In this document: one piece after another, positions 1-64,000 of the stretch
Position numbering within the stretch: position 1 is the first letter of the stretch
Layout of the letters: each line of letters starts with the position of its first letter
Assembly: GCF_015711605.1 (NCBI RefSeq)
Contig: NZ_JABTEZ010000001.1
Location: 462,001-526,000 of the forward strand
Length of the DNA: 64,000 bases
From: Planomonospora sp. ID67723
GTDB lineage: Bacteria; Actinomycetota; Actinomycetes; Streptosporangiales; Streptosporangiaceae
Direction of reading: 5' to 3'
Notes under the pieces: generated by a model
What the model was told of the DNA's origin: nothing
Seen by the model: the letters and a program-made list of their open reading frames with translations, nothing else
Databases searched by the model: none
Translations under genes and position numbers: made by a program

Positions 1-201
1 CTCGTCGGGCAGGAGCAGCCAGCCGATCGCGTAGACGGCCACCCCGAGCCCGCCGAAGAAGCTGGCGATCGCGAGGGCCGCGCGGATGATGTTGGGGTCG
101 ACCCCGATGTAGCGGCCGAGGCCCGAGGCCACACCCGCGATGATTCGCCCGTTCCTGGTCCGGCGGAGCTGCTTCACGCCCGAGAAGTCGTTTTCGTTCA
201 T
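1..201 (-). CDS. PspC domain protein, 3' end outside window
   Basis: The reverse strand from the ATG at 201 encodes 67 residues running off the left edge. The product has basic residues followed by the PspC signature (IAGVASGLGRYIGVDPNIIR at about residues 20-39) and then a hydrophobic helix ending in LLLPDE. PspC domains are small membrane modules of phage-shock or envelope-stress proteins, and in actinobacteria they often sit at the N-terminus of larger membrane proteins or sensor kinases. Which of these applies cannot be told because the C-terminal part is missing. It is divergent from the acyl-CoA dehydrogenase gene. Confidence 0.85.
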   Translation of the reverse strand, partial: MNENDFSGVKQLRRTRNGRIIAGVASGLGRYIGVDPNIIRAALAIASFFGGLGVAVYAIGWLLLPDE

Positions 202-310
202 GTCTTCAGACTGCCCTCCGGAGTCTCCCCATCACATCGGGATTCCCCCTGGCCGTACCCTGACCTCCCCGCAATACCCTGGCAGGGTCACCACGGACGA
301 GAGGAACCCC

Positions 311-1468
311 ATGGACGACCTCCTTCGCATCGACGACGCGCTCTCCGAGGAGCAGCGCCTCATCCGCGACACCGTCAAGGAGTTCGTCTCCGACCGGGTC
401 CTCCCCCACATCGGCGACTGGTTCGAGGACGCCTCCTTCCCCGCCCGCGAGCTCGCCCCGGCCCTCGGCGAGCTGGGCGTGCTCGGCATGCACCTGGAGG
501 GGTACGGCTGCGCGGGGCTGGACGCCGTCTCCTACGGCGTGGCCTGCCGGGAGCTGGAGGCCGGCGACTCCGGCCTGCGCTCGTTCGTCTCGGTCCAGGG
601 CTCGCTGGCCATGTTCCCCATCTGGAAGTACGGCTCCGAAGAGCAGAAGCAGGAGTGGCTGCCCCGGATGGCCGCGGGTGAGGCGATCGGCTGCTTCGGC
701 CTGACCGAGCCCGACCACGGCTCCGACCCCGCGGGCATGCGCACCCACGCCAAGCAGGACCCCTCCGGAGACTGGATCCTCAACGGCGCCAAGATGTGGA
801 TCACCAACGGCTCGATCGCCGACGTCGCCGTGGTCTGGGCCCAGACCGAGGAGGGCATCCGCGGCTTCGTCGTCCCCACCGGCACGCCCGGCTTCTCCGC
901 CCCCGAGATCCACAAGAAGATGTCCCTGCGCGCCTCGGTCACCTCGTCCCTCTACTTCGACGACGTCCGCCTGCCGGCGTCGGCCGTACTGCCCGGGGTT
1001 CAAGGCCTGAAGGGCCCGCTGTCGTGCCTGTCGGAGGCCCGCTTCGGCATTCTGTGGGGGGTCGTGGGCGCGGCCCGCGCCTGCCTGGAGTCCGCCGTCG
1101 ACTACTCCAGGAGCCGCGTGCAGTTCGACAGGCCCATCGGCGGTTTCCAGCTCACCCAGGAGAAGCTCGCCTGGATGTACGTCGGTCTCGGCCAGTCCCA
1201 GCTCACCGCGCTCCACCTGGGCCGTCTGAAGGACGCCGGAGCCATCACCCCGCGCCAGATCAGCTTCGGCAAGCTGGCCAACGTCCGCGCCGCCTTGGAC
1301 ATCGCCCGCCAGGCCCGCACGATCCTCGGCGGCAACGGCATCACGCTGGAGTATCCGGTGATCCGGCACATGAACAACCTGGAGTCCGTGCTCACCTACG
1401 AGGGCACACAGGAGATCCACACGCTGGTGCTCGGCGAGGCCCTCACCGGCATCCCCGCCTACCGCTGA
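311..1468 (+). CDS. gcdH: glutaryl-CoA dehydrogenase-like acyl-CoA dehydrogenase
   Basis: 385-residue flavoprotein expected to oxidise glutaryl-CoA (oxidation and decarboxylation to crotonyl-CoA) in lysine/tryptophan breakdown. The FAD-binding signature CFGLTEPDHGSDP is at residues 128-140. The catalytic glutamate lies in YEGTQEIH near residue 364, in the NNLESVLTYEGTQEIHTLVL context typical of GCDH and unlike short-chain acyl-CoA dehydrogenases. Length matches the family. I start at the ATG at 311, preceded by GAGAGGA; the same frame stays open to 140, but the upstream stretch has no dehydrogenase-like sequence and reaches into the divergent gene. A different acyl-CoA substrate is possible. 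Confidence 0.88.
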   Translation: MDDLLRIDDALSEEQRLIRDTVKEFVSDRVLPHIGDWFEDASFPARELAPALGELGVLGMHLEGYGCAGLDAVSYGVACRELEAGDSGLRSFVSVQGSLAMFPIWKYGSEEQKQEWLPRMAAGEAIGCFGLTEPDHGSDPAGMRTHAKQDPSGDWILNGAKMWITNGSIADVAVVWAQTEEGIRGFVVPTGTPGFSAPEIHKKMSLRASVTSSLYFDDVRLPASAVLPGVQGLKGPLSCLSEARFGILWGVVGAARACLESAVDYSRSRVQFDRPIGGFQLTQEKLAWMYVGLGQSQLTALHLGRLKDAGAITPRQISFGKLANVRAALDIARQARTILGGNGITLEYPVIRHMNNLESVLTYEGTQEIHTLVLGEALTGIPAYR

Positions 1469-1487
1469 GAGGACGGCGCACCGCACG

Positions 1488-1514
1488 GATCCGCCCGCGG
1501 AACACGGGCGGATC
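1488..1514. terminator. bidirectional hairpin terminator
   Basis: Perfect 10-bp inverted repeat (GATCCGCCCG, 7-nt loop, CGGGCGGATC) in the 67-bp gap between two convergent genes. There is no U-tract, which is usual for actinobacterial terminators. Confidence 0.6.
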
Positions 1515-1535
1515 GGCCGCCTGCCGTACGCCGTG

Positions 1536-2180
1536 CTACGGGTTGATCCGCCGCTGGCGGGCCTGCCGCTGCGGCAGGCCGCACGCCCGCCACTCGGGAG
1601 CGCGCGCCGCCCTGTCCAGCCGGTCCTCCCAGGAGGCCCCCCGGCTCAGGAAGGAACGGAACAGCTCCGCGGTGGCCCGCGCGTCGACCAGCGCCGCGTG
1701 GGCGTTCACCAGGGGGACCCCCGCACGCTCGCAGCAGGCGGCGAGCGTCCACTTGCCGTGGGGAAGGAACTCCGGTGCGAGCCTCTGGGTGCACAGGGTC
1801 TCCGTCACCCAGTGGCTGCCCGGGAGGGCTTTGAGGAAGCGCAGATCGAAGGAGGCGTTGTGCGCCACCAGGACACGCCCGGCGATACGCCCCCAGATCT
1901 CGTCCAGCACCTCGTCGATCACCGGTGCTCCCGCGACCATCGCGGGAGTGATGCCGTGGACGTGTACGGCCCCCGTGTCCCGGCGGGGGTCGATGAGCGA
2001 GTGCCACTCGTCGACGGTCCTGCCCTCGCCGTCCAGAGAGACCAGCGCGATCTCGCATATCCGATCGCCCTTGGCGGGCGAGAAACCCGTCGTCTCCACG
2101 TCCACCACGACGTAACCGCCCCGCACGGACGTACGGAGGGAATCGTCCAGCTCTGGCCCAGATCTCGTCACACATGCCAC
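1536..2180 (-). CDS. DEDDh 3'-5' exonuclease (DnaQ/Pol III epsilon-like)
   Basis: 214-residue exonuclease. Exo I is VVVDVETTGFSP (D27, E29), Exo II is HNASFDLRFL (D112), and Exo III is HAALVDARATAELF (H161, D166), so the full DEDDh set of metal-binding and catalytic residues is present. Families with this layout act as proofreading subunits or stand-alone repair nucleases. The protein has no BRCT, helicase or UvrC domain, so it is a stand-alone single-domain type. The basic, arginine-rich C-terminus (last 20 residues) may contact nucleic acid. It converges on the dehydrogenase gene and is divergent from tRNA-Lys. Chromosomal housekeeping gene just outside the island. Confidence 0.85.
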   Translation of the reverse strand: MACVTRSGPELDDSLRTSVRGGYVVVDVETTGFSPAKGDRICEIALVSLDGEGRTVDEWHSLIDPRRDTGAVHVHGITPAMVAGAPVIDEVLDEIWGRIAGRVLVAHNASFDLRFLKALPGSHWVTETLCTQRLAPEFLPHGKWTLAACCERAGVPLVNAHAALVDARATAELFRSFLSRGASWEDRLDRAARAPEWRACGLPQRQARQRRINP

Positions 2181-2239
2181 TCTAAGAAGTCTCCCGGCCT
2201 CCCAGCGGCCACTTGGGGCAACAGGGCCCCTCCCGAACC

Positions 2240-2268
2240 TGGCAACGGACGTCGGTGGACACTATCCT
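2240..2268 (+). promoter_or_regulatory. possible promoter of tRNA-Lys
   Basis: TGGCAA and TATCCT separated by 17 bp resemble -35/-10 boxes, and the -10 box lies 18 bp before the mature tRNA. This is pattern matching only. Confidence 0.35.
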
Positions 2269-2286
2269 CGGTACGCTGTCTTCAGC

Positions 2287-2359
2287 GGGGCGTTAGCTCA
2301 ATGGTTAGAGCTGCGGACTTTTAATCCGTAGGTTCTGGGTTCGAGTCCCAGGCGCCCTA
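2287..2359 (+). tRNA. tRNA-Lys (anticodon TTT)
   Basis: Complete cloverleaf: acceptor GGGGCGT pairs with GCGCCCT (G1:U72 wobble), D-arm GCTC/GAGC, anticodon stem GCGGA/TCCGT around loop CTTTTAA (anticodon TTT), T-arm CTGGG-TTCGAGT-CCCAG, discriminator A. CCA is encoded at 2360-2362. Its 3' half from 2317/2318 is the sequence repeated at 6162, 9369, 23036 and 52061, so it is the likely attachment site of the island. Confidence 0.97.
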
Positions 2360-2370
2360 CCACTCATACC

Positions 2371-2402
2371 CCGTCTGACCTGCGATTTCTCGGCTCAGAC
2401 GG
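2371..2402 (+). terminator. tRNA-Lys terminator hairpin
   Basis: Perfect 8-bp stem CCGTCTGA/TCAGACGG directly after the tRNA. The hairpin and the following 15 bp closely resemble 52115-52160 at the far end of the island. The IS-A copy starts at 2416, where this resemblance stops. Confidence 0.7.
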
Positions 2403-2415
2403 GCTCTGCGCGAGC

Positions 2416-3649
2416 CTGCGCCTGCCGAAAATTCCATCCGTGCAGGTCAAGCGGCATGTGAGTATTCGTGGAGGACTCCGCCGAGCCGGTCCCGTCTGCG
2501 TACGCTCAGCTCGGCGATGCGCGTCGGATCCGTGATCGGGTCCGGGACGGCGCGTAGCGGAGCCGCTTGATCCAGTGCCTGATGGGCACGGTGCCGGTTG
2601 TAGAAGCGCTCGTACTCTCGTAGAGCGTGGCGCAAGTGGCGCTCATTCCATACCAGGCAGCGGTCGAGCAGCTCGCGGCGGCATGACTGCACCCACCGCT
2701 CCATGACTGCGTTCATCCGCGGGACTCGGACACCGGTGAGCACGGTCCGGATCCCGGCCTCGGCCAAGATCTCGTCCATGAGGGCGAGGAACTTCCCGTC
2801 CCGGTCCCGGATCAGATAGCGCGCCCGGCAGCCGGCCTCTTCCAGGTCCATCACGAGGTTCTTCATCGCCTGGACGACTCAGGCCGCGGTCGGATGGGCG
2901 GTGGTGCCCAGCACGCGGACGCGCCGGCTGGCGTGCTCGATGACGGCCAGGATGTACTGGCGCTGCCCCGTGAGGGTGACGGTCTCAATGAAGTCGCAGG
3001 CCAGCAGCGCCTCGGCTTGGGAGCGCAGGAAGTCGGCCCAGGTGACCGACGCTCGTTCAGGGGACGGATCTATGCCTTCCTGGTTGAGGATCTCCCACAC
3101 GGTGGAGGGTGCGACCGTGATGCCGAGCACGGCCAGCTCGCCGTGGATGCGCCGATACCCCCAGGAGGGGTTTTCCCGGACCAGACGCAGGATGAGAACT
3201 CGGATGGAGCGAACCGTGGGCGGGCGCCCCGACCGCCTGGGCTTACTGATGCGGGCGTGCCGCCGTCTCATCAGATCGCGGTGCCAGTGCAAGACGGTGT
3301 CCGGGCGGACGAGGAGCCGCACCCGGCGCAAGACCTCGCGGGGCAGCGACGCCAGCAGGGCGGCCAGGAAGGCACGGTCCTCGGGGGCGAATCGCACCCT
3401 GGTGTCGGCACCGAGCTGCCGTTCGAGAACGGTGATCTGGTGGCGGAGAGCGAGGATCTCGACGTCCTTGTCCCGATCGCTCATCGGCAGCAGCCGCAGC
3501 GCGGCGAAGGCGTTCGTGACGGCGAGATAGGCCAGGCGAAAGAGCACGGACGATCATCATGCCGCACCCCGAGCAACAGGGAGTCACTCGCGTCAGGAGA
3601 TCCCCAGCAAGCCCATGACCTGGCCGGATGACATTATCGGCAGGCGCAG
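2416..3649 (-). mobile_element. IS-A insertion sequence (rve/DDE type), inactivated
   Basis: About 1.23 kb element. The left end reads CTGCGCCTGCCGAAAATT and the right end, inverted, reads CTGCGCCTGCCGATAAT. It carries one transposase gene interrupted by a stop codon. Single ends or fragments of the same element recur at 5407, 12641, 32553, 42535, 50877, 54480 and 62499. No target duplication is apparent. I call it IS-A because I cannot assign an ISfinder name; the IS3/IS481-like integrase core is clear. Confidence 0.8.
2447..3547 (-). pseudogene. IS-A transposase with in-frame stop
   Basis: Both halves lie in one frame and are separated only by TGA at 2879-2881, after ...TTAHPTAA and before VVQAMKNL. 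Related transposases commonly have Trp there (TGG to TGA). The N-terminal half carries the HTH-like helices (PSWGYRRIHGEL) and the first catalytic Asp (LLACDF); the C-terminal half carries the second Asp (YLIRDRDGKF) and the Glu (MNAVMERWVQSCRRELLDR). Overall about 366 codons, full length for the type, so one substitution apparently killed it. Readthrough of TGA cannot be excluded. Confidence 0.8.
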
Positions 3650-4294
3650 TCACTCGCCCTTCCGAAGTTCCTTCTCCCACACGCCGAAACGCTCCCTGAG
3701 TGCCTCAGCCCCCGCCGCATCGACGCCGTACACGAGAAATTCCACATCGGTACGGCGGCGCACGTACGCCAACATCTCCGCGAACACCTCCTGATCGAAC
3801 CCGGCGTCCCGGCGAGCGGCCAACTCCAGAAGCTGATCGCGCGTGTACCGGCCGGACTCCACAAGCGCGTCCACATCGATGAAGTCACGAGCGAGTGCGC
3901 GGTTGAACAGGGCCTCGGTCTTCCCCGCCGCGACGTCGTCAGGATGGAGGACCGGACCCATCTCCATCCGCACCGGCGGCTGAAAACGCACGTCCGCGAC
4001 GACCTCGACCTTGCATCCCTGATCCGTACCACGCTCAGAGATCCACATTCGGACATAGCGATCGGTACTCTGCAAGGTCTCAGCCTGGTATCCGGCCGCA
4101 CGGTACACCTCGGCCACGTGATCCGCTGCCGCCGGGCAGTCCATGTCCAGCGCGCCGAACAGGTCGACGTCCTCGCTCGGCCGCTCCACGATCCCGTACG
4201 CCTGCACCGCGTACCCACCGGCCAGCGCGAAGCCGTACTGATCGGCGACACTGAGGCCGATCTCGATCAGCCTCCGATGGAAGGGGTCCATCAC
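3650..4294 (-). CDS. AbiEii-like nucleotidyltransferase (putative toxin)
   Basis: 214 residues with the minimal nucleotidyltransferase motif LAGGYAVQAY (GG at 26-27) followed by RPSEDVDLF (S40, D42, D44) and a downstream acidic strand KVEVVADVRF (97-103) supplying the third metal ligand. This is the layout of AbiEii/AbiGii toxins of type IV abortive-infection systems, which modify tRNA acceptor ends or proteins with nucleotides. The GTG start at 4294 overlaps the TGA of the upstream small gene (GTGA); an ATG one codon later is equally possible. The coupled partner is not AbiEi-like, so the pair may be a variant. Stop lies immediately outside the IS-A right end. Confidence 0.72.
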   Translation of the reverse strand: MMDPFHRRLIEIGLSVADQYGFALAGGYAVQAYGIVERPSEDVDLFGALDMDCPAAADHVAEVYRAAGYQAETLQSTDRYVRMWISERGTDQGCKVEVVADVRFQPPVRMEMGPVLHPDDVAAGKTEALFNRALARDFIDVDALVESGRYTRDQLLELAARRDAGFDQEVFAEMLAYVRRRTDVEFLVYGVDAAGAEALRERFGVWEKELRKGE

Positions 4295-4611
4295 GCGGCC
4301 CGGTCACGCAGCCAGGTGAACTGCGACTCCCACAGTCGGCGGACCCGCACCGGCAAGATCAAATGAGGCCAGACACGCGCCAACAGATCGGCGTTCAGGT
4401 ACGCCTTGAGATCCTGCTCTCGGCCTTCCTGGATGACCTGCTCGTACATCACCCGCAGCGCCGCCGGGTCGGACAGGTCGTAGGAGCGCCGCGGACTCCA
4501 GTCCAGCCAGCCGGGCAGCGTGACGATCCCGCTCGCGGGCCCGGTCAGCTCCTCCAGAGCATGGGGAACCGCGTACGGGCGGATGTTTGCGTAGTTCAGT
4601 GCCCTGTCCAT
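4291..4611 (-). CDS. small protein coupled to the AbiEii-like gene (putative antitoxin)
   Basis: 106 residues from the ATG at 4611 (MDRALNYANIRP...). The frame is open further upstream, but that part reads as non-coding arginine-rich sequence and crosses the remnant at 4668-4800. No motif I recognise: it is soluble, with two probable helical segments (about 50-70 and 75-95) and a conserved-looking LTGPASGIVTLPGWLDWSP stretch. It overlaps the nucleotidyltransferase start, so the two should be translated together; I infer a toxin-antitoxin or defence partner role from context only. It lacks the winged-helix N-terminus of AbiEi antitoxins. Confidence 0.6.
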   Translation of the reverse strand: MDRALNYANIRPYAVPHALEELTGPASGIVTLPGWLDWSPRRSYDLSDPAALRVMYEQVIQEGREQDLKAYLNADLLARVWPHLILPVRVRRLWESQFTWLRDRAA

Positions 4612-4667
4612 GTCTCCAGTGTGACATTTCCGCCAGAGCCGCACCCTTCGATGATGCAACCTAACAC

Positions 4668-4800
4668 CGCATCGGACAAACCGTTGGACACGGTGACCGG
4701 CGCCGGCGACCGCACCGTGAAGTCCACCCGAACCACCCTGGATACGAACCATGGTCAAGGGGCCCATGTTTGCTCGGTGGTTGCTCGCGTGCCGCGGTAC
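4668..4800 (+). pseudogene. trace of XRE gene 3' end plus right-end repeat
   Basis: 4668-4735 still translates as LDTVTGAGDRTVK, aligning with the LDVVADFGDHTVK C-terminus of the XRE protein at 8866-9198. It is followed at 4750-4800 by the same repeat found after the other two XRE copies (6006, 9216). No att core follows, because transposase DNA begins near 4830. This is a third, oldest copy of the module. Confidence 0.6.
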
Positions 4801-4843
4801 GATGCGGCACGCGGCACCTGTGGGTGCCAGAAACTCGGCCGCC

Positions 4844-5405
4844 CTATGCGACCTGCGCATACTCGTGGATCAGTCCGCCGAGACGATCACGACGGATGGC
4901 CTCGATATCGGCCTCGACCGGGTCGGGCAGGGCTCGAAGGGGAGCGGCTTGGCCCAGGGATCGGTGCGGGCGGTGCTCGTTGAAGTGAGCCTCGTACGTG
5001 ACCAGCACCCGTCGCAGGTGACGGGCGTTGACGATCAGCATCCGGTCAAGGAGTTCCCGGCGCAGCCCACTGATCCACCGCTCGATGTAGGCGTTCGCCT
5101 GCGGAGCCCGAGGCGGCGTCTTCAAAATCCGGATGCCCGCGTCGGTGAACACCTCATCGAACCCGGTGGTGAACTTCGCATCCCGATCCCGGATGAGGAA
5201 CCGGAAGTCTCCGGCCCGATCTCCCAGCTCGATCATCAGGTTCCGGGCCTGCTGAGCGACCCACTCCCCGGTGGGATGTTCGGTGACGCCGAGCAGGTGC
5301 ACTCTCCGGGTGGAGAGCTCCATGACGACCAGGCCGTACAGGCGTTTGAGCAGCACGGTGTCGCAGTGGAAGAAGTCACACGCCAGGATCCCGGAGGCTT
5401 GGACA
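4844..5405 (-). pseudogene. transposase C-terminal fragment (third IS type)
   Basis: Reverse-strand fragment with an intact DDE triad: [21 protein letters not shown] and NAYIERWISGLRRELLDR, ending in IRRDRLGGLIHEYAQVA. The N-terminal HTH half is missing because the gene is cut at about 5406 by an IS-A end. It is related to but distinct from IS-A and IS-B transposases. A short decayed piece of the same type lies at 22033-22085. Confidence 0.75.
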
Positions 5406-5406
5406 C

Positions 5407-5466
5407 TGCGCCTGCCGAAAATTACGTCCGTGCAGTTCAAGCGGCATGTGAGTACTCGTGGAGGAT
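5407..5466 (-). mobile_element. IS-A left-end fragment
   Basis: 60 bp matching 2416-2475 (CTGCGCCTGCCGAAAATTAC onward) and ending where an IS-B end begins at 5467. Only the terminal non-coding part and the last codons of the transposase remain. Confidence 0.7.
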
Positions 5467-5639
5467 CCTGTACCGCTTCAAAATCCATCACGTAGTGCCT
5501 GAGCTGGGCGTTCTCTGGGGCAGCTATGCGGCTCGGTGGTACTCGTTGATCAGTCCGCCGAGCACCCTCCGGCGTTCGATCCGGCCTTCCAGCGGTATGG
5601 CGGTCCGCTCGTCGTGGTCGGGTGGTCGCTGCGCGCGGG
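5467..5639 (-). mobile_element. IS-B left-end fragment interrupting the three-gene module
   Basis: Begins with CCTGTACCGCTTCAAAA and encodes the last ~38 residues of IS-B transposase ([13 protein letters not shown]...[10 protein letters not shown]), with the stop at 5524-5526. Homology to 6498-6664 stops at 5639 inside a copy of the 255-aa gene, so this IS insertion plus deletion removed the first genes of that module. Confidence 0.75.
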
Positions 5640-5690
5640 GAGGAACGCTACGCCGCATACCGCGTCGAGAAGGAGAAGGAGGAACGCTGA
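5640..5690 (+). pseudogene. 3' tail of a second copy of the 255-aa gene
   Basis: Reads RYAAYRVEKEKEER followed by TGA that overlaps the next ATG (TGATG), exactly as LLEER-TGATG at 8852-8868. Everything upstream has been replaced by IS-B DNA. Confidence 0.55.
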
Positions 5691-5988
5691 TGAGCGAGTT
5701 CGTGAAGTGGTCCGACACCAAATCCAAGATCCGCGAAATCGATCCCGAGTGGGACTCCCCCGAGCGCGTCGCCGCGCGGGAGACCAGCCGAGAGCAGCTT
5801 AGGGCGGAGCTGCGCGGCGCCCAGCTCGCCGAGATGCGTAACGCCTGGGCATCTCCCAGGCGCGCGTGTCCCAGATCGAGCACGGCCAGATCGGCGGCCT
5901 CGACATCCTGCGTTCTTATGTCGTCGCCCTGGGCGGGACGCTCGACGTGGTGGCCGACTTCGGCGACCACACCGTGAAGGTCGCCTGA
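5690..5988 (+). pseudogene. XRE-family gene, second copy, frameshifted
   Basis: Starts MSEFVKWSDTKSKIREIDPE and is closely similar to the intact gene at 8866-9198. Two lesions: one base is lost near 5840 (CGTAACGCC against CGCAAGCGCC), which shifts the frame, and 33 bp are deleted between two CTCCCAG repeats, removing the turn of the HTH. The old 3' end (GDHTVKVA) survives out of frame up to the TGA at 5986-5988. Confidence 0.8.
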
Positions 5989-6005
5989 ACCAGCTGAGAC
6001 CCGGG

Positions 6006-6056
6006 CATGGTCAAGGACCCATGTTTGCTCGGTGGTTGCTCGCGTGTACCCGGTAC
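6006..6056 (+). repeat. right-end repeat, copy 2
   Basis: About 50-bp repeat containing ATGTTTGCTCGGTGGTTGCT; other copies at 4750-4800 and 9216-9264. It always lies just after the XRE gene and about 105-110 bp before an att core. It probably belongs to the end of the mobile element (integrase or excisionase arm sites are one possibility). Confidence 0.7.
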
Positions 6057-6161
6057 GGCCCGGCACGCGGTGGCATCATCCGGCAGACCGGCGGGGACGC
6101 TGGCGGACAGAACGGCACGAGATGGCATGTCGCGGCACCGGATGGCAGTGAACCCGTAAGC

Positions 6162-6209
6162 TTTTAATCCGTAGGTTCTGGGTTCGAGTCCCAGGCGCCC
6201 TACCACTCG
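6162..6209 (+). repeat. tRNA-Lys 3'-half repeat (att scar)
   Basis: 48 bp identical to 2318-2365, from the anticodon loop through CCA. The 5' half of the tRNA is absent, so it cannot fold as a tRNA. Typical of attR left by a tRNA-targeting integrase. Confidence 0.88.
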
Positions 6210-6214
6210 TGAGC

Positions 6215-6249
6215 AGGAACGTAGGCCCTGACCTGGGCCTTCGTTCCTG
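6215..6249. terminator. hairpin after att scar
   Basis: CAGGAACG-T-AGGCCC pairs with GGGCCT-T-CGTTCCTG. It occupies the position of the tRNA terminator but has unrelated sequence. From 6250 to 6497 I see no gene. Confidence 0.6.
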
Positions 6250-6497
6250 GCCACCTTCTCCGGCACGTGCAGTCGGATGCAGCCGGATGCCACTGCCTGC
6301 CACTGGTCGCGGAACATACGCGGAATGGAACCGCGCCCGTCCGTCCAGGTCAGCACCCGGGTTCCGGGAGCCGCCGAAACGGTTCCGGGAGTGTGAGAGC
6401 CGACGCGACGAAGGACCCCGAGAGCTTCCCGGGTCCTTCGCTGCGTTCCGCCGTCACGGCTGTCATGTCGTGAGCGCTTCCATGATCTGCTTGTTGG

Positions 6498-7697
6498 CCT
6501 GTACCGCTTCAAAATTCATCGCGTAGGGCTTGAGCTGGGAGTTCTCCGGAGCGGCTACGCGGCTCGGTGGTACTCGTTGATCAGCCCGCCGAGCACCCTC
6601 CGGCGTTCGATCCGGCCTTCCAGCGGTACGACGGCCTGCTCGTCGTGGTCGGGTGGCCGCTGCGCGCGGGATTGGTGCGGCCGGTGGCCGTTGTAGTGAT
6701 CGGCATACTCACCGAGCACCGACCGTAGGTGCCGTTCGTTGGAGATCAGCATGCGATCGGTGCACTCGGCCCGTACGGTGCGCACCCACCGCTCGGCATA
6801 GCAGTTGGCCCGCGGCGTACGCGGCGGTGTCTTGACCACCGTCACGCCCGCGTCGGCGAAGATCGCGTCGAAGACAGCGGTGAACTTGGTGTCCCGGTCG
6901 CGGATGAGAAAGCGGAAGGAGCCGATCCGGCCGCCGAGGTCCATGAGCAGGTTGCGGACCTGCTGAGCCGTCCAGGCGCCGGTCGGGTGGGCGGTCACGC
7001 CGAGGATGTGCATACGCCGGGTGGTGACTTCTATGACGAACAGCACGTACAGACGCTTCAAGGAGATCGTGTCGACGTGGAAGAAGTCGACGGCCAGCAG
7101 GCCTTGTGCTTGGGTGCGCAGGAACGTTCGCCAGGAGGTGTCGGCGTCTCGGGGCGCCGGGCCGAAGCGCCGGCGCCGCAGGATCCGGCGTACGGTTGCT
7201 TCGCTCACGCGGTAGCCGAGCCGGGTCAGTTCACCGTGCACCCGGCGATATCCCCAGGACGGGTTCTCCTGCGCCAGGCGCAGCACCAACTCCCGGATCT
7301 CCTTGCTCGTCCTCGGGCGGCCGGAGCGGTGCGGATACCTCCACCGATCTCGGACCAAGCGCAAGTGCCAGGCCCGCAGGGTGCCCGGCGTCACCAGCCG
7401 ATGCGCGCGCAGGGCAGAGGGCAAGAACCGCGCCAGCGCGGCCAGGACCGCTTGATCGACCCAGTCCGGCTTCGGCCGGGCGACCTGACGGCGCAGCACC
7501 GCCACCTCGTGCCGGAGCACCATGATCTCGGCGTTCTTGACCGCATCGCTTCGGCCCAGTAGCGCCAGCCAGCCGAACAACCGAATCATGATCAGATACA
7601 GGAGACGGAGAGACACAAGAACCGATCTTGCCCGTACCGCCGCATCAGGTCGACCTGCAGGCCAAGCACCCTGCGACGACTTTTGAAGCGGTACAGG
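6498..7697 (-). mobile_element. IS-B insertion sequence, complete copy
   Basis: 1200 bp with perfect 17-bp terminal inverted repeats (CCTGTACCGCTTCAAAA at 6498 and its inverse ending 7697) and one full transposase gene. It is the reference copy for the many IS-B derivatives here (5467, 12786, 14747, 24612, 28890, 32640, 35735, 56636, 59082). No target duplication is visible. Confidence 0.88.
6555..7616 (-). CDS. IS-B transposase (rve/DDE integrase core)
   Basis: 353 residues, GTG start at 7616. The N-terminal half has HTH-type helices ([35 protein letters not shown]). The catalytic core has Asp in [11 protein letters not shown], Asp in [10 protein letters not shown] and Glu in [18 protein letters not shown]. 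Ends in [11 protein letters not shown]. It is the only intact transposase I see in the window, so it may act in trans on the deleted IS-B derivatives that keep both ends (35735-35979, 14747-15597). Confidence 0.88.
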
Positions 7698-7773
7698 ATG
7701 GATTTTCGGCCCCCGCAGGAATCGGCACGCGCAACTCGAAATGCCATAAGTCGAAGCCTCGCTACTCAGTGAG

Positions 7774-7785
7774 GTACCTAGGTAC
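7774..7785. promoter_or_regulatory. palindromic operator before the three-gene module
   Basis: Perfect 12-bp palindrome GTACCTAGGTAC, 20 bp before the ATG at 7806 and just upstream of a strong AGGAGG. Position and symmetry fit autoregulation by the RHH-like or XRE protein. Confidence 0.5.
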
Positions 7786-7805
7786 TATGAGCTCAGGAGG
7801 AACCG

Positions 7806-8090
7806 ATGACCATGCCTCACAGCACCAAGCGGCAATCACCGCTGAAAGTCGACCCGGCAACCGATGAACTGATCTCCCAGGGCGCGCACTTCCTCGGGGT
7901 GACCAAGAAGGATCTGGTCGCCGCCGCCGTGCGCGTCTACCTGGAACAGCAGCGTGAACAGGTCCGGCGCGGCATGATCGAGTCGATGAAGGTCCTGGAC
8001 GGTTCTCTGTCCTCCAGCGTGTCCCTGCTCACCGGCCTGTCCCCCGAGCGCATCGACGAACTCGGCGGCACCGGCGACTGGGAGGAGTAG
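7806..8090 (+). CDS. small RHH-like DNA-binding protein, first gene of module
   Basis: 94 residues, ATG preceded by AGGAGG at the usual distance. Residues 12-50 (PLKVDPATDELISQGAHFLGVTKKDLVAAAVRVYL) look like a ribbon-helix-helix fold: a short beta strand followed by two helices, as in CopG/VapB-type antitoxins. The rest is acidic and helical and ends GGTGDWEE. It lies 8 bp before the 255-aa gene and 20 bp after a perfect palindrome. I infer an autoregulatory antitoxin or repressor; the family assignment rests on pattern only. Confidence 0.65.
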   Translation: MTMPHSTKRQSPLKVDPATDELISQGAHFLGVTKKDLVAAAVRVYLEQQREQVRRGMIESMKVLDGSLSSSVSLLTGLSPERIDELGGTGDWEE

Positions 8091-8098
8091 ACAGCGCC

Positions 8099-8866
8099 AT
8101 GTCTCGCGTGCGCCCCACTCTCCGTGTCCTGCGCGATGACCTGAAATTGCCGCTGCCTTCCGCCCGCACTCCCCTGGATGCGATCAGCCATCCCCTGCTG
8201 GACAAGGCCGCCGAGCAGTTCGCCGATTCCGACACCGCGCACGAGCGCATCCGTGCCATCGACGACATGGTCCTGTTCAAGGTGAAGGCGCAACGCTGGC
8301 GCGGTGCCGTCTGGACCGACGGCCCCGACGCAGAGGTCCCCACCTGGTTGGTCGCCGCAGGAGTTCGCGAAGACGGCTCGGGCGACGACTTCTACACCGC
8401 GCTGGAAAGCAGCGGGAAGGCGGCCCGCGCCCGCTACAACAGCGCACACGACCAGCCCTTGACCACCAGCACCTACAGCGGACATCTCCTGCCCGACGAT
8501 GACGACCGCGACCGCTACCGACTCGAAGCGGCCACCCGATTCGTCCTCCGGCTCAACGCCACGATCCGCGACCTGGCATGTGGTTCTCTGCGCGACGGCC
8601 ACGAGCACGCCGTCGACTTCCCCGGCTTCCGCCTCGGCATCCAGATCCGCGCCGACGACGGCAACGAGACCTACGCGGCGATCCGCATCACCGGCTCGGT
8701 CCCGGCCAACCTGACCACGACGATCCTGAACCGGGTGCCCGGCTGCGAACCGGACGGCTGGTTCCCCGAATACGCTTTGCCAGAGCGCCATCTCCTACCC
8801 GCCGAACAAGCCTGGTCCAACATCATGGATCCCAAGGCCGCCGCCGAACTCCTGGAGGAACGCTGA
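8099..8866 (+). CDS. uncharacterised 255-aa protein, second gene of module
   Basis: No family recognised. Soluble, without signal peptide or membrane segment. It begins with a basic segment (MSRVRPTLRVLRDDLKLPLP), then shows VLFKVKAQRWRGAVWTD (about 58-74), an acidic loop DDFYTALESSGKAARARYNSAH (about 95-116), LLPDDDDRDRYRLEA and a last helix PKAAAELLEER. The stop overlaps the XRE start (TGATG), implying coupled translation. Sandwiched between two DNA-binding-type proteins and repeated (decayed) beside another att scar, it is the natural candidate for the effector or toxin of the module. It is not RelE/HigB-like by eye. Confidence 0.7.
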   Translation: MSRVRPTLRVLRDDLKLPLPSARTPLDAISHPLLDKAAEQFADSDTAHERIRAIDDMVLFKVKAQRWRGAVWTDGPDAEVPTWLVAAGVREDGSGDDFYTALESSGKAARARYNSAHDQPLTTSTYSGHLLPDDDDRDRYRLEAATRFVLRLNATIRDLACGSLRDGHEHAVDFPGFRLGIQIRADDGNETYAAIRITGSVPANLTTTILNRVPGCEPDGWFPEYALPERHLLPAEQAWSNIMDPKAAAELLEER

Positions 8867-9198
8867 TGAGCGAGTTCGTGACGTGGTCCGACACCAAGGC
8901 CAAGGTCCGTGAGATCGACCCCGAGTGGGACTTCCCCGAGCGCGTCACCGCACGGGAGGCCAGCCGCGAGCAGCTCCGGGCGGAACTGCGCGGCGCCCAG
9001 CTCGCCGAGATGCGCAAGCGCCTGGGCATCTCCCAGAAGCTCCTGGCCGAACGCATGGGCGTCTCCCAGGCACGCGTGTCCCAGATCGAGCACGGTCAGA
9101 TCGGCGGCCTGGACACCTTGCGTTCCTACGTCGTCGCCTTGGGCGGAACGCTGGACGTGGTGGCCGACTTCGGCGACCACACCGTGAAGGTCGCCTGA
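8866..9198 (+). CDS. XRE-family HTH protein, third gene of module
   Basis: 110 residues. An N-terminal extension (1-40) precedes a clear HTH_3 domain at about 45-95: AEMRKRLGISQKLLAERMGVSQARVSQIEHGQIGG (written here as the recognition block around 48-81). It ends in a strand-rich tail GTLDVVADFGDHTVKVA, a layout shared with HigA-type antitoxins and element regulators. Overlaps the 255-aa gene by one base. Decayed copies at 5690-5988 and 4668-4735 show the module was carried by several related elements. Likely represses its own operon. Confidence 0.82.
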   Translation: MSEFVTWSDTKAKVREIDPEWDFPERVTAREASREQLRAELRGAQLAEMRKRLGISQKLLAERMGVSQARVSQIEHGQIGGLDTLRSYVVALGGTLDVVADFGDHTVKVA

Positions 9199-9215
9199 GC
9201 CAGCCTGAACCCGGG

Positions 9216-9264
9216 CATGGTCAAGGGCCCATGTTTGCTCGGTGGTTGCTCGCCTGTCGCGGTA
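9216..9264 (+). repeat. right-end repeat, copy 3
   Basis: Same repeat as at 4750 and 6006, again following the XRE stop codon. Between it and the att core at 9369 are several TGACA/GACAGG-type short repeats that could be integrase arm sites. Confidence 0.7.
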
Positions 9265-9368
9265 CGGCACGGCACGCAATGACACAGCCCGACAGGACAA
9301 AAAGGACGGCCCTGGACAGGACGTCATCAGGCGGCACGCCGTGACAGTAGGCGTCATTGATCAAATCG

Positions 9369-9413
9369 ACTTTTAATCCGTAGGTTCTGGGTTCGAGTCC
9401 CAGGCGCCCTACC
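9369..9413 (+). repeat. tRNA-Lys 3'-half repeat (att scar)
   Basis: 45 bp identical to 2317-2361. The 50 bp before it (from about 9320, including TAGGCGTCATTGATCAAATC) closely match 52012-52060 before the 52-kb scar, so the two scars carry the same element end. Confidence 0.88.
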
Positions 9414-9419
9414 TCGCTG

Positions 9420-9466
9420 AACTGGGCAGGCCCCCCAATCTTCATGATCGGAGGGCCTGCCCAGTT
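9420..9466. terminator. hairpin after att scar
   Basis: Perfect 14-bp stem AACTGGGCAGGCCC / GGGCCTGCCCAGTT just after the scar and before the integrase remnant, facing its 3' end. Confidence 0.65.
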
Positions 9467-9502
9467 GCGTTTTCAGTTGCAGTCGTTGCAGTTCCGGGGC
9501 TG

Positions 9503-9826
9503 TCAGGAGTCCCGCAACGCCCGGCCCATCCGCGCCGCCGCCTCACTGGCCAGGGTCTCCGTGATGTGGGTATAGCGCTTGGTCGTGGTCAGCTGAGAGT
9601 GCCCGAGAACGGCTTGAACCACCCGGATATCCACGCGCTGTTCCAGCAGGAGCGTTGCGGCCGTGTGGCGCGCGTCGTGCACCCGGGCGTCCTTGTCGAT
9701 CTCGGCGAGTTCGAGGATCTCTTTCCACTCGTCCCAGTCGTCCCCGGCGTCGATGGGACTGCCGTCCGGCATGCACCATACGAGGTCCCAGTCCTGCCAC
9801 TTGTCCCCGGCCGCTTCGCCGGAGTT
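9503..9826 (-). pseudogene. int: tyrosine integrase, C-terminal remnant
   Basis: About 108 residues ending MGRALRDS. It contains box [14 protein letters not shown] (catalytic H and R), LGHS (second H) and TTTKRYTHI (nucleophilic Tyr), so the C-terminal catalytic part of a phage-type tyrosine recombinase is preserved. The first catalytic Arg and the arm- and core-binding domains are missing; upstream of about 9826 the frame is meaningless. The gene points at the att scar 90 bp away, as integrases of tRNA-integrating elements commonly do. Confidence 0.85.
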
Positions 9827-9854
9827 GGAAGGCGGCCGAAGGCGGCCGTCATCG

Positions 9855-10305
9855 CGCCTACAGCGGCTCGGTGGCGCTGGAGGCCGCCCGCAAGGTCGAC
9901 GATATCGACGCCACGACCGACGACGCCGACCCCGACGATCCCCACTGGGCGGATACGCCCCTCTGGCTGTGTGTGTTCGCACCGTCCGCGGCCGGCGTCG
10001 ATGATCTGGAGATAGAGGCCTGCGCCGGGGCGAGCCTGGCCGCGCTCACCCAAGCACTGCAGCGCCACGACCCCGCCTTGCGCATCCAGGCCCAGCGATT
10101 GGGCCGGGATGCGCAGGTGCGCTGGCGTCCGGCCCTGTGTCCGGCAGTCACCACTTATGCGGTGTCCTTCAGCACCCAGGCCGCGGAACGCGACCGGCAC
10201 CGCATGCCCGTTCACGTCGTGCACTCCACCGGGGACGGCCTGTCGCAGATCCACCCGCCGTTCAGGGTCACCTGCGAGGCGACCAACGTCGAATCCGGGC
10301 TCGAA
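9855..10305 (+). pseudogene. fragment of an unknown gene fused to the integrase remnant
   Basis: Forward frame with normal protein character from [18 protein letters not shown] to VTCEATNVESGLEE (about 150 residues), lacking a start and running into unrelated sequence at the end. Its 5' side abuts the integrase break point, pointing to a deletion that joined the two. No family recognised; it overlaps the 3' end of the next gene by 38 bp. Confidence 0.4.
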
Positions 10306-11536
10306 GAACTCCCTCGTGGTTGTCCTGTCGGGGGGACGGGGTCGTTTCACGGAGTGCCGCGGCGAGAACGGGCGGGGCCACTACGGCCACCACCAGCGTC
10401 AGTGCTGCCGGGATCAGCAGTGCGATGGGCAGGGTGGCGTGTGCGGCGACGGATCCGATGAGGGCTGGTCCGACCAGGCCGCCCCCGTAGCTGATGGTGG
10501 TGGCCGCCGACAGCCGGCGGGCAGCTGCGTCGGCGGCACCCAGCGTGCTGGTCACGATCGGCCACACCAGAGCAGTGCCGGCGCCGGCGAGCACCCAGCC
10601 GGCGATGGCGCACCCGATCCTCGCCAAGCCAGCCGTGGTGGGGAGCAGCGGGGCCAGCAGCACCAGGACGTACCCGAGGGTGGCGGCGCCGCCGGCAAGC
10701 CGGATTGTCGTCGGGGCGCCGAGGCGGGACCGTGTCGCGTCGCCGGCGAAGCGCATCGCGGTCATGGCGACGAAGAAGGCGGTGTAGAGCAGGGAGGCAG
10801 TGGCCGGGTCGGTACCGAGCACCCGGGTCGCGTACACCCCGGCCCAGTCGGTGGCGGCGCCCTCGGTCAAGAAGGCTGCGGCACCGATCACCCCGAGCGC
10901 GATCACCATCACCGGTCGGTGCACGGCGGCCGGCTGCCGAGCCGCCGGTCGGGGCTCTGGGCCGGCCGGTGTCGACACCGCGGGTTCCGGCCCGTCCAGC
11001 CGCCTGCCGACCGCGAGGCCGGCCAATGCCACGCCGAGCGCACCGACGGCCAACAGCACCCGGACGTCGACGTCGGTGCGCAGGCCCGTCGAGACAAGGC
11101 CGCCCCCGGCCACCGCGCCGAGCGTCCAGACGCCGTGGACCGTGGCCATCACGGGCCGACCGACAGCACGCTCCACGGCCACCGCCTGCAGGCTCAACGC
11201 CACATTGAGCGTGCCGAACAGTACGCCCAGCACGACGGCGGAGACGGTCAGCAGTGCAAACGACTGCGCCGTGGCCGGGCCGGTCAACGCCAGGGCCGCG
11301 ACCGGCAAGGCCAGCCGCAGCAGGCGCGGTCCGGTGTACCGTTCGGCCAGCCATCCAGCAACCGGCATGGCCGCCAGGGCACCGACGGCCAGGGCCATCA
11401 GCAGAGCACCGAGCCGCCCCGCGCCGAGGTCCAACCGTGCGTCCGTGGCGGGCAGAGTGCTGCCCCACAGGGCGTTGATTACCCCAGCCAGCCCGTAGCT
11501 CAACATGACCGCGCGTCGTGGCCCCACGTTGCTCAC
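10268..11536 (-). CDS. MFS transporter, divergent from LysR regulator
   Basis: About 422 residues with roughly 12 hydrophobic segments and a central cytoplasmic loop (AGPEPRPAARQPAAV). YGLAGVINALWGSTLP in helix 1 and AGWLAERYTGPRLLRLALP in loop 2-3 match major-facilitator transporters of the YbjJ/FucP-like branch; substrate unknown. I choose the GTG at 11536 (GGGG 3 bp before it); the frame is open to 11611 but that extension is unlike MFS N-termini. The last ~25 residues (PSPRQDNHEG...) look foreign, so the C-terminus may have been altered by the rearrangement at about 10300. Probably controlled by the adjacent LysR protein. Confidence 0.78.
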   Translation of the reverse strand: MSNVGPRRAVMLSYGLAGVINALWGSTLPATDARLDLGAGRLGALLMALAVGALAAMPVAGWLAERYTGPRLLRLALPVAALALTGPATAQSFALLTVSAVVLGVLFGTLNVALSLQAVAVERAVGRPVMATVHGVWTLGAVAGGGLVSTGLRTDVDVRVLLAVGALGVALAGLAVGRRLDGPEPAVSTPAGPEPRPAARQPAAVHRPVMVIALGVIGAAAFLTEGAATDWAGVYATRVLGTDPATASLLYTAFFVAMTAMRFAGDATRSRLGAPTTIRLAGGAATLGYVLVLLAPLLPTTAGLARIGCAIAGWVLAGAGTALVWPIVTSTLGAADAAARRLSAATTISYGGGLVGPALIGSVAAHATLPIALLIPAALTLVVAVVAPPVLAAALRETTPSPRQDNHEGVLRARIRRWSPRR

Positions 11537-11651
11537 CCCACATCCACTCGGCAGACCGTGATGCGAGCATGGCGGGGAATACGATCCAAGATCCAACACC
11601 AGTTCCACCATGATCTACGCGCCGAGAGAGTGAATCGGTTAGGAATGGAGC

Positions 11652-12614
11652 GTGCCTGATGACCTGGACATCCACCTGCTGCGCCACTTCGTGGCAGTGG
11701 CGGAGGAGCTGCACTTCAGTCGTGCCGCGCAACGGCTCTTCGTGGCACAGCAGGCACTCAGCCGCGACATCCGACGGCTGGAGCGCCAGGCCGGCGTACG
11801 GCTGCTGGACCGCACGACCCGCCGGGTCGCTCTCACGCCAGCCGGTCGCACTCTCCTGCGCCGGGCCCGAGAACTGCTCGCCCTGCACGACACCACCGTG
11901 CGGGAGCTGCGCGTTCAGCCCGGCTCGTTGACCGTCGACGTCGTCGGTACCGGGCTGACTCCCACCCTGGTACTGGCCGCGGCCCGACGGCACGTCCCAA
12001 CGGTGGAGTTCTTCGCCCGCTTCCACACCGGCACCGAGGCGGCCGCACCGCTGCTACTGGCCGAGCGGCTCGACGTCACATTCGGCCGCAACCTGGGACC
12101 GGCCGACGACATCCGGCAACGCCCCGTACGATATGAGCCGATCGCGGTACTCCTACCTGAACGGCACGCGCTCGCTCGGCTGGATGCGGTGCCACTCGCG
12201 TCGCTGCGCGGCACCGGGTTGTGCTTCCGCGCCGGCAACCACGCGACACCGGGCTGGGATCACGCGATCCGCCAGCTGCTCACGCCGTTCGAGCTCGACG
12301 CGGCCGGGGCACACCCACATGTACAGGGCACTGATGAACTCGCCCAACATATCAATGACCGCAACGCCCCGATCATCACCATGACCACCCAACCCGCCGT
12401 ACCCGGCACCGTGCTGAGACCGCTTGTGGAGCCGGTTGCGCTTTTCCCTTGGGCGATGATGTGGCGCACCCATATCGACCAGGACGGTCTCCGGGCCCTC
12501 AGCGGAGCGGTGGACGATCTGGCCGCCATCGGGAATTGGCTGTCGATACCGGACAACGCCTGGCTCCCCGAGCCCGAAGCGGGCCGGTTCAGCAACACCC
12601 GAAAAGCAGGATGA
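11652..12614 (+). CDS. LysR-family transcriptional regulator
   Basis: 320 residues; GTG start with AGGA 8 bp before. The N-terminal winged HTH (residues 5-64: LRHFVAVAEELHFSRAAQRL, VAQQALSRDIRRLERQAG) is canonical. A periplasmic-binding-like effector domain follows (about 95-290), here with LLLAERLDVTFGR and VLLPERHALA blocks. It is divergent from the MFS gene with a 115-bp gap, the classical arrangement in which LysR controls the neighbouring transporter. The 3' end is intact and 26 bp before an IS-A fragment. Confidence 0.87.
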   Translation: MPDDLDIHLLRHFVAVAEELHFSRAAQRLFVAQQALSRDIRRLERQAGVRLLDRTTRRVALTPAGRTLLRRARELLALHDTTVRELRVQPGSLTVDVVGTGLTPTLVLAAARRHVPTVEFFARFHTGTEAAAPLLLAERLDVTFGRNLGPADDIRQRPVRYEPIAVLLPERHALARLDAVPLASLRGTGLCFRAGNHATPGWDHAIRQLLTPFELDAAGAHPHVQGTDELAQHINDRNAPIITMTTQPAVPGTVLRPLVEPVALFPWAMMWRTHIDQDGLRALSGAVDDLAAIGNWLSIPDNAWLPEPEAGRFSNTRKAG

Positions 12615-12640
12615 CGCGCCGACAGCCGACTCGACAGCCG

Positions 12641-12785
12641 TGCGCCTGCCGAAAATTACATCCATGCAGTTCAAGCGGCATGTGAGTACTCAGGAGAACT
12701 TCGCCGAGCTGATCTCGCCGACGTATGTTCAGATCGACGATTCGCGTTAGATCCGTGATCGGGTCCGGGACAGCACGTAGCGGGG
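12641..12785 (-). mobile_element. IS-A left-end fragment
   Basis: Matches 2417-2580, including transposase C-terminal codons (APLRAVPDPITDLTRIVDLN), and is cut by the IS-B end at 12786. Confidence 0.7.
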
Positions 12786-13978
12786 CCTGTACCGCTTCAA
12801 AATTCATCGCACCGGGCTTGAGCTGGGCGTTCCCCGGGTGGCTACGCGGCTCGGTGGTACTCGTTGATCAGCCCGCCGAGCACTCTCCGGCGTTCGATCC
12901 GGCCTTCCAGCGGTACGACGGTCTGCTCGTCGTGGTCGGGTGGCCGCTGCGCGCGGGATTGGTGCGGCCGGTGGCCGTTGTAGTGAGCGGCGTACTCGGT
13001 CAGCGTCGAGCGCAGGTGCCGTTCGTTGGAGATCAGTATGCGGTCGGTGCATTCGGTCCGCACAGTGCGGACCCACCGCTCGGCATAGCAGTTCGCCCGC
13101 GGCGTCCGCGGCGGAGTCCTCACTACCATCACGCCCGCGCCGACGAAGACCGCGTCGAAGACAGCGGTGAACTTGGTGTCCCCGTCACGGATGAGGAAAT
13201 GGAAGGACCTGACCCGGTTGCCGAGGTCCATGAGCGGGTTGCGGGCCCGCTGGGCCGTCCAGGCGCCGGTCGGGTTGGCGGTCACGCCGAGGAGGTGCAC
13301 GCGCCGGGTCGCCACTTCCCTCACGAACAGCACGTACAAGCGCTTCAAGGAGATCGTGTCGACGTGGAAGAAGTCGACGGCCAGCAGTCCTTTCGCCTGG
13401 GCACGCAGGAAGGCCCTCCACAAGGTGGAGGCGTCTCGGGGCGCCGGGCCGACCCGCCGGCCCTGCAAGATCCGCCGCCCGGTCGCTTCACCCACGCGAT
13501 AGCCGAGCCGGACGAGTTCACCGGCCACCCGGCGATATCCCCAGGACGGGTTCTCCCGCGCCAGGAGCAGCGCCAGGTCCCGGATCTCCCTGCCCGTTCT
13601 CGGGCGGCCGGACCGGCTCGGATACGTCCACCGATCTCGGACCAAGCGCAAGTGCCAGGCCCGCAGGGTGGCCGGCGTCACCAGCCGATGAGCCCGCAAC
13701 CCGGGCGGCCGGAGTCGTGCCAGCGCGGTCAGGACCGCGCGATCGGCCCAGTCCGGCTTCGGCCGGACGACCTGACGCCGCAGCACCACCAGCTCATGTC
13801 GCAGCACCATGATCTCGACGTCCTTGGCCGCCTCACTCCGGCCCAGCAGCGCCAGCCGACACCTGAAGCACGATCAGATACAGGAGACGGAGAGACACAA
13901 GAACCGATCTTGCCCGTACCACCGCATCAGGCCGATCCGCAGGTCAAGCACCCTGCGATGACTTTTGAAGCGGTACAC
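12786..13978 (-). mobile_element. IS-B copy with frameshifted transposase
   Basis: Both ends present (CCTGTACCGCTTCAAAA at 12786; TTTTGAAGCGGTACAC to 13978). The transposase (12842 to about 13905) keeps the DDE core ([35 protein letters not shown]) but has lost 5 bp near 13857, shifting the frame between LYLIVLQV and the rest, so a protein could only start at the internal ATG at 13810 (322 aa). The second catalytic motif also reads RDGD instead of RDRD. The same 5-bp loss is in the copy at 14747. Confidence 0.8.
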
Positions 13979-14102
13979 GTGATTCGGTTCAAGCTCAATC
14001 TCATGACGTGAACGGATGCTGTTCATCGACGCGAGTAAGGTATGGCCACCGGTTACGCTGAAGGTACAACTCAGGCGACGCGCCGGAAGGAGTCGAGCGA
14101 CG

Positions 14103-14348
14103 GTGAGCGTGGACCTCGAACACGAGCCCATTCATGACCTCGCCCGCCGGGTCATCCGGTTGGCCGAGGAAACCCAGCACGCCGCTCAAGTGCTCGAACG
14201 CCGTCTGGAAGCGCTGGAACGCCGCAGTGGAACCACCGGCAGAGCCGAACGCATCCTGAGCATCGCCGCCAGCATGCGAGCCCACCTGGGTCAGGACCGG
14301 CTCTCCGTTGACGACCTGTACGACCCGGACACCGGCCTTCCCGCGTGA
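14103..14348 (+). CDS. vapB: VapB-type antitoxin (Rv0623/PSK family)
   Basis: 81 residues from the GTG at 14103, with AAGGAG 11 bp upstream; the frame is open further upstream without a better ribosome site. It has an N-terminal strand (SVDLEHEPIHDLARRVIRLAEET), a basic helical segment and the C-terminal toxin-wrapping tail SVDDLYDPDTGLPA typical of Rv0623-like VapB proteins. The stop overlaps the VapC start (GTGA). Its DNA-binding N-terminus should autoregulate the operon. Confidence 0.82.
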   Translation: MSVDLEHEPIHDLARRVIRLAEETQHAAQVLERRLEALERRSGTTGRAERILSIAASMRAHLGQDRLSVDDLYDPDTGLPA

Positions 14349-14734
14349 TCATCGATTCCAGCGCCGTCATCGCCGTCATCAACGGTGAGCCCGAGGCCGC
14401 CCAATTCGCCCATGCCATCGCCGCGACCGTGTGCCGCATCTCGGCTGTCAACTACGCCGAAGCGGCCATCGTGGCGGACAACCGCGGTGAGGCCATGCGC
14501 AACGCCTTCGACACGCTCGTCAATGAGATGGGCCTCATCATCGAGCCTGTGACGCCCAATCAGGCCAGGATCGCGCGCCGGGCGTACCAGACTTACGGCA
14601 AGGGCAATAATTCCAAGGCCAAACTCAACATGGGCGACTGCTTCGCCTACGCTCTCGCCAAAGACCTCGACCAGCCCTTGCTCTTCAAAGGCGAGGATTT
14701 CCCGCACACCGACATCACTCCCGCACAGCCCTGA
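14345..14734 (+). CDS. vapC: VapC PIN-domain ribonuclease toxin
   Basis: 129 residues; GTG start overlapping vapB by 4 bp. PIN-domain acidic residues are in place: D4 (MIIDSSAV), E39 (NYAEA), D98 (LNMGDCFAYALAK) and D118 (FKGEDFPHTDI). Length is standard. VapC toxins cleave tRNA or rRNA at specific sites until bound by VapB. The operon sits between two similarly oriented IS-B copies that share a frameshift, so it may have travelled or been trapped with them. Confidence 0.92.
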   Translation: MIIDSSAVIAVINGEPEAAQFAHAIAATVCRISAVNYAEAAIVADNRGEAMRNAFDTLVNEMGLIIEPVTPNQARIARRAYQTYGKGNNSKAKLNMGDCFAYALAKDLDQPLLFKGEDFPHTDITPAQP

Positions 14735-14746
14735 CGATCGACGAAT

Positions 14747-15597
14747 CCTGTACCGCTTCAAGATTCATCGCATCGGGCTTGAGCTGGGCGTTCCCCAGTG
14801 AACTTGGCATCTCGGTCACGGATGAGGAAATGGAAGGACCTGACCCGGTTGCCGAGGTCCATGAGCGGGTTGCGGGCCCGCTGGGCCGTCCAGGCGCCGG
14901 TCGGGTTGGCGGTCACGCCGAGGAGGTGCACGCGCCGGGTCGCCACTTCCCTCACGAACAGCACGTACAAGCGCTTCAAGGAGATCGTGTCGACGTGGAA
15001 GAAGTCGACGGCCAGCAGTCCTTTCGCCTGGGCACGCAGGAAGGCCCTCCACAAGGTGGAGGCGTCTCGGGGCGCCGGGCCGACCCGCCGGCCCCGCAAG
15101 ATCCGCCGCCCGGTCGCTTCACCCACGCGATAGCCGAGCCGGACGAGTTCACCGGCCACCCGGCGATATCCCCAGGCCGGGTTCTCCCGCGCCAGGTCTC
15201 GGATCTCCCTGCCCGTTCTCGGGCGGCCGGACCGGCTCGGATACGTCCACCGATCTCGGACCAAGCGCAAGTGCCAGGCCAGCAGGGTGGCCGGCGTCAC
15301 CAGCCGATGAGCCCGCAACCCGGGCGGCCGGAGTCGTGCCAGCGCGGTCAGGACCGCGCGATCGGCCCAGTCCGGCTTCGGCCGGGTGACGTGCCTCCGC
15401 AGTATCGCCACTTCACGCCGTAGCACCATGATCTCGACGTCCTTGGCCGCCTCACTCCGGCCCAGCAGCGCCAGCCGACACCTGAAGCACGATCAGATAC
15501 AGGAGACGGAGAGACACAAGAACCGATCTTGCATGAGCCGTCCTCTTGGGTCGGCCTGCAGGTCAAGCACCCTGCGATGACTTTTGAAGCGGTACAC
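14747..15597 (-). mobile_element. IS-B derivative, internally deleted
   Basis: 851 bp with both ends. The transposase part (14758-15429) stops after [11 protein letters not shown] and is fused to the left terminus, so the catalytic Glu region is gone. It carries the same 5' 5-bp deletion as 12786-13978 and a further in-frame loss in [13 protein letters not shown]. Nonautonomous but potentially mobilisable. Confidence 0.8.
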
Positions 15598-15599
15598 GC

Positions 15600-15723
15600 C
15601 TTCCTGGTGGCAGGCGCCGCAGGAATCCGGGCAGCCGTCCTGCTCGGACAGCGGACTGCCGAAGAAGCCGTGGCCTCGATCGACCGCCAGCCCACCCGCG
15701 TCTTCACCGCGACGTCCCGCTGA
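15600..15723 (+). pseudogene. 3' fragment of an unknown gene cut by IS-B
   Basis: Frame reads AFLVAGAAGIRAAVLLGQRT and on to VFTATSR-stop at 15723; the 5' part is lost at the IS-B end. Family not recognised. Confidence 0.4.
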
Positions 15724-15734
15724 CATATGTCCCA

Positions 15735-15782
15735 GCCCGGCCGTCATCCGACTCGCCGCAGTGGCGAGCCGGTAGGCCGGGC
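15735..15782 (-). terminator. terminator of the ABC exporter operon
   Basis: Outer stem GCCCGGCC/GGCCGGGC with inner stem CTCGCC/GGCGAG, downstream of the permease stop codon. Between 15783 and 15895 I see nothing else. Confidence 0.6.
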
Positions 15783-15895
15783 GGGACGGGTTCCGGTTCA
15801 GGACGACCCTCGGGCGATGCGACCGGCGCCGTGTGCCAGCCGAGCGACTCCGCGCGAGACGGGACGGTCACCCGCAGGACGACCGGATCCGCCGA

Positions 15896-18325
15896 TCAGG
15901 AGATCGCCTCGGCGGGGCGGGCACGGAGGACGAACCGCACGGGAAGGGCGGTGGCGGCCAGGGTCAGGGCCGCCACCGAGGCGACCAGGGCCAGGTAGGC
16001 CGGCGGCGGCACGTGCGGCCGTGCCGAACCGGTCATGCCCAGGCTGAAGGCCGTGAGCGTGACCAGCGAGATCACTGTGCCGACGGCCACCGAGACCAGC
16101 ACCGCGGTCAGCGTCTCCAGACGGACCATCCGCAGCACCTGCCGGCGCGTGGTGCCGACGAGACGGAGCAGGGCGAACTCGCGGGAGCGGTCCGAGGCGG
16201 ACATCGCCAGCGTGTTGACCGCGGCGATCGCGGTGAACGCGATGATCAGACCCATCGTCACGTAGTTGACCTCGGCGGTCGGCGTTCCCACCGCGGCGGC
16301 CCGGGCCCCGTCGAGCACCGCGACGCCGGGCGCGGCCCGTTCCAGGGCCGCGCGGGAGAGCGACGGCGCCGAGACCAGGGCGGTGGAGAACGGGTCGTCC
16401 ACGTGCGGACGCACCAGCTCGTGCGCCAGGAGGAGCTCACCGTACCCGAGACTCCGCTCGTAGAGGGCGACGACGCGAAGCGTCACGGGAGTGCCGTCGC
16501 CGAGGGTGAGCCGGAGCGACGAGCCGACCGACACTCCGAGGCGGGATGCGGCGGTGCGGCTGACGGCGACCGTCGCCGGGCCGAGCCCGTGCAGCGACCC
16601 GGCGACCACCCCGGGGTCGAGCGTCAGTGAGAGCCCCGCGGGCGTGACGGCCTGCGCGCCGTACTTCTCCAGGCCGACCCGGACCGAGGTATGCAGCACC
16701 TCGGTGACCGCCTCCACGCCCGGCACCCCGCGTACGGCTTCGGCCGCGGCGGAGGAAACCCGCGTTCCGAGCACGTAGTCGGCGCGGTCGCCCGCAGCCG
16801 CCTCCTCCTGGGCGGCGTGCCCCATCGTGGTCTGCACGAACAGGATCGTGCACGTCATCGCGACCATGAGGCTGAGTGGAGTGATCACCAAGGCCAGCCG
16901 GTGCGACCCGGCCCGCAGGTTCGCGGCGGCGAGGTACCCGCTCACGCGGGAGGCGCGCAGTACCACTCCGAGCAGCGCGACGACCACCCGGGCGATCACC
17001 GGGCCGAGCAGGGCGACCGCGACCGTCCACACCAGTGCAGTCAACATCGTCACCGGGCCGGATGCCGCCTCGGTGGACAACCCCGACAGCACCAACGTCA
17101 GCACGGCACCGCCCGCGGCGCACAACAGCCCGGCGATCATCCGTCCCCGGGGCAGGTGCGCAGTCGGCAGCGCCGCCTCGCCGAGGGCCTCGACCGGGCG
17201 GATGCGGGCGGTCCGGCGGGCGGAGACGCGCGCGGCGGTCCAGGCGGCCAGGACGGTCGCCGCGAGCGCGGCGAGTACCGGGAACGGGCTCACCACGAGC
17301 CGCAGGTTCTCCGGCATCACACCCAACGCGACGAACCGGGAGCGCAGCCAAAGAGCCAGGCCGACTCCCAGAGCGGATCCCAGGGTTCCGGCGATGGCGC
17401 CGAGCACGAGCGCCTCGCCGCCGAGCAGCCGACGCACCTGCCGGGGTGTCGCCGCGACCGCTCTCAGCAGGGCGATCTCCCGGTGGCGCTGCTGGACGGA
17501 GAGCGCGAACGTGCCGACCACGACGAGGATCGCGACCAGCAGCGCGGTACCGCCGAGGGCGCCGCCCATGCTGATCAGCTTCAGCCGTGCCTGCTCCGCG
17601 TCGAGGAACTCGGCCGCGCCGCGCTCGTCGCCGGTGTGGGCGACCGCACCGCCGAGCGCCGGGGTCAGGTCGATCCGAGGTGCGCCGGACCGGGGGAAGA
17701 CGCCGATCGCGCTGACCAGACCGGGGCGGCCGGCCAGGCGGCGGGCCTCGGAGGCGGCGAAGAACAGCGTGTCCTGGCTGGGCAGGGCCTCGGCGGTGAT
17801 GCCCGTCACCCGGTAGACCCGTGATCCCGCCGGTGACTCCACGGTCACCTCGGCGCCCACGTCCAGCCCCGCCCGCGCGTCCGCCACCAGTTCGTTCCCG
17901 TCCCTGGGTGCGCGTCCGGCGCGCAGGGTGAACGGAGTGAGCGGGGCCGACTCCCAGCCGTGCCCCCAGAAGGACCGGCCCGCGACCAGGACGGGGAACG
18001 TCACCTCGGTGACCACCCGCCCGACCCCCGGGAGCCGGCCCAGCTCCCCGGCGAGAGAGGCGGGGATCCACTGGCGCTCCGACAGGGCCTTGGCCTTCTC
18101 CTTGATCTTCCCCTTCGACTTCCGGACCGTCTCGTGGACGTACCGGTCGCCCGCGACGAGCACCGGGGCACCCGCGTAGCGCTCGGGGGCGACGCCGCCG
18201 CGCAGCCCGGTCTCCAGCAGCATCCCGCAGGCGCAGACCAGGGCCGCCGCGCACATCAGGGCGATGAAGGCGCCCGCGAAACCGGCCTTGCGGTGCCGGA
18301 TCGTCCGCAACGCGAAGAAGATCAT
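15896..18325 (-). CDS. FtsX-like ABC transporter permease
   Basis: About 809 residues (ATG at 18325, TAATG overlap with the ATPase stop; a GTG at 18334 is an alternative). One N-terminal helix (FALRTIRHRKAGFAGAFIAL), a large extracytoplasmic domain to about 250, an FtsX core with three helices (250-380, with LLRAVAATPRQVRRLLGGEA), a central helix pair, a second extracytoplasmic region, and a second FtsX core at the C-terminus (LLRLVGTTRRQVLRMVRLE). This duplicated layout is typical of actinobacterial exporters linked to peptide or lipid stress and antimicrobial resistance. Works with the following ATPase. Confidence 0.88.
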   Translation of the reverse strand: MIFFALRTIRHRKAGFAGAFIALMCAAALVCACGMLLETGLRGGVAPERYAGAPVLVAGDRYVHETVRKSKGKIKEKAKALSERQWIPASLAGELGRLPGVGRVVTEVTFPVLVAGRSFWGHGWESAPLTPFTLRAGRAPRDGNELVADARAGLDVGAEVTVESPAGSRVYRVTGITAEALPSQDTLFFAASEARRLAGRPGLVSAIGVFPRSGAPRIDLTPALGGAVAHTGDERGAAEFLDAEQARLKLISMGGALGGTALLVAILVVVGTFALSVQQRHREIALLRAVAATPRQVRRLLGGEALVLGAIAGTLGSALGVGLALWLRSRFVALGVMPENLRLVVSPFPVLAALAATVLAAWTAARVSARRTARIRPVEALGEAALPTAHLPRGRMIAGLLCAAGGAVLTLVLSGLSTEAASGPVTMLTALVWTVAVALLGPVIARVVVALLGVVLRASRVSGYLAAANLRAGSHRLALVITPLSLMVAMTCTILFVQTTMGHAAQEEAAAGDRADYVLGTRVSSAAAEAVRGVPGVEAVTEVLHTSVRVGLEKYGAQAVTPAGLSLTLDPGVVAGSLHGLGPATVAVSRTAASRLGVSVGSSLRLTLGDGTPVTLRVVALYERSLGYGELLLAHELVRPHVDDPFSTALVSAPSLSRAALERAAPGVAVLDGARAAAVGTPTAEVNYVTMGLIIAFTAIAAVNTLAMSASDRSREFALLRLVGTTRRQVLRMVRLETLTAVLVSVAVGTVISLVTLTAFSLGMTGSARPHVPPPAYLALVASVAALTLAATALPVRFVLRARPAEAIS

Positions 18326-19056
18326 TACACCCACGCTCCCAGTCTGGTCATACGCTCGGCCACCCGGTCGGAGGTCGGCGCGGTCATCGCGTCCACGATC
18401 CGGCCGTCGGCCAGGAACAGGACGGTGTCGGCGTAGGAGGCCGCCACCGGGTCGTGGGTGACCATCACCACGGTCTGGCCCATGCCGTCCACCACCTCGC
18501 GGAGCAGCCTCAGCACGTCACGGGCGGTCATCGTGTCGAGCGCGCCGGTGGGCTCGTCGCCGAAGACCACCTCAGGCCGGACCACCAGCGCCCGGGCGAT
18601 GGCCACCCGCTGCTGCTGCCCGCCGGAGAGCTGGGCGGGCCGGTGCCCGGTCCGCCCGTCCAGGCCGACCCGCGAGACGATCTCGCGGAGCCAGGCCCGA
18701 TCCACCCGCTTGCCCGAGAGCCGGAGCGGCAACGTGATGTTCTCGGTCACGGTCAGCGAGGGCACCAGGTTGAACGCCTGGAACACGAATCCGATCCGCT
18801 GCCTGCGCAGCTTCGTCAGCCGCGTCTCGTCCATCCCGGTCAGCTCGGTGCCGCCCAGCCGTACCGAGCCCGAGGACGGTGCGTCCAGCCCGGCCGCGCA
18901 GTGCAGAAACGTGCTCTTCCCCGACCCCGACGGTCCCATCACCGCGGTGAAGCTCCCCTGCGGGATGCCCACCGTCACCTCGCGCAGGGCCGCCACCGCG
19001 CCCTGGCCCATGCCGTACACCTTGCTCACCGCGTCCAAACGCACCACGTCCGTCAT
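18325..19056 (-). CDS. ABC transporter ATP-binding protein (MacB/LolD type)
   Basis: 243 residues, complete: Walker A GPSGSGKST (41-49), Q-loop Q93 in FVFQAFNLVP, signature LSGGQQQR (143-150), Walker B VVFGDEPTG (163-171), H-loop VTHDPV (H201). The Q-loop FNLVPSLTVTEN block is characteristic of the MacB/LolD subclass that drives FtsX-type permeases by mechanotransmission rather than transport through the pore. First gene of a two-gene operon, divergent from the response regulator at 19154. Confidence 0.92.
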   Translation of the reverse strand: MTDVVRLDAVSKVYGMGQGAVAALREVTVGIPQGSFTAVMGPSGSGKSTFLHCAAGLDAPSSGSVRLGGTELTGMDETRLTKLRRQRIGFVFQAFNLVPSLTVTENITLPLRLSGKRVDRAWLREIVSRVGLDGRTGHRPAQLSGGQQQRVAIARALVVRPEVVFGDEPTGALDTMTARDVLRLLREVVDGMGQTVVMVTHDPVAASYADTVLFLADGRIVDAMTAPTSDRVAERMTRLGAWV

Positions 19057-19153
19057 GCCTGCCAGCCTGCTGGCCTGCGGTCCGCCAGGCCAGAGACGTG
19101 ATCACCGACGGACCGTGACATCGTCATGATCCGGGCACTGGTAGACATATCCC

Positions 19154-19762
19154 GTGATCCGTGTGCTGTTGGCCGAGGACCAGCACGTCGTCCGGGGCGC
19201 CCTGACGGCGCTGCTGGGCCTGGAGGAGGACCTGAAGGTCGTCGCCGCCGTCGAGTCGGGCGACGCCGTGGTGCCCGCCGCGCTCCTGCACCGGCCCGAC
19301 GTCGCGGTGCTCGACATCGACATGCCCGGCGCGCTTGACGGTCTCGCCGCCGCGGGAGAGCTCCGCTTGCGGCTGCCCGCCTGCCGGACGCTCATGCTCA
19401 CCGCGTACGGCAAGCCGGGCCATCTCCGCCGGGCGCTCGGTGCGCAGGTGGACGGGTTCCTGCTGAAGACCGCACCGCCGGAGGAACTGGTAGCCGCCAT
19501 CCGCGCGGTGGCCGACGGCGAGCGGGTGCTCGACCCCTCGCTGGCGGTGACGGCCTGGGACCTGGCCGACAACCCGCTCACCCCCCGCGAGGTCGACGTG
19601 CTCCGGCTGGTGGCCGAGGGGGTCGACGCCGCCGAGATCGCCGGGCGCCTCTTCCTGAGCGCGGGGACCGTGCGCAATTACATCACCGCGATCGTCGCCA
19701 AGCTCAACGCCCGCAACCGGGTCGACGCCGTGCGCATCGCGAGAGAGGCGGGCTGGATCTGA
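19154..19762 (+). CDS. NarL/LuxR-family response regulator
   Basis: 202 residues, GTG start. Receiver domain with phosphoacceptor D54 (AVLDIDMPG), switch T82 and K104; C-terminal LuxR-type HTH (about 140-197: LTPREVDVLRLVAEGVDAAEIAGRLFLSAG region). It is divergent from the ABC exporter by 97 bp and convergent with the tandem kinase, which is its likely partner. By analogy with DesR-like systems it should activate the exporter operon; direct evidence is only the gene order. Confidence 0.9.
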   Translation: MIRVLLAEDQHVVRGALTALLGLEEDLKVVAAVESGDAVVPAALLHRPDVAVLDIDMPGALDGLAAAGELRLRLPACRTLMLTAYGKPGHLRRALGAQVDGFLLKTAPPEELVAAIRAVADGERVLDPSLAVTAWDLADNPLTPREVDVLRLVAEGVDAAEIAGRLFLSAGTVRNYITAIVAKLNARNRVDAVRIAREAGWI

Positions 19763-19853
19763 TCGCGCCGCACCCACGCAGCCGGACGGAAGACGGGGAC
19801 CGGGCCGCCCGGGGAGGGACCGCGGCGCCGTGCCGTCCGAGGCGCGGGGAGCC

Positions 19854-21983
19854 TCAGCCGGCGGGTACGGACATCGCGAGGGATGCGGTGGGGACACGGG
19901 CCTCGATCTCGAACCGCTCGCCGTCGCGGGTGGTGGCGAGACTGCCGCCGAGGGCGGCCAGCCGCGTCGTCAGGTTGCCGACTCCCGCCGAGCCGCGGCG
20001 CCCCGCGGTCCGGTCCGGGGCGGGGCCCTCGGCGGGAACCGCAGCCGGGCGCACGCCGTCGTTGCGCACGCGGAGCCGTACCCCGCCCTGCTCGCAGTCC
20101 GTCGCGATCGTGCAGCGACGTGCGGCACTGTGCCGGAGCACATTGGTCACCGCCTCCCGCAGCACCGTGCTCAGCACGGTCTCGACCTCCGCGGTGACCC
20201 GGCCGTGGCCCAGCTCGACCGTGACATCGATGCCCGCGGCGCCCAGGAGCGACCGCGCCGACTCCGCCTCGGCGGCCAGCGACATCTCGTGCCGCTCCCC
20301 GGAGACGGAGCGCATGTCGGCCTCGGCCTTCTCCACCATCTCGAGAACGTCCTCGATCTCGGCGCGGGCCCGGACGGGGTCGAGCCTCCTGGCCAGCTCG
20401 CACTTGAGGAGGATCGCCGCCATGCTGTGGCCGAGCAGGTCGTGCAGGTCCCGGGCGGCGCGCAGGCGCTCCTCGACCACCGCCGAGCGGGCCAGCTCCT
20501 CCTTGACCGCCTGAACCTCTTTCGCCAGCAGGGCCAGGCGGAGGAGCCCGTGGACGACCAGGCCGGTCACCAGCGTGCTCACGGTGTAGTTCACCGTCAC
20601 GGCGGGCTCCAGCCCGAGGCCGACGCCGATGACCGCGGTACTCGCCGTCACGGAGGCGACGAGCGGCCAAGCGAGCACCGCGGGGAAGGCCAGCAGGAGC
20701 GGACCGGAGAGGACACCGGCGACGCCCAGCCAGACCTCGCCGAAGGCGGGGATCGGGAGATAGGCGAGCAGGGCCATGACCGCCAGTGACCGCATGTGGC
20801 GGCCGGACACCGAGCGGAGCTGCAGGAGGAGGATCAACCCGAGACAGGCGGCCGCCGGGAGCAGCGAGCCCGCCGGGAGCCGGAGCAGCGCCTTGGCGCT
20901 GAACCCGGCCAGGACGACGGCCAGCAAGGTGAAGGAGAGAACGGAGGCGTGCCGGTCGTCCGGCGGGAGCGACGGAGCGGATCCGGTGGCGGGAAGCACG
21001 ACGGAGACGGTGAAACGGCCGGTGGAGGACAGGCCCGTCATGAGCGATCCGCCCGCCTCGGCGACCCGACCGGGAAGGTCGCCCAGGCTCTCGTCCTCCG
21101 CCGTCCTGGCTCCGTCGTTGGAGACGCGGAGCCGGACTCCGCCCTCGGACGTGTCGGTCTCGATCTCGCACGTCGTCGCTGTGCCGCGCCGTACGACCTC
21201 GGTCACCGCCTCCCGGAGCACGGCCGCGAGCAGCGCGCCCGCGGGCCCCAGCGGTTCGGCGTGGCCGACGCGCACGTGCGCGGTCACGCCCGCGGCCGCC
21301 AGCATCGCGCGGGCGGTGGTGATCTCGGGCGCCAGAGACATGGCGCGGTACCCGGAGGCGGCGGCCCGCGCCTCGGCCAGGGCGCGCCGTGCCGTGTCCG
21401 CGACCTGTCCGAGGATCTCGGCCGTGCGTTCCGGCTCGGCCAGGGCTCGCCTGCCACCTGCGGCGACCATGGTGAGGCCTCGCCCGAGACCGTCGCTCAG
21501 TTCGGCGGCGATGCGCAGCCGCTCCTCGGCGACGGCGGCCACGGCGAGGGCGAGCCTGGCCGAGTGCAGCTGGTCGACCCGCTCGGTGAGCCGGGTCAGG
21601 CCGTAGACCACCAGCGCGATCAGGACCATCGTGATCGTGGCGTCGGCCGTGGCGGACGCTTCGCCGTACCGGACGGAGCCGATCACCGCCGCCGCCACGG
21701 CGACCGCCGGCGCGAGCGGCCACAGCGGCGACAACAGCAGTGACCCGGCCAGGAAGCCGAGCATGCCGACGGATGCGCCGGAGGCGAGAACGCCCCAGAA
21801 CCCGGCTCCTGCCTGTACGGCGAACAGCATCGGCCCCCGGAACCGCCTGAGCACCGGCAGGACATGAACGAGCTGCAGCGCGAACACGACGATCGCGATC
21901 GGCACCCCGGCCAGCAGGTACACGCTCGCGAACGCGCCCAGAACGGCGAGGGTGATCCCCCGGGCCAGGTAGGGCGCCTGCAT
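19854..21983 (-). CDS. tandem (duplicated) sensor histidine kinase with degenerate first unit
   Basis: About 709 residues, roughly twice a normal NarL-type kinase. Unit 1: about four to five membrane helices, then ERLRIAAELSDGLGRGLTMV where the conserved His is replaced by Ser, then an ATPase-like fold (VLREAVTEVVRRGTATTCEIETD, VSNDGA). Unit 2: again several helices (SFTLLAVVLAGF...), then ERLRAARDLHDLLGHSMAAI with intact His, then the HATPase N-box VLREAVTNVLRHS and G-rich block RRGSAGVGNLTTRLAALGGS. So a pseudokinase is fused to an active kinase. Start uncertain: ATG at 21983 chosen, ATG at 22010 possible. Partner: regulator at 19154. Confidence 0.85.
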   Translation of the reverse strand: MQAPYLARGITLAVLGAFASVYLLAGVPIAIVVFALQLVHVLPVLRRFRGPMLFAVQAGAGFWGVLASGASVGMLGFLAGSLLLSPLWPLAPAVAVAAAVIGSVRYGEASATADATITMVLIALVVYGLTRLTERVDQLHSARLALAVAAVAEERLRIAAELSDGLGRGLTMVAAGGRRALAEPERTAEILGQVADTARRALAEARAAASGYRAMSLAPEITTARAMLAAAGVTAHVRVGHAEPLGPAGALLAAVLREAVTEVVRRGTATTCEIETDTSEGGVRLRVSNDGARTAEDESLGDLPGRVAEAGGSLMTGLSSTGRFTVSVVLPATGSAPSLPPDDRHASVLSFTLLAVVLAGFSAKALLRLPAGSLLPAAACLGLILLLQLRSVSGRHMRSLAVMALLAYLPIPAFGEVWLGVAGVLSGPLLLAFPAVLAWPLVASVTASTAVIGVGLGLEPAVTVNYTVSTLVTGLVVHGLLRLALLAKEVQAVKEELARSAVVEERLRAARDLHDLLGHSMAAILLKCELARRLDPVRARAEIEDVLEMVEKAEADMRSVSGERHEMSLAAEAESARSLLGAAGIDVTVELGHGRVTAEVETVLSTVLREAVTNVLRHSAARRCTIATDCEQGGVRLRVRNDGVRPAAVPAEGPAPDRTAGRRGSAGVGNLTTRLAALGGSLATTRDGERFEIEARVPTASLAMSVPAG

Positions 21984-22032
21984 CTGTGGCAAATTCGTAC
22001 CCCCGAGCATCCGGGGGAACAGCCTAGACGAG

Positions 22033-22085
22033 CCGGCTCGGGCAGGACTCGAAGGGGAGCGGCCTGGCCGGGGATCGGTGCGGGC
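22033..22085 (-). mobile_element. short transposase scar (third IS type)
   Basis: Closely resembles 4930-4983 (GGGCAGGACTCGAAGGGGAG onward), the RPHRSLGQAAPLR codons of the transposase at 4844. No end is visible. Confidence 0.5.
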
Positions 22086-22187
22086 GGTGCTCATTTCACC
22101 GTCCGATGTGCCCCGCCTCGGCCAGGGCGAAGGCGCACAGCGTGCCGGTGCCGGTGCCGAGAACGGCGGATACGTGGGCAACCTCTC

Positions 22188-22895
22188 TCAAGCGGTGAAA
22201 GCGGCGCGGTGCTCGCGGGCCCGGCCGGCGAAGGTGCGCGAGGACTCGCCGGTGAGCACCCGGTCGTCGATGTGCTCGTGCAGCTCGGCGGCCCCGGTCA
22301 GCATGGCCCGGCTGAGCCCGGCCTGCACCAGCGCCGCGCCGCGGATCACCGCCGGCAGCGTGATGGCGAACAGCAGGCCGATCGCAGTGGTCATGACCAC
22401 GCCGATCACGGCGCTGTCACCGAAGCCGAGCAGCTCGGCCAGGCCGTTGTTGTCCGGAATCCCTTCGAGGATCCACCCGTAGATCGGGTAGGTCAGCCCG
22501 GTGATCGCCCCGGCCCACCAGGTCACCGTGAGGCAGAACGTCACGACGGCGACCGGGAGGTTCACGATGCCATACAGCAGATCCATCCAGGATTGGCCGT
22601 TGGTCAGCGGGTTCACCAGCCGGCGGAACATCCCGGCACCCTGCGGGGTGGGCCGGTAGCGCGGCCGGGCCACCGGGTGGCCGAGCACCTCCGGCAGCAT
22701 CCGGCGCTCCAGATCCGCGAAGCCACGGGCGAGCATCAGGGACGCTCCCAGGATCGGCACCCCGACCCAGATGACCACCGTCCCCATGCCGAGAGAGAAG
22801 CCGGTGACCATCAGGCAGAAGGCGACGATCGCCAGGGGGAGACCGAGGAGCAGGTAGCGGGTGTCGGTGCCGATGCGGCGCATGAGGGGGTTCAT
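22188..22895 (-). CDS. actinobacterial 'Sensor' membrane domain without kinase part
   Basis: 235 residues from the ATG at 22895. It has two pairs of membrane helices (LLLGLPLAIVAFCLMVTGFS; VVIWVGVPILGASLML; a further group at about 115-200) around a loop with ERRMLPEVLGHPVARPRY, which matches the N-terminal Sensor domain of NarL-type kinases such as that at 60420. It ends RAREHRAAFTA just where the linker to the dimerisation helix would begin, so the kinase half is missing. Either a truncated kinase or a stand-alone sensor module. A palindrome at 22953-22972 lies 57 bp upstream. Confidence 0.75.
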   Translation of the reverse strand: MNPLMRRIGTDTRYLLLGLPLAIVAFCLMVTGFSLGMGTVVIWVGVPILGASLMLARGFADLERRMLPEVLGHPVARPRYRPTPQGAGMFRRLVNPLTNGQSWMDLLYGIVNLPVAVVTFCLTVTWWAGAITGLTYPIYGWILEGIPDNNGLAELLGFGDSAVIGVVMTTAIGLLFAITLPAVIRGAALVQAGLSRAMLTGAAELHEHIDDRVLTGESSRTFAGRAREHRAAFTA

Positions 22896-22952
22896 GGGGG
22901 CAACGCTATGAGCCCCGGCCGGGGGAGATCGATCCTGTCGGCAGGCTTTCCG

Positions 22953-22972
22953 GGGTAGGGCTGGCCCTACCC
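22953..22972. promoter_or_regulatory. palindromic operator GGGTAGGGC-TG-GCCCTACCC
   Basis: Perfect 9-bp inverted repeat upstream of the Sensor-domain gene. A close relative (GGTGGGGC-CT-GCCCCACC) lies at 60224-60241 upstream of the full-length sensor kinase, suggesting binding by related LuxR-type regulators. Confidence 0.6.
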
Positions 22973-23035
22973 TCGCCGATGGGATGATCTCCGTCCCGAA
23001 GGGGCCTGTTGACCGCCGACGGGTAACGGCCAAGG

Positions 23036-23082
23036 CTTTCAATCCGCAGGTTCTGGGTTCGAGCCCCAGACGCCCTACCACT
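23036..23082 (+). repeat. diverged tRNA 3'-half (probable att scar)
   Basis: CTTTCAATCCGCAG...TTCGAGCCCCAGACGCCCTACCA is about 90 percent like the tRNA-Lys 3' half. No 5' half precedes it. The loop now reads TTC, so it could derive from another tRNA; I favour an old tRNA-Lys scar. Confidence 0.65.
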
Positions 23083-23089
23083 TTCACCT

Positions 23090-23117
23090 GCGGGTTCTCC
23101 CGCCCGGGAGGACCCGC
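23090..23117. terminator. hairpin after diverged att scar
   Basis: GCGGGT-t-CTCCCG-cc-CGGGAG-g-ACCCGC, a two-part stem in the tRNA-terminator position. Confidence 0.6.
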
Positions 23118-23220
23118 GATCACGACCTGGGACAGGCCTGGGTCACAGGTGGGTCATGCGCGGCCGGCGCCGGCGACGCCGCGCAGCGCGGCCAACCACC
23201 GCAAGGGGGACAGCGGGTCG

Positions 23221-23838
23221 TCACGGTCGAAGTCCAGGAGACGCGGGGCCGGTGAGGGCGAGTACCGCGTCCAGGAGTGCGGAGGTCAACTCGGGGAGTC
23301 GGCCGGGGGATTCGGACAGCAGAAACAGCCAGGCGAAGATGGGGCCGACCAGCAGCGCGTTGAGGATGATGGGGCCGGGGCATGCGGTGAGCTCGCCGCG
23401 GGAGGCCGCGCGGTTCAGGATCTCGTTGAGGGTCCGGCGCTGGGCGAGGAGGTATTTCGCGTCGAACCGGTGAAGTAGCGCGGGGTCGGCGTGGATATCG
23501 GCCAGCAGGCCGGGAACCGCCCCCGGCGGCGCGGCGGCCATGCTGTCTGCGATCTCGGCGAGCACGGCGGCCAGGTCGGCGCGGAGCGACCCGCGGTCGG
23601 GCGCCACGGCCAGGAACTGGCCTGGCACGAGAACATCAAAAATCATCTCTTGTTTGGTGGCGTGACGTCGATAGATCGCCGCCTTGCCCACACCGGCACG
23701 CGCGGCCACCTCGTCCATCGTGATCCGGGCATACCCCACCTCGGCCAGCAGTTCTCGCACGGCGGAGGCGATCGCGTCATCGACACGGCCGTCTCGGGGG
23801 CGCCCGCCCTGTTTCCGGTCTTGCCTTCGAGCAGACAT
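23221..23838 (-). CDS. TetR/AcrR-family regulator
   Basis: 205 residues. N-terminal HTH (about 18-65: VRELLAEVGYARITMDEVAARAGVGKAAIYRRHATK) with the usual TetR tyrosine, then a helical ligand domain resembling TetR_C families with LADIHADPALLHRFDAKYL. Divergent from the small membrane protein gene at 23998 with 159 bp between; AT-rich spacer with GGAAC...GTTCC half-sites at about 23855-23881 that may be its operator. Likely represses its neighbour and itself. Confidence 0.88.
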   Translation of the reverse strand: MSARRQDRKQGGRPRDGRVDDAIASAVRELLAEVGYARITMDEVAARAGVGKAAIYRRHATKQEMIFDVLVPGQFLAVAPDRGSLRADLAAVLAEIADSMAAAPPGAVPGLLADIHADPALLHRFDAKYLLAQRRTLNEILNRAASRGELTACPGPIILNALLVGPIFAWLFLLSESPGRLPELTSALLDAVLALTGPASPGLRP

Positions 23839-23997
23839 ACATGCATGATACGGAACCAGCAGTAATGAAACTCATAGTTCCGAAACTAGCCATCTCACTA
23901 TTGCCGCCCGGCCGGTGGCCGGACTCCCTGAGGGCCGAAGACCGGGTTGCCTCCGGCGGCGCTTCGGGCGGCTCCACCTCGAGAGCGGAGAAGTCAG

Positions 23998-24402
23998 ATG
24001 ATCAGATGGGCCGGTTGGATCATGGTGTTGTACGGCGCCGCGCACACGCTCGGCGCCCTGACGGTGGAAGGCGCCGCGCGCCACGCCGGGGCGTGGTTCA
24101 GCGGGAAGCTGTGGGGAGAGGACCTCGCCGCGATGAGCCCGGCCGGCAGCGCGTACTGGCTGAGCCTGGCCAGCTTCGGCCCGCCGCTCATCCTGATCGG
24201 CTCGATGGTCCTGTGGTTGAACCGCCGGGGCATCGCGCCGCCGCCGTTCATCGCCTGGACGCTGGGAATCCTGACCGTGGTCGACGCCGTGATCATGATC
24301 CTCACGCCCTGGCCGATCCTCCTGCTCGCCAACGTCCTGCTGCTGACCGGGATCCACCGTGCCCGGCACCGAGAGCACCCCGTGCCGGGATCGGCCACGT
24401 AG
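23998..24402 (+). CDS. small four-helix membrane protein (DUF6463-like)
   Basis: 134 residues from the ATG at 23998 (GCGGAG upstream). Four hydrophobic helices: IRWAGWIMVLYGAAHTLGAL, YWLSLASFGPPLILIGSMVL, PPFIAWTLGILTVVDAVIMI, and PWPILLLANVLLLTGIHRA. Size, helices and the divergent TetR gene match small actinobacterial proteins annotated DUF6463; the assignment is from memory of the family and should be treated as tentative. Function unknown. Confidence 0.75.
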   Translation: MIRWAGWIMVLYGAAHTLGALTVEGAARHAGAWFSGKLWGEDLAAMSPAGSAYWLSLASFGPPLILIGSMVLWLNRRGIAPPPFIAWTLGILTVVDAVIMILTPWPILLLANVLLLTGIHRARHREHPVPGSAT

Positions 24403-24418
24403 CCGGGCGGCCAGGCGG

Positions 24419-24611
24419 TCAGCGACCGTGCAAGCGATGAGAGGGCGTTGCGCGAGTTGACGTCCCTTTCGTCGTCGGCGTTGAGCGATGCGGGCCGGTC
24501 AGGCGATTCGCCGTCAGGCCGGAGCGGGACTGAGTGAACGATCCCGGCTCGGGTCCAAGGAGGATCCCGCGGCCGGCCAGGCGCTTGAGCTTGGCGCGTA
24601 TGTTCTCGATG
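24419..24611 (-). pseudogene. 3' fragment of an unknown gene
   Basis: Reverse frame GIENIRAKLKRLAGRGILLG ... HRLHGR-stop, cut at its 5' side by IS-B DNA at 24612. The helix plus GILLGPEPGSFT resembles the C-terminal winged region of some transposase-associated proteins, but I cannot name it. Confidence 0.4.
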
Positions 24612-25113
24612 CCCTTTTCAAAATCCATCGCGTAGGGCTTGAACCGGGCGTTCTCCGGAGCGGCTACGCGGCTCGGTGGTACTCGTTGATCAACCCGCCG
24701 AACACCCTCCGGCGCTCGATCCGGCCTTCCAGCGGTACAACGGCCCGCGCGTCTCGATCGGGTGGTCGCTGCGCACGGGACCGGTACGGCCAGCAGCGTG
24801 CCCGGCGCCACCGGCCGGTGGGCCCGCAGTCCCGGCGGCAAGAGCGGCGCCAGCGCGGACAGGAGCGCTCGATCGGCCCAGTCCGGCTTCGGCCGGGCGA
24901 CTTGACGCCGCAGTACCGCCACCTCATGCCGGAGCACCATGATCTCCGCGTTCTTGGACGCTCGACCACGGCCCAGAAGCACCAGCCGGCCGAACACCTG
25001 GAGCGCGATCAGGTAGAGGAGACGCAGAGACACAAGAACCGATCTCGCCCGAGCCGCCACCTCAGGTCGATCTGCAGGTCAAGCGCCCTGCGACGACTTT
25101 TGAAGCGGTACAC
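24612..25113 (-). mobile_element. IS-B derivative, internally deleted (about 500 bp)
   Basis: Right end intact (TTTTGAAGCGGTACAC); left end has lost the first bases (starts CTTTTCAAAATCC). The first ~95 transposase codons are joined, out of frame, to the last ~37 codons (RAQRPPDRDARAV...INEYHRAA). Unlike 12786, its 5' region is not frameshifted (LQVFGRLVLLGRG). Confidence 0.75.
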
Positions 25114-25117
25114 CCTC

Positions 25118-25145
25118 CCCCCCTCCCCCACGCGGGGGAGGGGGG
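25118..25145. repeat. G/C hairpin
   Basis: Perfect 12-bp stem CCCCCCTCCCCC / GGGGGAGGGGGG with a 4-nt loop between the IS-B end and the serine hydrolase gene. Could be a dispersed palindromic repeat or attenuator. Confidence 0.5.
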
Positions 25146-25199
25146 AATGGGCGGCGTCGGCGATGTGCCGGAAGGGGGGTCTGCAAGAGCCTTGACGAC

Positions 25200-27029
25200 A
25201 TGTTGCTGAAGCTCCTCACCGCACTGGTCCTCACTGCCACCCCGGCGCAAGCCGCCCAGCCATCCGATCTTCCCGGGGTCGGCGAACTCGTCGACGAGCA
25301 CGTCACCTCGGTCATGGCCGAGGAGAAGATCCCCGGCGTGACCGTCACGGTGGTGGCCGGCGGCCGGGAGGTGGTCGACAAGGGGTACGGCTGGGCCGAC
25401 GTGGAGCGCCGTCTCCCGGTGGATCCCGAGCGCACACGCTTCCTCATCGGGTCGGAGACGAAGCTGTTCACGGCTCAGGCGGCCCTGCAGCTGGTTCATG
25501 GGGGCAAGCTGGACCTGGACGCCGACGTCAACGCCTACCTGACCACCTTCAAGATCAGTGACACCTACCCGGGCCGCCCGGTCACCCTGCGGCACCTGCT
25601 CACGCACACGGCCGGATTCGACGAGGACCACGTCCTGGGCAGCGGCTCGAACGTCCGGCCGCTGGGCGAGGCACTGGCCGCGACCCAACCCGCCCGGCTG
25701 CGCCCGCCCGGCACCGGTGTCTCCTACAACAACTACGGCGTCGCTCTGGCCGGATATCTGGTGGAGACGGTCTCGGGGATGCCCTTCGAGAAGTATGTCG
25801 AGAAGCACGTATTCGCCCCCCTCGGCATGAAGGACTCGGTGATCGCCTGCGGCGGGCTGGGAGACACCAGGGCCTACCTGGCGGACGGCTCGACGACCAC
25901 GGCCGATTGCGCGGACTTCGCCGCCTCCGGCGCGGGGCCCGCGTCGACCGCCTCGGACATGGCCGCGTACCTGCGGGCCCAGCTGGAGCTGGACCCCCGT
26001 CTCGGGGCCGGGGTGGCGGCCGAGATGCAGCGGCGGCAGCACACCGAGGATCCCCGGCTGCCCGGTATGGGCTTCATGTGGGAGGAGGCGCCGTACAAGG
26101 GGCACCGCATGCTCTTCAAGGCCGGTGACATGCCCGGCATGCACACCTACATGTTCCTGCTGCCGGAGCAGGGCATCGGCATCCACGTCATGTCCAACGG
26201 CGATGGCACCGGACGGCACGGGCTGGACGGGTTCGAGCTGGCCTACAAGATCATTGATCGCTATCTCCCGGACGCGCGCCCGCCGTCCGTCGAAGCTCTG
26301 CCCGGCGCCTCCGCGAAGCAGTACGAGGGCTGGTACCAGAGCAGCAGGACCAGCCACGGCAGCCTCCTGAAGGTGCAGGCGCTCACGGACTCGCCGGTGC
26401 ACGTCACCGCGACCGCCGACGGCGGCATCCTCACCACCGGCGTCAAGGGCGGTCAGCGGCACTGGATCCAGTTCCAGCCCGGCGTCTTCCAGGAGGAGGG
26501 CGGCTGGGACCGCATCGCCTTCCCCGAGCCGGGACAGCTGGCGATCAGCCGCAGCACGGTCGTCTTCGACCGGATCGGCCCGCTGGACCACCCGTCGCTG
26601 CACCTCGCCCTGCTGGCCTTCGCGCTCCCCGTCTCGCTGGCCGCTCTGCTGGGATTCCCCGTGGCGGCGATCCGGGCCCGCAGACGACCGTTCCCGCCTC
26701 CCGCCGGGCCCCGCGCCCCGCGCCTGCTCGCCTGGTTGGCCGGTGCTCTCGTGGTCGTCTTCACCGCCGGGTTCGGCAGCTTGCTCGCCGACGAGGGCCG
26801 GGCGCTGCCGCTGGTCCTGGAAGGGGCTCCCTCACTGATCGCGCTGCTGGTTCTGGCGTCGCTGTCGGTGCCGCTGGCCGCCGCCCTGCTGGCCTGTACG
26901 GCGACGGCCTGGTGGAGGCGCTGGTGGCGGCCGTCGGGCAGGATCGCCTACACACTGGTCGCCCTCGGCGTGACCGCGTTCGCCATTGTGGCGGTCACGT
27001 ACAACCTCGCCGGTCTCTCGTACACCTGA
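25200..27029 (+). CDS. secreted/membrane-anchored serine hydrolase (class C beta-lactamase family)
   Basis: 609 residues. Signal peptide (LLTALVLTATPAQA, cleavage near 19), then a beta-lactamase/DD-peptidase fold: SxxK motif S85-E-T-K88 (FLIGSETKLFTA), second motif Y176-N-N (YNNYG), and a third-strand region near 290-340. Residues about 460-609 hold four membrane helices, so the enzyme domain is tethered outside the cell. Likely acts on cell-wall peptides, beta-lactams or related esters; the substrate is not readable from sequence. Three bases before a kinase/regulator pair, with which it forms an operon; the pair may sense its product. Confidence 0.82.
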   Translation: MLLKLLTALVLTATPAQAAQPSDLPGVGELVDEHVTSVMAEEKIPGVTVTVVAGGREVVDKGYGWADVERRLPVDPERTRFLIGSETKLFTAQAALQLVHGGKLDLDADVNAYLTTFKISDTYPGRPVTLRHLLTHTAGFDEDHVLGSGSNVRPLGEALAATQPARLRPPGTGVSYNNYGVALAGYLVETVSGMPFEKYVEKHVFAPLGMKDSVIACGGLGDTRAYLADGSTTTADCADFAASGAGPASTASDMAAYLRAQLELDPRLGAGVAAEMQRRQHTEDPRLPGMGFMWEEAPYKGHRMLFKAGDMPGMHTYMFLLPEQGIGIHVMSNGDGTGRHGLDGFELAYKIIDRYLPDARPPSVEALPGASAKQYEGWYQSSRTSHGSLLKVQALTDSPVHVTATADGGILTTGVKGGQRHWIQFQPGVFQEEGGWDRIAFPEPGQLAISRSTVVFDRIGPLDHPSLHLALLAFALPVSLAALLGFPVAAIRARRRPFPPPAGPRAPRLLAWLAGALVVVFTAGFGSLLADEGRALPLVLEGAPSLIALLVLASLSVPLAAALLACTATAWWRRWWRPSGRIAYTLVALGVTAFAIVAVTYNLAGLSYT

Positions 27030-27032
27030 GCT

Positions 27033-28184
27033 ATGATCCACTCACTTATGCGATCTTCTGTCCGTGTCGTCCGCCGGATCCCGCCGCTCGCCGCGGACAT
27101 CGCCGTCGCCCTGGCCGTCCTCGCCGCCCACTCGGCTCCCTTCCTGCTGACGACCCGGGCGGCCGACCCGGTGACGGGCTACACGATCCAGCAGTACCTT
27201 CCCGTGCTCGGCCAGGTGCTGCCGCTGATCTGGCGGCGGCGGGCGCCCCTGACGGTCCTGGTCGCGGTGACGGCCGCGACCGGCGCGTACCTGCTGAACG
27301 ATCCCGACACCGCGCCGCAGCCCGTCCCGTACGCGCTGCTGATCGCGGTCTACACGGTGGCCGTGCACGGCTCGCGGCGCGAGCGGACATGGGGGCTGGC
27401 CCTCCTCGCCGTCGGCGCCGCCGTCCAGCTCGCCGGGCTGATCCTGCGCACGCCGAGTGCGGACACGACGGTGCGCGGGCTGGTGATGTACGTCGCGGCC
27501 TGGGCGATGGGACGGGCGACGGCCAACCGGCAGGCCCACGCCCGCCAGCTCGAACGCGAGAAGGAGATGGAGGCGCGCCGGGCCGTCGAGCGGGAGCGGG
27601 CGGCGATCGCCCGGGACATGCATGACATCCTCGGTCATGCGATCAGTCTGATGGTGGTGCAGGCGGAGGCCGGGCCGCTGGCCGTACGGCCTGATCCGGG
27701 CCGCGCCGAAGCGGCCTTCGACGCCATCGCCGCAGCCGGGCGCGATGCGATGGACCAGTTGCGCCGCCTGCTCGGACTGCTGGGGGAGGACTCGTCCGAG
27801 GCCACTCCGACGGTGGCCCGCATCGGGACACTGGTCGAGAACGTGGACCGCGCCGGGCAGCCCGCCGCCTTGACCATCAGCGGAACACCGCGCCCGCTGC
27901 CGCCGGATGTGGAGGCCGCCGCCTACCGGGTGGTCCAGGAGGCGCTCACCAACGTGGTCAAGCACGCCCGTGCGAGCAAGGTCTCGGTCGGGCTCGACTG
28001 GAGGGAAGACGCGCTCGTGATCGATGTGGTGGACGACGGCCGCGGCCACACCGGTGGAGCGGGGCACGGACTCGTCGGCATCCGTGAGCGTGCGGCGGCC
28101 TGCGGCGGCTCGGTGTCCTTCGACCACGGGCCGGGCCGGCGCGGCTTCACTGTCTCGGTGCGCCTGCCGGGGGCCGCCGCGTGA
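27033..28184 (+). CDS. NarL-type sensor histidine kinase
   Basis: 383 residues (ATG 27033; ATG at 27048 also possible). N-terminal membrane region with about five helices (20-160), coiled linker [20 protein letters not shown], HisKA_3 box [18 protein letters not shown] with H197, and HATPase_c (N-box [33 protein letters not shown]). Overlaps the following regulator by 4 bp (GTGA). Cognate pair by overlap; its stimulus may concern the cell envelope given the serine hydrolase directly upstream. Confidence 0.92.
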
Positions 28185-28846
28185 CCATCCGCGTCGTGGT
28201 CGCCGACGACCAGGAGCTCGTGCGCAGCGGCTTCGCCCTGATCCTCGACACGCAACCGGACATCACGGTCGTCGCGGAGGTCGGCGACGGCGCCCAGGCC
28301 GTGGAGGCGGCGCGCCTCCACGCGCCCGACGTGGTCCTGCTCGACATCCACATGCCGGTCATGAACGGCATCGAGGCCGCCGGGAGGATCTGCGCCGAGA
28401 CCGCCGCCAGGATCATCATCCTGACCACGTTCAACAACGACGAGTACGTCTACGAGGCCCTGCACGCGGGGGCCAGCGGCTTCCTGCTGAAGGACGTGCG
28501 ACGGGACGACCTCGTCCACGCCGTCCGCGTCGTCACGGCCGGAGAGTCGCTGCTCGCCCCCGCCGTGGCCCGCAAGCTCATCGACGACGTCATCCGGCGC
28601 AACACCCGCCCGCCGGTCGCGGTGCCGGGCATGGACGCCCTGACCGGTCGCGAGAGGGAGACCCTGGCCCTGCTCGGTCGCGGTCTGTCCAACCCCGAGA
28701 TCGCCGAAGCCCTGGTGGTCAGCGAGCACACGGTGAAGAGCCACGTCAGCAACGTGCTGTCCAAGCTCGGCCTCCGCGACCGGATCCAGGCGGTCATCTG
28801 CGCCTACGAGTCCGGCCTCGTCCAGCCGGGCCACTGGCGCCGCTAA
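28181..28846 (+). CDS. NarL/LuxR-family response regulator
   Basis: 221 residues. Receiver with D55 ([13 protein letters not shown]), T/K switch ([19 protein letters not shown]), and LuxR HTH near 150-210 ([25 protein letters not shown]). Translationally coupled to the kinase. The operon 25200-28846 is bounded by IS-B remains on both sides, so it may be an inserted block. Confidence 0.92.
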
Positions 28847-28889
28847 AGCCTGTGACCAGCCTGCCGCCCGTACGCTTCGGAGCCGGACT

Positions 28890-28944
28890 CCCAGAAATTC
28901 ATCGCGCAGGGCTTGAGCTGGAGGTCCTCCGGAGCGTCTACGGC
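28890..28944 (-). mobile_element. IS-B left-end scar
   Basis: AAATTCATCGCGCAGGGCTT and following bases match 6511-6555 just inside the IS-B left end; terminal bases and the rest of the element are lost. Confidence 0.6.
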
Positions 28945-28945
28945 C

Positions 28946-29116
28946 GGATCTCATGGACAGCCCGGATGACGGCCGAGCGGTCCACACCGCACAGGACGGC
29001 CGGGGCGACGCGCGGAAGCTGGAACCGCATGACGACCGACGTCGCGATGACCCGGTCCGCGAACGGCAGCCGGCGGTCGGACCCGGCACCCTCCTTCCAG
29101 ATGTGCTGCCGGTCCG
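28946..29116 (-). pseudogene. HTH fragment of an IS5-type transposase
   Basis: Reverse frame LPFADRVIATSVVMRFQLPR followed by VAPAVLCGVDRSAVIRAVHEIRP, the N-terminal HTH pattern of IS5-like transposases; both ends are missing. Confidence 0.55.
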
Positions 29117-29944
29117 CTAGCTGCCGAGGAATCCCTCGATCGCCTCGGCGAAGGTTTTCGGAGCGGTGACCCAGGGGTAGTGAGCCCCGGGCAGCACGAT
29201 GCTGGTCCCGCGCGGGAAGATCCCGGCCAGCTCGGCCGCGTGCGCGGGCAATGGTCCTGGATCCTGCTCTCCCGCGATCACCAAGACCGGCGCGGTGACC
29301 TTCGCCAGGCTCGCCCGGGTCTTCTCGGCAGCGGGCATGTCGGCGTGGAAGCGCTTCGCCGCCTCGACCGAGCGTTCGGCGAACCGCGTGGCGTGCGCTT
29401 CGGCGGTCTCGTTCCAAGGACTGTAGAAGAACGGCTGCGCCCTCAGGCGCCGGCTCTCATCGCCCGCGTCCCACGCCTTGAGGTCGGGCAGTCTGCTCTC
29501 GTACCAGCTCTCGTCAGCTCGGCGCTCGATCTGGGCGTACCACTGCTCATCGGTTATCTCGATCCCCACCGGGTGCACGCTCGGTGTGACCAACACCAGG
29601 TGCCCTATCCGTTCGGGATACCGGGCCGCATACAGCAGCGCCAGCCCTCCGGCCGCCGAATGCCCGAGCAGGTCCATCCGCTCGAACCCCAGACGCACAC
29701 GCAGCGCCTCGACATCCGCGACCATGCGGTCCATCGCATACGTGTCCGGATCAAGTGGCGCCGCAGATTCGCCGGTTCCTCGGTTGTCCAGCAAGAAGAG
29801 CCGACGCTGAGCCGCCAGACCGCCGAGATCTCCCAGGTATCGCGAGGACCGCCCCGGCCCGCCCGGCAAGCAGACCAGCGCCGGCCCTTCTCCCCGCTCA
29901 TGACAGACGAGCACGGTCCCGTCATACGACGTAAAACTGATCAT
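29117..29944 (-). CDS. alpha/beta hydrolase (proline iminopeptidase-like)
   Basis: 275 residues from the ATG at 29944 (MISFTSYDGTVLV), GAGGA about 10 bp upstream. Oxyanion loop LPGGPGRSSRYLGDL, DNRGTGES, nucleophile elbow GHSAAGGLAL (Ser about 104), acid EQDPGPL and His in LPGAHYPWVTA give a complete triad and the HGGPG/DxRGxGxS pattern of the prolyl-iminopeptidase subfamily. Cytoplasmic; probable peptide or ester substrate. The frame extends to 30184 but without family similarity. Confidence 0.87.
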   Translation of the reverse strand: MISFTSYDGTVLVCHERGEGPALVCLPGGPGRSSRYLGDLGGLAAQRRLFLLDNRGTGESAAPLDPDTYAMDRMVADVEALRVRLGFERMDLLGHSAAGGLALLYAARYPERIGHLVLVTPSVHPVGIEITDEQWYAQIERRADESWYESRLPDLKAWDAGDESRRLRAQPFFYSPWNETAEAHATRFAERSVEAAKRFHADMPAAEKTRASLAKVTAPVLVIAGEQDPGPLPAHAAELAGIFPRGTSIVLPGAHYPWVTAPKTFAEAIEGFLGS

Positions 29945-30089
29945 CCTTCCATCCTCGCATCGCAGCCCCCGAGCGCCGTCACGCCACGATCTCGATCTCC
30001 AGCCCAGAGCCAACCGGATAACCGCCCGCGCACCTCGCCACCATCGCGCACCGACGCGTAAGCGCGGGAGTGGAGGCGGCACGGCATGG

Positions 30090-30572
30090 TCACTGGCCGG
30101 GCTTGGCCAGCACCATCGTCCCCGGCCCCTGCGCGGCGCCGGGGCCGGCGACCATCGTGATCGTGTCCGCACCGGCGGGGCCACCGCAGTGCGGACACGT
30201 CACCGTGGGCGTGAACTGCTCGCCGCAGGAGTGGATCAGCAGGGCGGGCGGCCCGCCGGGCGGCGTGGACCACCGATCGCCCCAGGCCATCAGTGTGATC
30301 AGCGCGGGTACGATGTCGCGCCCGGCCTCGGTCAGGTGGTACTCGTAGCGGACCGGCCGCCGCTGGTAGGCCACCTTCTCCACCACTCCCGCCGCCTGCA
30401 GGCGGTCCAGGCGCTGGGTGAGCAGGTTCCGCGAGATCCCCAGGTCCTCGCTCAGCTGGTCGAAGCGGCGCAGCCCGAGGAACAGGTCCCGCAGGATCAG
30501 CGGCGTCCACGGTTCGGCCACCACGCCGACGGCCTGCGCGATCGAGCAGTGCATCTCCCCGAACCTGTTCAT
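30090..30572 (-). CDS. HxlR-family transcriptional regulator
   Basis: 160 residues from the ATG at 30572 (MNRFGEMHCSIAQAVGVVAE). Winged HTH of HxlR type: WTPLILRDLFLGLRRFDQLS, ISRNLLTQRLDRLQAAGVVEK, VRYEYHLTEAGRDI. The C-terminal extension with TCPHCGG (two Cys) may bind metal. Divergent from the NTF2-like gene over a perfect 9-bp inverted repeat, so it probably represses that gene and itself. Confidence 0.88.
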   Translation of the reverse strand: MNRFGEMHCSIAQAVGVVAEPWTPLILRDLFLGLRRFDQLSEDLGISRNLLTQRLDRLQAAGVVEKVAYQRRPVRYEYHLTEAGRDIVPALITLMAWGDRWSTPPGGPPALLIHSCGEQFTPTVTCPHCGGPAGADTITMVAGPGAAQGPGTMVLAKPGQ

Positions 30573-30594
30573 GACCCCAGCATAGTCAGTTGAT

Positions 30595-30620
30595 AAAGTG
30601 AACCCTTGATAGTTCACTTT
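30595..30620. promoter_or_regulatory. operator between hxlR-type gene and NTF2-like gene
   Basis: Perfect inverted repeat AAAGTGAAC / GTTCACTTT, 8-bp spacer, in the divergent promoter region. Confidence 0.7.
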
Positions 30621-30640
30621 CAGGACTCACTGGAGGCCCG

Positions 30641-31132
30641 ATGAACGCCACCACTCAGCGCTACCGCGAGGCCGGCGAGGCCAAAGACATCGACGCGCTG
30701 ATGTCCACGCTCGCCCCCACGGTGATCTTCCGCTCTCCGCTCAGCGCCAGAGCCGGCTTCGCCGGGCACGCCCAGGTCCGCCGGCTGTTCAGCGTCGCCC
30801 TCGGCGCCCTGCGGGACCTTCGCTACCACGCCGACGTCGGCGACGACCGCACCCGCATGCTCGCCGCCACCGCCCGTCTCGGCCACCACGAGCTGGAGGA
30901 GGCCGCCCTGGTCCGCCTCGGCGACGACGGCCTGATCGAGGAGGTCACCATGTGGATCCGGCCGCTGCCCGCGCTCACCGCGCTGATGGCCGCACTGGGG
31001 CCCGGCCTGGCCAGGGCCGCGGGCAGACCGGCACTGGCCGCGTTCGTCGGCGCCTCGGTGAGACCGCTGGCCTTCATGACCGACCTCGGCGACCGCACCC
31101 TGGTCCCCCTCGTCACCCCGGAGAGCGGCTGA
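30641..31132 (+). CDS. NTF2/SnoaL-like protein
   Basis: 163 residues. MNATTQRYREAGEAKDIDALMSTLAPTVIFRSP is the opening helix-strand pattern of SnoaL/NTF2-like folds, with RLGDDGLIEEVTMWIRPLPAL closing the barrel. Such proteins are small-molecule isomerases, hydrolases or binding proteins; no catalytic residues can be assigned. ACTGGAGG precedes the start. Regulated with the divergent HxlR protein. Confidence 0.82.
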   Translation: MNATTQRYREAGEAKDIDALMSTLAPTVIFRSPLSARAGFAGHAQVRRLFSVALGALRDLRYHADVGDDRTRMLAATARLGHHELEEAALVRLGDDGLIEEVTMWIRPLPALTALMAALGPGLARAAGRPALAAFVGASVRPLAFMTDLGDRTLVPLVTPESG

Positions 31133-31141
31133 TCCCCGCCC

Positions 31142-31185
31142 GGAGGGGCGAATGTCGGCTTCAAGCAGCCGACGCCCGCCCCTCC
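31142..31185 (+). terminator. two-part hairpin terminator
   Basis: GGAGGGGCG / CGCCCCTCC enclosing GTCGGCT / AGCCGAC, nine bases after the NTF2-like stop. 31186-31407 shows no gene. Confidence 0.75.
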
Positions 31186-31407
31186 TCGGAATACCCCGTA
31201 GCCATGGGACCAGCGATCGTTGTCGCCGTAGCCGCATTCCCGAAGCCGCCGGTCATCCGGAACCGGAATGTCGGTGCCGGCGAATGACGGGGGACCGCAC
31301 CGCCGCCCACCGCCGTTCCCTCTCATTGATCGTTACTGTCGGGGCTGCCTCCGGGATCGCCACGCACAGGGCCATACCGTTAATTTCTTCGTGATCCTCC
31401 CGTTCGT

Positions 31408-32439
31408 TCAGGAAGCGATCGGTTTCGCCGGAACGCACAGGGGCCGGGTCCGGAGCTGGTAGGAGACGGCGGCGATGGCCAGCGCCCAGCCGTATCCGCC
31501 GAACGCCAGCGACGCCGCTCCGCCGATGCCGAGCAGGCCGTCGCCCAGGATGCCCGCACCGGCGAGGACCCCGCTTCCGGTGCCGTACAGGGCGAGGGTC
31601 GGCGCGAGCACCCAGACCGGTGCCAGCGGCAGGAACCGGGGCACCCGCCGGCCCGCCAACCACAACGTCCAGCGGGGGAAGACCATGCCCCACGGCCGGA
31701 CGAGTCCCAGCAGCAGGAACACGGCGAGCCCGACACCGCAGACCCCCGCCAGCACCATGGACCAGGTCGGCCGGAATCCGCCGGGCTCGATTCCGGGGAC
31801 ACCGGCCGCGCCGAGGGCGTGCAGGGTGAGGTAGGGAAGGAACGCGCAGCAGCCGGCGTAGGCGATCCGCCGCACCGCGGAGGGCGCCGCGTGCGGCACG
31901 GGATGCCGCCGGCCCGATACCTGCGGTGAATGGGCCCGGCCGCACCGGGGACAGACCCCGGCGCTGCGGCGGGCGTGCGCCAGCGCGGTGGCCACGAACA
32001 GGGCTCCCACGACGGCCAGGCACAACCGCTCAGCGAAGGTCACCCAGTCGCTGTTGCCGTGGCGGTCGGTGACGGCACCGGTCAGGACCAGCTGGATCAG
32101 GTTGAGCAGCACCCAGCAGCTCCCCGTCAGGGCCAGCGCCGCCACACCCCACGCGCCGGCCGACACCACACCAGGCGGCACTCGTACGCCCCACGGGCGC
32201 ACGGTGGCGGCTGCGACCCCGGACCCGATGAGCAGCACCGCCGCGCCCGGCCACGTGACGTCGGGCAGGCCGAGGTCCGTGATGCCGAGGAACGAGCGGT
32301 ACCCCGTGAGCGCGGCCACCAGCAGCACGCAGCCGTACACGGCGGCCGCCCCGCTCGCGGCGCTCCCCGACCACGACGCCCACCGCTGCCACCATCTGAT
32401 CGATGACGCGACCGCGTGGTCGTCGAAACGGCTCCTCAT
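31408..32439 (-). CDS. multi-pass membrane protein with CxxCG knuckle, paralog 1
   Basis: 343 residues, ATG at 32439 with GGAGG. About eight to nine membrane helices. Between helices 4 and 5 is a cytosol-like loop with CPRCGRAH, a single Cys pair resembling half a zinc ribbon. The second half shows LVRPWGMVFPRWTLWLAGRRVPRFLPLAP, repeated in variant form in 34637-35731 and 40596-41687. The short internal similarity of WGVRVPPG and WGMVFPRW hints at a duplicated fold. Function unknown; it is not a transporter family I recognise. No gene partner is obvious except the kinase pair at 32719. Confidence 0.8.
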   Translation of the reverse strand: MRSRFDDHAVASSIRWWQRWASWSGSAASGAAAVYGCVLLVAALTGYRSFLGITDLGLPDVTWPGAAVLLIGSGVAAATVRPWGVRVPPGVVSAGAWGVAALALTGSCWVLLNLIQLVLTGAVTDRHGNSDWVTFAERLCLAVVGALFVATALAHARRSAGVCPRCGRAHSPQVSGRRHPVPHAAPSAVRRIAYAGCCAFLPYLTLHALGAAGVPGIEPGGFRPTWSMVLAGVCGVGLAVFLLLGLVRPWGMVFPRWTLWLAGRRVPRFLPLAPVWVLAPTLALYGTGSGVLAGAGILGDGLLGIGGAASLAFGGYGWALAIAAVSYQLRTRPLCVPAKPIAS

Positions 32440-32552
32440 GCGGACCTCCGCGGGCTGGAGAAGACCGTGGAAGTCTGCTCCACCGAACCTTTGATTTCAC
32501 TGAGGGGCGCTGAGAACCCTCTCAGCCACGTCGGGTACCGCATGGGGCTGAC

Positions 32553-32681
32553 CTGCGGTGCCGGAACCTCATCCGTCCAGGTCAAGCCGCATGCCGGTAC
32601 TCCCTGAGTACACCACCGAACCGATCAAGAAGGTGACGTACAGGTCAGGCGTCCCTGCAACGGCTTTTGAATCGGCACACC
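32553..32681 (-). mobile_element. joined IS-A and IS-B scars
   Basis: 32553-32608 resembles the IS-A left end (ATCCGTCCAGGTCAAGC...), and 32640-32681 resembles the IS-B right end (CGGCTTTTGAATCGGCACAC). Both are heavily mutated. Confidence 0.5.
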
Positions 32682-32718
32682 GCTGCTCGCGGGAAGAGTC
32701 CGCCCGTAGGCTCGTAAA

Positions 32719-33870
32719 ATGCACTGGACCACACGGACGCGGGTAACCACGATCGCCGCGGCGCTGATCGTATGTGCGCTCGCGGGTCGGCTCATCACAC
32801 CGGACGCATCGCCGGTGGCCATCGCGTCGGCCGTGGTGACGTGCTCGGCGGCCGCAGTGGTCATCGCGCTGCGCCCGGTTCGGCACCGGGCCGCCCTCGT
32901 CCTGTCGGTGATCGCACCCGCCTCAGCGAGCGTGAGCGTCCTCCACGCTCACCGGTACGGCGACGGGGCGGGCGCCTGGGCGTACATGGAGACGCTCGCC
33001 CTGCTGCTGATGGTGATCCTCGTGGTCAGGAACACGCCGGTACGGCGGGCTGTGGCCGCCGGGCTCGTGAGCGGCCTGGCCGAGTCGTTACTCATCCTGC
33101 GTGTGGTCCCGGCCTCGTCGCTGCTGGAAGCTGCGGGACTGTGCGCGTTCTGGGGGCTCGGCGCGGCCGGGGCGGTGGTGATCGGGATGCACCTGCGCTG
33201 GCTGGACTCCGAGCGCGTGCGATCGGTGGTCGGCGCTCGGCGTGCCCAGCGGCTGAACCTCGCCAGAGACCTGCACGACTTCATCGCACATGACCTCGGA
33301 GAGATGGTCATCCACGCGCAAGTGGGCCAGGTCGCATCCGGCCGGGAGAGGAAAGCGCTGCGCCACATCGAGCTGACCGGCCAGCGAGCCCTGGCCGCGC
33401 TGAGCGCCACGGTCGGCGCGCTGCACGAGCTGGACGACAGTGCCGCAACAGACGAGGGGATACCCGGCCTTGGAGATCTCCCCCGGATCGTCGAGGACTT
33501 CGCCGCACTGGGCACCGTGCCCGCCACGCTCCAGCTGGAACCGGGGCTGGCGGAGAGGTTGCCCAGGCGACTGAGTACGACCCTCGCCAGGATCGTGATC
33601 GAGTCGCTGTCCAACGTCCGCCGACACGCTCCTGATGCCGGGTCCGTCGAGGTGAAGGTCGTCGGTACCGGTACGAACGTGACGACCAGCGTCGTCAACG
33701 GGCCGGGAAGCGGCACCCCCGCTCACACCTCCACCACCCGGCTGGGCCTTTCGGCCCTGGAGGAACGCGTCAGGTCGCTCGGCGGGCGATTCGCCGCCGC
33801 TCCACTCGCCTGCGGCGGATGGCGGGTGGTGGCCGAAATCCCGGTCGATACACTGCTGCCCGATGACTGA
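32719..33870 (+). CDS. NarL-type sensor histidine kinase
   Basis: 383 residues. Five to six helices (10-160), linker WLDSERVRSVVGARRAQRLN, HisKA_3 box LARDLHDFIAHDLGEMVIHA with H186, HATPase N-box IVIESLSNVRRHAPDA, and a late G-box TTRLGLSALEERVRSLGGRF. The region between (GTGTNVTTSVVNGPGSGTPAHTS) has NGPGSG in place of the usual DDGxG, an unusual but probably workable ATP site. It overlaps the regulator by 8 bp. Confidence 0.9.
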   Translation: MHWTTRTRVTTIAAALIVCALAGRLITPDASPVAIASAVVTCSAAAVVIALRPVRHRAALVLSVIAPASASVSVLHAHRYGDGAGAWAYMETLALLLMVILVVRNTPVRRAVAAGLVSGLAESLLILRVVPASSLLEAAGLCAFWGLGAAGAVVIGMHLRWLDSERVRSVVGARRAQRLNLARDLHDFIAHDLGEMVIHAQVGQVASGRERKALRHIELTGQRALAALSATVGALHELDDSAATDEGIPGLGDLPRIVEDFAALGTVPATLQLEPGLAERLPRRLSTTLARIVIESLSNVRRHAPDAGSVEVKVVGTGTNVTTSVVNGPGSGTPAHTSTTRLGLSALEERVRSLGGRFAAAPLACGGWRVVAEIPVDTLLPDD

Positions 33871-34507
33871 GCCGGAGATACGCGTCCTCATCGCCGACGA
33901 TCACAAAATCGTTCGTACAGGTCTGCGGATGATCCTGGAGAGTCACAATGTCATCGTTGCGGGCGAGGCCGCCGACGGGGCGGAGGCGGTGGAGTCGGCC
34001 CGGCGGCTCCGTCCCGACATCGTCCTCCTCGACATTGAGATGCCCCGCCTGGACGGCATCGAGGTCACGAAGCTGCTCTCCCAGCAGTCCCTGCGGGTGG
34101 TGATCCTCACCTCGTTCGACAGCGACGACTACGTCTACGCGGCTCTTCGGAACGGCGCCTGCGGCTATGTGCTCAAACACAGCGGACCGGCTCTTCTGAT
34201 CGAGGCCCTGCACGCAGCGATGGCCGGTGACGCCCTCGTCAGCCCTTCGATCACCGTGCGGCTCCTGCGGAACCTGGCCCGGAGAACCAGCACCGCCGGG
34301 ACCTTCACCGGCGAACCTCTGACCGAGCGGGAAAAGCAGGTGCTCAGCCTGCTGGCGCGCGGACAGTCCAATGATGAGATAGCCCAGTCCATGGTCATCG
34401 CACCCAGCACGGTGAAGACCCACGTACAGAGCGTCCAGCGCAAACTGGGCGCGCGGAACCGTGTCGAGCTGGCGGCTTGGGCATGGGAGACGGGGCACGT
34501 CGAGTAG
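33863..34507 (+). CDS. NarL/LuxR-family response regulator
   Basis: 214 residues. Receiver D57 (IVLLDIEMPRLDG), switch residues in ILTSFDSDDYVYAAL and VLKHS, LuxR HTH (LTEREKQVLSLLARGQSNDEIAQSMVIAP region). Coupled to the kinase at 32719 and followed 129 bp later by membrane protein paralog 2, which it may control. Confidence 0.92.
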   Translation: MTEPEIRVLIADDHKIVRTGLRMILESHNVIVAGEAADGAEAVESARRLRPDIVLLDIEMPRLDGIEVTKLLSQQSLRVVILTSFDSDDYVYAALRNGACGYVLKHSGPALLIEALHAAMAGDALVSPSITVRLLRNLARRTSTAGTFTGEPLTEREKQVLSLLARGQSNDEIAQSMVIAPSTVKTHVQSVQRKLGARNRVELAAWAWETGHVE

Positions 34508-34636
34508 ACCGGCGCTGAAGCCGCGGAGCCCTCCCCCCGGGAGGGGATGCGTCTCCCCGTGACGGAGGATGTGCCAGGCCCTCAGCCGGAAGCATCCTGG
34601 CCGTGCAATGTCACCGGCGGCAGAGGAGCCCCGACC

Positions 34637-35731
34637 ATGGCCATCACACAGCGAACACCGGTGTCGGTATGGAGCCGGTGGCCGATATGGACCATCCGCG
34701 CCGCATGGCTCTGGTCAGCGGTCTACGCCGTTCTCGGCGTGTTCTGGGCGCTGGGCGGTACGGGTTTCCCTTTCGGCGCCGGTGACGTCAACGCCGAAGG
34801 CCGGGGAACACTGCTGGCCGAGGCGACGGCGCCGGTCACTGGTGCGATCATGGCCGCACTCGGGGCGGCAGGCACGGTCGCCGCCTGGGCGATGTCCAAG
34901 CAGGCGAAACGACCGCGGGCGATCCTGCTCCTCTTCGGTTGGAGCCTGGCCGCGCTCCTGGTGCTGGTGCTGCCCGAGATCCGCGCGCTCACCATCGTTC
35001 TGTTCCCGCTTATCTTCCTGATGCTCGACAAGATGGACTGGCCGATGGTGAACTTCCTCATCCTCACGGTCGGAGGGTTCCTCTGGGCCGGCGCCACGCT
35101 GGCCTACCAGCGAGCGAGCAGATCGGCGTGCGCCCACTGCGGTCGCGGGGCCGAGGGCGGCAGGGGACGGGTGGAAGCATGGGTGCTGCGCCGGGGCCGG
35201 ATGCTCACATACATCGCCGCCGCCGCACCCTGGGGTTATGCGCTGGTACGGCTGGCCTGGGTGCTGGACCTTCCCCTCGGCGTTCCCCCGGAGTTCCTGC
35301 GGCAGATGGAATCCGCCAACGGCGGAGCAGGTGCCAAGGGCATGGAACTCGTCCTTGCCGGAATGTGCGCCGCCGGCTCGGTCCTGACCATAGGACTGGT
35401 GCGACGTTGGGGAGAGGTTTGGCCGGGCTGGGTTCTCGGGCTCGCCGGCCGTCCTGTCCCGGTGGCCTTTCCTGTGGCGTTCGCGGGCCTTGCGGCGGCC
35501 GGCGTCACCGCCGTCGGCCTGTCCTGGGCGCGCGACCTGCCCGAGTTCGTCGCCAACGGCCTGACTCTTGACATCGAAGGCCATCGAATGGGACCGATCT
35601 TCGGCCTGCCCATCCCGTCGTTTCTCCTCTGGGGCGTCTCGCTTGGTCTTGCGGCCCTTGCGTACTACTACCGGCGCACGGGCGACTGCGTACATTGCCG
35701 CACCGCACCGGCGGAATCGGCAACGAAATAG
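34637..35731 (+). CDS. multi-pass membrane protein with CxxCG knuckle, paralog 2
   Basis: 364 residues, ATG at 34637 with GAGGAG; an earlier in-frame ATG at 34547 has no ribosome site. Same architecture as paralog 1: helices, a loop with CAHCGRGAEG at about 157-166, helices, and LVRRWGEVWPGWVLGLAGRPVPVAFP. It also has a second Cys pair near the C-terminus (CVHCRTAP), so the two could form one metal site. Stop codon lies 4 bp before a mini IS-B element, which may have trimmed the end. Confidence 0.8.
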   Translation: MAITQRTPVSVWSRWPIWTIRAAWLWSAVYAVLGVFWALGGTGFPFGAGDVNAEGRGTLLAEATAPVTGAIMAALGAAGTVAAWAMSKQAKRPRAILLLFGWSLAALLVLVLPEIRALTIVLFPLIFLMLDKMDWPMVNFLILTVGGFLWAGATLAYQRASRSACAHCGRGAEGGRGRVEAWVLRRGRMLTYIAAAAPWGYALVRLAWVLDLPLGVPPEFLRQMESANGGAGAKGMELVLAGMCAAGSVLTIGLVRRWGEVWPGWVLGLAGRPVPVAFPVAFAGLAAAGVTAVGLSWARDLPEFVANGLTLDIEGHRMGPIFGLPIPSFLLWGVSLGLAALAYYYRRTGDCVHCRTAPAESATK

Positions 35732-35734
35732 AGC

Positions 35735-35979
35735 GTGTACCGCTTCAAAATCCATCGTGCAGAGCTTGAGCTGGGATTTCTCCGAAGCGGCTATGCGGCT
35801 CGGTGGTCATCGTTGATCAGCCCGTCGAGCACCTTCCGGCGTTCGATCCGCCCTTCCAGAGGGACGACGGTCTGCTCGCCGTAATCGGGTGGCTGCACAA
35901 GGACCGATCTTGCCGGAACCGCCGCCTCAGGTCGATCCGCAGGTCAGGCACCCCGCGACGATTTTCGAAGCGATACAGG
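35735..35979 (-). mobile_element. mini IS-B (MITE-like, about 245 bp)
   Basis: Both termini kept (TGTACCGCTTCAAAATCCAT at left; TTTTCGAAGCGATACAGG at right, two mismatches) with about 950 bp of centre deleted; only the last ~37 transposase codons remain, degraded. A nonautonomous derivative. Confidence 0.75.
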
Positions 35980-36086
35980 TCCGCACCTCGGCCCGACCCG
36001 TGCGAGCCGGTGATGCGGCCCCGGGCGGATGCGGATGCCCGACCGCGGCAGATGCCAGATGATCTATAAGGCGATAACTTCGTGTC

Positions 36087-37289
36087 ATGAAATGGGCTGG
36101 ATGGCGGCTCGGCGGCAGGCACGCCGCCGACGCGGCGGTGGCGGTCGTCGTGGCGCTGCTCATCAGATACGCCATCGTTGATCCGCCGGGGCCGTCGGTG
36201 CCCTGGCCCGCCTGGTCGGCCTGGCCGGTGGCGGCGGTCGTGAGCTTTCCGATCGCGGTCCGGCGGCACCGGCCGCGGGCCGTGCTCGGGTTCGCGTGTG
36301 CCGCGGCCGCGGTGGCGACCACGGCCGGCGCCGTCGCGGCGGGCGCGATCTGGCTGACTTTCATGCCGACCGTGCTCGTGCTGTACCTGGTGGCCTCCAC
36401 CGCCTCGGTCGCATGGTCGGCGACGGCCCTGGCGGCCTGCCTGTCCGCCGCGGTGAGCGCGATCCTGATCTTCTACGCGCAGGTGTTCCCCGGCCTCGCG
36501 CCCGCGGCCACACCCAGCGAGATATCGCCGGCCTGGCCGATCGAGATCGGCGTGGTCGGTGTGCTCCTGACTGTCGCGTGGGCCGTGGGGGCGGTCGTGC
36601 GCTGGAAGCGGGACACCACCGCCCGCCTCGTCCGCCACCTCGCCGAGTCCGCGGTGTCCGACGAACGCCGGCGCATCGCCCGGGAACTGCATGATGTGAT
36701 CGGCCACAGCATGAGCCTGATCGCCGTCAAGGCCACCGTCGCCAACCACCTCGCCGAGGCCCGCCCGCAGGAGGTGCGCGCCGCGCTGGCCGTCATCGAG
36801 CAGACCAGTCGCAGCACTCTGGCCGAGATCCACCGGGTGCTCGACCTGCTGCGCTCCGACGGCGACCCCCGGCAGGACCCCGTGCCCGCGCCCGGCATGG
36901 CGGACCTGCCCGAGTTGGCCGTCCACGCCCGCTCGGCCGGAATCGAGGTGGACCTGACCGTCCGCGAAGAGGCCGCGCTGCCCCCCGCGGTCGCGATGTC
37001 GGTGTACCGGATCGTGCAACAGGCCCTGACCAACGTCATCACCCACGTGGGCCCCACCCGCTGCGCGGTCACCGTGGACGTCGACGGGCGCCAAGCCGCG
37101 ATCGAGGTCGTCGACGACGGCCCCCACCACGGCCGGCCGCCACGGGCGAACCACGGCGGACACGGCCTCGTCGGCATGCGCGAACGGGTCAAGATGTACG
37201 GAGGCACGTTCAGCGCCGGACCCCGGCCCGAAGGAGGCTTTCACGTGTCAGCTCGACTGCCCTACGACCCGAACGGCAGTGTGAGATGA
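36087..37289 (+). CDS. NarL-type sensor histidine kinase
   Basis: 400 residues. Four to five membrane helices (12-172), HisKA_3 box RRIARELHDVIGHSMSLIAVK with H202, N-box IVQQALTNVITHVGPTRC, VVDDGPHHG, GHGLVGMRERVKMYGGTF. Overlaps the regulator by 4 bp (ATGA). Its upstream region and first ~60 codons are present again, inverted and decayed, at 38400-38690. Confidence 0.92.
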   Translation: MKWAGWRLGGRHAADAAVAVVVALLIRYAIVDPPGPSVPWPAWSAWPVAAVVSFPIAVRRHRPRAVLGFACAAAAVATTAGAVAAGAIWLTFMPTVLVLYLVASTASVAWSATALAACLSAAVSAILIFYAQVFPGLAPAATPSEISPAWPIEIGVVGVLLTVAWAVGAVVRWKRDTTARLVRHLAESAVSDERRRIARELHDVIGHSMSLIAVKATVANHLAEARPQEVRAALAVIEQTSRSTLAEIHRVLDLLRSDGDPRQDPVPAPGMADLPELAVHARSAGIEVDLTVREEAALPPAVAMSVYRIVQQALTNVITHVGPTRCAVTVDVDGRQAAIEVVDDGPHHGRPPRANHGGHGLVGMRERVKMYGGTFSAGPRPEGGFHVSARLPYDPNGSVR

Positions 37290-38020
37290 GCCTCGACGAC
37301 ATGATCACCGACGACATGATCATCGACGCCGCCCCGCACGACCCGTCCCCGCCCGTCCGGGTCCTGCTGGCCGAGGACCAGGTCCTGATCCGCGACAGCT
37401 TCAAGGTCCTCATCGACGCCACACCGGGGATGTCCGTCGTGGGCGAGGCGGGCACCGGCACCGAGGCCGTGCTCCTGGCCCGCCGGCAGCGACCCGACGT
37501 CGTCCTCATGGACGTGCGCATGCCCGACATGGACGGCATCGAGGCGACCAGGCGCATCTGCGCCGACCCGGCCAGCGCCGGCGCCCGCGTGCTGATCCTC
37601 ACCACGTTCGATCTGGACGAATACGTGTACGCCTCGCTGCGGGCCGGTGCGAGCGGATTCCTGCTCAAGAGCGCCGGCGCGGCCGAGCTGCTGGCCGCCA
37701 TCCGCATCGTCGCCTCCGGTGAGGCGCTGCTGGCGCCCACCGTCACCCGTCGGCTCATCACCGAGTTCCTGCACGGCCCCCGCCCCGCCCCGGCCGCGCG
37801 CGACCTCGCCGACATCACCCAGCGCGAGCGCGAGGTGCTCGCCCTCATCGGCAAGGGGATGTCCAACGCCGAGATCGCCGAGCACCTTCATCTCACCGTC
37901 GGCACGGTCAAGACCCACATCGGCCGTCTCCTGGCCAAGCTGCAGGCCCGGGACCGGGCCCAGCTCGTCATCGCCGCCTACGAAGGCGGGCTCGCCACCA
38001 CCCCGGACGGCCGCCGGTAA
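37286..38020 (+). CDS. NarL/LuxR-family response regulator
   Basis: 244 residues with a 23-residue Asp-rich N-terminal extension (MSLDDMITDDMIIDAAPHDP) before the receiver; D76 in VVLMDVRMPDMDG; LuxR HTH near 172-232 (ITQREREVLALIGKGMSNAEIAEHLHL). An alternative start within the extension is possible, but only the ATG at 37286 gives the ATGA coupling. Confidence 0.92.
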   Translation: MSLDDMITDDMIIDAAPHDPSPPVRVLLAEDQVLIRDSFKVLIDATPGMSVVGEAGTGTEAVLLARRQRPDVVLMDVRMPDMDGIEATRRICADPASAGARVLILTTFDLDEYVYASLRAGASGFLLKSAGAAELLAAIRIVASGEALLAPTVTRRLITEFLHGPRPAPAARDLADITQREREVLALIGKGMSNAEIAEHLHLTVGTVKTHIGRLLAKLQARDRAQLVIAAYEGGLATTPDGRR

Positions 38021-38192
38021 AACAGGCCGTGTCTGTTCTGTTCCCCCGCAGGCGCAAGGAGGTTCTCGCCCATGAGGCCGTCGCCCGATCCGGTCTTCAC
38101 CGTCGTCGTCCCCGGGCCGTGCCTGCGGCCTGGGCAGCGTGCCGCTGGGCGGGATGTCACTTGATCGCTATTTCAGCATATTGATCAGTCAC

Positions 38193-38345
38193 CGGCGAGA
38201 GTGACTCCTGCTCCGCTGATCTGCTCCAGAAGGGCTTTCACGGTCGCGCCCACATGCTCAGCGAAGGTCCGGCCCGCAGAGGCGTCATAGATCCCGACCC
38301 CAGCCGCACTCCTCCTCCCGACGAGGGCGCTCAGACCAATCGGCC
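38193..38345 (-). pseudogene. possible C-terminal gene fragment
   Basis: Reverse frame ALVGRRSAAGVGIYDASAGR then TFAEHVGATVKALLEQISGA and GVTLAGD-stop has the character of a real C-terminal helix, but no start or family is recognised. The rest of 38021-38400 shows nothing clear. Confidence 0.3.
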
Positions 38346-38399
38346 GGTTGCGAACCACCCAAAGTCAGAGGTTCAGGAACGGGCACCCAGCCCGCGGCC

Positions 38400-38690
38400 C
38401 CGTTCTGGGCGGCCGGCCCATGGCCGGCGTCACCGGACGGCGACCGGAAAGCCCACGACCGCCGCTACCGGCCAAGCGGGTCGCGGCGACGACGGCCTCG
38501 GCTGGTCGACGGTGGCGTATCCGACGGTCAGCGCCGCGGCAACGGCCATCACCGCGTCGGCGACGCCCTTTCCACCGATCCGCCGCCACTCCATGACGCG
38601 AGGTTATCGCCTCAACAGATCATCCGGCGTCTGCCCACGGTCGGACATCCGCATCCGTCCAAGGTCGCATCACCGGCCCGTGCCTGCCCG
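38400..38690 (-). pseudogene. inverted copy of the kinase 36087 promoter region and 5' end
   Basis: From the reverse-strand ATG at 38594 the frame reads MEWRRIGGKGVADAVMAVAA ... WPVAAVVGFPVAVR-stop, aligned to MKWAGWRLGGRHAADAAVAV...WPVAAVVSFPIAVR of the kinase. The 95 bp before the ATG also match 35995-36086 (GGATGCGGATGTCCGACC, GGCGATAAC). So the kinase pair is flanked by inverted repeats of its own beginning. Confidence 0.75.
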
Positions 38691-38802
38691 CCAAGATGCG
38701 ACCCGGGCCAGACGCGCACCCCCCGCCCCACCCAGCACCATTCTGGTGTGCCCCGGCAGACCGGCCCAGGCACACCACTACGGACAGGACGGGCAGCACT
38801 CC

Positions 38803-39606
38803 ATGAGCATCGACCTCCACGGGCGCATCACACGGTGGCGGCAGACCGGCGCGGACCGGCGGGCTGCCAACACCGCCGCCAACCTGGACCGCCAGCCGGC
38901 GTTCCCCGGCCGCTGGGTGAGCGCCGCCTCACTGATCGCCGGCCCCACCCTGATCATGATCGGGACGCTCCTGCGCTCCTCGTTCTACTACTTCGTCCCT
39001 TACCAGCTCGTCGCCTACACCCAGCATCCCACCCTCATCACCGCCGCCTACGCCTGCTTCGCCTTCGGGTTCGTGCTGCTGCTGCCGGGGGTCGTGGCAC
39101 TGGCCCAGCGAATCACCGCCACCAGCCCGCTGTGGGGACTGTGGGGCGGCTGCCTGGTGATCGTCGGCCTGTTCACCCGGACCTTCCAATTCGGCACCGA
39201 TCACCTGGCCTTCCACCTGACCGACACCCTGGGCCTGCAGACCATGCTCACCGGCATCGACGGCTACTACGACGCCTGGCGCGAGACGGTCTGGCACCCG
39301 TTCCGGTCCATGTCCGGGCCGGCCTTCTTCGGCTGGGTCGTGCTGGCCATCGGCGCCTACCGCTCCGGCGCCCTGGGACTGGGCCGCTCCATCGCCCTGG
39401 GCCTGATGTCGGCACTCGCACTCGGGACGCTCAAGGGCACCGAACCGCAGTCCTTCATCGCCGTGGGCGGCCTGTGCCTCGCCTTCATCCCCCTGGGCAT
39501 CTCGCTGCTGCGCAGCGGCCCCCCGCCGACCAGGCGCGCCATGATCTGGATCGCCGTCCTCATCGCCATCCATGTCCTCATGACGGGCTTCGGCCCGCGA
39601 GGATGA
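38803..39606 (+). CDS. seven-helix membrane protein, unknown function
   Basis: 267 residues from the ATG at 38803 (MSIDLHGRITRWRQTGADRR); the longer frame from 38254 runs through the inverted kinase remnant and is not coding. About seven helices: ASLIAGPTLIMIGTLL, AAYACFAFGFVLLLPGVVAL, LWGGCLVIVGLFTRTFQFG, AFFGWVVLAIGAYRSG, IALGLMSALALGTL, FIAVGGLCLAFIPLGISLL, MIWIAVLIAIHVLMTGF. A conserved-looking GTDHLAFHLTDTLGL loop carries two His. No family recognised. May be the target of the adjacent kinase pair. Confidence 0.72.
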   Translation: MSIDLHGRITRWRQTGADRRAANTAANLDRQPAFPGRWVSAASLIAGPTLIMIGTLLRSSFYYFVPYQLVAYTQHPTLITAAYACFAFGFVLLLPGVVALAQRITATSPLWGLWGGCLVIVGLFTRTFQFGTDHLAFHLTDTLGLQTMLTGIDGYYDAWRETVWHPFRSMSGPAFFGWVVLAIGAYRSGALGLGRSIALGLMSALALGTLKGTEPQSFIAVGGLCLAFIPLGISLLRSGPPPTRRAMIWIAVLIAIHVLMTGFGPRG

Positions 39607-39751
39607 CGACCCGGACCGGTGGTACGCCGGTGAGCCCGACGAAGGCGGCGCTGTGCGCCGCCTTTCGGCCCGTCGTCCGCTCGGCGGCCGGGCATGCGCC
39701 CTGGGGCCGGTCCCGGCCGCCGGCGGCTCGGGCCCCCACCACCTACGGACC

Positions 39752-40348
39752 ATGACCTACCATCGCCGAATGCTCGTCGTGCTCGTGAACGGTCTGCCCG
39801 GCTCAGGTAAGACGACCCTCGCCAAGGCCCTCGCCCACGCTTTCGGCCTCCCCCTCCTGAGCAAGGACCGCATCAAGGAAACCCTCGCCGACACACTCGG
39901 CACCACCGCACCACCGGGCATGACCGACCGGCGATGGAGCCGGAAACTCGGCGCCGCAGCAGGCGAAACCCCCTGGGCGCTCCTCGCCGACACCAAGCAC
40001 GGTGCGGTGCTCGAAAGCCCATGGCTCGCGAATCTGCGGCCGATCGTCGTCGCCGGTCTGCAGAAAGCCGGCGTCACCGGAATCCATGAGGTGTGGTGCG
40101 ACGTCCCCGTCCCCCTCGCGCGTCGGCGATACGAGGAACGATCAGCCGACCGGCACCCCGTCCACCATGACTCCCGTGTCGACGATCAGCAGTGGGCCGA
40201 ATGGGCACGCCAAGCAGAACCACTCGCTCTCGGCCCCGTGCACCGCGTGAACGCCGCTCTGGCCGTGGACGTCACCGAGCTGGCAGAACAGATACGCCGA
40301 ATGACCATGGCCGACGCCTCCGGCGGGGACACTCCGGCTCCGGGGTGA
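39752..40348 (+). CDS. AAA/P-loop small-molecule kinase-like ATPase
   Basis: 198 residues (ATG 39752; ATG 39770 gives the tighter N-terminus MLVVLVNGLPGSGKTT). Walker A GLPGSGKTT, then LSKDRIKETLADTLG (the typical lid/substrate region of gluconate-kinase- or chloramphenicol-phosphotransferase-like proteins), RPIVVAGLQKAG and EVWCDVPVPLARRRYEERS, where the Arg helix resembles the LID of nucleotide or aminoglycoside-type kinases. Substrate unknown. Confidence 0.8.
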   Translation: MTYHRRMLVVLVNGLPGSGKTTLAKALAHAFGLPLLSKDRIKETLADTLGTTAPPGMTDRRWSRKLGAAAGETPWALLADTKHGAVLESPWLANLRPIVVAGLQKAGVTGIHEVWCDVPVPLARRRYEERSADRHPVHHDSRVDDQQWAEWARQAEPLALGPVHRVNAALAVDVTELAEQIRRMTMADASGGDTPAPG

Positions 40349-40595
40349 TCAGGAGGCAGAGGCGTGCGCGCCTGCGTCGACAGCGCGTGATTCCCATGGA
40401 GCCGGGTGGCCGTCTCCGGCACTCGCCTCTGCAGGTTTGGACGCGTGACCTCGCGCGGCGAGGCCGCCGCGCCGCTGCTGAAGGCTCCTGTGAGTCCTCT
40501 CAGTCCGGCTCAGCTTCGCCACAGGATCTCCCTCGTAAATTGCGGGAACATGACCAACACGCCACGTATCACAGCAGTGCCCCGGCGGCCGGATC

Positions 40596-41687
40596 ATGAC
40601 TGAAAACGCGCGCACGGTGAGCGTGCCAGGGCTTGGCCGGTGGCGTGGGCGGCCGTCCTGGGCGGTGTACGCGACCTTCGGCTGGGCGCTGGTGTACGGC
40701 GGGTTCGGCCTGATCGCGGCGCTGACCGGAACCGCGGTGTTCTACCGTGCCGCCGAACCGCTGCCGGTCGGCCTGAACTGGATCATCGTGGTCGTGGCCG
40801 CCGCGGCGTCGGTGACGCTCTTGGCCGCCGTACGGCTCTGGGACCGGCGCGTTCCCCGGCCGGTCATCCCCGTCACGCTGATCGGGCTGTGCGTGCTGAC
40901 CGGCGCGGCCGCATTCGGCCTGCTGATGGACGCGGTCACGTTCGCCTTCACCCAGGGTGTGGACAGCTGGACGGCTACCGCCAACCGGGTCCTGGCCGCC
41001 GTCGGCGTGGTGCTGCTCGTCGCCACGGCCCGGTCCTACCGCTCCGCCTCCGGCGCCTGCGTGCGATGCGGCGCCGTCCACACCTCCCCCACCGCACGGA
41101 TCAGCCCGGAGCCCGCCCCCGCTCCCCCGCGCGTCCGCGTGCTGGCCTATGCGGGCGCCGCGGCGTTCCTGCCGTACGCGGCCATGAAGACGACGTGGGC
41201 GCTGGGCGGGACCTTCGCCGGCGTCAGCGGGGCACAGATGCTGGCGACGATGGAGCACAACGGCGCCTCCGGAGTGCTGCTCACCCTCGAACGGTGGGGC
41301 GTCGACGCCACGGCGCTGCTGGCCGCGCTTGGGGTGTTCCTCATCTTCGGCCTGGTACGGCCGTGGGGGCAGACCTTTCCCCGGTGGACGCCCGCTCTGC
41401 GCGGCAGGCGCGTGCCTCGCTGGCTGCCGCTGGCCCCCGCGCTGATCGGCGCCGCCACGCTTGTCCCCTACGGAGCGGTCGGACTCGTCTACGCCGCGCT
41501 CGGCACCTCAGGTGCGGTGACCGTCTCCCGTGGGGACTTTCCCACCCCAGAGGATGCCCTGCTGGTGACCTGGATCGGGCTCGGCGCCTTCGCCGTGTAC
41601 GGCATCGCGCTGGCTGTGGCCGCCTGGTCTTACCTGCGCCGCACCCGGCCGATCTGTGCGGCCACCGGAGCGAGGGCTCCGGCATGA
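40596..41687 (+). CDS. multi-pass membrane protein with CxxCG knuckle, paralog 3
   Basis: 363 residues. About eight helices; CVRCGAVHTSP at about 153-163 between helices 4 and 5; LVRPWGQTFPRWTPALRGRRVPRWLPLAP in the second half, closest to paralog 1 (31408-32439). Start ATG at 40596 lacks a strong ribosome site. The 247 bp before it hold no gene, only a wide inverted repeat GCAGAGGCG / CGCCTCTGC. Function unknown. Confidence 0.8.
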   Translation: MTENARTVSVPGLGRWRGRPSWAVYATFGWALVYGGFGLIAALTGTAVFYRAAEPLPVGLNWIIVVVAAAASVTLLAAVRLWDRRVPRPVIPVTLIGLCVLTGAAAFGLLMDAVTFAFTQGVDSWTATANRVLAAVGVVLLVATARSYRSASGACVRCGAVHTSPTARISPEPAPAPPRVRVLAYAGAAAFLPYAAMKTTWALGGTFAGVSGAQMLATMEHNGASGVLLTLERWGVDATALLAALGVFLIFGLVRPWGQTFPRWTPALRGRRVPRWLPLAPALIGAATLVPYGAVGLVYAALGTSGAVTVSRGDFPTPEDALLVTWIGLGAFAVYGIALAVAAWSYLRRTRPICAATGARAPA

Positions 41688-41844
41688 ATCACCTGCTCCG
41701 GCGGTGCTCGACGTACGGGAGCGCAACGGCGGCGGCAATGCCCGCTCCGCGCTTCCGGGGGGCGACGGCCGACATCGCATGGCGCCGTGCCGGAAGGACC
41801 GCCTTCCTGCCGAAGTCCGGTGCTTTTGTGTCACCAGAGGGAGG

Positions 41845-42484
41845 ATGACTGCGGTTATGGCGTTGTCGACGGCGTTCACGAAGTTGTTCGGTGTACGGCA
41901 CCCGATCGCGCTGGCGCCGATGAGAGGGTCGGCCGGTGGTGCGCTGGCGGCTGCCGTCTCCCGCGGAGGCGGGCTCGGATTGCTGGGCTCCGGGAAGGGG
42001 GATCGGGATTGGCTGGCCCGCGAGCTGCCGATCATCGCCCGTGCCGGGAAGCCGTGGGGCATCGGATTTCTGACCTGGGCGATCGATGTCGGTGCGGTCG
42101 AGCGGGCGTTGGAGCACAACCCCCGGGCGGTCATGTTGTCCTTCGGAGACCCGAGCCCGTTCGCCGAACGCATCCGCCGGGCAGGACACCGAGCGCAGCA
42201 GCGCCCTGGATATCGCCCGAGGCTCCCGGTGGTCGTCGAACTACACCGCCCGCACCCACGGCCATCCGTTCCTCGACCGATGGCGGGACCGGGAAGCGGA
42301 ACTTGCCGCGGATCCTCACGCTCAACAGACCTATCAGGCCGACGTGGCACGGGGCGAGGTGCCTCCGCTGCCGGTGTGGGCCAGCGAGGCCATCGACCTC
42401 ATCACCGACCTGACCCGCAGCCGATCTTGCCGACGCTCTGGCCGTACAGGCCGAGCAGGCTCTCGCACGAGCGGGGAGACACTG
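41845..42484 (+). pseudogene. nitronate monooxygenase, internally deleted
   Basis: The N-terminal ~110 residues are normal for the NMO/2-nitropropane dioxygenase family (FGVRHPIALAPMRGSAGGAL, GGGLGLLG). At about 42180 the sequence jumps, in another frame, to the family's C-terminal part (RTHGHPFLDRWRDREAELAA ... PVWASEAIDLITDL), and a further shift gives AVQAEQALARAGRH-stop. The flavin- and substrate-binding middle third is lost. Next to an IS-A scar. Confidence 0.8.
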
Positions 42485-42534
42485 ACGGGAAGACCTGCCG
42501 GGAGCGGCCCTCCGGCAAGACTGCGATCTGTGTC

Positions 42535-42556
42535 GATGACATTGTCGGCAGGCGCA
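42535..42556 (-). mobile_element. IS-A right-end scar
   Basis: GATGACATTGTCGGCAGGCG matches the IS-A right end at 3627-3648 with one mismatch. It marks the edge between the decayed NMO gene and the xylan cluster. Confidence 0.65.
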
Positions 42557-42695
42557 CATTTCCTGCGGCATCACCCCTTTCGGTTTGCCCGGCCGGTCTG
42601 CCTCCCGTGCGAAGGCGGACCGGCGGACGCGGAGTGACCTGGGCGTGTGGTGTCACCCGGGCTTGACGGCCTTGCGCATCCCATGGGCGGGGGCC

Positions 42696-42711
42696 ATGTT
42701 AGCGATAACAT
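42696..42711. promoter_or_regulatory. LacI-type operator 1 of the xylan cluster
   Basis: ATGTTAGCGATAACAT, a near-perfect palindrome of LacI-family type; identical to the 16 bp at 49992-50007 and close to 50619-50634. It lies 490 bp before the xylanase start. Apart from these sites I see no gene in 42559-43182. Confidence 0.75.
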
Positions 42712-42880
42712 TCCGCAGTGCAGCCCTCCTTCGGTACCCCGACGTCTTCGGTGGTGATGGCGGCGAGTAAATACGGCAGACCAGAGGCCGTCAAGGGGCG
42801 GCGGTCCCGTACACGACCATGCCAGGCAGGTGCCGCTCGTCTGCGCAGCCCATCCTCGCGTCCGCAACTTGCGGATGTCT

Positions 42881-42992
42881 TATGAAATTTTCACAGGCGA
42901 CCTCCTGCTTCTTTGCTCTCCATGAGACCCCTTGCGACTCAAGACGTCGATCGAGGAGCATCGTTTCAAGATCGATAGTTCCGAAAATTTCG
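42881..42992. promoter_or_regulatory. two GAAA-n-TTTC type palindromes upstream of xylanase
   Basis: ATGAAATTTTCACAG at about 42881-42897 (inverse TGTGAAAATTTCAT) and CGAAAATTTCG at 42982-42992. Such GAAA/TTTC palindromes are known near streptomycete xylanase genes. The second is 8 bp before the putative -35 box, so it could act as a repressor site. A full version, CTGTGAAAGTTTCACAG, is at 50805. Confidence 0.55.
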
Positions 42993-43000
42993 CTTAAGTA

Positions 43001-43029
43001 TTGACATGTTTCTGTTGCGTTTCCACACT
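43001..43029 (+). promoter_or_regulatory. probable xylanase promoter
   Basis: TTGACA, 17-bp spacer, CACACT; consensus -35 with a weak -10, 154 bp before the start codon. Confidence 0.5.
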
Positions 43030-43065
43030 GATCTCCGAGGCGGCCGGCCCTGCCTGATGTGGTGA

Positions 43066-46016
<2,951 letters not shown>

Positions 46017-46063
46017 CGCACCCCGGTCTGGGCGGTCCCTTGAGGACGGCGTTCGTCCATGCC

Positions 46064-46225
46064 TCACGCAGGCTGAAGGAGTCGCCGGACAGGCCGATCG
46101 CCGAGGATGTCGGCGACGTCGCCCCCGTTCCGCTGCGGGCCGGTCTTCTCGCGGATGCTGTTGGGGTTGATGCTGTAGAGGATCGGGCGGCCGGTGGCCG
46201 CCAGGGCGTCGCGCATCTCCGCGTG
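46064..46225 (-). pseudogene. GH27 alpha-galactosidase/arabinopyranosidase remnant
   Basis: Reverse frame AEMRDALAATGRPILYSINP and following NS is the strongly conserved mid-domain block of GH27 enzymes; after DILGD it ends RPVRRLLQPA-stop without the rest of the domain. The start and both flanks are gone. Confidence 0.65.
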
Positions 46226-46230
46226 ACCCG

Positions 46231-46283
46231 GGCGGGCTCGGCCTTCCACCGAGCCCGCCGCGCCGGCCCCGTCCGGGGCCGGC
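46231..46283. terminator. back-to-back terminators between convergent xylan operons
   Basis: Two hairpins: GGCGGGCTCGG/CCGAGCCCGCC (46231-46259) and GCCGGCCCCG/CGGGGCCGGC (46262-46283). Confidence 0.75.
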
Positions 46284-46297
46284 TCCGTGTCACGCCG

Positions 46298-47749
46298 TCA
46301 GCGCTGCAGTGTCAGCAGACCCGGCCGGTAGGGCAGGAGGCCGTAGTCGCCGCCGGAGTTGGGGCTGCGTCCCTGGTAGAGCAACTGCAGATTGCAGGGA
46401 TCGACGGTCATGGTCTGATCGGGGCTGGTGCGGATCAGTTCGCCGTGGCTGATGTCGTTGGTCCAGGTGGCGCCGCTGTTGGCCTTGCCGGCGAAGGGAT
46501 TGCCCTCGGTCGCGGCCTGCGGTGTCCACGAACCGTTCAGGCTGGTGGCCGTGAACGAGCGGAAGTAGCGGCCCTGCGAGCCGATCGCCTCGACGATCAT
46601 GAGATAGCGGTTCTGGCCCTGGAGCTTGTAGACCTGGACGGCTTCGAACAGGTTGTTCGTCGTGTCGCTCATGACCACCGTCGACGCCGTACCGAAACTG
46701 CCCGGGAAGTTCCCGATCGGCATGCTCGCCCGGTAGATCTTGCCGTTGTCCCCGGCGAAGAACAGGTACATGTTCGTGCCGTCACCGATGAGAGCCTGGT
46801 CGATGGGGCCTGTTCCGGAGCCGGTGATGCTTCCGGAGAAGAGCACCTGCTCCGATGACCAGCCGTTCGGGTTGGCGGGGTCGCTCGACGTCCGGTAGGA
46901 GAAGGCGGTCCTCCCCCACTGGTAGGCGAGCACCCAGACGTTCTTCGGGGCGAAGTAGAAGAGCGTGGGCGCGACGGCGGAGAAAGGCATCGTGTTCTGG
47001 CTGGCCGAGGCCATCTCCGACCAGTTGGTGAACAGGCCGAAGTTCATCGAACCCCACCTCGTCCCCGTGTCGTGCGTCGTCGCGTAGACGAGCTGCCTGC
47101 CGTTGTAGGGGGCGACGGTGAAGTCCTTGAGCGAGACCCATCCCGACCTCGGCTGCGCCAGCGGGCCCGTCGACGTCCAGCGGTACGTCGACGGGAGAGC
47201 GCACGTGCCGCCCGGATCGGGGTCGCCGCCGACCTTCACGAGTTGCCACTGCTGGTTGGCGCCGCCCCAGTCGTCGTACTGGACGATGTTGGCGCCGTCG
47301 GCGGTGGAGCCTCCCTGCACCTCCAGGGCCTTGCCGCTGTTGCGGTTGATCAGCCGTACGTGGCCGTCGGCGGAGTCGGCCAGGCGCCACTGCTGGTTGG
47401 CGCCGTTCAGGTCGGCCCACTGGACGATCGAGCCGCCGTTGGCGGTCGAGAAGTTGTAGACGTCCAGCACCTTGCCCGAATGGCGGGACTTGAGCCGGTA
47501 GTGGCCGCCGCCGGAGTCGACGAACTGCCACTGCTGCTGGTTGCCGTTGTTACGGCTCCACTGGGTGATGCGGGCTCCGTCGTTGGTCGCCAGGTTGTAG
47601 ACGTCCAGGGCCTTGCCGCTGTTGCGGTTGACCAGGACGTACCAGGCGCTGGTGTCGACGGTGGCCGCGTTCGCCGGCTGGGCGGCCACGAGCAGGCTCA
47701 CGAGCAGCGTGGCCGCGGTCGTGAGGATGGCCAGGGGTCTGATTCTCAC
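46298..47749 (-). CDS. secreted GH62 alpha-L-arabinofuranosidase with N-terminal CBM13
   Basis: 483 residues; GTG at 47749 chosen for its GGAG 7 bp upstream (ATG at 47765-47767 is also in frame). Signal peptide to about 30, CBM13 beta-trefoil about 31-165 with three QQW repeats, a short GGDPDPGGT linker, then GH62 from [14 protein letters not shown] (catalytic-base Asp in [14 protein letters not shown]) through [13 protein letters not shown] to [16 protein letters not shown]62 enzymes remove arabinose side chains from arabinoxylan. CBM13 DNA is almost identical to that of the next gene. Confidence 0.93.
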
Positions 47750-47863
47750 TTCGTACTCCGATTCCATCAAGGCTTTGTCGCTGTGCCGCCCGCAGCGGGC
47801 CGGCCGGGATGCCTTTCTGTGTTGAGGGGTGTGTTTCGCGCCCTGACCGGGCGACGGATGCGG

Positions 47864-49885
47864 TCAAGGGGTGGTCAGGTCGAAGCGGCGCACGGTCACC
47901 GAGCCGCCGAGAGCCCGGGTGGCGTAGTTGAAGATTCCGAAGCGGTATCCCATGAAGAACTGCCAGGCGTTGTTCAACGTGAAGGCCGGGCCGAGGCTGA
48001 CGAAGTTCGTCCCGTCGGTGCTGTAGGAGAAGCGGGCCTGCCTGCCCGATCCCGGGCGGATGTCGGCGTTGGCCCTGAGCCAGATCCGGCCTCCGGAGAT
48101 GTTCGCGCCCGCCTGTTCGGTGCCGGTGCCTGTGGTCTGCCACGAGCTGTTCATGGTCAGGCCGCTGGTCATCACGACCCGGTTGACGCCGTTGTCGCGT
48201 CTGACGCCGATCCAGGCCGACTGGTCGCGCAGCATCGCCAGCCCGGCGCGGTCGCCGTCGGCCATCTGGGAGTAGTCGAGCTCGATCGTCGCGGTCGACG
48301 ACGGGCCCTGGATGCGGTGGGTCAGGGTGTTGCGGGCGTTGTAGAGGTCACCGGTGACCGTGGCGGTCTGCAGGCGCAGGCCGTCGCCGGTGGAGAAGCG
48401 GCCGGTGTCGGGGTTGTGGTTCCACTCCCACCGGTGACCGAGGCTGCCCGAGGTGAAGGTGTCCGGACCGGTCATCGAGACCACCGTGCGGTTGGTCCGG
48501 ATGTTCGGCCGCGGGTACTTCACGCCCCAGCCTCCGTTCACGGTCTGGACGGTCGGCCAGTCGTCGGTCCAGGTGATCGGGGCGAGTGCCGGGACCCGGC
48601 CTCCGGGGTAGGCGTCGACGAACGACATGTAGTACCAGTCTCCGGCCTGGGTCTGCACGAGCCCGCCCTGATGGGGGACGCCGCCGCCGGAGATCGGGCC
48701 GGGCATGTCGAGCAGGACCCGGCGCATCTCGTACGGGCCCCACGGGGAGGTGGAGCGGAGCACGTACTGGCCGTTGGCCGGGCGAGTGAGCCAGACGTAG
48801 TAGTAGCCGCCCCGCTTGTAGAAGCGGGCGCCCTCCAACGTGCCGACGCTCGAAGGGGTCTGGAACACCTGCTGGGCGCGCACCTGGCTGAGGCCGTCGG
48901 CCGAGAGCTGCGCCACGCTGATGGTGCCGTTGCCGTAGGCGACGTACATGGTGTCGTCGGTGTCGATCAGCAGGCCGGCGTCGTAGTAGCAGTTGTTGAT
49001 CTGCGAGCGCTTGGTCCACGTGCCGTCGACGGCGGAGGCGGTGTAGACGTACGTCCGGTTGAACTCGACGCAGCCGATCCAGTAGTAGGTGCTGTTGCTG
49101 GGCCGGTGGTTCAGGGCCGAGGCCCAGATGCCCTTCACGTACGCCCGGCCGCCGTTGAGGTCGTAGGCGCCCGAGTCGAAGTCGAGCCTCGGGACCGAAT
49201 GCCCGGCGTACTCCCAGTCGACCAGGTTGTAGGAGCGCAGGATCGGCGCGCCCGGCGAGTAGTGCATCGTCGAGGCCGAGTAGTAGTAGGCGTCCCCGAC
49301 CCGGATGATGTCGCCGTCGGCGAAGTCCTGCCAGACGACCGGGTTGGCGTAGGTGTCACCCGGATCGGGGTCGCCGCCGACCTTCACGAGTTGCCACTGC
49401 TGGTTGGCGCCGCCCCAGTCGTCGTACTGGACGATGTTGGCGCCGTCGGCGGTGGAAGCGTTCTGGACCTCCAGGGCCTTGCCGCTGTTGCGGTTGATCA
49501 GGCGGAGGTAGCCGTCGGCGGAGTCGGCCAGGCGCCACTGCTGGTTGGCGCCGTTGTGGTCGGCCCACTGGACGATGGAGCCGCCGTTGGCGGTCGAGAA
49601 GTTGTAGACGTCCAGGACCTTTCCGGAGTGGCGGGACTTGAGCCGGTAGTGGCCGCCGCCGGAGTCGACGAACTGCCACTGCTGCTGGTTGCCGTTGTTA
49701 CGGCTCCACTGGGTGATGCGGGCTCCGTCGGCGGTGGACAGGTTGTAGACGTCCAGGGCCTTGCCGCTGTTGCGGTTGACCAGCACGTACCAGGCGCTGG
49801 TGTCGACCGTGGCGGCCGACGCCTGGGCCGTGAGGAACACGCCCACGAGAAGCAGAGACGAGAAAACCGCGAGCACGGACCTCAC
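47864..49885 (-). CDS. secreted GH43 beta-xylosidase/arabinofuranosidase with CBM13
   Basis: 673 residues, GTG at 49885 with GGAGG. Signal peptide to about 25; CBM13 26-160; GH43 five-bladed propeller about 180-480 with base Asp region QDFADGDIIRVGD, pKa modulator in YDAGLLIDTDD and acid Glu in VGTLEGARFYKRGG; C-terminal concanavalin-like domain about 490-673 (RWEWNHNPDTGRFS...) as in long GH43 xylosidases. The first motif reads FADGD where many family members have PDP, a small deviation. Preceded by a LacI-type operator at 49992-50007. Confidence 0.92.
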   Translation of the reverse strand: MRSVLAVFSSLLLVGVFLTAQASAATVDTSAWYVLVNRNSGKALDVYNLSTADGARITQWSRNNGNQQQWQFVDSGGGHYRLKSRHSGKVLDVYNFSTANGGSIVQWADHNGANQQWRLADSADGYLRLINRNSGKALEVQNASTADGANIVQYDDWGGANQQWQLVKVGGDPDPGDTYANPVVWQDFADGDIIRVGDAYYYSASTMHYSPGAPILRSYNLVDWEYAGHSVPRLDFDSGAYDLNGGRAYVKGIWASALNHRPSNSTYYWIGCVEFNRTYVYTASAVDGTWTKRSQINNCYYDAGLLIDTDDTMYVAYGNGTISVAQLSADGLSQVRAQQVFQTPSSVGTLEGARFYKRGGYYYVWLTRPANGQYVLRSTSPWGPYEMRRVLLDMPGPISGGGVPHQGGLVQTQAGDWYYMSFVDAYPGGRVPALAPITWTDDWPTVQTVNGGWGVKYPRPNIRTNRTVVSMTGPDTFTSGSLGHRWEWNHNPDTGRFSTGDGLRLQTATVTGDLYNARNTLTHRIQGPSSTATIELDYSQMADGDRAGLAMLRDQSAWIGVRRDNGVNRVVMTSGLTMNSSWQTTGTGTEQAGANISGGRIWLRANADIRPGSGRQARFSYSTDGTNFVSLGPAFTLNNAWQFFMGYRFGIFNYATRALGGSVTVRRFDLTTP

Positions 49886-49991
49886 CGGAACCTCCGGAGG
49901 TTGCCGGTCGCACCGTTGTCGTCGGCGTGCACGACCTGCGCGTTCTGCAACGCATGGCTGCTCGGCGCGGAGAGGCCGCCGCTCAGGAGGA

Positions 49992-50007
49992 ATGTTAGCG
50001 ATAACAT
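49992..50007. promoter_or_regulatory. LacI-type operator 2 of the xylan cluster
   Basis: ATGTTAGCGATAACAT, 107 bp upstream of the GH43 start; identical to the site at 42696. Confidence 0.8.
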
Positions 50008-50119
50008 TCTTCCGCTCATGAAGTCACCCCGGAGATCGTGTTCTGGCGGCGGGCAGCGTTCTCCGTGGACCATCTGCCAGTGACATCGCGTCGCGGTCGG
50101 CCTCGCCCGTGGTGACCCG

Positions 50120-50590
50120 GCCTCTCCTCGGTGAGCGGGCGGCGTTCCGGCAGGAAATGACGGCTCGCCCGCCGGGGAAGGTGGAGACCGACGCCGGGCC
50201 GTCGGTCGCGATCCCCCCGGCGATCCGGTGGACGACCGGTGAGCGGCTTGACGTTGTGGACGGTCGGCGCGCTGAAACCGCCGCATCCGTCGACGTTCTG
50301 GTAAGGCCGCGACTGTTTGGCGGTCGTGCTCGGCGCCGCATGAGCCGGTGGGGCCGCCGTGAAGGACGAGCGCACCGAGGCGGGGGCGGCGGCCGGGCAT
50401 GGGCCGCCGTGCAGGGCTGCTTTCCGCCGTGCCTTCCGCGCGGGGTCACGCGGCCCGACCCGCGCCTTCGCACGAGCGTCCATTGAACCGCGGGCCGGGG
50501 CGGAAGCATTGGCGCCTCGGCTTACCAACCGGCGGGCAAGCGGTCTGTTGTGCGCGGTCGCCGGGGATGAGGGGGGCATCCAGGGCTCCT
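50120..50590 (-). pseudogene. remains of a secreted glycosidase, possibly GH30
   Basis: Reverse frame with AAPPAHAAPSTTAKQSRPYQ then NVDGCGGFSAPTV: a signal-peptide-like end followed by the Y-Q-x-(I/V)-D-G-x-G motif that opens GH30 domains. Downstream the frame breaks repeatedly. A LacI-type operator sits 30-45 bp before its presumed start. Confidence 0.45.
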
Positions 50591-50618
50591 TGACTGGTCG
50601 AAGGTGCGGCCTCGCGAA

Positions 50619-50634
50619 TTGTTAGCGCTAACAT
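50619..50634. promoter_or_regulatory. LacI-type operator 3
   Basis: TTGTTAGCGCTAACAT; perfect inner palindrome TGTTAGCGCTAACA. Right-hand edge of the xylan cluster. Confidence 0.75.
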
Positions 50635-50804
50635 AAGATCGTGCGGAGCCGCATGACCGACTCCGGAATGCGTTGTCGCGGAGTACATCCGATGGCTCGG
50701 CCCGGTGTCAACGAGAGACAATCCCTGCCAACTCGGCGCTACTGTCGGAAAGCGGCCCGACCTGCGATTTCGTCCGAGGCGAGACCGCGCCACACCGTCC
50801 GCGC

Positions 50805-50821
50805 CTGTGAAAGTTTCACAG
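50805..50821. promoter_or_regulatory. perfect palindrome CTGTGAAAGTTTCACAG
   Basis: 17-bp palindrome of the same GAAA/TTTC type as those before the xylanase gene. 50640-51249 otherwise contains only an IS-A scar and no gene I can support. Confidence 0.6.
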
Positions 50822-50876
50822 AGGCCACCAGGCATCAATGACCTGACTTCAGGCGTATCAATGGCCGACGTTACAA

Positions 50877-50932
50877 GTGCCGGACATTCATCCGTCCAGG
50901 TCAAGCCGTATCTCGACACTCCTGGGGACATC
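50877..50932 (-). mobile_element. IS-A left-end scar
   Basis: TGCCGGACATTCATCCGTCC and the following AGGTCAAGC resemble 2423-2455; very similar to the scar at 32553. Confidence 0.5.
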
Positions 50933-51249
50933 CTCGACGCCGATCATGCCGACGATCGATCGCCGATCATCTCTGTGAGCCGTACGAACGGTCTGCGCCA
51001 CCCTGCAACCACCGGGACAAGGGGATGGAAGGCGGCGTGGATCATCGAGCGCGCAGCCGAGAGCGGCGCGAAGTCATGGCTGGCGGGGTGGCGGATCGGC
51101 GACGGGCGGGACGGCGAGGAGGACTTCGAGACCTGCGAGATCACCCGCCGGATTCTGCGGGGGGACGCGATGGATGCGCCCCAGGCCGTCCGCCTGCAAC
51201 GCCCGCCGGCGCCTCCGGCGAAGCCGGAGCGGTTCGTCCTCCCGCCCCG

Positions 51250-51720
51250 TCACCGCAGAACGGTTCGACTCAGCATCACACGGCAGTACCACCAGAACGC
51301 GAGGGACAAGACACCGACGCCGATGTCGAACAGGCTCATCGACGGTCCGAGGATGTCCCACCGGTCCCGGAAGGCGAACGTGAGGATCAGCAGCACCAAC
51401 TGGGCCAGCGCGGTTATCAGAGCCAGCGGCACCGCCCAGCGGGAGCGCAGGATCGAAGCCGTCGCCGAGGCGAGACCTCCGGCCACGTTGAGGGTCCACA
51501 GGACGCCGAGCCCGAACGGATAGTCGGTGAAGTAGCCGATCTGAGGCTCCGCGTAGCCCTGAGCGGCCAGATAGTCCGGGTTCAGCGTGAGCGTGAGCAC
51601 GTAGTCCCGCGCGCCGCCGATGTAGAGCGCGAGCATGAACAGCCCGACGACCCACAGATGCCATGGCGCACGGCCTCGCCGGTGATTCTCCGCTGTGGTC
51701 GGTACGACATCTTCACGCAT
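51250..51720 (-). CDS. four-helix membrane protein coupled to AbrB-type gene
   Basis: 156 residues; start overlaps the end of the upstream AbrB-type gene by 8 bp. Four helices: LWVVGLFMLALYIGGARDYV, GLGVLWTLNVAGGLASA, PLALITALAQLVLLILTFAF, MSLFDIGVGVLSLAFWWYC. A polar loop (NPDYLAAQGYAEPQIGYFTDYP) lies between helices 1 and 2. No family recognised. Coupled expression suggests its amount is set by the DNA-binding partner. Confidence 0.75.
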   Translation of the reverse strand: MREDVVPTTAENHRRGRAPWHLWVVGLFMLALYIGGARDYVLTLTLNPDYLAAQGYAEPQIGYFTDYPFGLGVLWTLNVAGGLASATASILRSRWAVPLALITALAQLVLLILTFAFRDRWDILGPSMSLFDIGVGVLSLAFWWYCRVMLSRTVLR

Positions 51721-51940
51721 CGTCGCTCCGGTCCTTCTGCGCGTCGAGCACGGTCTCGGCGAGGTGGACGAAGTCGTCGTTGCGCAGCACCGCGATGCCG
51801 CGTGTTACGTCCGCCAGCAGCAGCAGCGTGTCTCCAGGAACGATCCCGAACATGTCCCGCATGTCCTTCGGGATGACGATCTGGCCGCGATCCCCGACTT
51901 TCGCCGTCCCTGCGAGCTTCCCTGGTGGTGGTGGCGCCAA
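51713..51940 (-). CDS. AbrB/MazE-type (SpoVT-AbrB) DNA-binding protein
   Basis: 75 residues, apparently from a TTG at 51940 (GGAG 5 bp upstream; no ATG or GTG in frame nearby). The swapped-hairpin motif TAKVGDRGQIVIPKDMRDMFGIVPGDTLLLLAD is complete, followed by a short helix. Such proteins are antitoxins or transition-state regulators. The partner is a membrane protein, not a MazF/VapC toxin. An 8-bp inverted repeat in the promoter is a likely autoregulatory site. Confidence 0.8.
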   Translation of the reverse strand: MAPPPPGKLAGTAKVGDRGQIVIPKDMRDMFGIVPGDTLLLLADVTRGIAVLRNDDFVHLAETVLDAQKDRSDDA

Positions 51941-51959
51941 CTCGACTCCATGTGCACTC

Positions 51960-51989
51960 GTTCGTATTTTTCATACTTTTCATACGAAC
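51960..51989. promoter_or_regulatory. AT-rich promoter/operator of the AbrB-type operon
   Basis: GTTCGTAT / ATACGAAC inverted repeat with a central CATAC, in an unusually AT-rich stretch for this genome. Confidence 0.6.
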
Positions 51990-52060
51990 CTACAGTATGA
52001 GCCGAGGGCAGGGTGTCGTCAGGTGGCAGGGCGTGACCGTAGGCGTCATCGATCGAATCG

Positions 52061-52109
52061 ACTTCTCATCCGCAGGTTCCGGGTTCGAGTCCCAGGCGCC
52101 CTCTCACTC
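52061..52109 (+). repeat. diverged tRNA-Lys 3'-half (right-most att scar)
   Basis: ACTTCTCATCCGCAGGTTCC... through CCAGGCGCCCTCTC, about 90 percent like 2317-2365. The 50 bp before it match the left flank of the 9369 scar and the 50 bp after it match the DNA after the intact tRNA. Probable outer border of the island. Confidence 0.8.
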
Positions 52110-52114
52110 ACCCC

Positions 52115-52146
52115 CCGTCCGCCCTTCGGTTTCTCGGACCAGACGG
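52115..52146. terminator. decayed copy of the tRNA-Lys terminator
   Basis: CCGTC...GACGG with the inner stem lost by mutation; flanking bases TTTCTCGG and AGACGGGCTC match 2386-2406. Confidence 0.6.
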
Positions 52147-52210
52147 GCTCCGCGCGAGCCGGAGACCGGTGATCGTCCGCCGCCTGCGTCCAGCCGCAGA
52201 CGATGACCGA

Positions 52211-53416
52211 CTACGTCGACAAGCTGACCGGGACCGGGATCGACCGGCCTCCGGTCTCCTGGGGTTCCCGGCCCAGCCGCCTGACCGGCTGGATCAACAG
52301 CAGCGCCGCCACCACGCCGACCGTCACCAGGGCCGACCCCAGCATGAAGGCGCGCGGTTCGACCAGCGCGGTGACCGGACCGGCCAGCGCCTGCCCGGCC
52401 GCCATGCCCGCGACCGACCCGGCCACCTGGTAGGCGTTGACCCGGTTCACCACGTCCGGCGCGACCTGCGTCTGCACGCTGGTCGACCACATCACCGACC
52501 AGAACGCCAACGCGCACCCTCCGAGCAGGTGCCCGGTCATCAGCAGCGGCAGCGGCAGCCCGAGCGCGACCGTCAGCGGCACCGCCACGTACCCGCTCAA
52601 TGCCACCGCCCCGGCCGCCAGGGGCCTGCGCGGCCTGAGCCTGATCGCCACCAGCCCGCCCAGCACAGTGCCGAGGCCGAGCGCCGTCATCACCCAGCCG
52701 TAGTCGGCCCCGATGACCTGCGACGACAGAGGCACGTACGGCCCGACCACCAGAACGCCCCAGAACACCCAGACCAGGATGACCGACCACATCCAGCTCC
52801 TGGCCTTGAACTCCTCCCAGCCCCTGCGCAGGTCGCTCAGCACGTCGGAGGGCTCCGGCCTGGGTACGGCGACCCGGACCAGCAGCAGGCACACTCCGCT
52901 GACCAGGAACGTCGCGGCGTCCACCGTGTAGACGAAGACCGGCCCGGCGACGACGATGAGGACTCCGGCCAGTGCGGGTCCCGCCAGATGGGTGACCGCC
53001 TCGGCGATCTTCAGCGTCGCGTTGGCCCGCTGCGGATCTTCGGCGACCAGGGAGACCATGCCGTTGACGCCCGGTTCGAACATCCCGGCGGCCATGCCCG
53101 ACAAGAACGCCGTCGCCAGCAACAGGGCGTACGGCGGAGCACCGTCCAGGAAGGCGACGGCCACGACCGCCTGGGTGACGACTCTGACCACGTCCGCGCC
53201 GATCATCAGGCGCCGGGCGCCGACCCGGTCGGCGACGACTCCGCCGAACAACATGACCAGCACAGCCGACGCGGTCCAGAGCGCGAGCACGTAGCCGACG
53301 CCCGCGACCCCGTAGACTTTCCCGATCGCCAGCGCCGAGGCGACGGGCATCATCGCGTCACCGAGCAGCGAGATCGTGCGGGCCCCGAAATAGAGGGTGA
53401 AGTTCCTCGTCCACAT
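52211..53416 (-). CDS. MFS transporter (MFS_3/enterobactin-exporter type)
   Basis: 401 residues from the ATG at 53416 (MWTRNFTLYFGARTISLLGD). Twelve helices; motif A-like GGVVADRVGARRLMIGADVVRV after helix 2 and PGVNGMVSLVAEDPQRANA between helices 4 and 5 are typical of the MFS_3 group of drug and siderophore exporters. The frame extends to 53536 but that part overlaps the divergent gene. It shares a 72-bp promoter region with the GlxA-type regulator, its likely controller. Confidence 0.87.
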   Translation of the reverse strand: MWTRNFTLYFGARTISLLGDAMMPVASALAIGKVYGVAGVGYVLALWTASAVLVMLFGGVVADRVGARRLMIGADVVRVVTQAVVAVAFLDGAPPYALLLATAFLSGMAAGMFEPGVNGMVSLVAEDPQRANATLKIAEAVTHLAGPALAGVLIVVAGPVFVYTVDAATFLVSGVCLLLVRVAVPRPEPSDVLSDLRRGWEEFKARSWMWSVILVWVFWGVLVVGPYVPLSSQVIGADYGWVMTALGLGTVLGGLVAIRLRPRRPLAAGAVALSGYVAVPLTVALGLPLPLLMTGHLLGGCALAFWSVMWSTSVQTQVAPDVVNRVNAYQVAGSVAGMAAGQALAGPVTALVEPRAFMLGSALVTVGVVAALLLIQPVRRLGREPQETGGRSIPVPVSLST

Positions 53417-53488
53417 GAGCCCCAATTCTGGATTTTTCCAGATCAGAGCACCGGTGTCCCAAATGACATCATTAGGTACATTTGCGCC

Positions 53489-54460
53489 ATGCCCCTGGAT
53501 TGTCCAGAAACGCCTCCGGCGCCATCCCACCCGCACCGCGTGGTCGCCTTGGTCGCCCCGAACCAGGAGCTCTACCCGGTCACCTCCGCCTCAGCCGTCT
53601 TCGGCTACCACGGCCCCGACATCCCCCAGCACTACAGCTTCAGCCTGTGCGCCGAGCACCCCGGCTCCCTCCCCACCACCCTCGGCGTCCCCATCCAGGC
53701 GGACAGCGGCCTCGAAGCCCTCGACGACGCCGACACCGTGGTCATCGCGGGCTGGACCCTCACCCCCTCGCCCGCCGTACTCCACGCGGTGTCCCAGGCC
53801 CATGCCCGAGGCGCCCGCATCGTCGCCGTCTGCGCCGGAATCTTCATCCCCGCCGCCCTGGGCCTCCTGGACGGCCGCCGCACCTCCGTCCACTGGGAAC
53901 TCTCCGGCGAACTCGCCGCCCGCCACCCCCGCGTCATCCCCGACAACACCGTCATCTACGTCGATCACGGCGACGTCGCCACCGCCGGAGCCTCGGCCGC
54001 CACCCTCGACCTCTGCCTTCACCAGGTCCTCCAGGAGTACGGCGCGGCCCACGCCATGCGCATCGGCCGCCAGCTCGCCGCCGGTCCGCACCGCGAGGGC
54101 TGCCAGCGCCAGTACCCTCCCCTCCCCACCGCCGGCCCCATGCCAGACTCCCTGGCCCCCCTGCTCGAATGGCTCCTCTCGCGCCTGCCCGACCAGACCA
54201 CCGTCGAGGACATGGCCGCCTACGCGGGCGTCTCCCCCCGCACCCTCACCCGCCAGTTCACCGACCAGCTCGGCGTCCCGCCCGCCCGCTGGCTGCTGGA
54301 ACGCCGCCTGGCCGCCAGCCGCGCCCTGCTGGAGGAGACCGATCTGCCCATCGAGACCATCGCCACCCGCGTCGGTCTCTCCTCGGCGGTCAACCTCCGC
54401 CGCCGCTTCCACACCGCCCTGCGCACCACCCCGGCCGCCTACCGCCGCTCCTTCCGCTGA
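53489..54460 (+). CDS. GlxA-family (DJ-1/PfpI + AraC) regulator
   Basis: 323 residues. N-terminal class-I glutamine amidotransferase-like domain (about 15-200) with the nucleophile-elbow Cys retained (VCAGIFIPAALG); C-terminal AraC HTH (about 222-323: TVEDMAAYAGVSPRTLTRQF, then IETIATRVGLSSAVNLRRRF). Proteins of this type sense small molecules through the DJ-1-like domain. Divergent from the MFS exporter, which it probably regulates. Confidence 0.9.
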   Translation: MPLDCPETPPAPSHPHRVVALVAPNQELYPVTSASAVFGYHGPDIPQHYSFSLCAEHPGSLPTTLGVPIQADSGLEALDDADTVVIAGWTLTPSPAVLHAVSQAHARGARIVAVCAGIFIPAALGLLDGRRTSVHWELSGELAARHPRVIPDNTVIYVDHGDVATAGASAATLDLCLHQVLQEYGAAHAMRIGRQLAAGPHREGCQRQYPPLPTAGPMPDSLAPLLEWLLSRLPDQTTVEDMAAYAGVSPRTLTRQFTDQLGVPPARWLLERRLAASRALLEETDLPIETIATRVGLSSAVNLRRRFHTALRTTPAAYRRSFR

Positions 54461-54479
54461 AGGCCCCGGGCGGTTCGGC

Positions 54480-54565
54480 CGGGGGACGGCATCCGGCCCG
54501 ACGAGCAGCCGTAACCGGCGCAGAACCTCACGTGACATCGGCGTCAGGAGCGCGGCGGAGGCGTT
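54480..54565 (-). mobile_element. internal IS-A fragment
   Basis: Reverse frame SREVLRRLRLLVGPDAV matches PREVLRRVRLLVRPDTV of the IS-A transposase at 2447. No ends visible. 54566-54696 holds nothing I can identify. Confidence 0.5.
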
Positions 54566-54696
54566 CGCGGTTGGACGCTCCTTCGCGGGCCCGATGCCGG
54601 GTTCGTCGAACGGTTGCGTCTGCCCGGCCCGGTTCGCGCTCCGCCTGAGGCACGACCGCAAGGGGTCCGTCTTCAAGGCGTACGGGTCCGGGGTGC

Positions 54697-55860
54697 TCAG
54701 CCCGTCGGCCGGGTCGGTTCGGCCGCCTCGTCAGCCGATCCGGCCCGCCCGCCGCAGAACACCATGTCGACGAGCCTCTGCTGGGCCTTCTGGAACGCCT
54801 CGGCCGTGGCGGCGAAGTCGAGCGCGGCGTCCCCGGTGGTCAGCGAGGCGGTCAGGGTCCTACTGCCGTCGGGCGTGCTGTACATCAGCGCCCCCCAGCC
54901 GAAGAAGCCGCCGTTGTGGGTGATGACGGTGCCGCCGCAGTCCGTCTCCTGCACGAACACCCCCAGGCCGTAGCCGATCCTGGGGTACGGCGTGCACATC
55001 TCCGCCAGCAGCGGGGCCGGAATGAGCTCGCCACCCACCAGCGCGGCGATGAACGTGTGGAGATCCTCGGTGGTCGAGATCATGTCACCGGCGGCGGAGA
55101 TCCAGGAGGGGCTCATGCGGGTGACGTCGACCACCTTCCACTGGCCGGCGTCCTCGTACCGGTAGTAGCCGTGGGCGTGGGGCTCGGGGATCTCCGGCGA
55201 GGCGCCCGGCACCACGGTGCCCGACAGCCCGAGCGGGCCCAAGATCCGCCGCTGCATCTCCTCGGCGAGCGGGCGGCCGGTGACCTTCTCGATCAGCAAC
55301 TTGGCCAGCACGTAGTTGGTGTTGGAGTAGCTCCAGTCGGTCCCCGGCTCGAACCGCACCGGCTTGGACAACGCCAGCCGTACCAGCTCCTCCGGCTGGT
55401 AGGTGTGGGACAGACTGTCCACGTATTCCTGGCCCTGCCAGGGGATCCCCGGCGCGGACGTCCCGTCGGGGTAGTACTCGCCGGTGAAGTTGAACAACCC
55501 GCTCGTGTGCTGCAGCAGCATCCGCACCGTGATCCGCCGGTCCAGGCCGAACTCGGGCAGGTAGTCGTCCGCCGGGGCGTCCAGCCCGACCTCGCCGTCG
55601 GCCACCAGTTGCAGCACCAGGGTCGCGACGAAGGTCTTGGTGTTGCTGCCGATCCGGAAGTGGCCGTTCGTCGCCGGCTCGGCGGTCTCGCCCAGCTTGC
55701 GCACCCCGGCGCTGCCGGCCCACTCGCCCCGCTCATCGTGCACGCGGAGCTGCACCCCGGCGAAACCGGAATCGACGATCTCCTGGATGGCCTTCTGCAG
55801 CTCCGGGCGAGCCTGCCCGGTCTGCGGGGTGGTCGTGTCCTGGTCGGCAAGGGTGGACAT
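54697..55860 (-). CDS. serine hydrolase, class C beta-lactamase/DD-peptidase family
   Basis: 387 residues, ATG at 55860 with GAAGGAG. No signal peptide, so cytoplasmic or exported by another route. S72-N-T-K75 (RIGSNTKTFVAT), Y178-S-N180 (WSYSNTNYVLAKLL) and HNGG (third motif, in place of KTG) make a complete active site of the D-Ala-D-Ala carboxypeptidase/esterase branch. The last ~25 residues are polar and probably disordered. Neighbour of a decayed LysR-type gene that may have regulated it. Confidence 0.9.
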   Translation of the reverse strand: MSTLADQDTTTPQTGQARPELQKAIQEIVDSGFAGVQLRVHDERGEWAGSAGVRKLGETAEPATNGHFRIGSNTKTFVATLVLQLVADGEVGLDAPADDYLPEFGLDRRITVRMLLQHTSGLFNFTGEYYPDGTSAPGIPWQGQEYVDSLSHTYQPEELVRLALSKPVRFEPGTDWSYSNTNYVLAKLLIEKVTGRPLAEEMQRRILGPLGLSGTVVPGASPEIPEPHAHGYYRYEDAGQWKVVDVTRMSPSWISAAGDMISTTEDLHTFIAALVGGELIPAPLLAEMCTPYPRIGYGLGVFVQETDCGGTVITHNGGFFGWGALMYSTPDGSRTLTASLTTGDAALDFAATAEAFQKAQQRLVDMVFCGGRAGSADEAAEPTRPTG

Positions 55861-56199
55861 GGTGGCGTGCTCCTTCGAATCTGTTACGAAATCCAGGTGA
55901 ACGGACGGATGGCGGACCGCGGTCCCGTTGGTGCCCGAGTTATCGAGATTGCTCGGGCCGGGTCGCCCGAGGAGATCTCACCCGGCCTTGAGGCCGCGAT
56001 GGCTGAACCGTTCATGGCCTCCACCATCGCCGACCGCTCTGATACCGGGCCGTTGCCGTCCTGACGTGGCCGCTGACGCGGCACCGCATGGTCGGCTCGA
56101 CGGCCGGCCAGGCAGAGGGCCCCGATGATCTCGCCGGCCGTCCCGGAGGGCGGGATCGCCACCCGTGGCGCGCGCCGGCCAGACGACCAAGCAGCGGGA

Positions 56200-56630
56200 A
56201 CGCAACGCCGGCGCTCCCTCTTCGGGCGCACCAGCCGAGCCGTACGGCTCCCGCACCAGCCCGTACGGCAACGCGTCCATGTCCTTGACGGGCGGATAGA
56301 CGATGTCAGGACGGGGAAAGTACCAGCTCACGTGGACCGGGAAGAGGGTGACGGCCTCGCCCGGGACCGTGTGCATGAAGATTTCCTCGATGTTGTTCAC
56401 GGTGGCGGTGCGATCGATCAACCGGCCTTCGGGGGTGAGCTCCGGGACGCAGCGGTCGAACCAGCAGCCGGGCGCGGAAGGTCTCCCAGTAGCGGCGCAG
56501 CTCCTGGATGTTGGCCGGGAACAGCCTCACCCGGAGCGTGCCGGTCTTACCGCGTGCGGCCAGCCGCACCCGCTCCGAGGTCTGCGCCAGGCCCTGGTGC
56601 AGCGGACGCAGACCGTCCTCTGATCCGCAC
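56200..56630 (-). pseudogene. LysR-type regulator, internally deleted
   Basis: Reverse strand: SERVRLAARGKTGTLRVRLF ... IQELRRYWETFRA is the linker and first strand of a LysR effector domain. About 100 residues are then missing and the frame shifts to RLIDRTATVNNIEEIFMHTV ... FPRPDIVYPPVKDMDALPYG, the effector-domain end. The HTH is also gone; an IS-B scar lies on that side. 55861-56199 shows no other gene. Confidence 0.65.
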
Positions 56631-56635
56631 AGGGT

Positions 56636-56673
56636 CCTGTGCCGCTTCGAAACCCATCACACAGGGCTTGAGT
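56636..56673 (-). mobile_element. IS-B left-end scar
   Basis: CCTGTGCCGCTTCGAAACCC (three mismatches to the IS-B end) followed by ATCACACAGGGCTTGAG. Confidence 0.6.
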
Positions 56674-56687
56674 CACGCGGCCACGCG

Positions 56688-57116
56688 TCACGGCAGCTGC
56701 CGACGCAGCCACGCGGGGTCGGGGTTGACGTGCGGCACACCGGCGAGCAGCACGGTCGGCACCGTCTCATCACCTCCGGTGGCGGCCCGCACCGCCGCGG
56801 CGCCGTCCGGGTCGCGCCAGATGTCGACCCAGTGCACCCGGCGGGCGTCCCGGCCCAGCCGGATCCGCAGCCGCAGGCAGTACCGGCAGCCCGGCCGCCA
56901 GTAGACGATCGGGCGGCCGTCGGCCGCGCTGCGGCGCCGCGCCTCCGCGTCGGTGACCGATGCCGGGAACGCCCACGGCGAGAGCGCCCCGGCCAGCAGC
57001 AGGAAAGCCAGCGACCAGACGGCGGCCGCGCCCGGTGACCCGCCGGCGATCTGCCGGGCCGCCACGACCAGACCGGAAACGGCGAGCACCATCGGCACCG
57101 TCCACCTGCGCATCAT
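56688..57116 (-). CDS. membrane-anchored mycoredoxin/glutaredoxin-like protein
   Basis: 142 residues. Two N-terminal helices (VPMVLAVSGLVVAA, AVWSLAFLLLAGALSPWAF), then a glutaredoxin fold: IVYWRPGCRYCLRLRIRLGR with C77-x-x-C80, VHWVDIWRDPDGAAAVRAATGGDETVP (cis-Pro after TVP) and TVLLAG. Mycoredoxins reduce mycothiol-mixed disulfides in actinobacteria; membrane-tethered forms are known. Divergent from the TetR gene over a double palindrome, so probably repressed by it. Confidence 0.88.
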   Translation of the reverse strand: MMRRWTVPMVLAVSGLVVAARQIAGGSPGAAAVWSLAFLLLAGALSPWAFPASVTDAEARRRSAADGRPIVYWRPGCRYCLRLRIRLGRDARRVHWVDIWRDPDGAAAVRAATGGDETVPTVLLAGVPHVNPDPAWLRRQLP

Positions 57117-57135
57117 GGTCGCGCACGCTATCCCT

Positions 57136-57186
57136 CACTTGACTGAACGGTCAAGCAGGGCTAACTTTTGACCGTTCGGTCAAGTG
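57136..57186. promoter_or_regulatory. double TetR operator
   Basis: CACTTGACTGAACGGTCAA and TTGACCGTTCGGTCAAGTG form a large inverted repeat (one mismatch), and each arm is itself a TTGACnGnnCnGTCAA palindrome. It covers both divergent promoters. Confidence 0.8.
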
Positions 57187-57198
57187 AGGAGAGCGGTC

Positions 57199-57792
57199 AT
57201 GCCGGGCGACACCCGAGAACGCATCGTCGCGGTGGCCCGCGACCTCGTCCACGGCGCGTCGCTGTCGGCGGTCAGCATCGACGACGTCTGCCGGGCCGCC
57301 GGCGTCCACAAGGGCAGCCTGTACCACTTCTTCCCCTCCAAGGACGCCCTCGGCGCCGCCGTGCTGGAACTCAACTGGGCGATGATGAGCACGGTGCTGG
57401 ACGAGGCGTTCGCCGACGACGTGGCCCCGCTGACGCGCATCGACCGGTTCGTCGACGGCTTCGTGCGGATGCTGACGCTGACGCGCCGGCAGATGGACAT
57501 CACTCCCGGCTGCCCGCTGGGAAACCTCACCGCCGAACTGGCTGCCCGCCAAGGTGACATCCGTGCCCGTCTCGTGCGCATCCTGCAGGCGTGGACGCGC
57601 TATTTCGCCGATGCGATCAGTGAGGCCAGAGGTCGTGGCGAGATCGAACCAACGGTCGACCCGAACGCGGCGGCCACGCGCGTGCTCGCCCATCTGCAAG
57701 GACTCGCGCTGCTGGCCAAGGCCCATGACGACCCGGACCTCGTGCTGAGCCTCAAAGACGATCTGCCCGTGCTGCTGAGCCCGGCCCGCTGA
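57199..57792 (+). CDS. TetR-family regulator
   Basis: 197 residues from the ATG at 57199 (GAGGAG 8 bp upstream). HTH MPGDTRERIVAVARDLVHGA ... SIDDVCRAAGVHKGSLYHFFPSKDAL, followed by a TetR_C-type domain with the PGCPLGNLTAELA block of the AcrR/YxaF-like group, often linked to quinone or thiol stress. Autoregulation through the double operator is likely. Confidence 0.9.
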   Translation: MPGDTRERIVAVARDLVHGASLSAVSIDDVCRAAGVHKGSLYHFFPSKDALGAAVLELNWAMMSTVLDEAFADDVAPLTRIDRFVDGFVRMLTLTRRQMDITPGCPLGNLTAELAARQGDIRARLVRILQAWTRYFADAISEARGRGEIEPTVDPNAAATRVLAHLQGLALLAKAHDDPDLVLSLKDDLPVLLSPAR

Positions 57793-58071
57793 GCCGCTCC
57801 TCGCCAAGCGGGGCGCTTCGCATGCCCGACGATCTGACCGTTGAGTCAACCGCCGTGCGCCAGGAGGAGAGGAACGACGGTTTCCCCACCCGCCGCCCCT
57901 GCCCACCCTCGACGGAGGCCGCTCCGGCGACCGCCTCCGCTCCGTGCTCGTCGACACCCGCGAGGCCCATCCCGGCGATCCGGTTGCGATCCCCCGTCGA
58001 TGTCTGCGGCATGACGGGCAGGCTGTGGATGCGGCGGGGGACGCCCCGTACCGTGGGCGGCGGGGAGGTCG

Positions 58072-58887
58072 ATGATGCTCGTCTGGATCACGCGGGGCGC
58101 GCTGGCCCTGCTCGTGCTCGCGCTCCTGGTGGTCGGCCTGGCCTGGCTGTTCCAGCGCAGTCTGATCTACCTGCCCGACCGCTCCCCGGTTCCGCCCGCC
58201 GCCACGGTCCTGCCCGGGGCGCGCGACGTCACCCTCACCACCGCCGACGGCCTGCGCCTGGGCGCCTGGTACGTCCCCGCCACCGGGCCCGCGCGAGGCG
58301 TGTCGGTGCTCGTCGCGGGCGGCAACGCGGGCAACCGCGCGCACCGGGCGCCGCTCGCCCGCGCCCTGGCCGCCCGAGGGTTGCCGGTGCTGCTCATGGA
58401 CTACCGGGGATACGGCGGCAACCCCGGCCGGCCCAGCGAGGCCGGGCTGGCCCTGGACGTCCGGGCCGCGCGAGAGCACCTGGCCCGCTCCGGCGACGCC
58501 CTGATCTACTTCGGGGAGAGCCTGGGCGCGGCCGTGGTCACGGAACTGGCCACCGAGCACCCTCCCGCGGCGCTGCTGCTGCGCTCTCCTTTCACCGACC
58601 TGGCCGACGCCGGTCAGGTGAACTATCCCTTCCTGCCGGTGCGCCCCCTGCTGTGGGACCGCTTCCCGGTGACCGGGCATCTGGCGAACGTGCGCGTGCC
58701 CACGACGGTCGTCTTCGGCTCCCGCGACACGATCGTGCCCGCCCGCCTGAGCCGGGCGGTGGCCGAGGCGGCACAGGGGCCGGTCAGCAGCGTCGAGATC
58801 GCGGGCGCGGGCCACAACGACCGCGTCTTCCTGGACGGCCCCGAACTGGTGGACGCGGTTCTGGACCTGGCCGGCCGGGCGGCCTGA
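58072..58887 (+). CDS. membrane-anchored alpha/beta hydrolase (ABHD13-like)
   Basis: 271 residues, ATG with GGGGAGG. One N-terminal helix (ALALLVLALLVVGLAWLF), then ERSLIYLPD-like QRSLIYLPDRSPV, the hallmark of bacterial/ABHD13-type hydrolases; oxyanion region VLVAGGNAGNR; nucleophile in YFGESLGAAV; Asp in FGSRDTIVP; His in GAGHNDRVF. Function unknown in bacteria. 57793-58071 upstream shows no gene. Confidence 0.87.
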   Translation: MMLVWITRGALALLVLALLVVGLAWLFQRSLIYLPDRSPVPPAATVLPGARDVTLTTADGLRLGAWYVPATGPARGVSVLVAGGNAGNRAHRAPLARALAARGLPVLLMDYRGYGGNPGRPSEAGLALDVRAAREHLARSGDALIYFGESLGAAVVTELATEHPPAALLLRSPFTDLADAGQVNYPFLPVRPLLWDRFPVTGHLANVRVPTTVVFGSRDTIVPARLSRAVAEAAQGPVSSVEIAGAGHNDRVFLDGPELVDAVLDLAGRAA

Positions 58888-59081
58888 CGGCTTGACGAAG
58901 CCGTCCCCCGGTTCCGCCGAGAGCGACGCCCGGCGTCAGGAGCGGATTGCGTCTGCCGGCCAGCCCGTCGGCATCGCGCTGGGCCCGTCCGTCACCCGAG
59001 CCGACCGTCCTGAATGCCTTCAGCCCCGACAGTCGGCCTGCGGGGCCGTTCCCTGAAAGCGTCGCCGTCGCAGTCGTGGAA

Positions 59082-59126
59082 TCGACCGGGTCAAGCGCCC
59101 TACGATGGCTTCCGGATCGGTGCAGG
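59082..59126 (-). mobile_element. IS-B right-end scar
   Basis: GGTCAAGCGCCCTACGATGG then CTTCCGGATCGGTGCAGG resembles the IS-B right end (GTCAAGCGCCCTGCGACGAC, TTTTGAAGCGGTACACC at 25076-25114). Outside the main island, so IS-B was also active in the chromosome. Confidence 0.5.
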
Positions 59127-59169
59127 CGTTCTCGCTGGAGAGCGTGAAGCCGATCGCCCACGAGGTGCG

Positions 59170-60033
59170 TCACCATCCGCCTTCGAAGAAGGCCAGGAGC
59201 GCCGGCGCCGAGTCTGCCGCGCTGCTCGTGTTCGCCACACCGATAACGATCATGAACAGCGACGACAACGCCGAGAGAACACCGAACGATCCCAGCACGC
59301 GCCTCGTCCGCCTGTCGGACGACCCCGTTCTCGCGAACTTCTTCCACGACACGGCGCTCACGCCGATGAGGACGACCGACACGACCGCAGCGGCCCCGGC
59401 CAGCACCACGTGATACCGGGCGAAGTCGCCGATCATCATCTCGAGGGCGGGCGGGGTCTGGTCTCCCGCGCTCAGAGACGCAGCCAGTCGCTGCCTGATC
59501 TGGTCGAGCGTATCGGCGAGCTCTCCGTCGGCCGCGCCGACCGTCAGCAGCGACAGCAGCGAGGCGAAGGGCGCTACCGTGCCCTGAACGTTGGCCATCA
59601 CCAGCAGCAACGAGCACAACGCGAGCACCGTGACGAGAACGCCGGCCGACGCGAGGGCGGCCCTCCGTCCCGCGCCGAGACCGCCGACCCTCAGGAATGC
59701 CTTCCAGACAAGGACGCCGAGTGCGACGAGCACGGTCAGCAGGATCGCGGCGATCACGGCCTTGGCCACGTGGTAACGGACCCAGTAGTCGACGACCTTC
59801 TTCAAGCTCGGAGAGAGATCCCGACCGCCGGAATTCCAATACTCGACGAACGCCTCGCGGAGGGCCTCGATGAGGTCGCGCTGATCGGCGAAGCCGCCGC
59901 CCGGCCCGCTCGCCGCCAGCGTGCGCGGGGCGACGACGAAGGCGGCGGCGAGGGCGGCGGCGAGGCCGACGAGCACGGCGGGCACACGACCGGAGACACC
60001 TGCGGATCGCGATGGGGCTGTGGGACTGTGCAA
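59170..60033 (-). CDS. membrane protein with large extracytoplasmic loops, unknown
   Basis: 287 residues, apparently starting at the TTG at 60033, where GAAGGA gives the only good ribosome site. N-terminal signal-anchor (VPAVLVGLAAALAAAFVVAP), an external segment (GGFADQRDLIEALREAFVEYWNSGG), two helices, a second external segment (ELADTLDQIRQRLAASLSAG), and two C-terminal helices. The repeated layout (helix-rich loop plus two TM) suggests an internal duplication. Divergent from the sensor kinase at 60420, across the palindrome at 60224, so possibly co-regulated with it. Confidence 0.7.
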   Translation of the reverse strand: MHSPTAPSRSAGVSGRVPAVLVGLAAALAAAFVVAPRTLAASGPGGGFADQRDLIEALREAFVEYWNSGGRDLSPSLKKVVDYWVRYHVAKAVIAAILLTVLVALGVLVWKAFLRVGGLGAGRRAALASAGVLVTVLALCSLLLVMANVQGTVAPFASLLSLLTVGAADGELADTLDQIRQRLAASLSAGDQTPPALEMMIGDFARYHVVLAGAAAVVSVVLIGVSAVSWKKFARTGSSDRRTRRVLGSFGVLSALSSLFMIVIGVANTSSAADSAPALLAFFEGGW

Positions 60034-60223
60034 GGAGGTTCCTTCGGTTCGATCGAATGCGGAGACGGCGCGCCGACCTGCGGGTTCGCCGGTCGAGGGA
60101 CCGGTGCGGCAGGCCGTGCCGGGGATTGTCCGCGCGCGCCGACGGGTTGTGACGCCGTTGGCATCCCGATCACCATTCCGCACCGGCGGGCGCCCGGTCA
60201 CCGGGGTACGCCCGACACTCGGG

Positions 60224-60241
60224 GGTGGGGCCTGCCCCACC
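60224..60241. promoter_or_regulatory. palindromic operator GGTGGGGC-CT-GCCCCACC
   Basis: Perfect 8-bp inverted repeat between two divergent genes in a 386-bp gap; related to 22953-22972. Confidence 0.6.
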
Positions 60242-60419
60242 TCTCGGGGCGGAGCGGGCGGGCCTCGATGGGGATTCTCCGTCGTGGTCGATCCAGCCGA
60301 GCGGTGGTGAGCCGAGGGTGGATCTGGTCCCAGGCCGTCGCCGGCCCGGTCCCGTGGCGGTCGATGTCCACGGTTCGGCTGTCCGGGCTCGCCCCGGGGC
60401 TCCGAATTAGGCTGGGGCC

Positions 60420-61760
60420 ATGACCGGATCGTTCCCCTCCGCGGTCTGGCACCGGTGGCGGCCGGGCGTCAGGCTCGCCTTCCGCACGGGATGCCGCACG
60501 ATCGTGGAGTCGCTGTACCTGCTCACCGCGCCGTTGACCGCCGCCGCCGGCCTGCTGCTGGTATTCGCCGGTCTGTGCATCGCAGCGGTCGGCTCGCTGG
60601 TGCCGGGCGGGTCGCCGGTCGTGGCCGGCGGTTTGACGCCGGTGCGGTGGTTCGCCGATGTGGAACGGTGGCGGATCGCCAAGGTGCGTGCGTCGGCCGC
60701 CGGGGCGGGGGGCGTGGGCCGGTGGCGGAGACCGAAGGAGACGGCCGCCGCGTCCGACCCGGGGTTGTGGCTCGGCGTGGCGCACGCGGTGGTGGTGCTC
60801 CCCGTCGCTCTGGTCACTTCGGTGGTGACGGTGCTGTGGTGGTTCGTCGGCCTCGGCGGCAGCACGTCCGCCCTGCGCAACCTTTACTCGTCCGCTGAGC
60901 AGATGCGGCCCATGACCCTGACCGTGGGCAGCGCCGAGTCCCACATCGCCTTGAGCCTGGGGCTGATGTCGCCGACCGAGCGGCTCGCCTTCGGGACCGC
61001 GGTCGGCCTGCTGCTGTTGCTCACCTTGCCGCTGATGACCCGGGCGTGCGTCGCCGCCCAGGCCGGACTGGGGCAGACGCTGCTGTCTGACGCGTCCGCG
61101 TTGCACCGCAGGATCAGCGGACTGGAGCAGGAGCGGGACACCGCCCGCGCGCAGACCGTCGCCGCGGTGACGGCCGAGGCGACCGCGCTGCGCCGGCTCG
61201 AGCGCGACATCCACGACGGGCCCCAGCAGCGGCTGGTCCGCCTGGCGATGGAACTGGGCCGCGCCCAGCACCACTTCGACAGCAGGCCGGAGGTCGTCCG
61301 CGCGGCGCTCGCCGACGCGCTCGTCCAAACCGAGGAGGCGCTGGACGAGCTACGGGCCCTGTCGCGTGGCATCGCCCCGCCGATCCTCGTCGACCGCGGC
61401 CTGCGCGCGGCGTTCACCGCCCTGGCCGCGCGCTCGACCGTGCCCGTTGAGATCGACGCCGACCCCCTGAGTCGCCGGCTGGACGCTGCCGTCGAGACGG
61501 CCGCGTACTTCGTGATCGCCGAGGCGCTGACCAACGTGGCCAAGCACAGTCGCGCCGACCGGTGTGCGATCGGACTGCGCCACGGTGGGGGAAGCTTGCG
61601 AGTCTGGGTGGCGGACGACGGAGTGGGCGGCGCCGCGCTGGACAAGGGACACGGGTTGCGTGGGCTGGAAGACCGGCTGCACGCGGCCGGCGGCCGGCTG
61701 CGGCTCACCAGTCCCTACGGCGGCCCGACGACGATCACCGCGGAACTGCCGTGCTGCTGA
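60420..61760 (+). CDS. NarL-type histidine kinase with Sensor domain
   Basis: 446 residues. N-terminal Sensor domain with two pairs of helices (about 30-70 and 120-210), coiled linker RRISGLEQERDTARAQTVAAV, HisKA_3 box RRLERDIHDGPQQRLVRLAM with H265, N-box IAEALTNVAKHSRADRC, VADDGVGG, GHGLRGLEDRLHAAGGRL. A complete relative of the truncated protein at 22188. The 3' end overlaps the regulator GTG at 61751. Confidence 0.93.
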   Translation: MTGSFPSAVWHRWRPGVRLAFRTGCRTIVESLYLLTAPLTAAAGLLLVFAGLCIAAVGSLVPGGSPVVAGGLTPVRWFADVERWRIAKVRASAAGAGGVGRWRRPKETAAASDPGLWLGVAHAVVVLPVALVTSVVTVLWWFVGLGGSTSALRNLYSSAEQMRPMTLTVGSAESHIALSLGLMSPTERLAFGTAVGLLLLLTLPLMTRACVAAQAGLGQTLLSDASALHRRISGLEQERDTARAQTVAAVTAEATALRRLERDIHDGPQQRLVRLAMELGRAQHHFDSRPEVVRAALADALVQTEEALDELRALSRGIAPPILVDRGLRAAFTALAARSTVPVEIDADPLSRRLDAAVETAAYFVIAEALTNVAKHSRADRCAIGLRHGGGSLRVWVADDGVGGAALDKGHGLRGLEDRLHAAGGRLRLTSPYGGPTTITAELPCC

Positions 61761-62458
61761 ACCCGCACGAAGCAGTGCCCGAACCGCCACCGGAGCGCGC
61801 GGTGCGCGGTCCGCTGCGCATCGTCCTGGCCGACGATGCGGTACTGCTGCGCGAGGGTCTGGTCCGTCTGCTCTCCGAGGACGGTCACCACGTGGTGGCC
61901 GCGGTCGGTGACGGCCCGGCCCTGGTCGAGGCGGTGCTCAGACACCGCCCGGACGTGTCGATCGTCGATGTGCGGATGCCGCCGACCTACACGGACGAGG
62001 GCTTGCGCGCGGCGATCACGGCCCGCTCGCAACTGCCTGGGGCCCCCATGCTGGTGCTCAGTCAGTATGTGGAGGCGTCCTACGCCGGTGATCTGCTCAT
62101 GGACGGCGCCGGTGCGGTCGGCTACCTGCTGAAGAACCGGGTCGCCAGGGTCGAGGAGTTCCTGGATGCCCTGGATCGGGTCGCCCGGGGCGCGACGGTG
62201 CTCGACCCGCAGGTCGTTGCGCAGTTGCTGGCCGGCCAGCGCCGGGACAACGCCCTGGATGCGCTGACCACGCGTGAACGGCAGCTCCTGGCGCTGATGG
62301 CCGAGGGTCATTCCAACACGGCCATCGCCGAGCGCCTGGTGGTCTCCGCCAGCACGGTGGAAAAGCACATCGGCAATGTCTTCGCCAAGCTCGGCCTGCC
62401 GCCCGACGACGCCCGGCACCGTCGGGTGCTCGCTGTCCTGACCTACCTCAGGGGCTGA
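61751..62458 (+). CDS. NarL/LuxR-family response regulator
   Basis: 235 residues from the GTG at 61751 (overlap 10 bp with the kinase; GTG at 61802 would remove a disordered N-terminus). Receiver D73 (SIVDVRMPPTYTDEG, the motif of this regulator subgroup), switch region VLSQYVEASYAGDLL and LLKNR, LuxR HTH LTTRERQLLALMAEGHSNTAIAERLVV. May bind the palindrome at 60224. Confidence 0.92.
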   Translation: MLLNPHEAVPEPPPERAVRGPLRIVLADDAVLLREGLVRLLSEDGHHVVAAVGDGPALVEAVLRHRPDVSIVDVRMPPTYTDEGLRAAITARSQLPGAPMLVLSQYVEASYAGDLLMDGAGAVGYLLKNRVARVEEFLDALDRVARGATVLDPQVVAQLLAGQRRDNALDALTTRERQLLALMAEGHSNTAIAERLVVSASTVEKHIGNVFAKLGLPPDDARHRRVLAVLTYLRG

Positions 62459-62498
62459 CCACGGCCCGTCCGCACCCGCCCTCGGCGGGACCCTCCTG

Positions 62499-62575
62499 TG
62501 CGCCTGCCGGAAATCACGTCCATGCGGCCCAAGCGGCATGGGAGTGCTCGCGGAGGACTCTCCTCAGCGTATGTA
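62499..62575 (-). mobile_element. IS-A left-end scar
   Basis: TGCGCCTGCCGGAAATCACG continuing to GCGGAGGACTCTCC; matches 2417-2482 with several changes. Confidence 0.6.
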
Positions 62576-62651
62576 CGGGGCGGCGGAGGCGTGTGAAGTA
62601 TGAACTTCGGTGGGATGTGTGACCGTGACGGGCTGCACTAGATTTCCTGCC

Positions 62652-63512
62652 ATGTCACTTGCCAGCATTCCCAGTCCCTCCGAAGGGGTCTGGTATTTGG
62701 GGCCGTTGCCCATCCGCGGCTACACGGTCTGCATCATGCTCGGTGTCGTGGTGGCCGTCGTCATCGCCGAGCGCCGCTGGCGGAATCGCGGCGGGGCGCC
62801 GGGAACCATGCTGGACCTGGTGACGTGGGGGCTCCCGTTCGGCATCGTGGGTGCGCGGCTGTACCACGTCATCACCGACTGGCAGCTGTACTTCGGGCCT
62901 GACGCCCCCCACCGGCCGATCGACGCGGTCCTGATCTGGAGCGACTCCGGACCGGGCTGGCGCGGTCTGGGCGTCTGGGGTGCCATCGCCCTGGGCGGGG
63001 TGGGCGTGTGGATCGCCTGCCGCCGCCGGGGCATCTCCTTGAGCGCGGTCGCCGACACCGTGGCCCCGGCCGTCGCCATCGGTCAGGCCATCGGCCGGTG
63101 GTGCAACTATTTCAACCAGGAGCTGTTCGGCGGTCCGACCGACCTGCCCTGGGGCCTGGTCATCGATGCGGGCCGCCCGGGGACCGTGCCGGGCGTCACC
63201 ACCTATCACCCCACGTTCCTCTACGAGTCGCTGTGGAACCTGGGCCTGGCGCTGGCACTGATCTGGATCGGCAGTCGTTTCGCGCTGCGGCACGGCCGGC
63301 TCTTCGCCCTGTATGTGGCGGGCTACACCGCGGGCCGGTTCTGGATCGAGGGCCTGCGCGTCGACCCGGCCAACGAGATCCTCGGGATGCGGCTGAACCA
63401 GTGGACGTCGATCGTTCTGTTCCTGGGCGCGGTGGCCTACGTCCACCTGACCCGGAACAAGAGGTCGGAGGAGTCTCTGGGCGATGAACGGGTCCCCGCC
63501 GAGGTGAGGTGA
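62652..63512 (+). CDS. lgt: prolipoprotein diacylglyceryl transferase (Lgt)
   Basis: 286 residues. Transfers diacylglycerol from phosphatidylglycerol to the lipobox Cys of prelipoproteins in the plasma membrane. Seven helices; Lgt signature GQAIGRWCNYFNQELFGGPT (essential Arg and Asn) near 147-166, plus LPWGLVID, HPTFLYESLWNLGL and EGLRVDP. Slightly short at the C-terminus relative to actinobacterial housekeeping Lgt, which often has a long tail. An extra paralog is possible since no trp or pyk neighbours are seen. Confidence 0.93.
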   Translation: MSLASIPSPSEGVWYLGPLPIRGYTVCIMLGVVVAVVIAERRWRNRGGAPGTMLDLVTWGLPFGIVGARLYHVITDWQLYFGPDAPHRPIDAVLIWSDSGPGWRGLGVWGAIALGGVGVWIACRRRGISLSAVADTVAPAVAIGQAIGRWCNYFNQELFGGPTDLPWGLVIDAGRPGTVPGVTTYHPTFLYESLWNLGLALALIWIGSRFALRHGRLFALYVAGYTAGRFWIEGLRVDPANEILGMRLNQWTSIVLFLGAVAYVHLTRNKRSEESLGDERVPAEVR

Positions 63513-63532
63513 CCCCGCGCGGCGGATCCTCC

Positions 63533-64000
63533 TCAGCCGTCGAGCAGCCGCCATGCGGTGAGGGCGAGCCTGGCCCGTGTCAGTCCGGTGGGCTCGGTGA
63601 GATCGATGCCCAGGGTCCTTCCGAGCTGTTCGATGCGGCGGGCGACGCTGCTGTGGTGCAGGTGGAGGAGGTCGGCGGCGCGGCGTAGGGAGCCGGTGAC
63701 GCAGTAGGCGTCCAGGGTCTCCAGGTCTTCCGGGTTGCCGGCCATCCGGGTGATCGCGGCCACGTCGGTGTTGTCGCGTGCGGCGTCCTGGGGGATCTGT
63801 GCGAGCAGCGCTATCGCGCCCAGGCTGTCGTAGTGGACGACCGGCTGGCGTGGGGTGGTGAAGCGGAGGGCGGTGCGGGCTTCCCGCCACGACCGGTCGG
63901 GGCTGTCGGCGGCGCCGATGCCCGCGCGTACGCCTGCCGGAAACCGGGCCGGGTCCACGGTGGTGGCCAGGATGACGCCCGCGTCGGCGATCGGTGCCGC
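63533..64000 (-). CDS. PucR-type helix-turn-helix regulator, 5' part outside window
   Basis: The frame is open to the right edge. C-terminal PucR HTH: YDSLGAIALLAQIPQDAA, LETLDAYCVTGSLRRAADLL, HLHHSSVARRIEQLGRTLGI, LTRARLALTAWRLL. Such regulators control purine or other catabolic operons. Convergent with lgt across 20 bp. Confidence 0.85.
   Translation of the reverse strand, partial: AAPIADAGVILATTVDPARFPAGVRAGIGAADSPDRSWREARTALRFTTPRQPVVHYDSLGAIALLAQIPQDAARDNTDVAAITRMAGNPEDLETLDAYCVTGSLRRAADLLHLHHSSVARRIEQLGRTLGIDLTEPTGLTRARLALTAWRLLDG

Follow-up and report, generated by a model that had tools for sequence, protein, structure and literature searches.

CIMEs have kept att sites, lack integrase and transfer genes, and are mobilised by a neighbour. 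In a Streptomyces population, AICE families with different integrases are reported to be stacked at a tRNA-Arg gene, with direct repeats, decayed remnants and variation among strains (PMC9513070). In Frankia, the tandem AICEs Fean5518 and Fean5534 lie at a tRNA-Lys gene, and their excision, both singly and together, is documented in the report (PMC3218068). The ssrA islands of Dehalococcoides are described as having many direct repeats of the 3' end of an RNA gene within 100 kb, with and without an integration module (PMC3146451).

The locus analysed here lies in a stretch of 64,000 nucleotides from Planomonospora sp. ID67723 (hereafter, the window). Like the Streptomyces stack, it has several AICE families at one tRNA with direct repeats; the Streptomyces report describes between one and three elements at tRNA-Arg, drawn from three families, and an old remnant (PMC9513070), whereas in this one genome we find, apart from the tRNA, five core copies with four arm classes and a tentative fifth, and no intact element. 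With Fean5518/Fean5534 it shares tandem integration at an actinobacterial tRNA-Lys gene, but the Frankia pair, as described, consists of two elements with closely related integrases, while the elements here are decayed and of distinct classes (PMC3218068). The ssrA islands of Dehalococcoides are alike in their many direct repeats, which also derive from the 3' end of an RNA gene; for them the report describes a single integration system (DsiB, compared with CcrB) at tmRNA (PMC3146451), in contrast to several tyrosine integrases at a tRNA here. Segments without an integrase that stay between att sites are likewise a feature of CIMEs and of ICESt1-type tandem accretion; for the segments here, mobilisation in cis would be hypothetical. 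The accretion process itself is known; the variety recorded at this single site is unusually readable.

ARAGORN and BLAST bear out the preliminary description's claim that the 3' half of tRNA-Lys(TTT) recurs four times in the window without its 5' half, at coordinates correct to 1-2 bp (Table 1). With 2280-2400 as query, the four direct copies are matched at E values of 2e-14 to 2e-21, and the next match has E 0.24. A longer query extended the 52.1-kb match to 52160 (2316-2416 vs. 52060-52160, 85% over 101 bp) and recovered a fifth, degenerate copy at window coordinate 69685, ~5.7 kb past the window end; ARAGORN called no tRNA at any of the 3'-half copies, this one included. As in an accretion island, an intact tRNA is followed downstream by several direct repeats of its 3' end, and different DNA modules meet at these repeats: homology with relatives begins or breaks off at 6161, 9368, 23035 and 69696, with the exception of a shared block that spans core 1 (5950-6414 in G016). 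From inside to outside, copies 1 to 4 have 0, 0, 4 and 6 ungapped mismatches in their 44 inner bases. Scar divergence grows outwards, in agreement with the proposal that the oldest copies lie farthest from the tRNA, an age order that depends on few bases.

Table 1. Features of the tRNA-Lys(TTT) locus (window coordinates).
Feature	Position	Strand	Remarks
tRNA-Lys(TTT), docking site	2287-2362	+	ARAGORN; sole tRNA called in window
T0 left arm at tRNA	2363-2416	+	hairpin 2370-2403; relatives' homology ends at 2416, then IS DNA
IS fragments, rve_3 / HTH transposase pieces	2417-3647	-	
AbiEii-like nucleotidyltransferase, putative toxin	3650-4291	-	also present in G001, G045, G016
Gene overlapping AbiEii gene, putative partner	4291-4611	-	
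T0 right-arm site pair without core behind	4767-4787	+	shared IS sequence starts at 4819
HTH antitoxin-like gene relic	5866-5988	+	resembles 8866-9198
T0 right-arm site pair	6022-6042	+	159 bp before T-loop of core 1
Core copy 1	6161-6208	+	48/48 (BLAST of 2280-2400 vs. window)
E2 left arm	6206-6414	+	hairpin 6214-6249; identical arm class behind intact tRNA in G045, G111, G141
Insertion sequence	6498-7697	-	transposase closest to IS481, 127 bits vs. NCBIfam cut-off 224
Putative toxin-antitoxin module	7806-9198	+	7806-8090, 8099-8866, HTH gene 8866-9198
T0 right-arm site pair	9232-9252	+	158 bp before T-loop of core 2
Core copy 2	9368-9413	+	46/46 (BLAST of 2280-2400 vs. window)
E3 left arm	9414-9502	+	hairpin 9415-9469; also behind tRNA in G016, G122, G132
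E3 tyrosine integrase C-terminal stub	9503-10042	-	3' end towards core
Small gene + PIN-domain gene	14103-14734	+	VapBC-like by arrangement
Core copy 3	23036-23082	+	BLAST 43/47; 4/44 inner bases changed
E4 left arm	23081-23171	+	hairpin 23089-23118
Tentative E5 relic	50945-51219	+	resembles left end of E5 element at G001 tRNA
Core copy 4	52060-52104	+	BLAST match 52060-52144, 71/85; 6/44 inner bases changed
Decayed T0 left arm	52106-52173	+	fold z +0.06

The DNA behind the tRNA and its copies was sorted into arm classes, for which we coined the names T0, E2, E3, E4 and E5, by comparison with relatives that include Planomonospora venezuelensis, Planomonospora sp. ID82291 and Planobispora longispora (G045). 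The arms behind copies 1, 2 and 3 also turn up in relatives, either at tRNA-Lys or beside a copied half of it; the stretch 23035-23171 matches G001 contig 53 at 92% identity, and there an integrase comes after it. The arm is likewise followed by an integrase in G045 and G111 (E2), G016 (E3) and G001 (E4, E5), and the E5 element occupies the tRNA in G001. The tentative E5 relic in our window is based on 192 bp at 83%, 86 bp at 77% and 32 residues, and no core was found at it. Integrases of the five classes are at most 38% identical to one another (E4 vs. T0), the other matching pairs giving 24-37% in partial alignments; the E2 integrases score 23.9 and 22.0 bits against Pfam Phage_integrase, under the cut-off of 27.1. 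The E2 and E3 arms belong to pSAM2-type AICEs. From core to core, the G016 and G045 elements measure 11.8 and 12.4 kb, respectively, and they encode Int, RepSA, FtsK-type and GntR proteins; in G016 an HTH gene takes the place expected of Xis. Both hold the Int, RepSA-type and FtsK-type genes of such an AICE between att repeats, the G045 Int being below the Pfam cut-off. At an internal core in G016 (26.7 kb) a long E5-type integrase still adjoins, so intact integrases are not limited to the tRNA end.

Because the relatives carry these arm classes at the tRNA or its half, several beside a class-specific integrase, we consider layered accretion very probably correct, with tRNA-Lys(TTT) as an attB that at least five lineages of tyrosine integrases share within this group of genera. 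The proposed repeated insertion by such integrases at a single tRNA is upheld by observed features: the arm classes shared with relatives behind copies 1-3, their class-specific integrases in several, AICE genes in two relatives, and the order and outward divergence of the scars. That the copies are instead tandem tRNA pseudogenes, produced by local duplication with no mobile elements involved, would fit their uniform orientation and the retention of the 3' half alone; it is scarcely credible given that different DNA lies behind each copy, with its arms beside integrases in relatives, and that the copies begin near the anticodon loop, as an integrase crossover would give.

Under layered accretion, the attP of each element would contain the tRNA 3' half, from the anticodon loop to the acceptor end; a hairpin would come next and, in most classes, the int 3' end after it. 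Recombination in the tRNA itself would put the element's copy in place of the resident 3' half and move the displaced old half, with all DNA behind it, outwards; the tRNA would get back a 3' end together with the newcomer's hairpin, and successive rounds would build a stack with the newest element nearest the tRNA. Scars retain the arm of the displacing element, so class, order and decay are readable at one site, and the island forms a record of repeated integration that is comparable across genera. The arrangement suggests that elements re-supply the tRNA end plus their own hairpin, which probably terminates both the tRNA and the int transcripts. Scored as z against shuffled sequences, the folds give -3.2 for the tRNA flank (2363-2412) and -6.5, -7.0, -3.7 and +0.06 after copies 1 to 4 (6206-6260, 9414-9470, 23081-23130 and 52106-52156, respectively). 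A hairpin had been claimed behind every copy; four of the five folds are far better than those of shuffles, while the outermost is decayed.

The stack in this genome is decayed through insertion sequences and deletion, with AbiEii, HTH and PIN cargo remaining. Between the tRNA and window coordinate 147 kb (C1:464-609 kb), whole-genome scans found a single integrase stub, at C1:471560, and neither RepSA nor FtsK; no integrase adjoins copy 4 or the 69.7-kb copy. Int, Rep and Tra genes are not found together between att repeats in any segment of the island, and the stack is presumably immobile now. In 2363-9413, att sites are kept and integrase and transfer genes are absent, the first two features of a CIME; mobilisation by a neighbour would be the third. 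Units 1 and 2 are composites, pairing an E2 left arm with a T0 right arm, so scars and element borders do not correspond one to one. For the toxin-antitoxin-like cargo, PADLOC and NCBIfam returned only weak names, and the longer frame 4291-4860 matched no family.

The preliminary description had the island end at 52.1 kb and proposed an empty tRNA-Lys site in relatives as a check. The end is not there: another scar follows at 69.7 kb, and only at ~147 kb does the sequence become syntenic again with Planomonospora sp. ID82291. Among the 20 genomes whose tRNA-adjacent DNA was read, 17 have a clear arm class behind the tRNA and none has a clear empty site; in the other three (G114, G091, G026) this DNA is only weakly T0-like and could be native flank. 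Most of the ~145 kb of variable DNA right of the tRNA is free of scars, so accretion accounts for part of it only. The 52.1-kb right flank was ruled out as backbone by an MFS/AraC pair (52176-54474) that is found elsewhere in relatives: it is 94.6% identical in G001 contig 28, and 90-95% identical in five of six relatives (none listed for G016), where, in these draft contigs, it is not on that of the tRNA. The 40 kb examined of G001 contig 28 had no other match of ≥200 bp at 75% to C1:442-706 kb, and DNA downstream in G001 contig 32 gave only IS and short or weak matches to C1:442-606 kb. Marker DNA from 178.6-183.7 kb lies on the same strand downstream of the tRNA in G016 (138.6 kb), G122 (83 kb), G141 (197 kb) and G138 (195 kb), 1.4 Mb off on the other strand in G134, and on a separate contig from the tRNA in six other genomes.

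A T0 element, as defined here, has a cognate integrase and a tRNA half flanked to the left and to the right by paired TGTTTGCTC arm sites. Right-arm pairs are present in the window, where no left arm-site pair was found at ≤3 mismatches. The arm-site pattern has 51 matches in 27 of 345 genomes (0 when reversed), and all three in this genome fall in the island. An arm-site pair phased to a tRNA half is thus a compact motif with which related elements can be sought, also at places that have lost the integrase. Of the 62 T0 integrase loci listed, 41 were used; in 13 of these a T0 arm lies no more than 10 kb away, the nearest being on the predicted side and strand in 13/13, with a second arm on the opposite side in one (G010 C16). 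These loci bear on whether T0 is DNA native to the tRNA-Lys flank, with 2363-2416 as the original terminator and the 52.1-kb copy as a second or displaced native flank. T0 or T0-like DNA behind the tRNA in 10 of 20 genomes (three weakly alike) and the 85% likeness of the two flanks favour this reading, which is nevertheless quite improbable: besides the 13 integrase loci, T0 arms lie behind tRNA-Lys(CTT) and tRNA-Met genes and halves reading like tRNA-Arg(TCT), and twice inside the array of G045. For the reported resemblance between the tRNA flank (2363-2416) and the DNA at the outermost copy (52106-52173), the most plausible source is a single element family, T0, with an arm at each place. 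A T0 element may have captured the native flank in the past.

We regard it as unlikely that the inter-core segments are integrase-less passenger cassettes moved in trans by the T0 integrase, rather than decayed autonomous elements. In favour of cassettes, the right ends at 4767, 6022 and 9232 retain arm-site pairs, and over many genomes the spacing from arm pair to T-loop is 157-159 (15 cases), 169 (2), 180-181 (4) and 50 bp (1), rising beyond 158-159 bp in 11-bp steps in other genomes; for 17 of 48 distinct pairs no T-loop was matched within range, in some because the contig ended. In this genome, no protein comes nearer to the T0 integrase than 37% identity, and the AbiEii pair is common to relatives at nearly constant identity (90.3% in G001, 90.9% in G016, 90.0% in G045), the DNA left of the tRNA being 89-92%, 81-84% and 81-88% identical, respectively. 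Against this, T0 integrase relics beside T0 arms in G045 and G087 point to decay, and loss of int is explicable by insertion sequences. Distant relatives of the T0 integrase occur in G045 C70 (47-61% in longer pieces) and G132 C45 (46-66%), so its absence applies to this genome and not to the whole clade.

A broader proposal, which we hold to be rather unlikely, is that T0 forms a family of small cassettes in actinobacteria, many of them without an integrase, which carry toxin-antitoxin, abi, PIN and other cargo and insert one behind another at tRNA genes. They would be mobilised in trans by a T0 integrase through paired arm sites in helical phase (11-bp steps) to the tRNA half, the tRNA gene serving much like the anchor of a cassette array. 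The ten genes examined beside T0 arms in other places comprise two IS genes, PhyH, an APH family member, an acyl-CoA thioesterase, a glyoxalase, an AraC, a PIN and two without a match.

All four recurrences of the tRNA-Lys(TTT) 3' half claimed in the preliminary description are present in direct orientation; we call them cores and number them outwards from the tRNA. The window spans C1:462001-526000 of the 8.34-Mb source genome. A BLAST search with the 47-base core over C1:442-706 kb (window coordinates -20 to 244 kb) recovered six places at E≤0.05, including the tRNA, and no core beyond these six.

Features of the tRNA-Lys(TTT) locus (window coordinates)
Feature	Position	Orientation	Remarks
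tRNA-Lys(TTT)	2287-2362		single tRNA gene in the window
AbiEii-like gene and partner	3650-4611		between tRNA and copy 2
HTH relic	5866-5988		between tRNA and copy 2
Core copy 1	6161-6208	direct	48/48 identical to tRNA 3' half
Toxin-antitoxin-like module	7806-9198		between tRNA and copy 2
Core copy 2	9368-9413	direct	46/46 identical
E3 integrase stub	9503-10042	faces copy 2	
Core copy 3	23036-23082	direct	43/47 identical
E5 relic (tentative)	50.9-51.2 kb		
Core copy 4	from 52060	direct	match reaches 52160 with longer query
Further half-copy, degenerate	69685 (outside window)		found with longer query

The DNA following a tRNA or core (the arm) falls into classes, and the arms behind the internal cores belong to classes that adjoin the tRNA in relatives (E2, E3, T0): copy 1 carries E2, copy 2 E3, copy 3 E4 and copy 4 a decayed T0, and the arm at the 69.7-kb copy is E2-like by eye. 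The tRNA-adjacent DNA was read in 20 genomes (the source genome, a second one from its genus and 18 from its family). T0 follows the tRNA in 7 of the 20 (source genome, G087, G138, G061, G010, G134, assigned by its arm-site pair, and G070, assigned by a T0 integrase behind the arm), and three more (G114, G091, G026) are weakly T0-like. E2 adjoins the tRNA in Planobispora longispora (G045), G111 and G141, E3 in Planomonospora sp. ID82291 (G016), G122 and G132, and E5 in Planomonospora venezuelensis (G001). Two further classes also adjoin the tRNA, E6 (G100, G071) and E7 (G006). The T0 and E2 arms mostly keep the tRNA end ...TACCA; E3 arms rebuild it as ...TACCT (G016, G122) or ...TACCC (G132) and the E5 arm of P. 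venezuelensis as ...TACCG, so these arms no longer encode the final base of CCA.

Tyrosine integrases follow the E2, E3, E4 and E5 arms in relatives, both E2 proteins scoring below the Pfam cut-off. Pairwise identity among the integrases of five classes (T0, E2-E5) is at most 38% (E4 vs. T0), and E7 vs. T0 gives 44-45%. The int 3' end points towards the tRNA half in E2, E3, E4 and T0, and int of E5 is directed away from it. The G016 and G045 elements (11.8 and 12.4 kb core to core) encode Int, RepSA, an FtsK-type protein and a GntR regulator, with an HTH protein in the Xis position in G016, and are pSAM2-type AICEs. Whole-genome scans placed no RepSA or FtsK match, and no Phage_integrase match besides the E3 stub, in C1:464-609 kb. 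Matches to RepSA, FtsK and integrase lie together at C1:727-732, 918-923, 1521-1525 and 1599-1603 kb, and the source genome may therefore hold four complete AICE-like elements elsewhere.

A crossover in the anticodon-loop part of the tRNA would let the element's copy, hairpin included, take the place of the resident 3' half and the following DNA. The hairpin would terminate the tRNA transcript and, from the opposite side, the int transcript. Insertion sequences and deletions have since degraded the stack. Folding 50-57 bases after each half gave z-scores, from the tRNA outwards, of -3.2, -6.5, -7.0, -3.7 and +0.06. The claimed hairpins thus hold after the tRNA and copies 1-3, where they are unlike one another in sequence, and fail at 52.1 kb, where the sequence resembles the first hairpin and the pairing is lost.

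The proposal that the oldest copies lie farthest out fits the scars, on few bases: of 44 positions, none is changed in either inner one, against 4 and 6 in the outer two; the tRNA itself is 100% matched over 74-79 bp in ten relatives. A long-integrase element sits at the tRNA in G016, G045, G111 and G001. Speaking against a simple newest-at-tRNA picture, a long E5-type integrase also persists in G016 beside an internal core that lies 26.7 kb away from the tRNA.

The island does not end near 52 kb, as had been described. The variable region continues until collinearity with G016 resumes at ~147.4 kb (~122.7 kb from the G016 tRNA), and judged by this synteny the island is the inner part of a ~145-kb variable region. 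Marker DNA farther right is found on the downstream side of this tRNA, 83-197 kb away, in G016, G122, G141 and G138, and is not downstream of it in G134 (five of 12 genomes allowed judgement). The 52.1-kb flank (52176-54474), encoding an MFS transporter and an FtrA-like AraC regulator, has 90-95% identical counterparts in 5 of the 6 relatives searched, each time on a different contig from the tRNA.

At E≤0.001 a 195-base T0 arm is represented in 33 of 150 family genomes, often by several matches, some of them short and possibly due to chance. T0 arms also follow tRNA-Lys(CTT) and tRNA-Met genes and halves read as tRNA-Arg(TCT). Within T0 arms are paired sites, TGTTTGCTC-NN-TG(T/G)TTGCTCG. Searching the genome collection for a narrower pattern gave 26 stretches (one, in Caballeronia, is probably a chance match); a wider one matches 51 times, in 27 of 345 genomes from the order, and never when read backwards. 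Its three matches in the source genome (4767, 6022, 9232) are all inside the island. Among 48 distinct pairs, not all independent since related genomes are included, a T-loop lies downstream in 22, at 157-159 bp (15), 169 bp (2), 180-181 bp (4) or 50 bp (1), and upstream in nine, at 84-94 bp; none was found for 17 at the loci examined. Spacing that rises in 11-bp steps suggests that arm and core keep a fixed helical phase to each other.

Of 150 genomes, 43 have a match to the T0 integrase (G138 type) at E≤1e-60. At 13 of the 41 loci used, a T0 arm lies within 10 kb, and in all 13 the side and strand of the nearest arm are as predicted; at one of them, G010 C16, another arm lies on the opposite side. 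With all 28 candidates scored, the nearest source-genome protein is 37% identical (query residues 271-454, E 5.7e-32), and the T0-type units of the window thus lack a close cognate integrase encoded by the genome that carries them. On a MAG contig (JAOPYO010000470.1, L148), two T0 right-arm/core units spaced 2.5 kb from each other enclose glyoxalase and AraC genes; an integrase scan of that contig gave nothing.

Stacking of elements at a tRNA is already known, and the present locus is a rich further example. Passages of earlier papers describe AICEs with different integrases stacked at one tRNA in Streptomyces (PMC9513070), tandem AICEs in tRNA-Lys of Frankia (PMC3218068) and, in one region of Dehalococcoides, numerous ssrA repeats together with islands lacking an integration module (PMC3146451). 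Among the matches listed from the open-licence PMC literature, neither this locus nor phased T0 arms were the subject of a paper. If any part is new, it is most likely the T0 arm architecture.

Insertion sequences accompany the cargo between the tRNA and copy 2. DNA identity of the AbiEii pair is near-constant (P. venezuelensis, 90.3%; G016, 90.9%; G045, 90.0%), compared with 89-92%, 81-84% and 81-88%, respectively, for DNA left of the tRNA; the pair departs from the species tree, as horizontal movement would predict. The order AbiEii, core, E2 arm, TA recurs in G016, 31-38 kb from the tRNA.

Elsewhere in the source genome, another contig carries a tRNA-Lys(TTT) 3' half of 89% identity (C6:422201-422244; L010/L023) that has no tRNA in its locus and whose flanks, by eye, resemble none of the arm classes. 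Two tRNA-like 3' halves 4 kb apart (C2:449295 and C2:453221; L016, L017), with no tRNA detected at either locus, are possibly another accretion site. Within the window, an ABC transporter and two-component module (15835-22037) is 96% identical to one in G045 that begins ~70 bp past a core followed by an E4-like arm; in the source genome, no such core was found ahead of the module. Finally, 43183-49885 encodes xylan-degrading GH10, GH62 and GH43 enzymes, each with ricin-B-type lectin domains.
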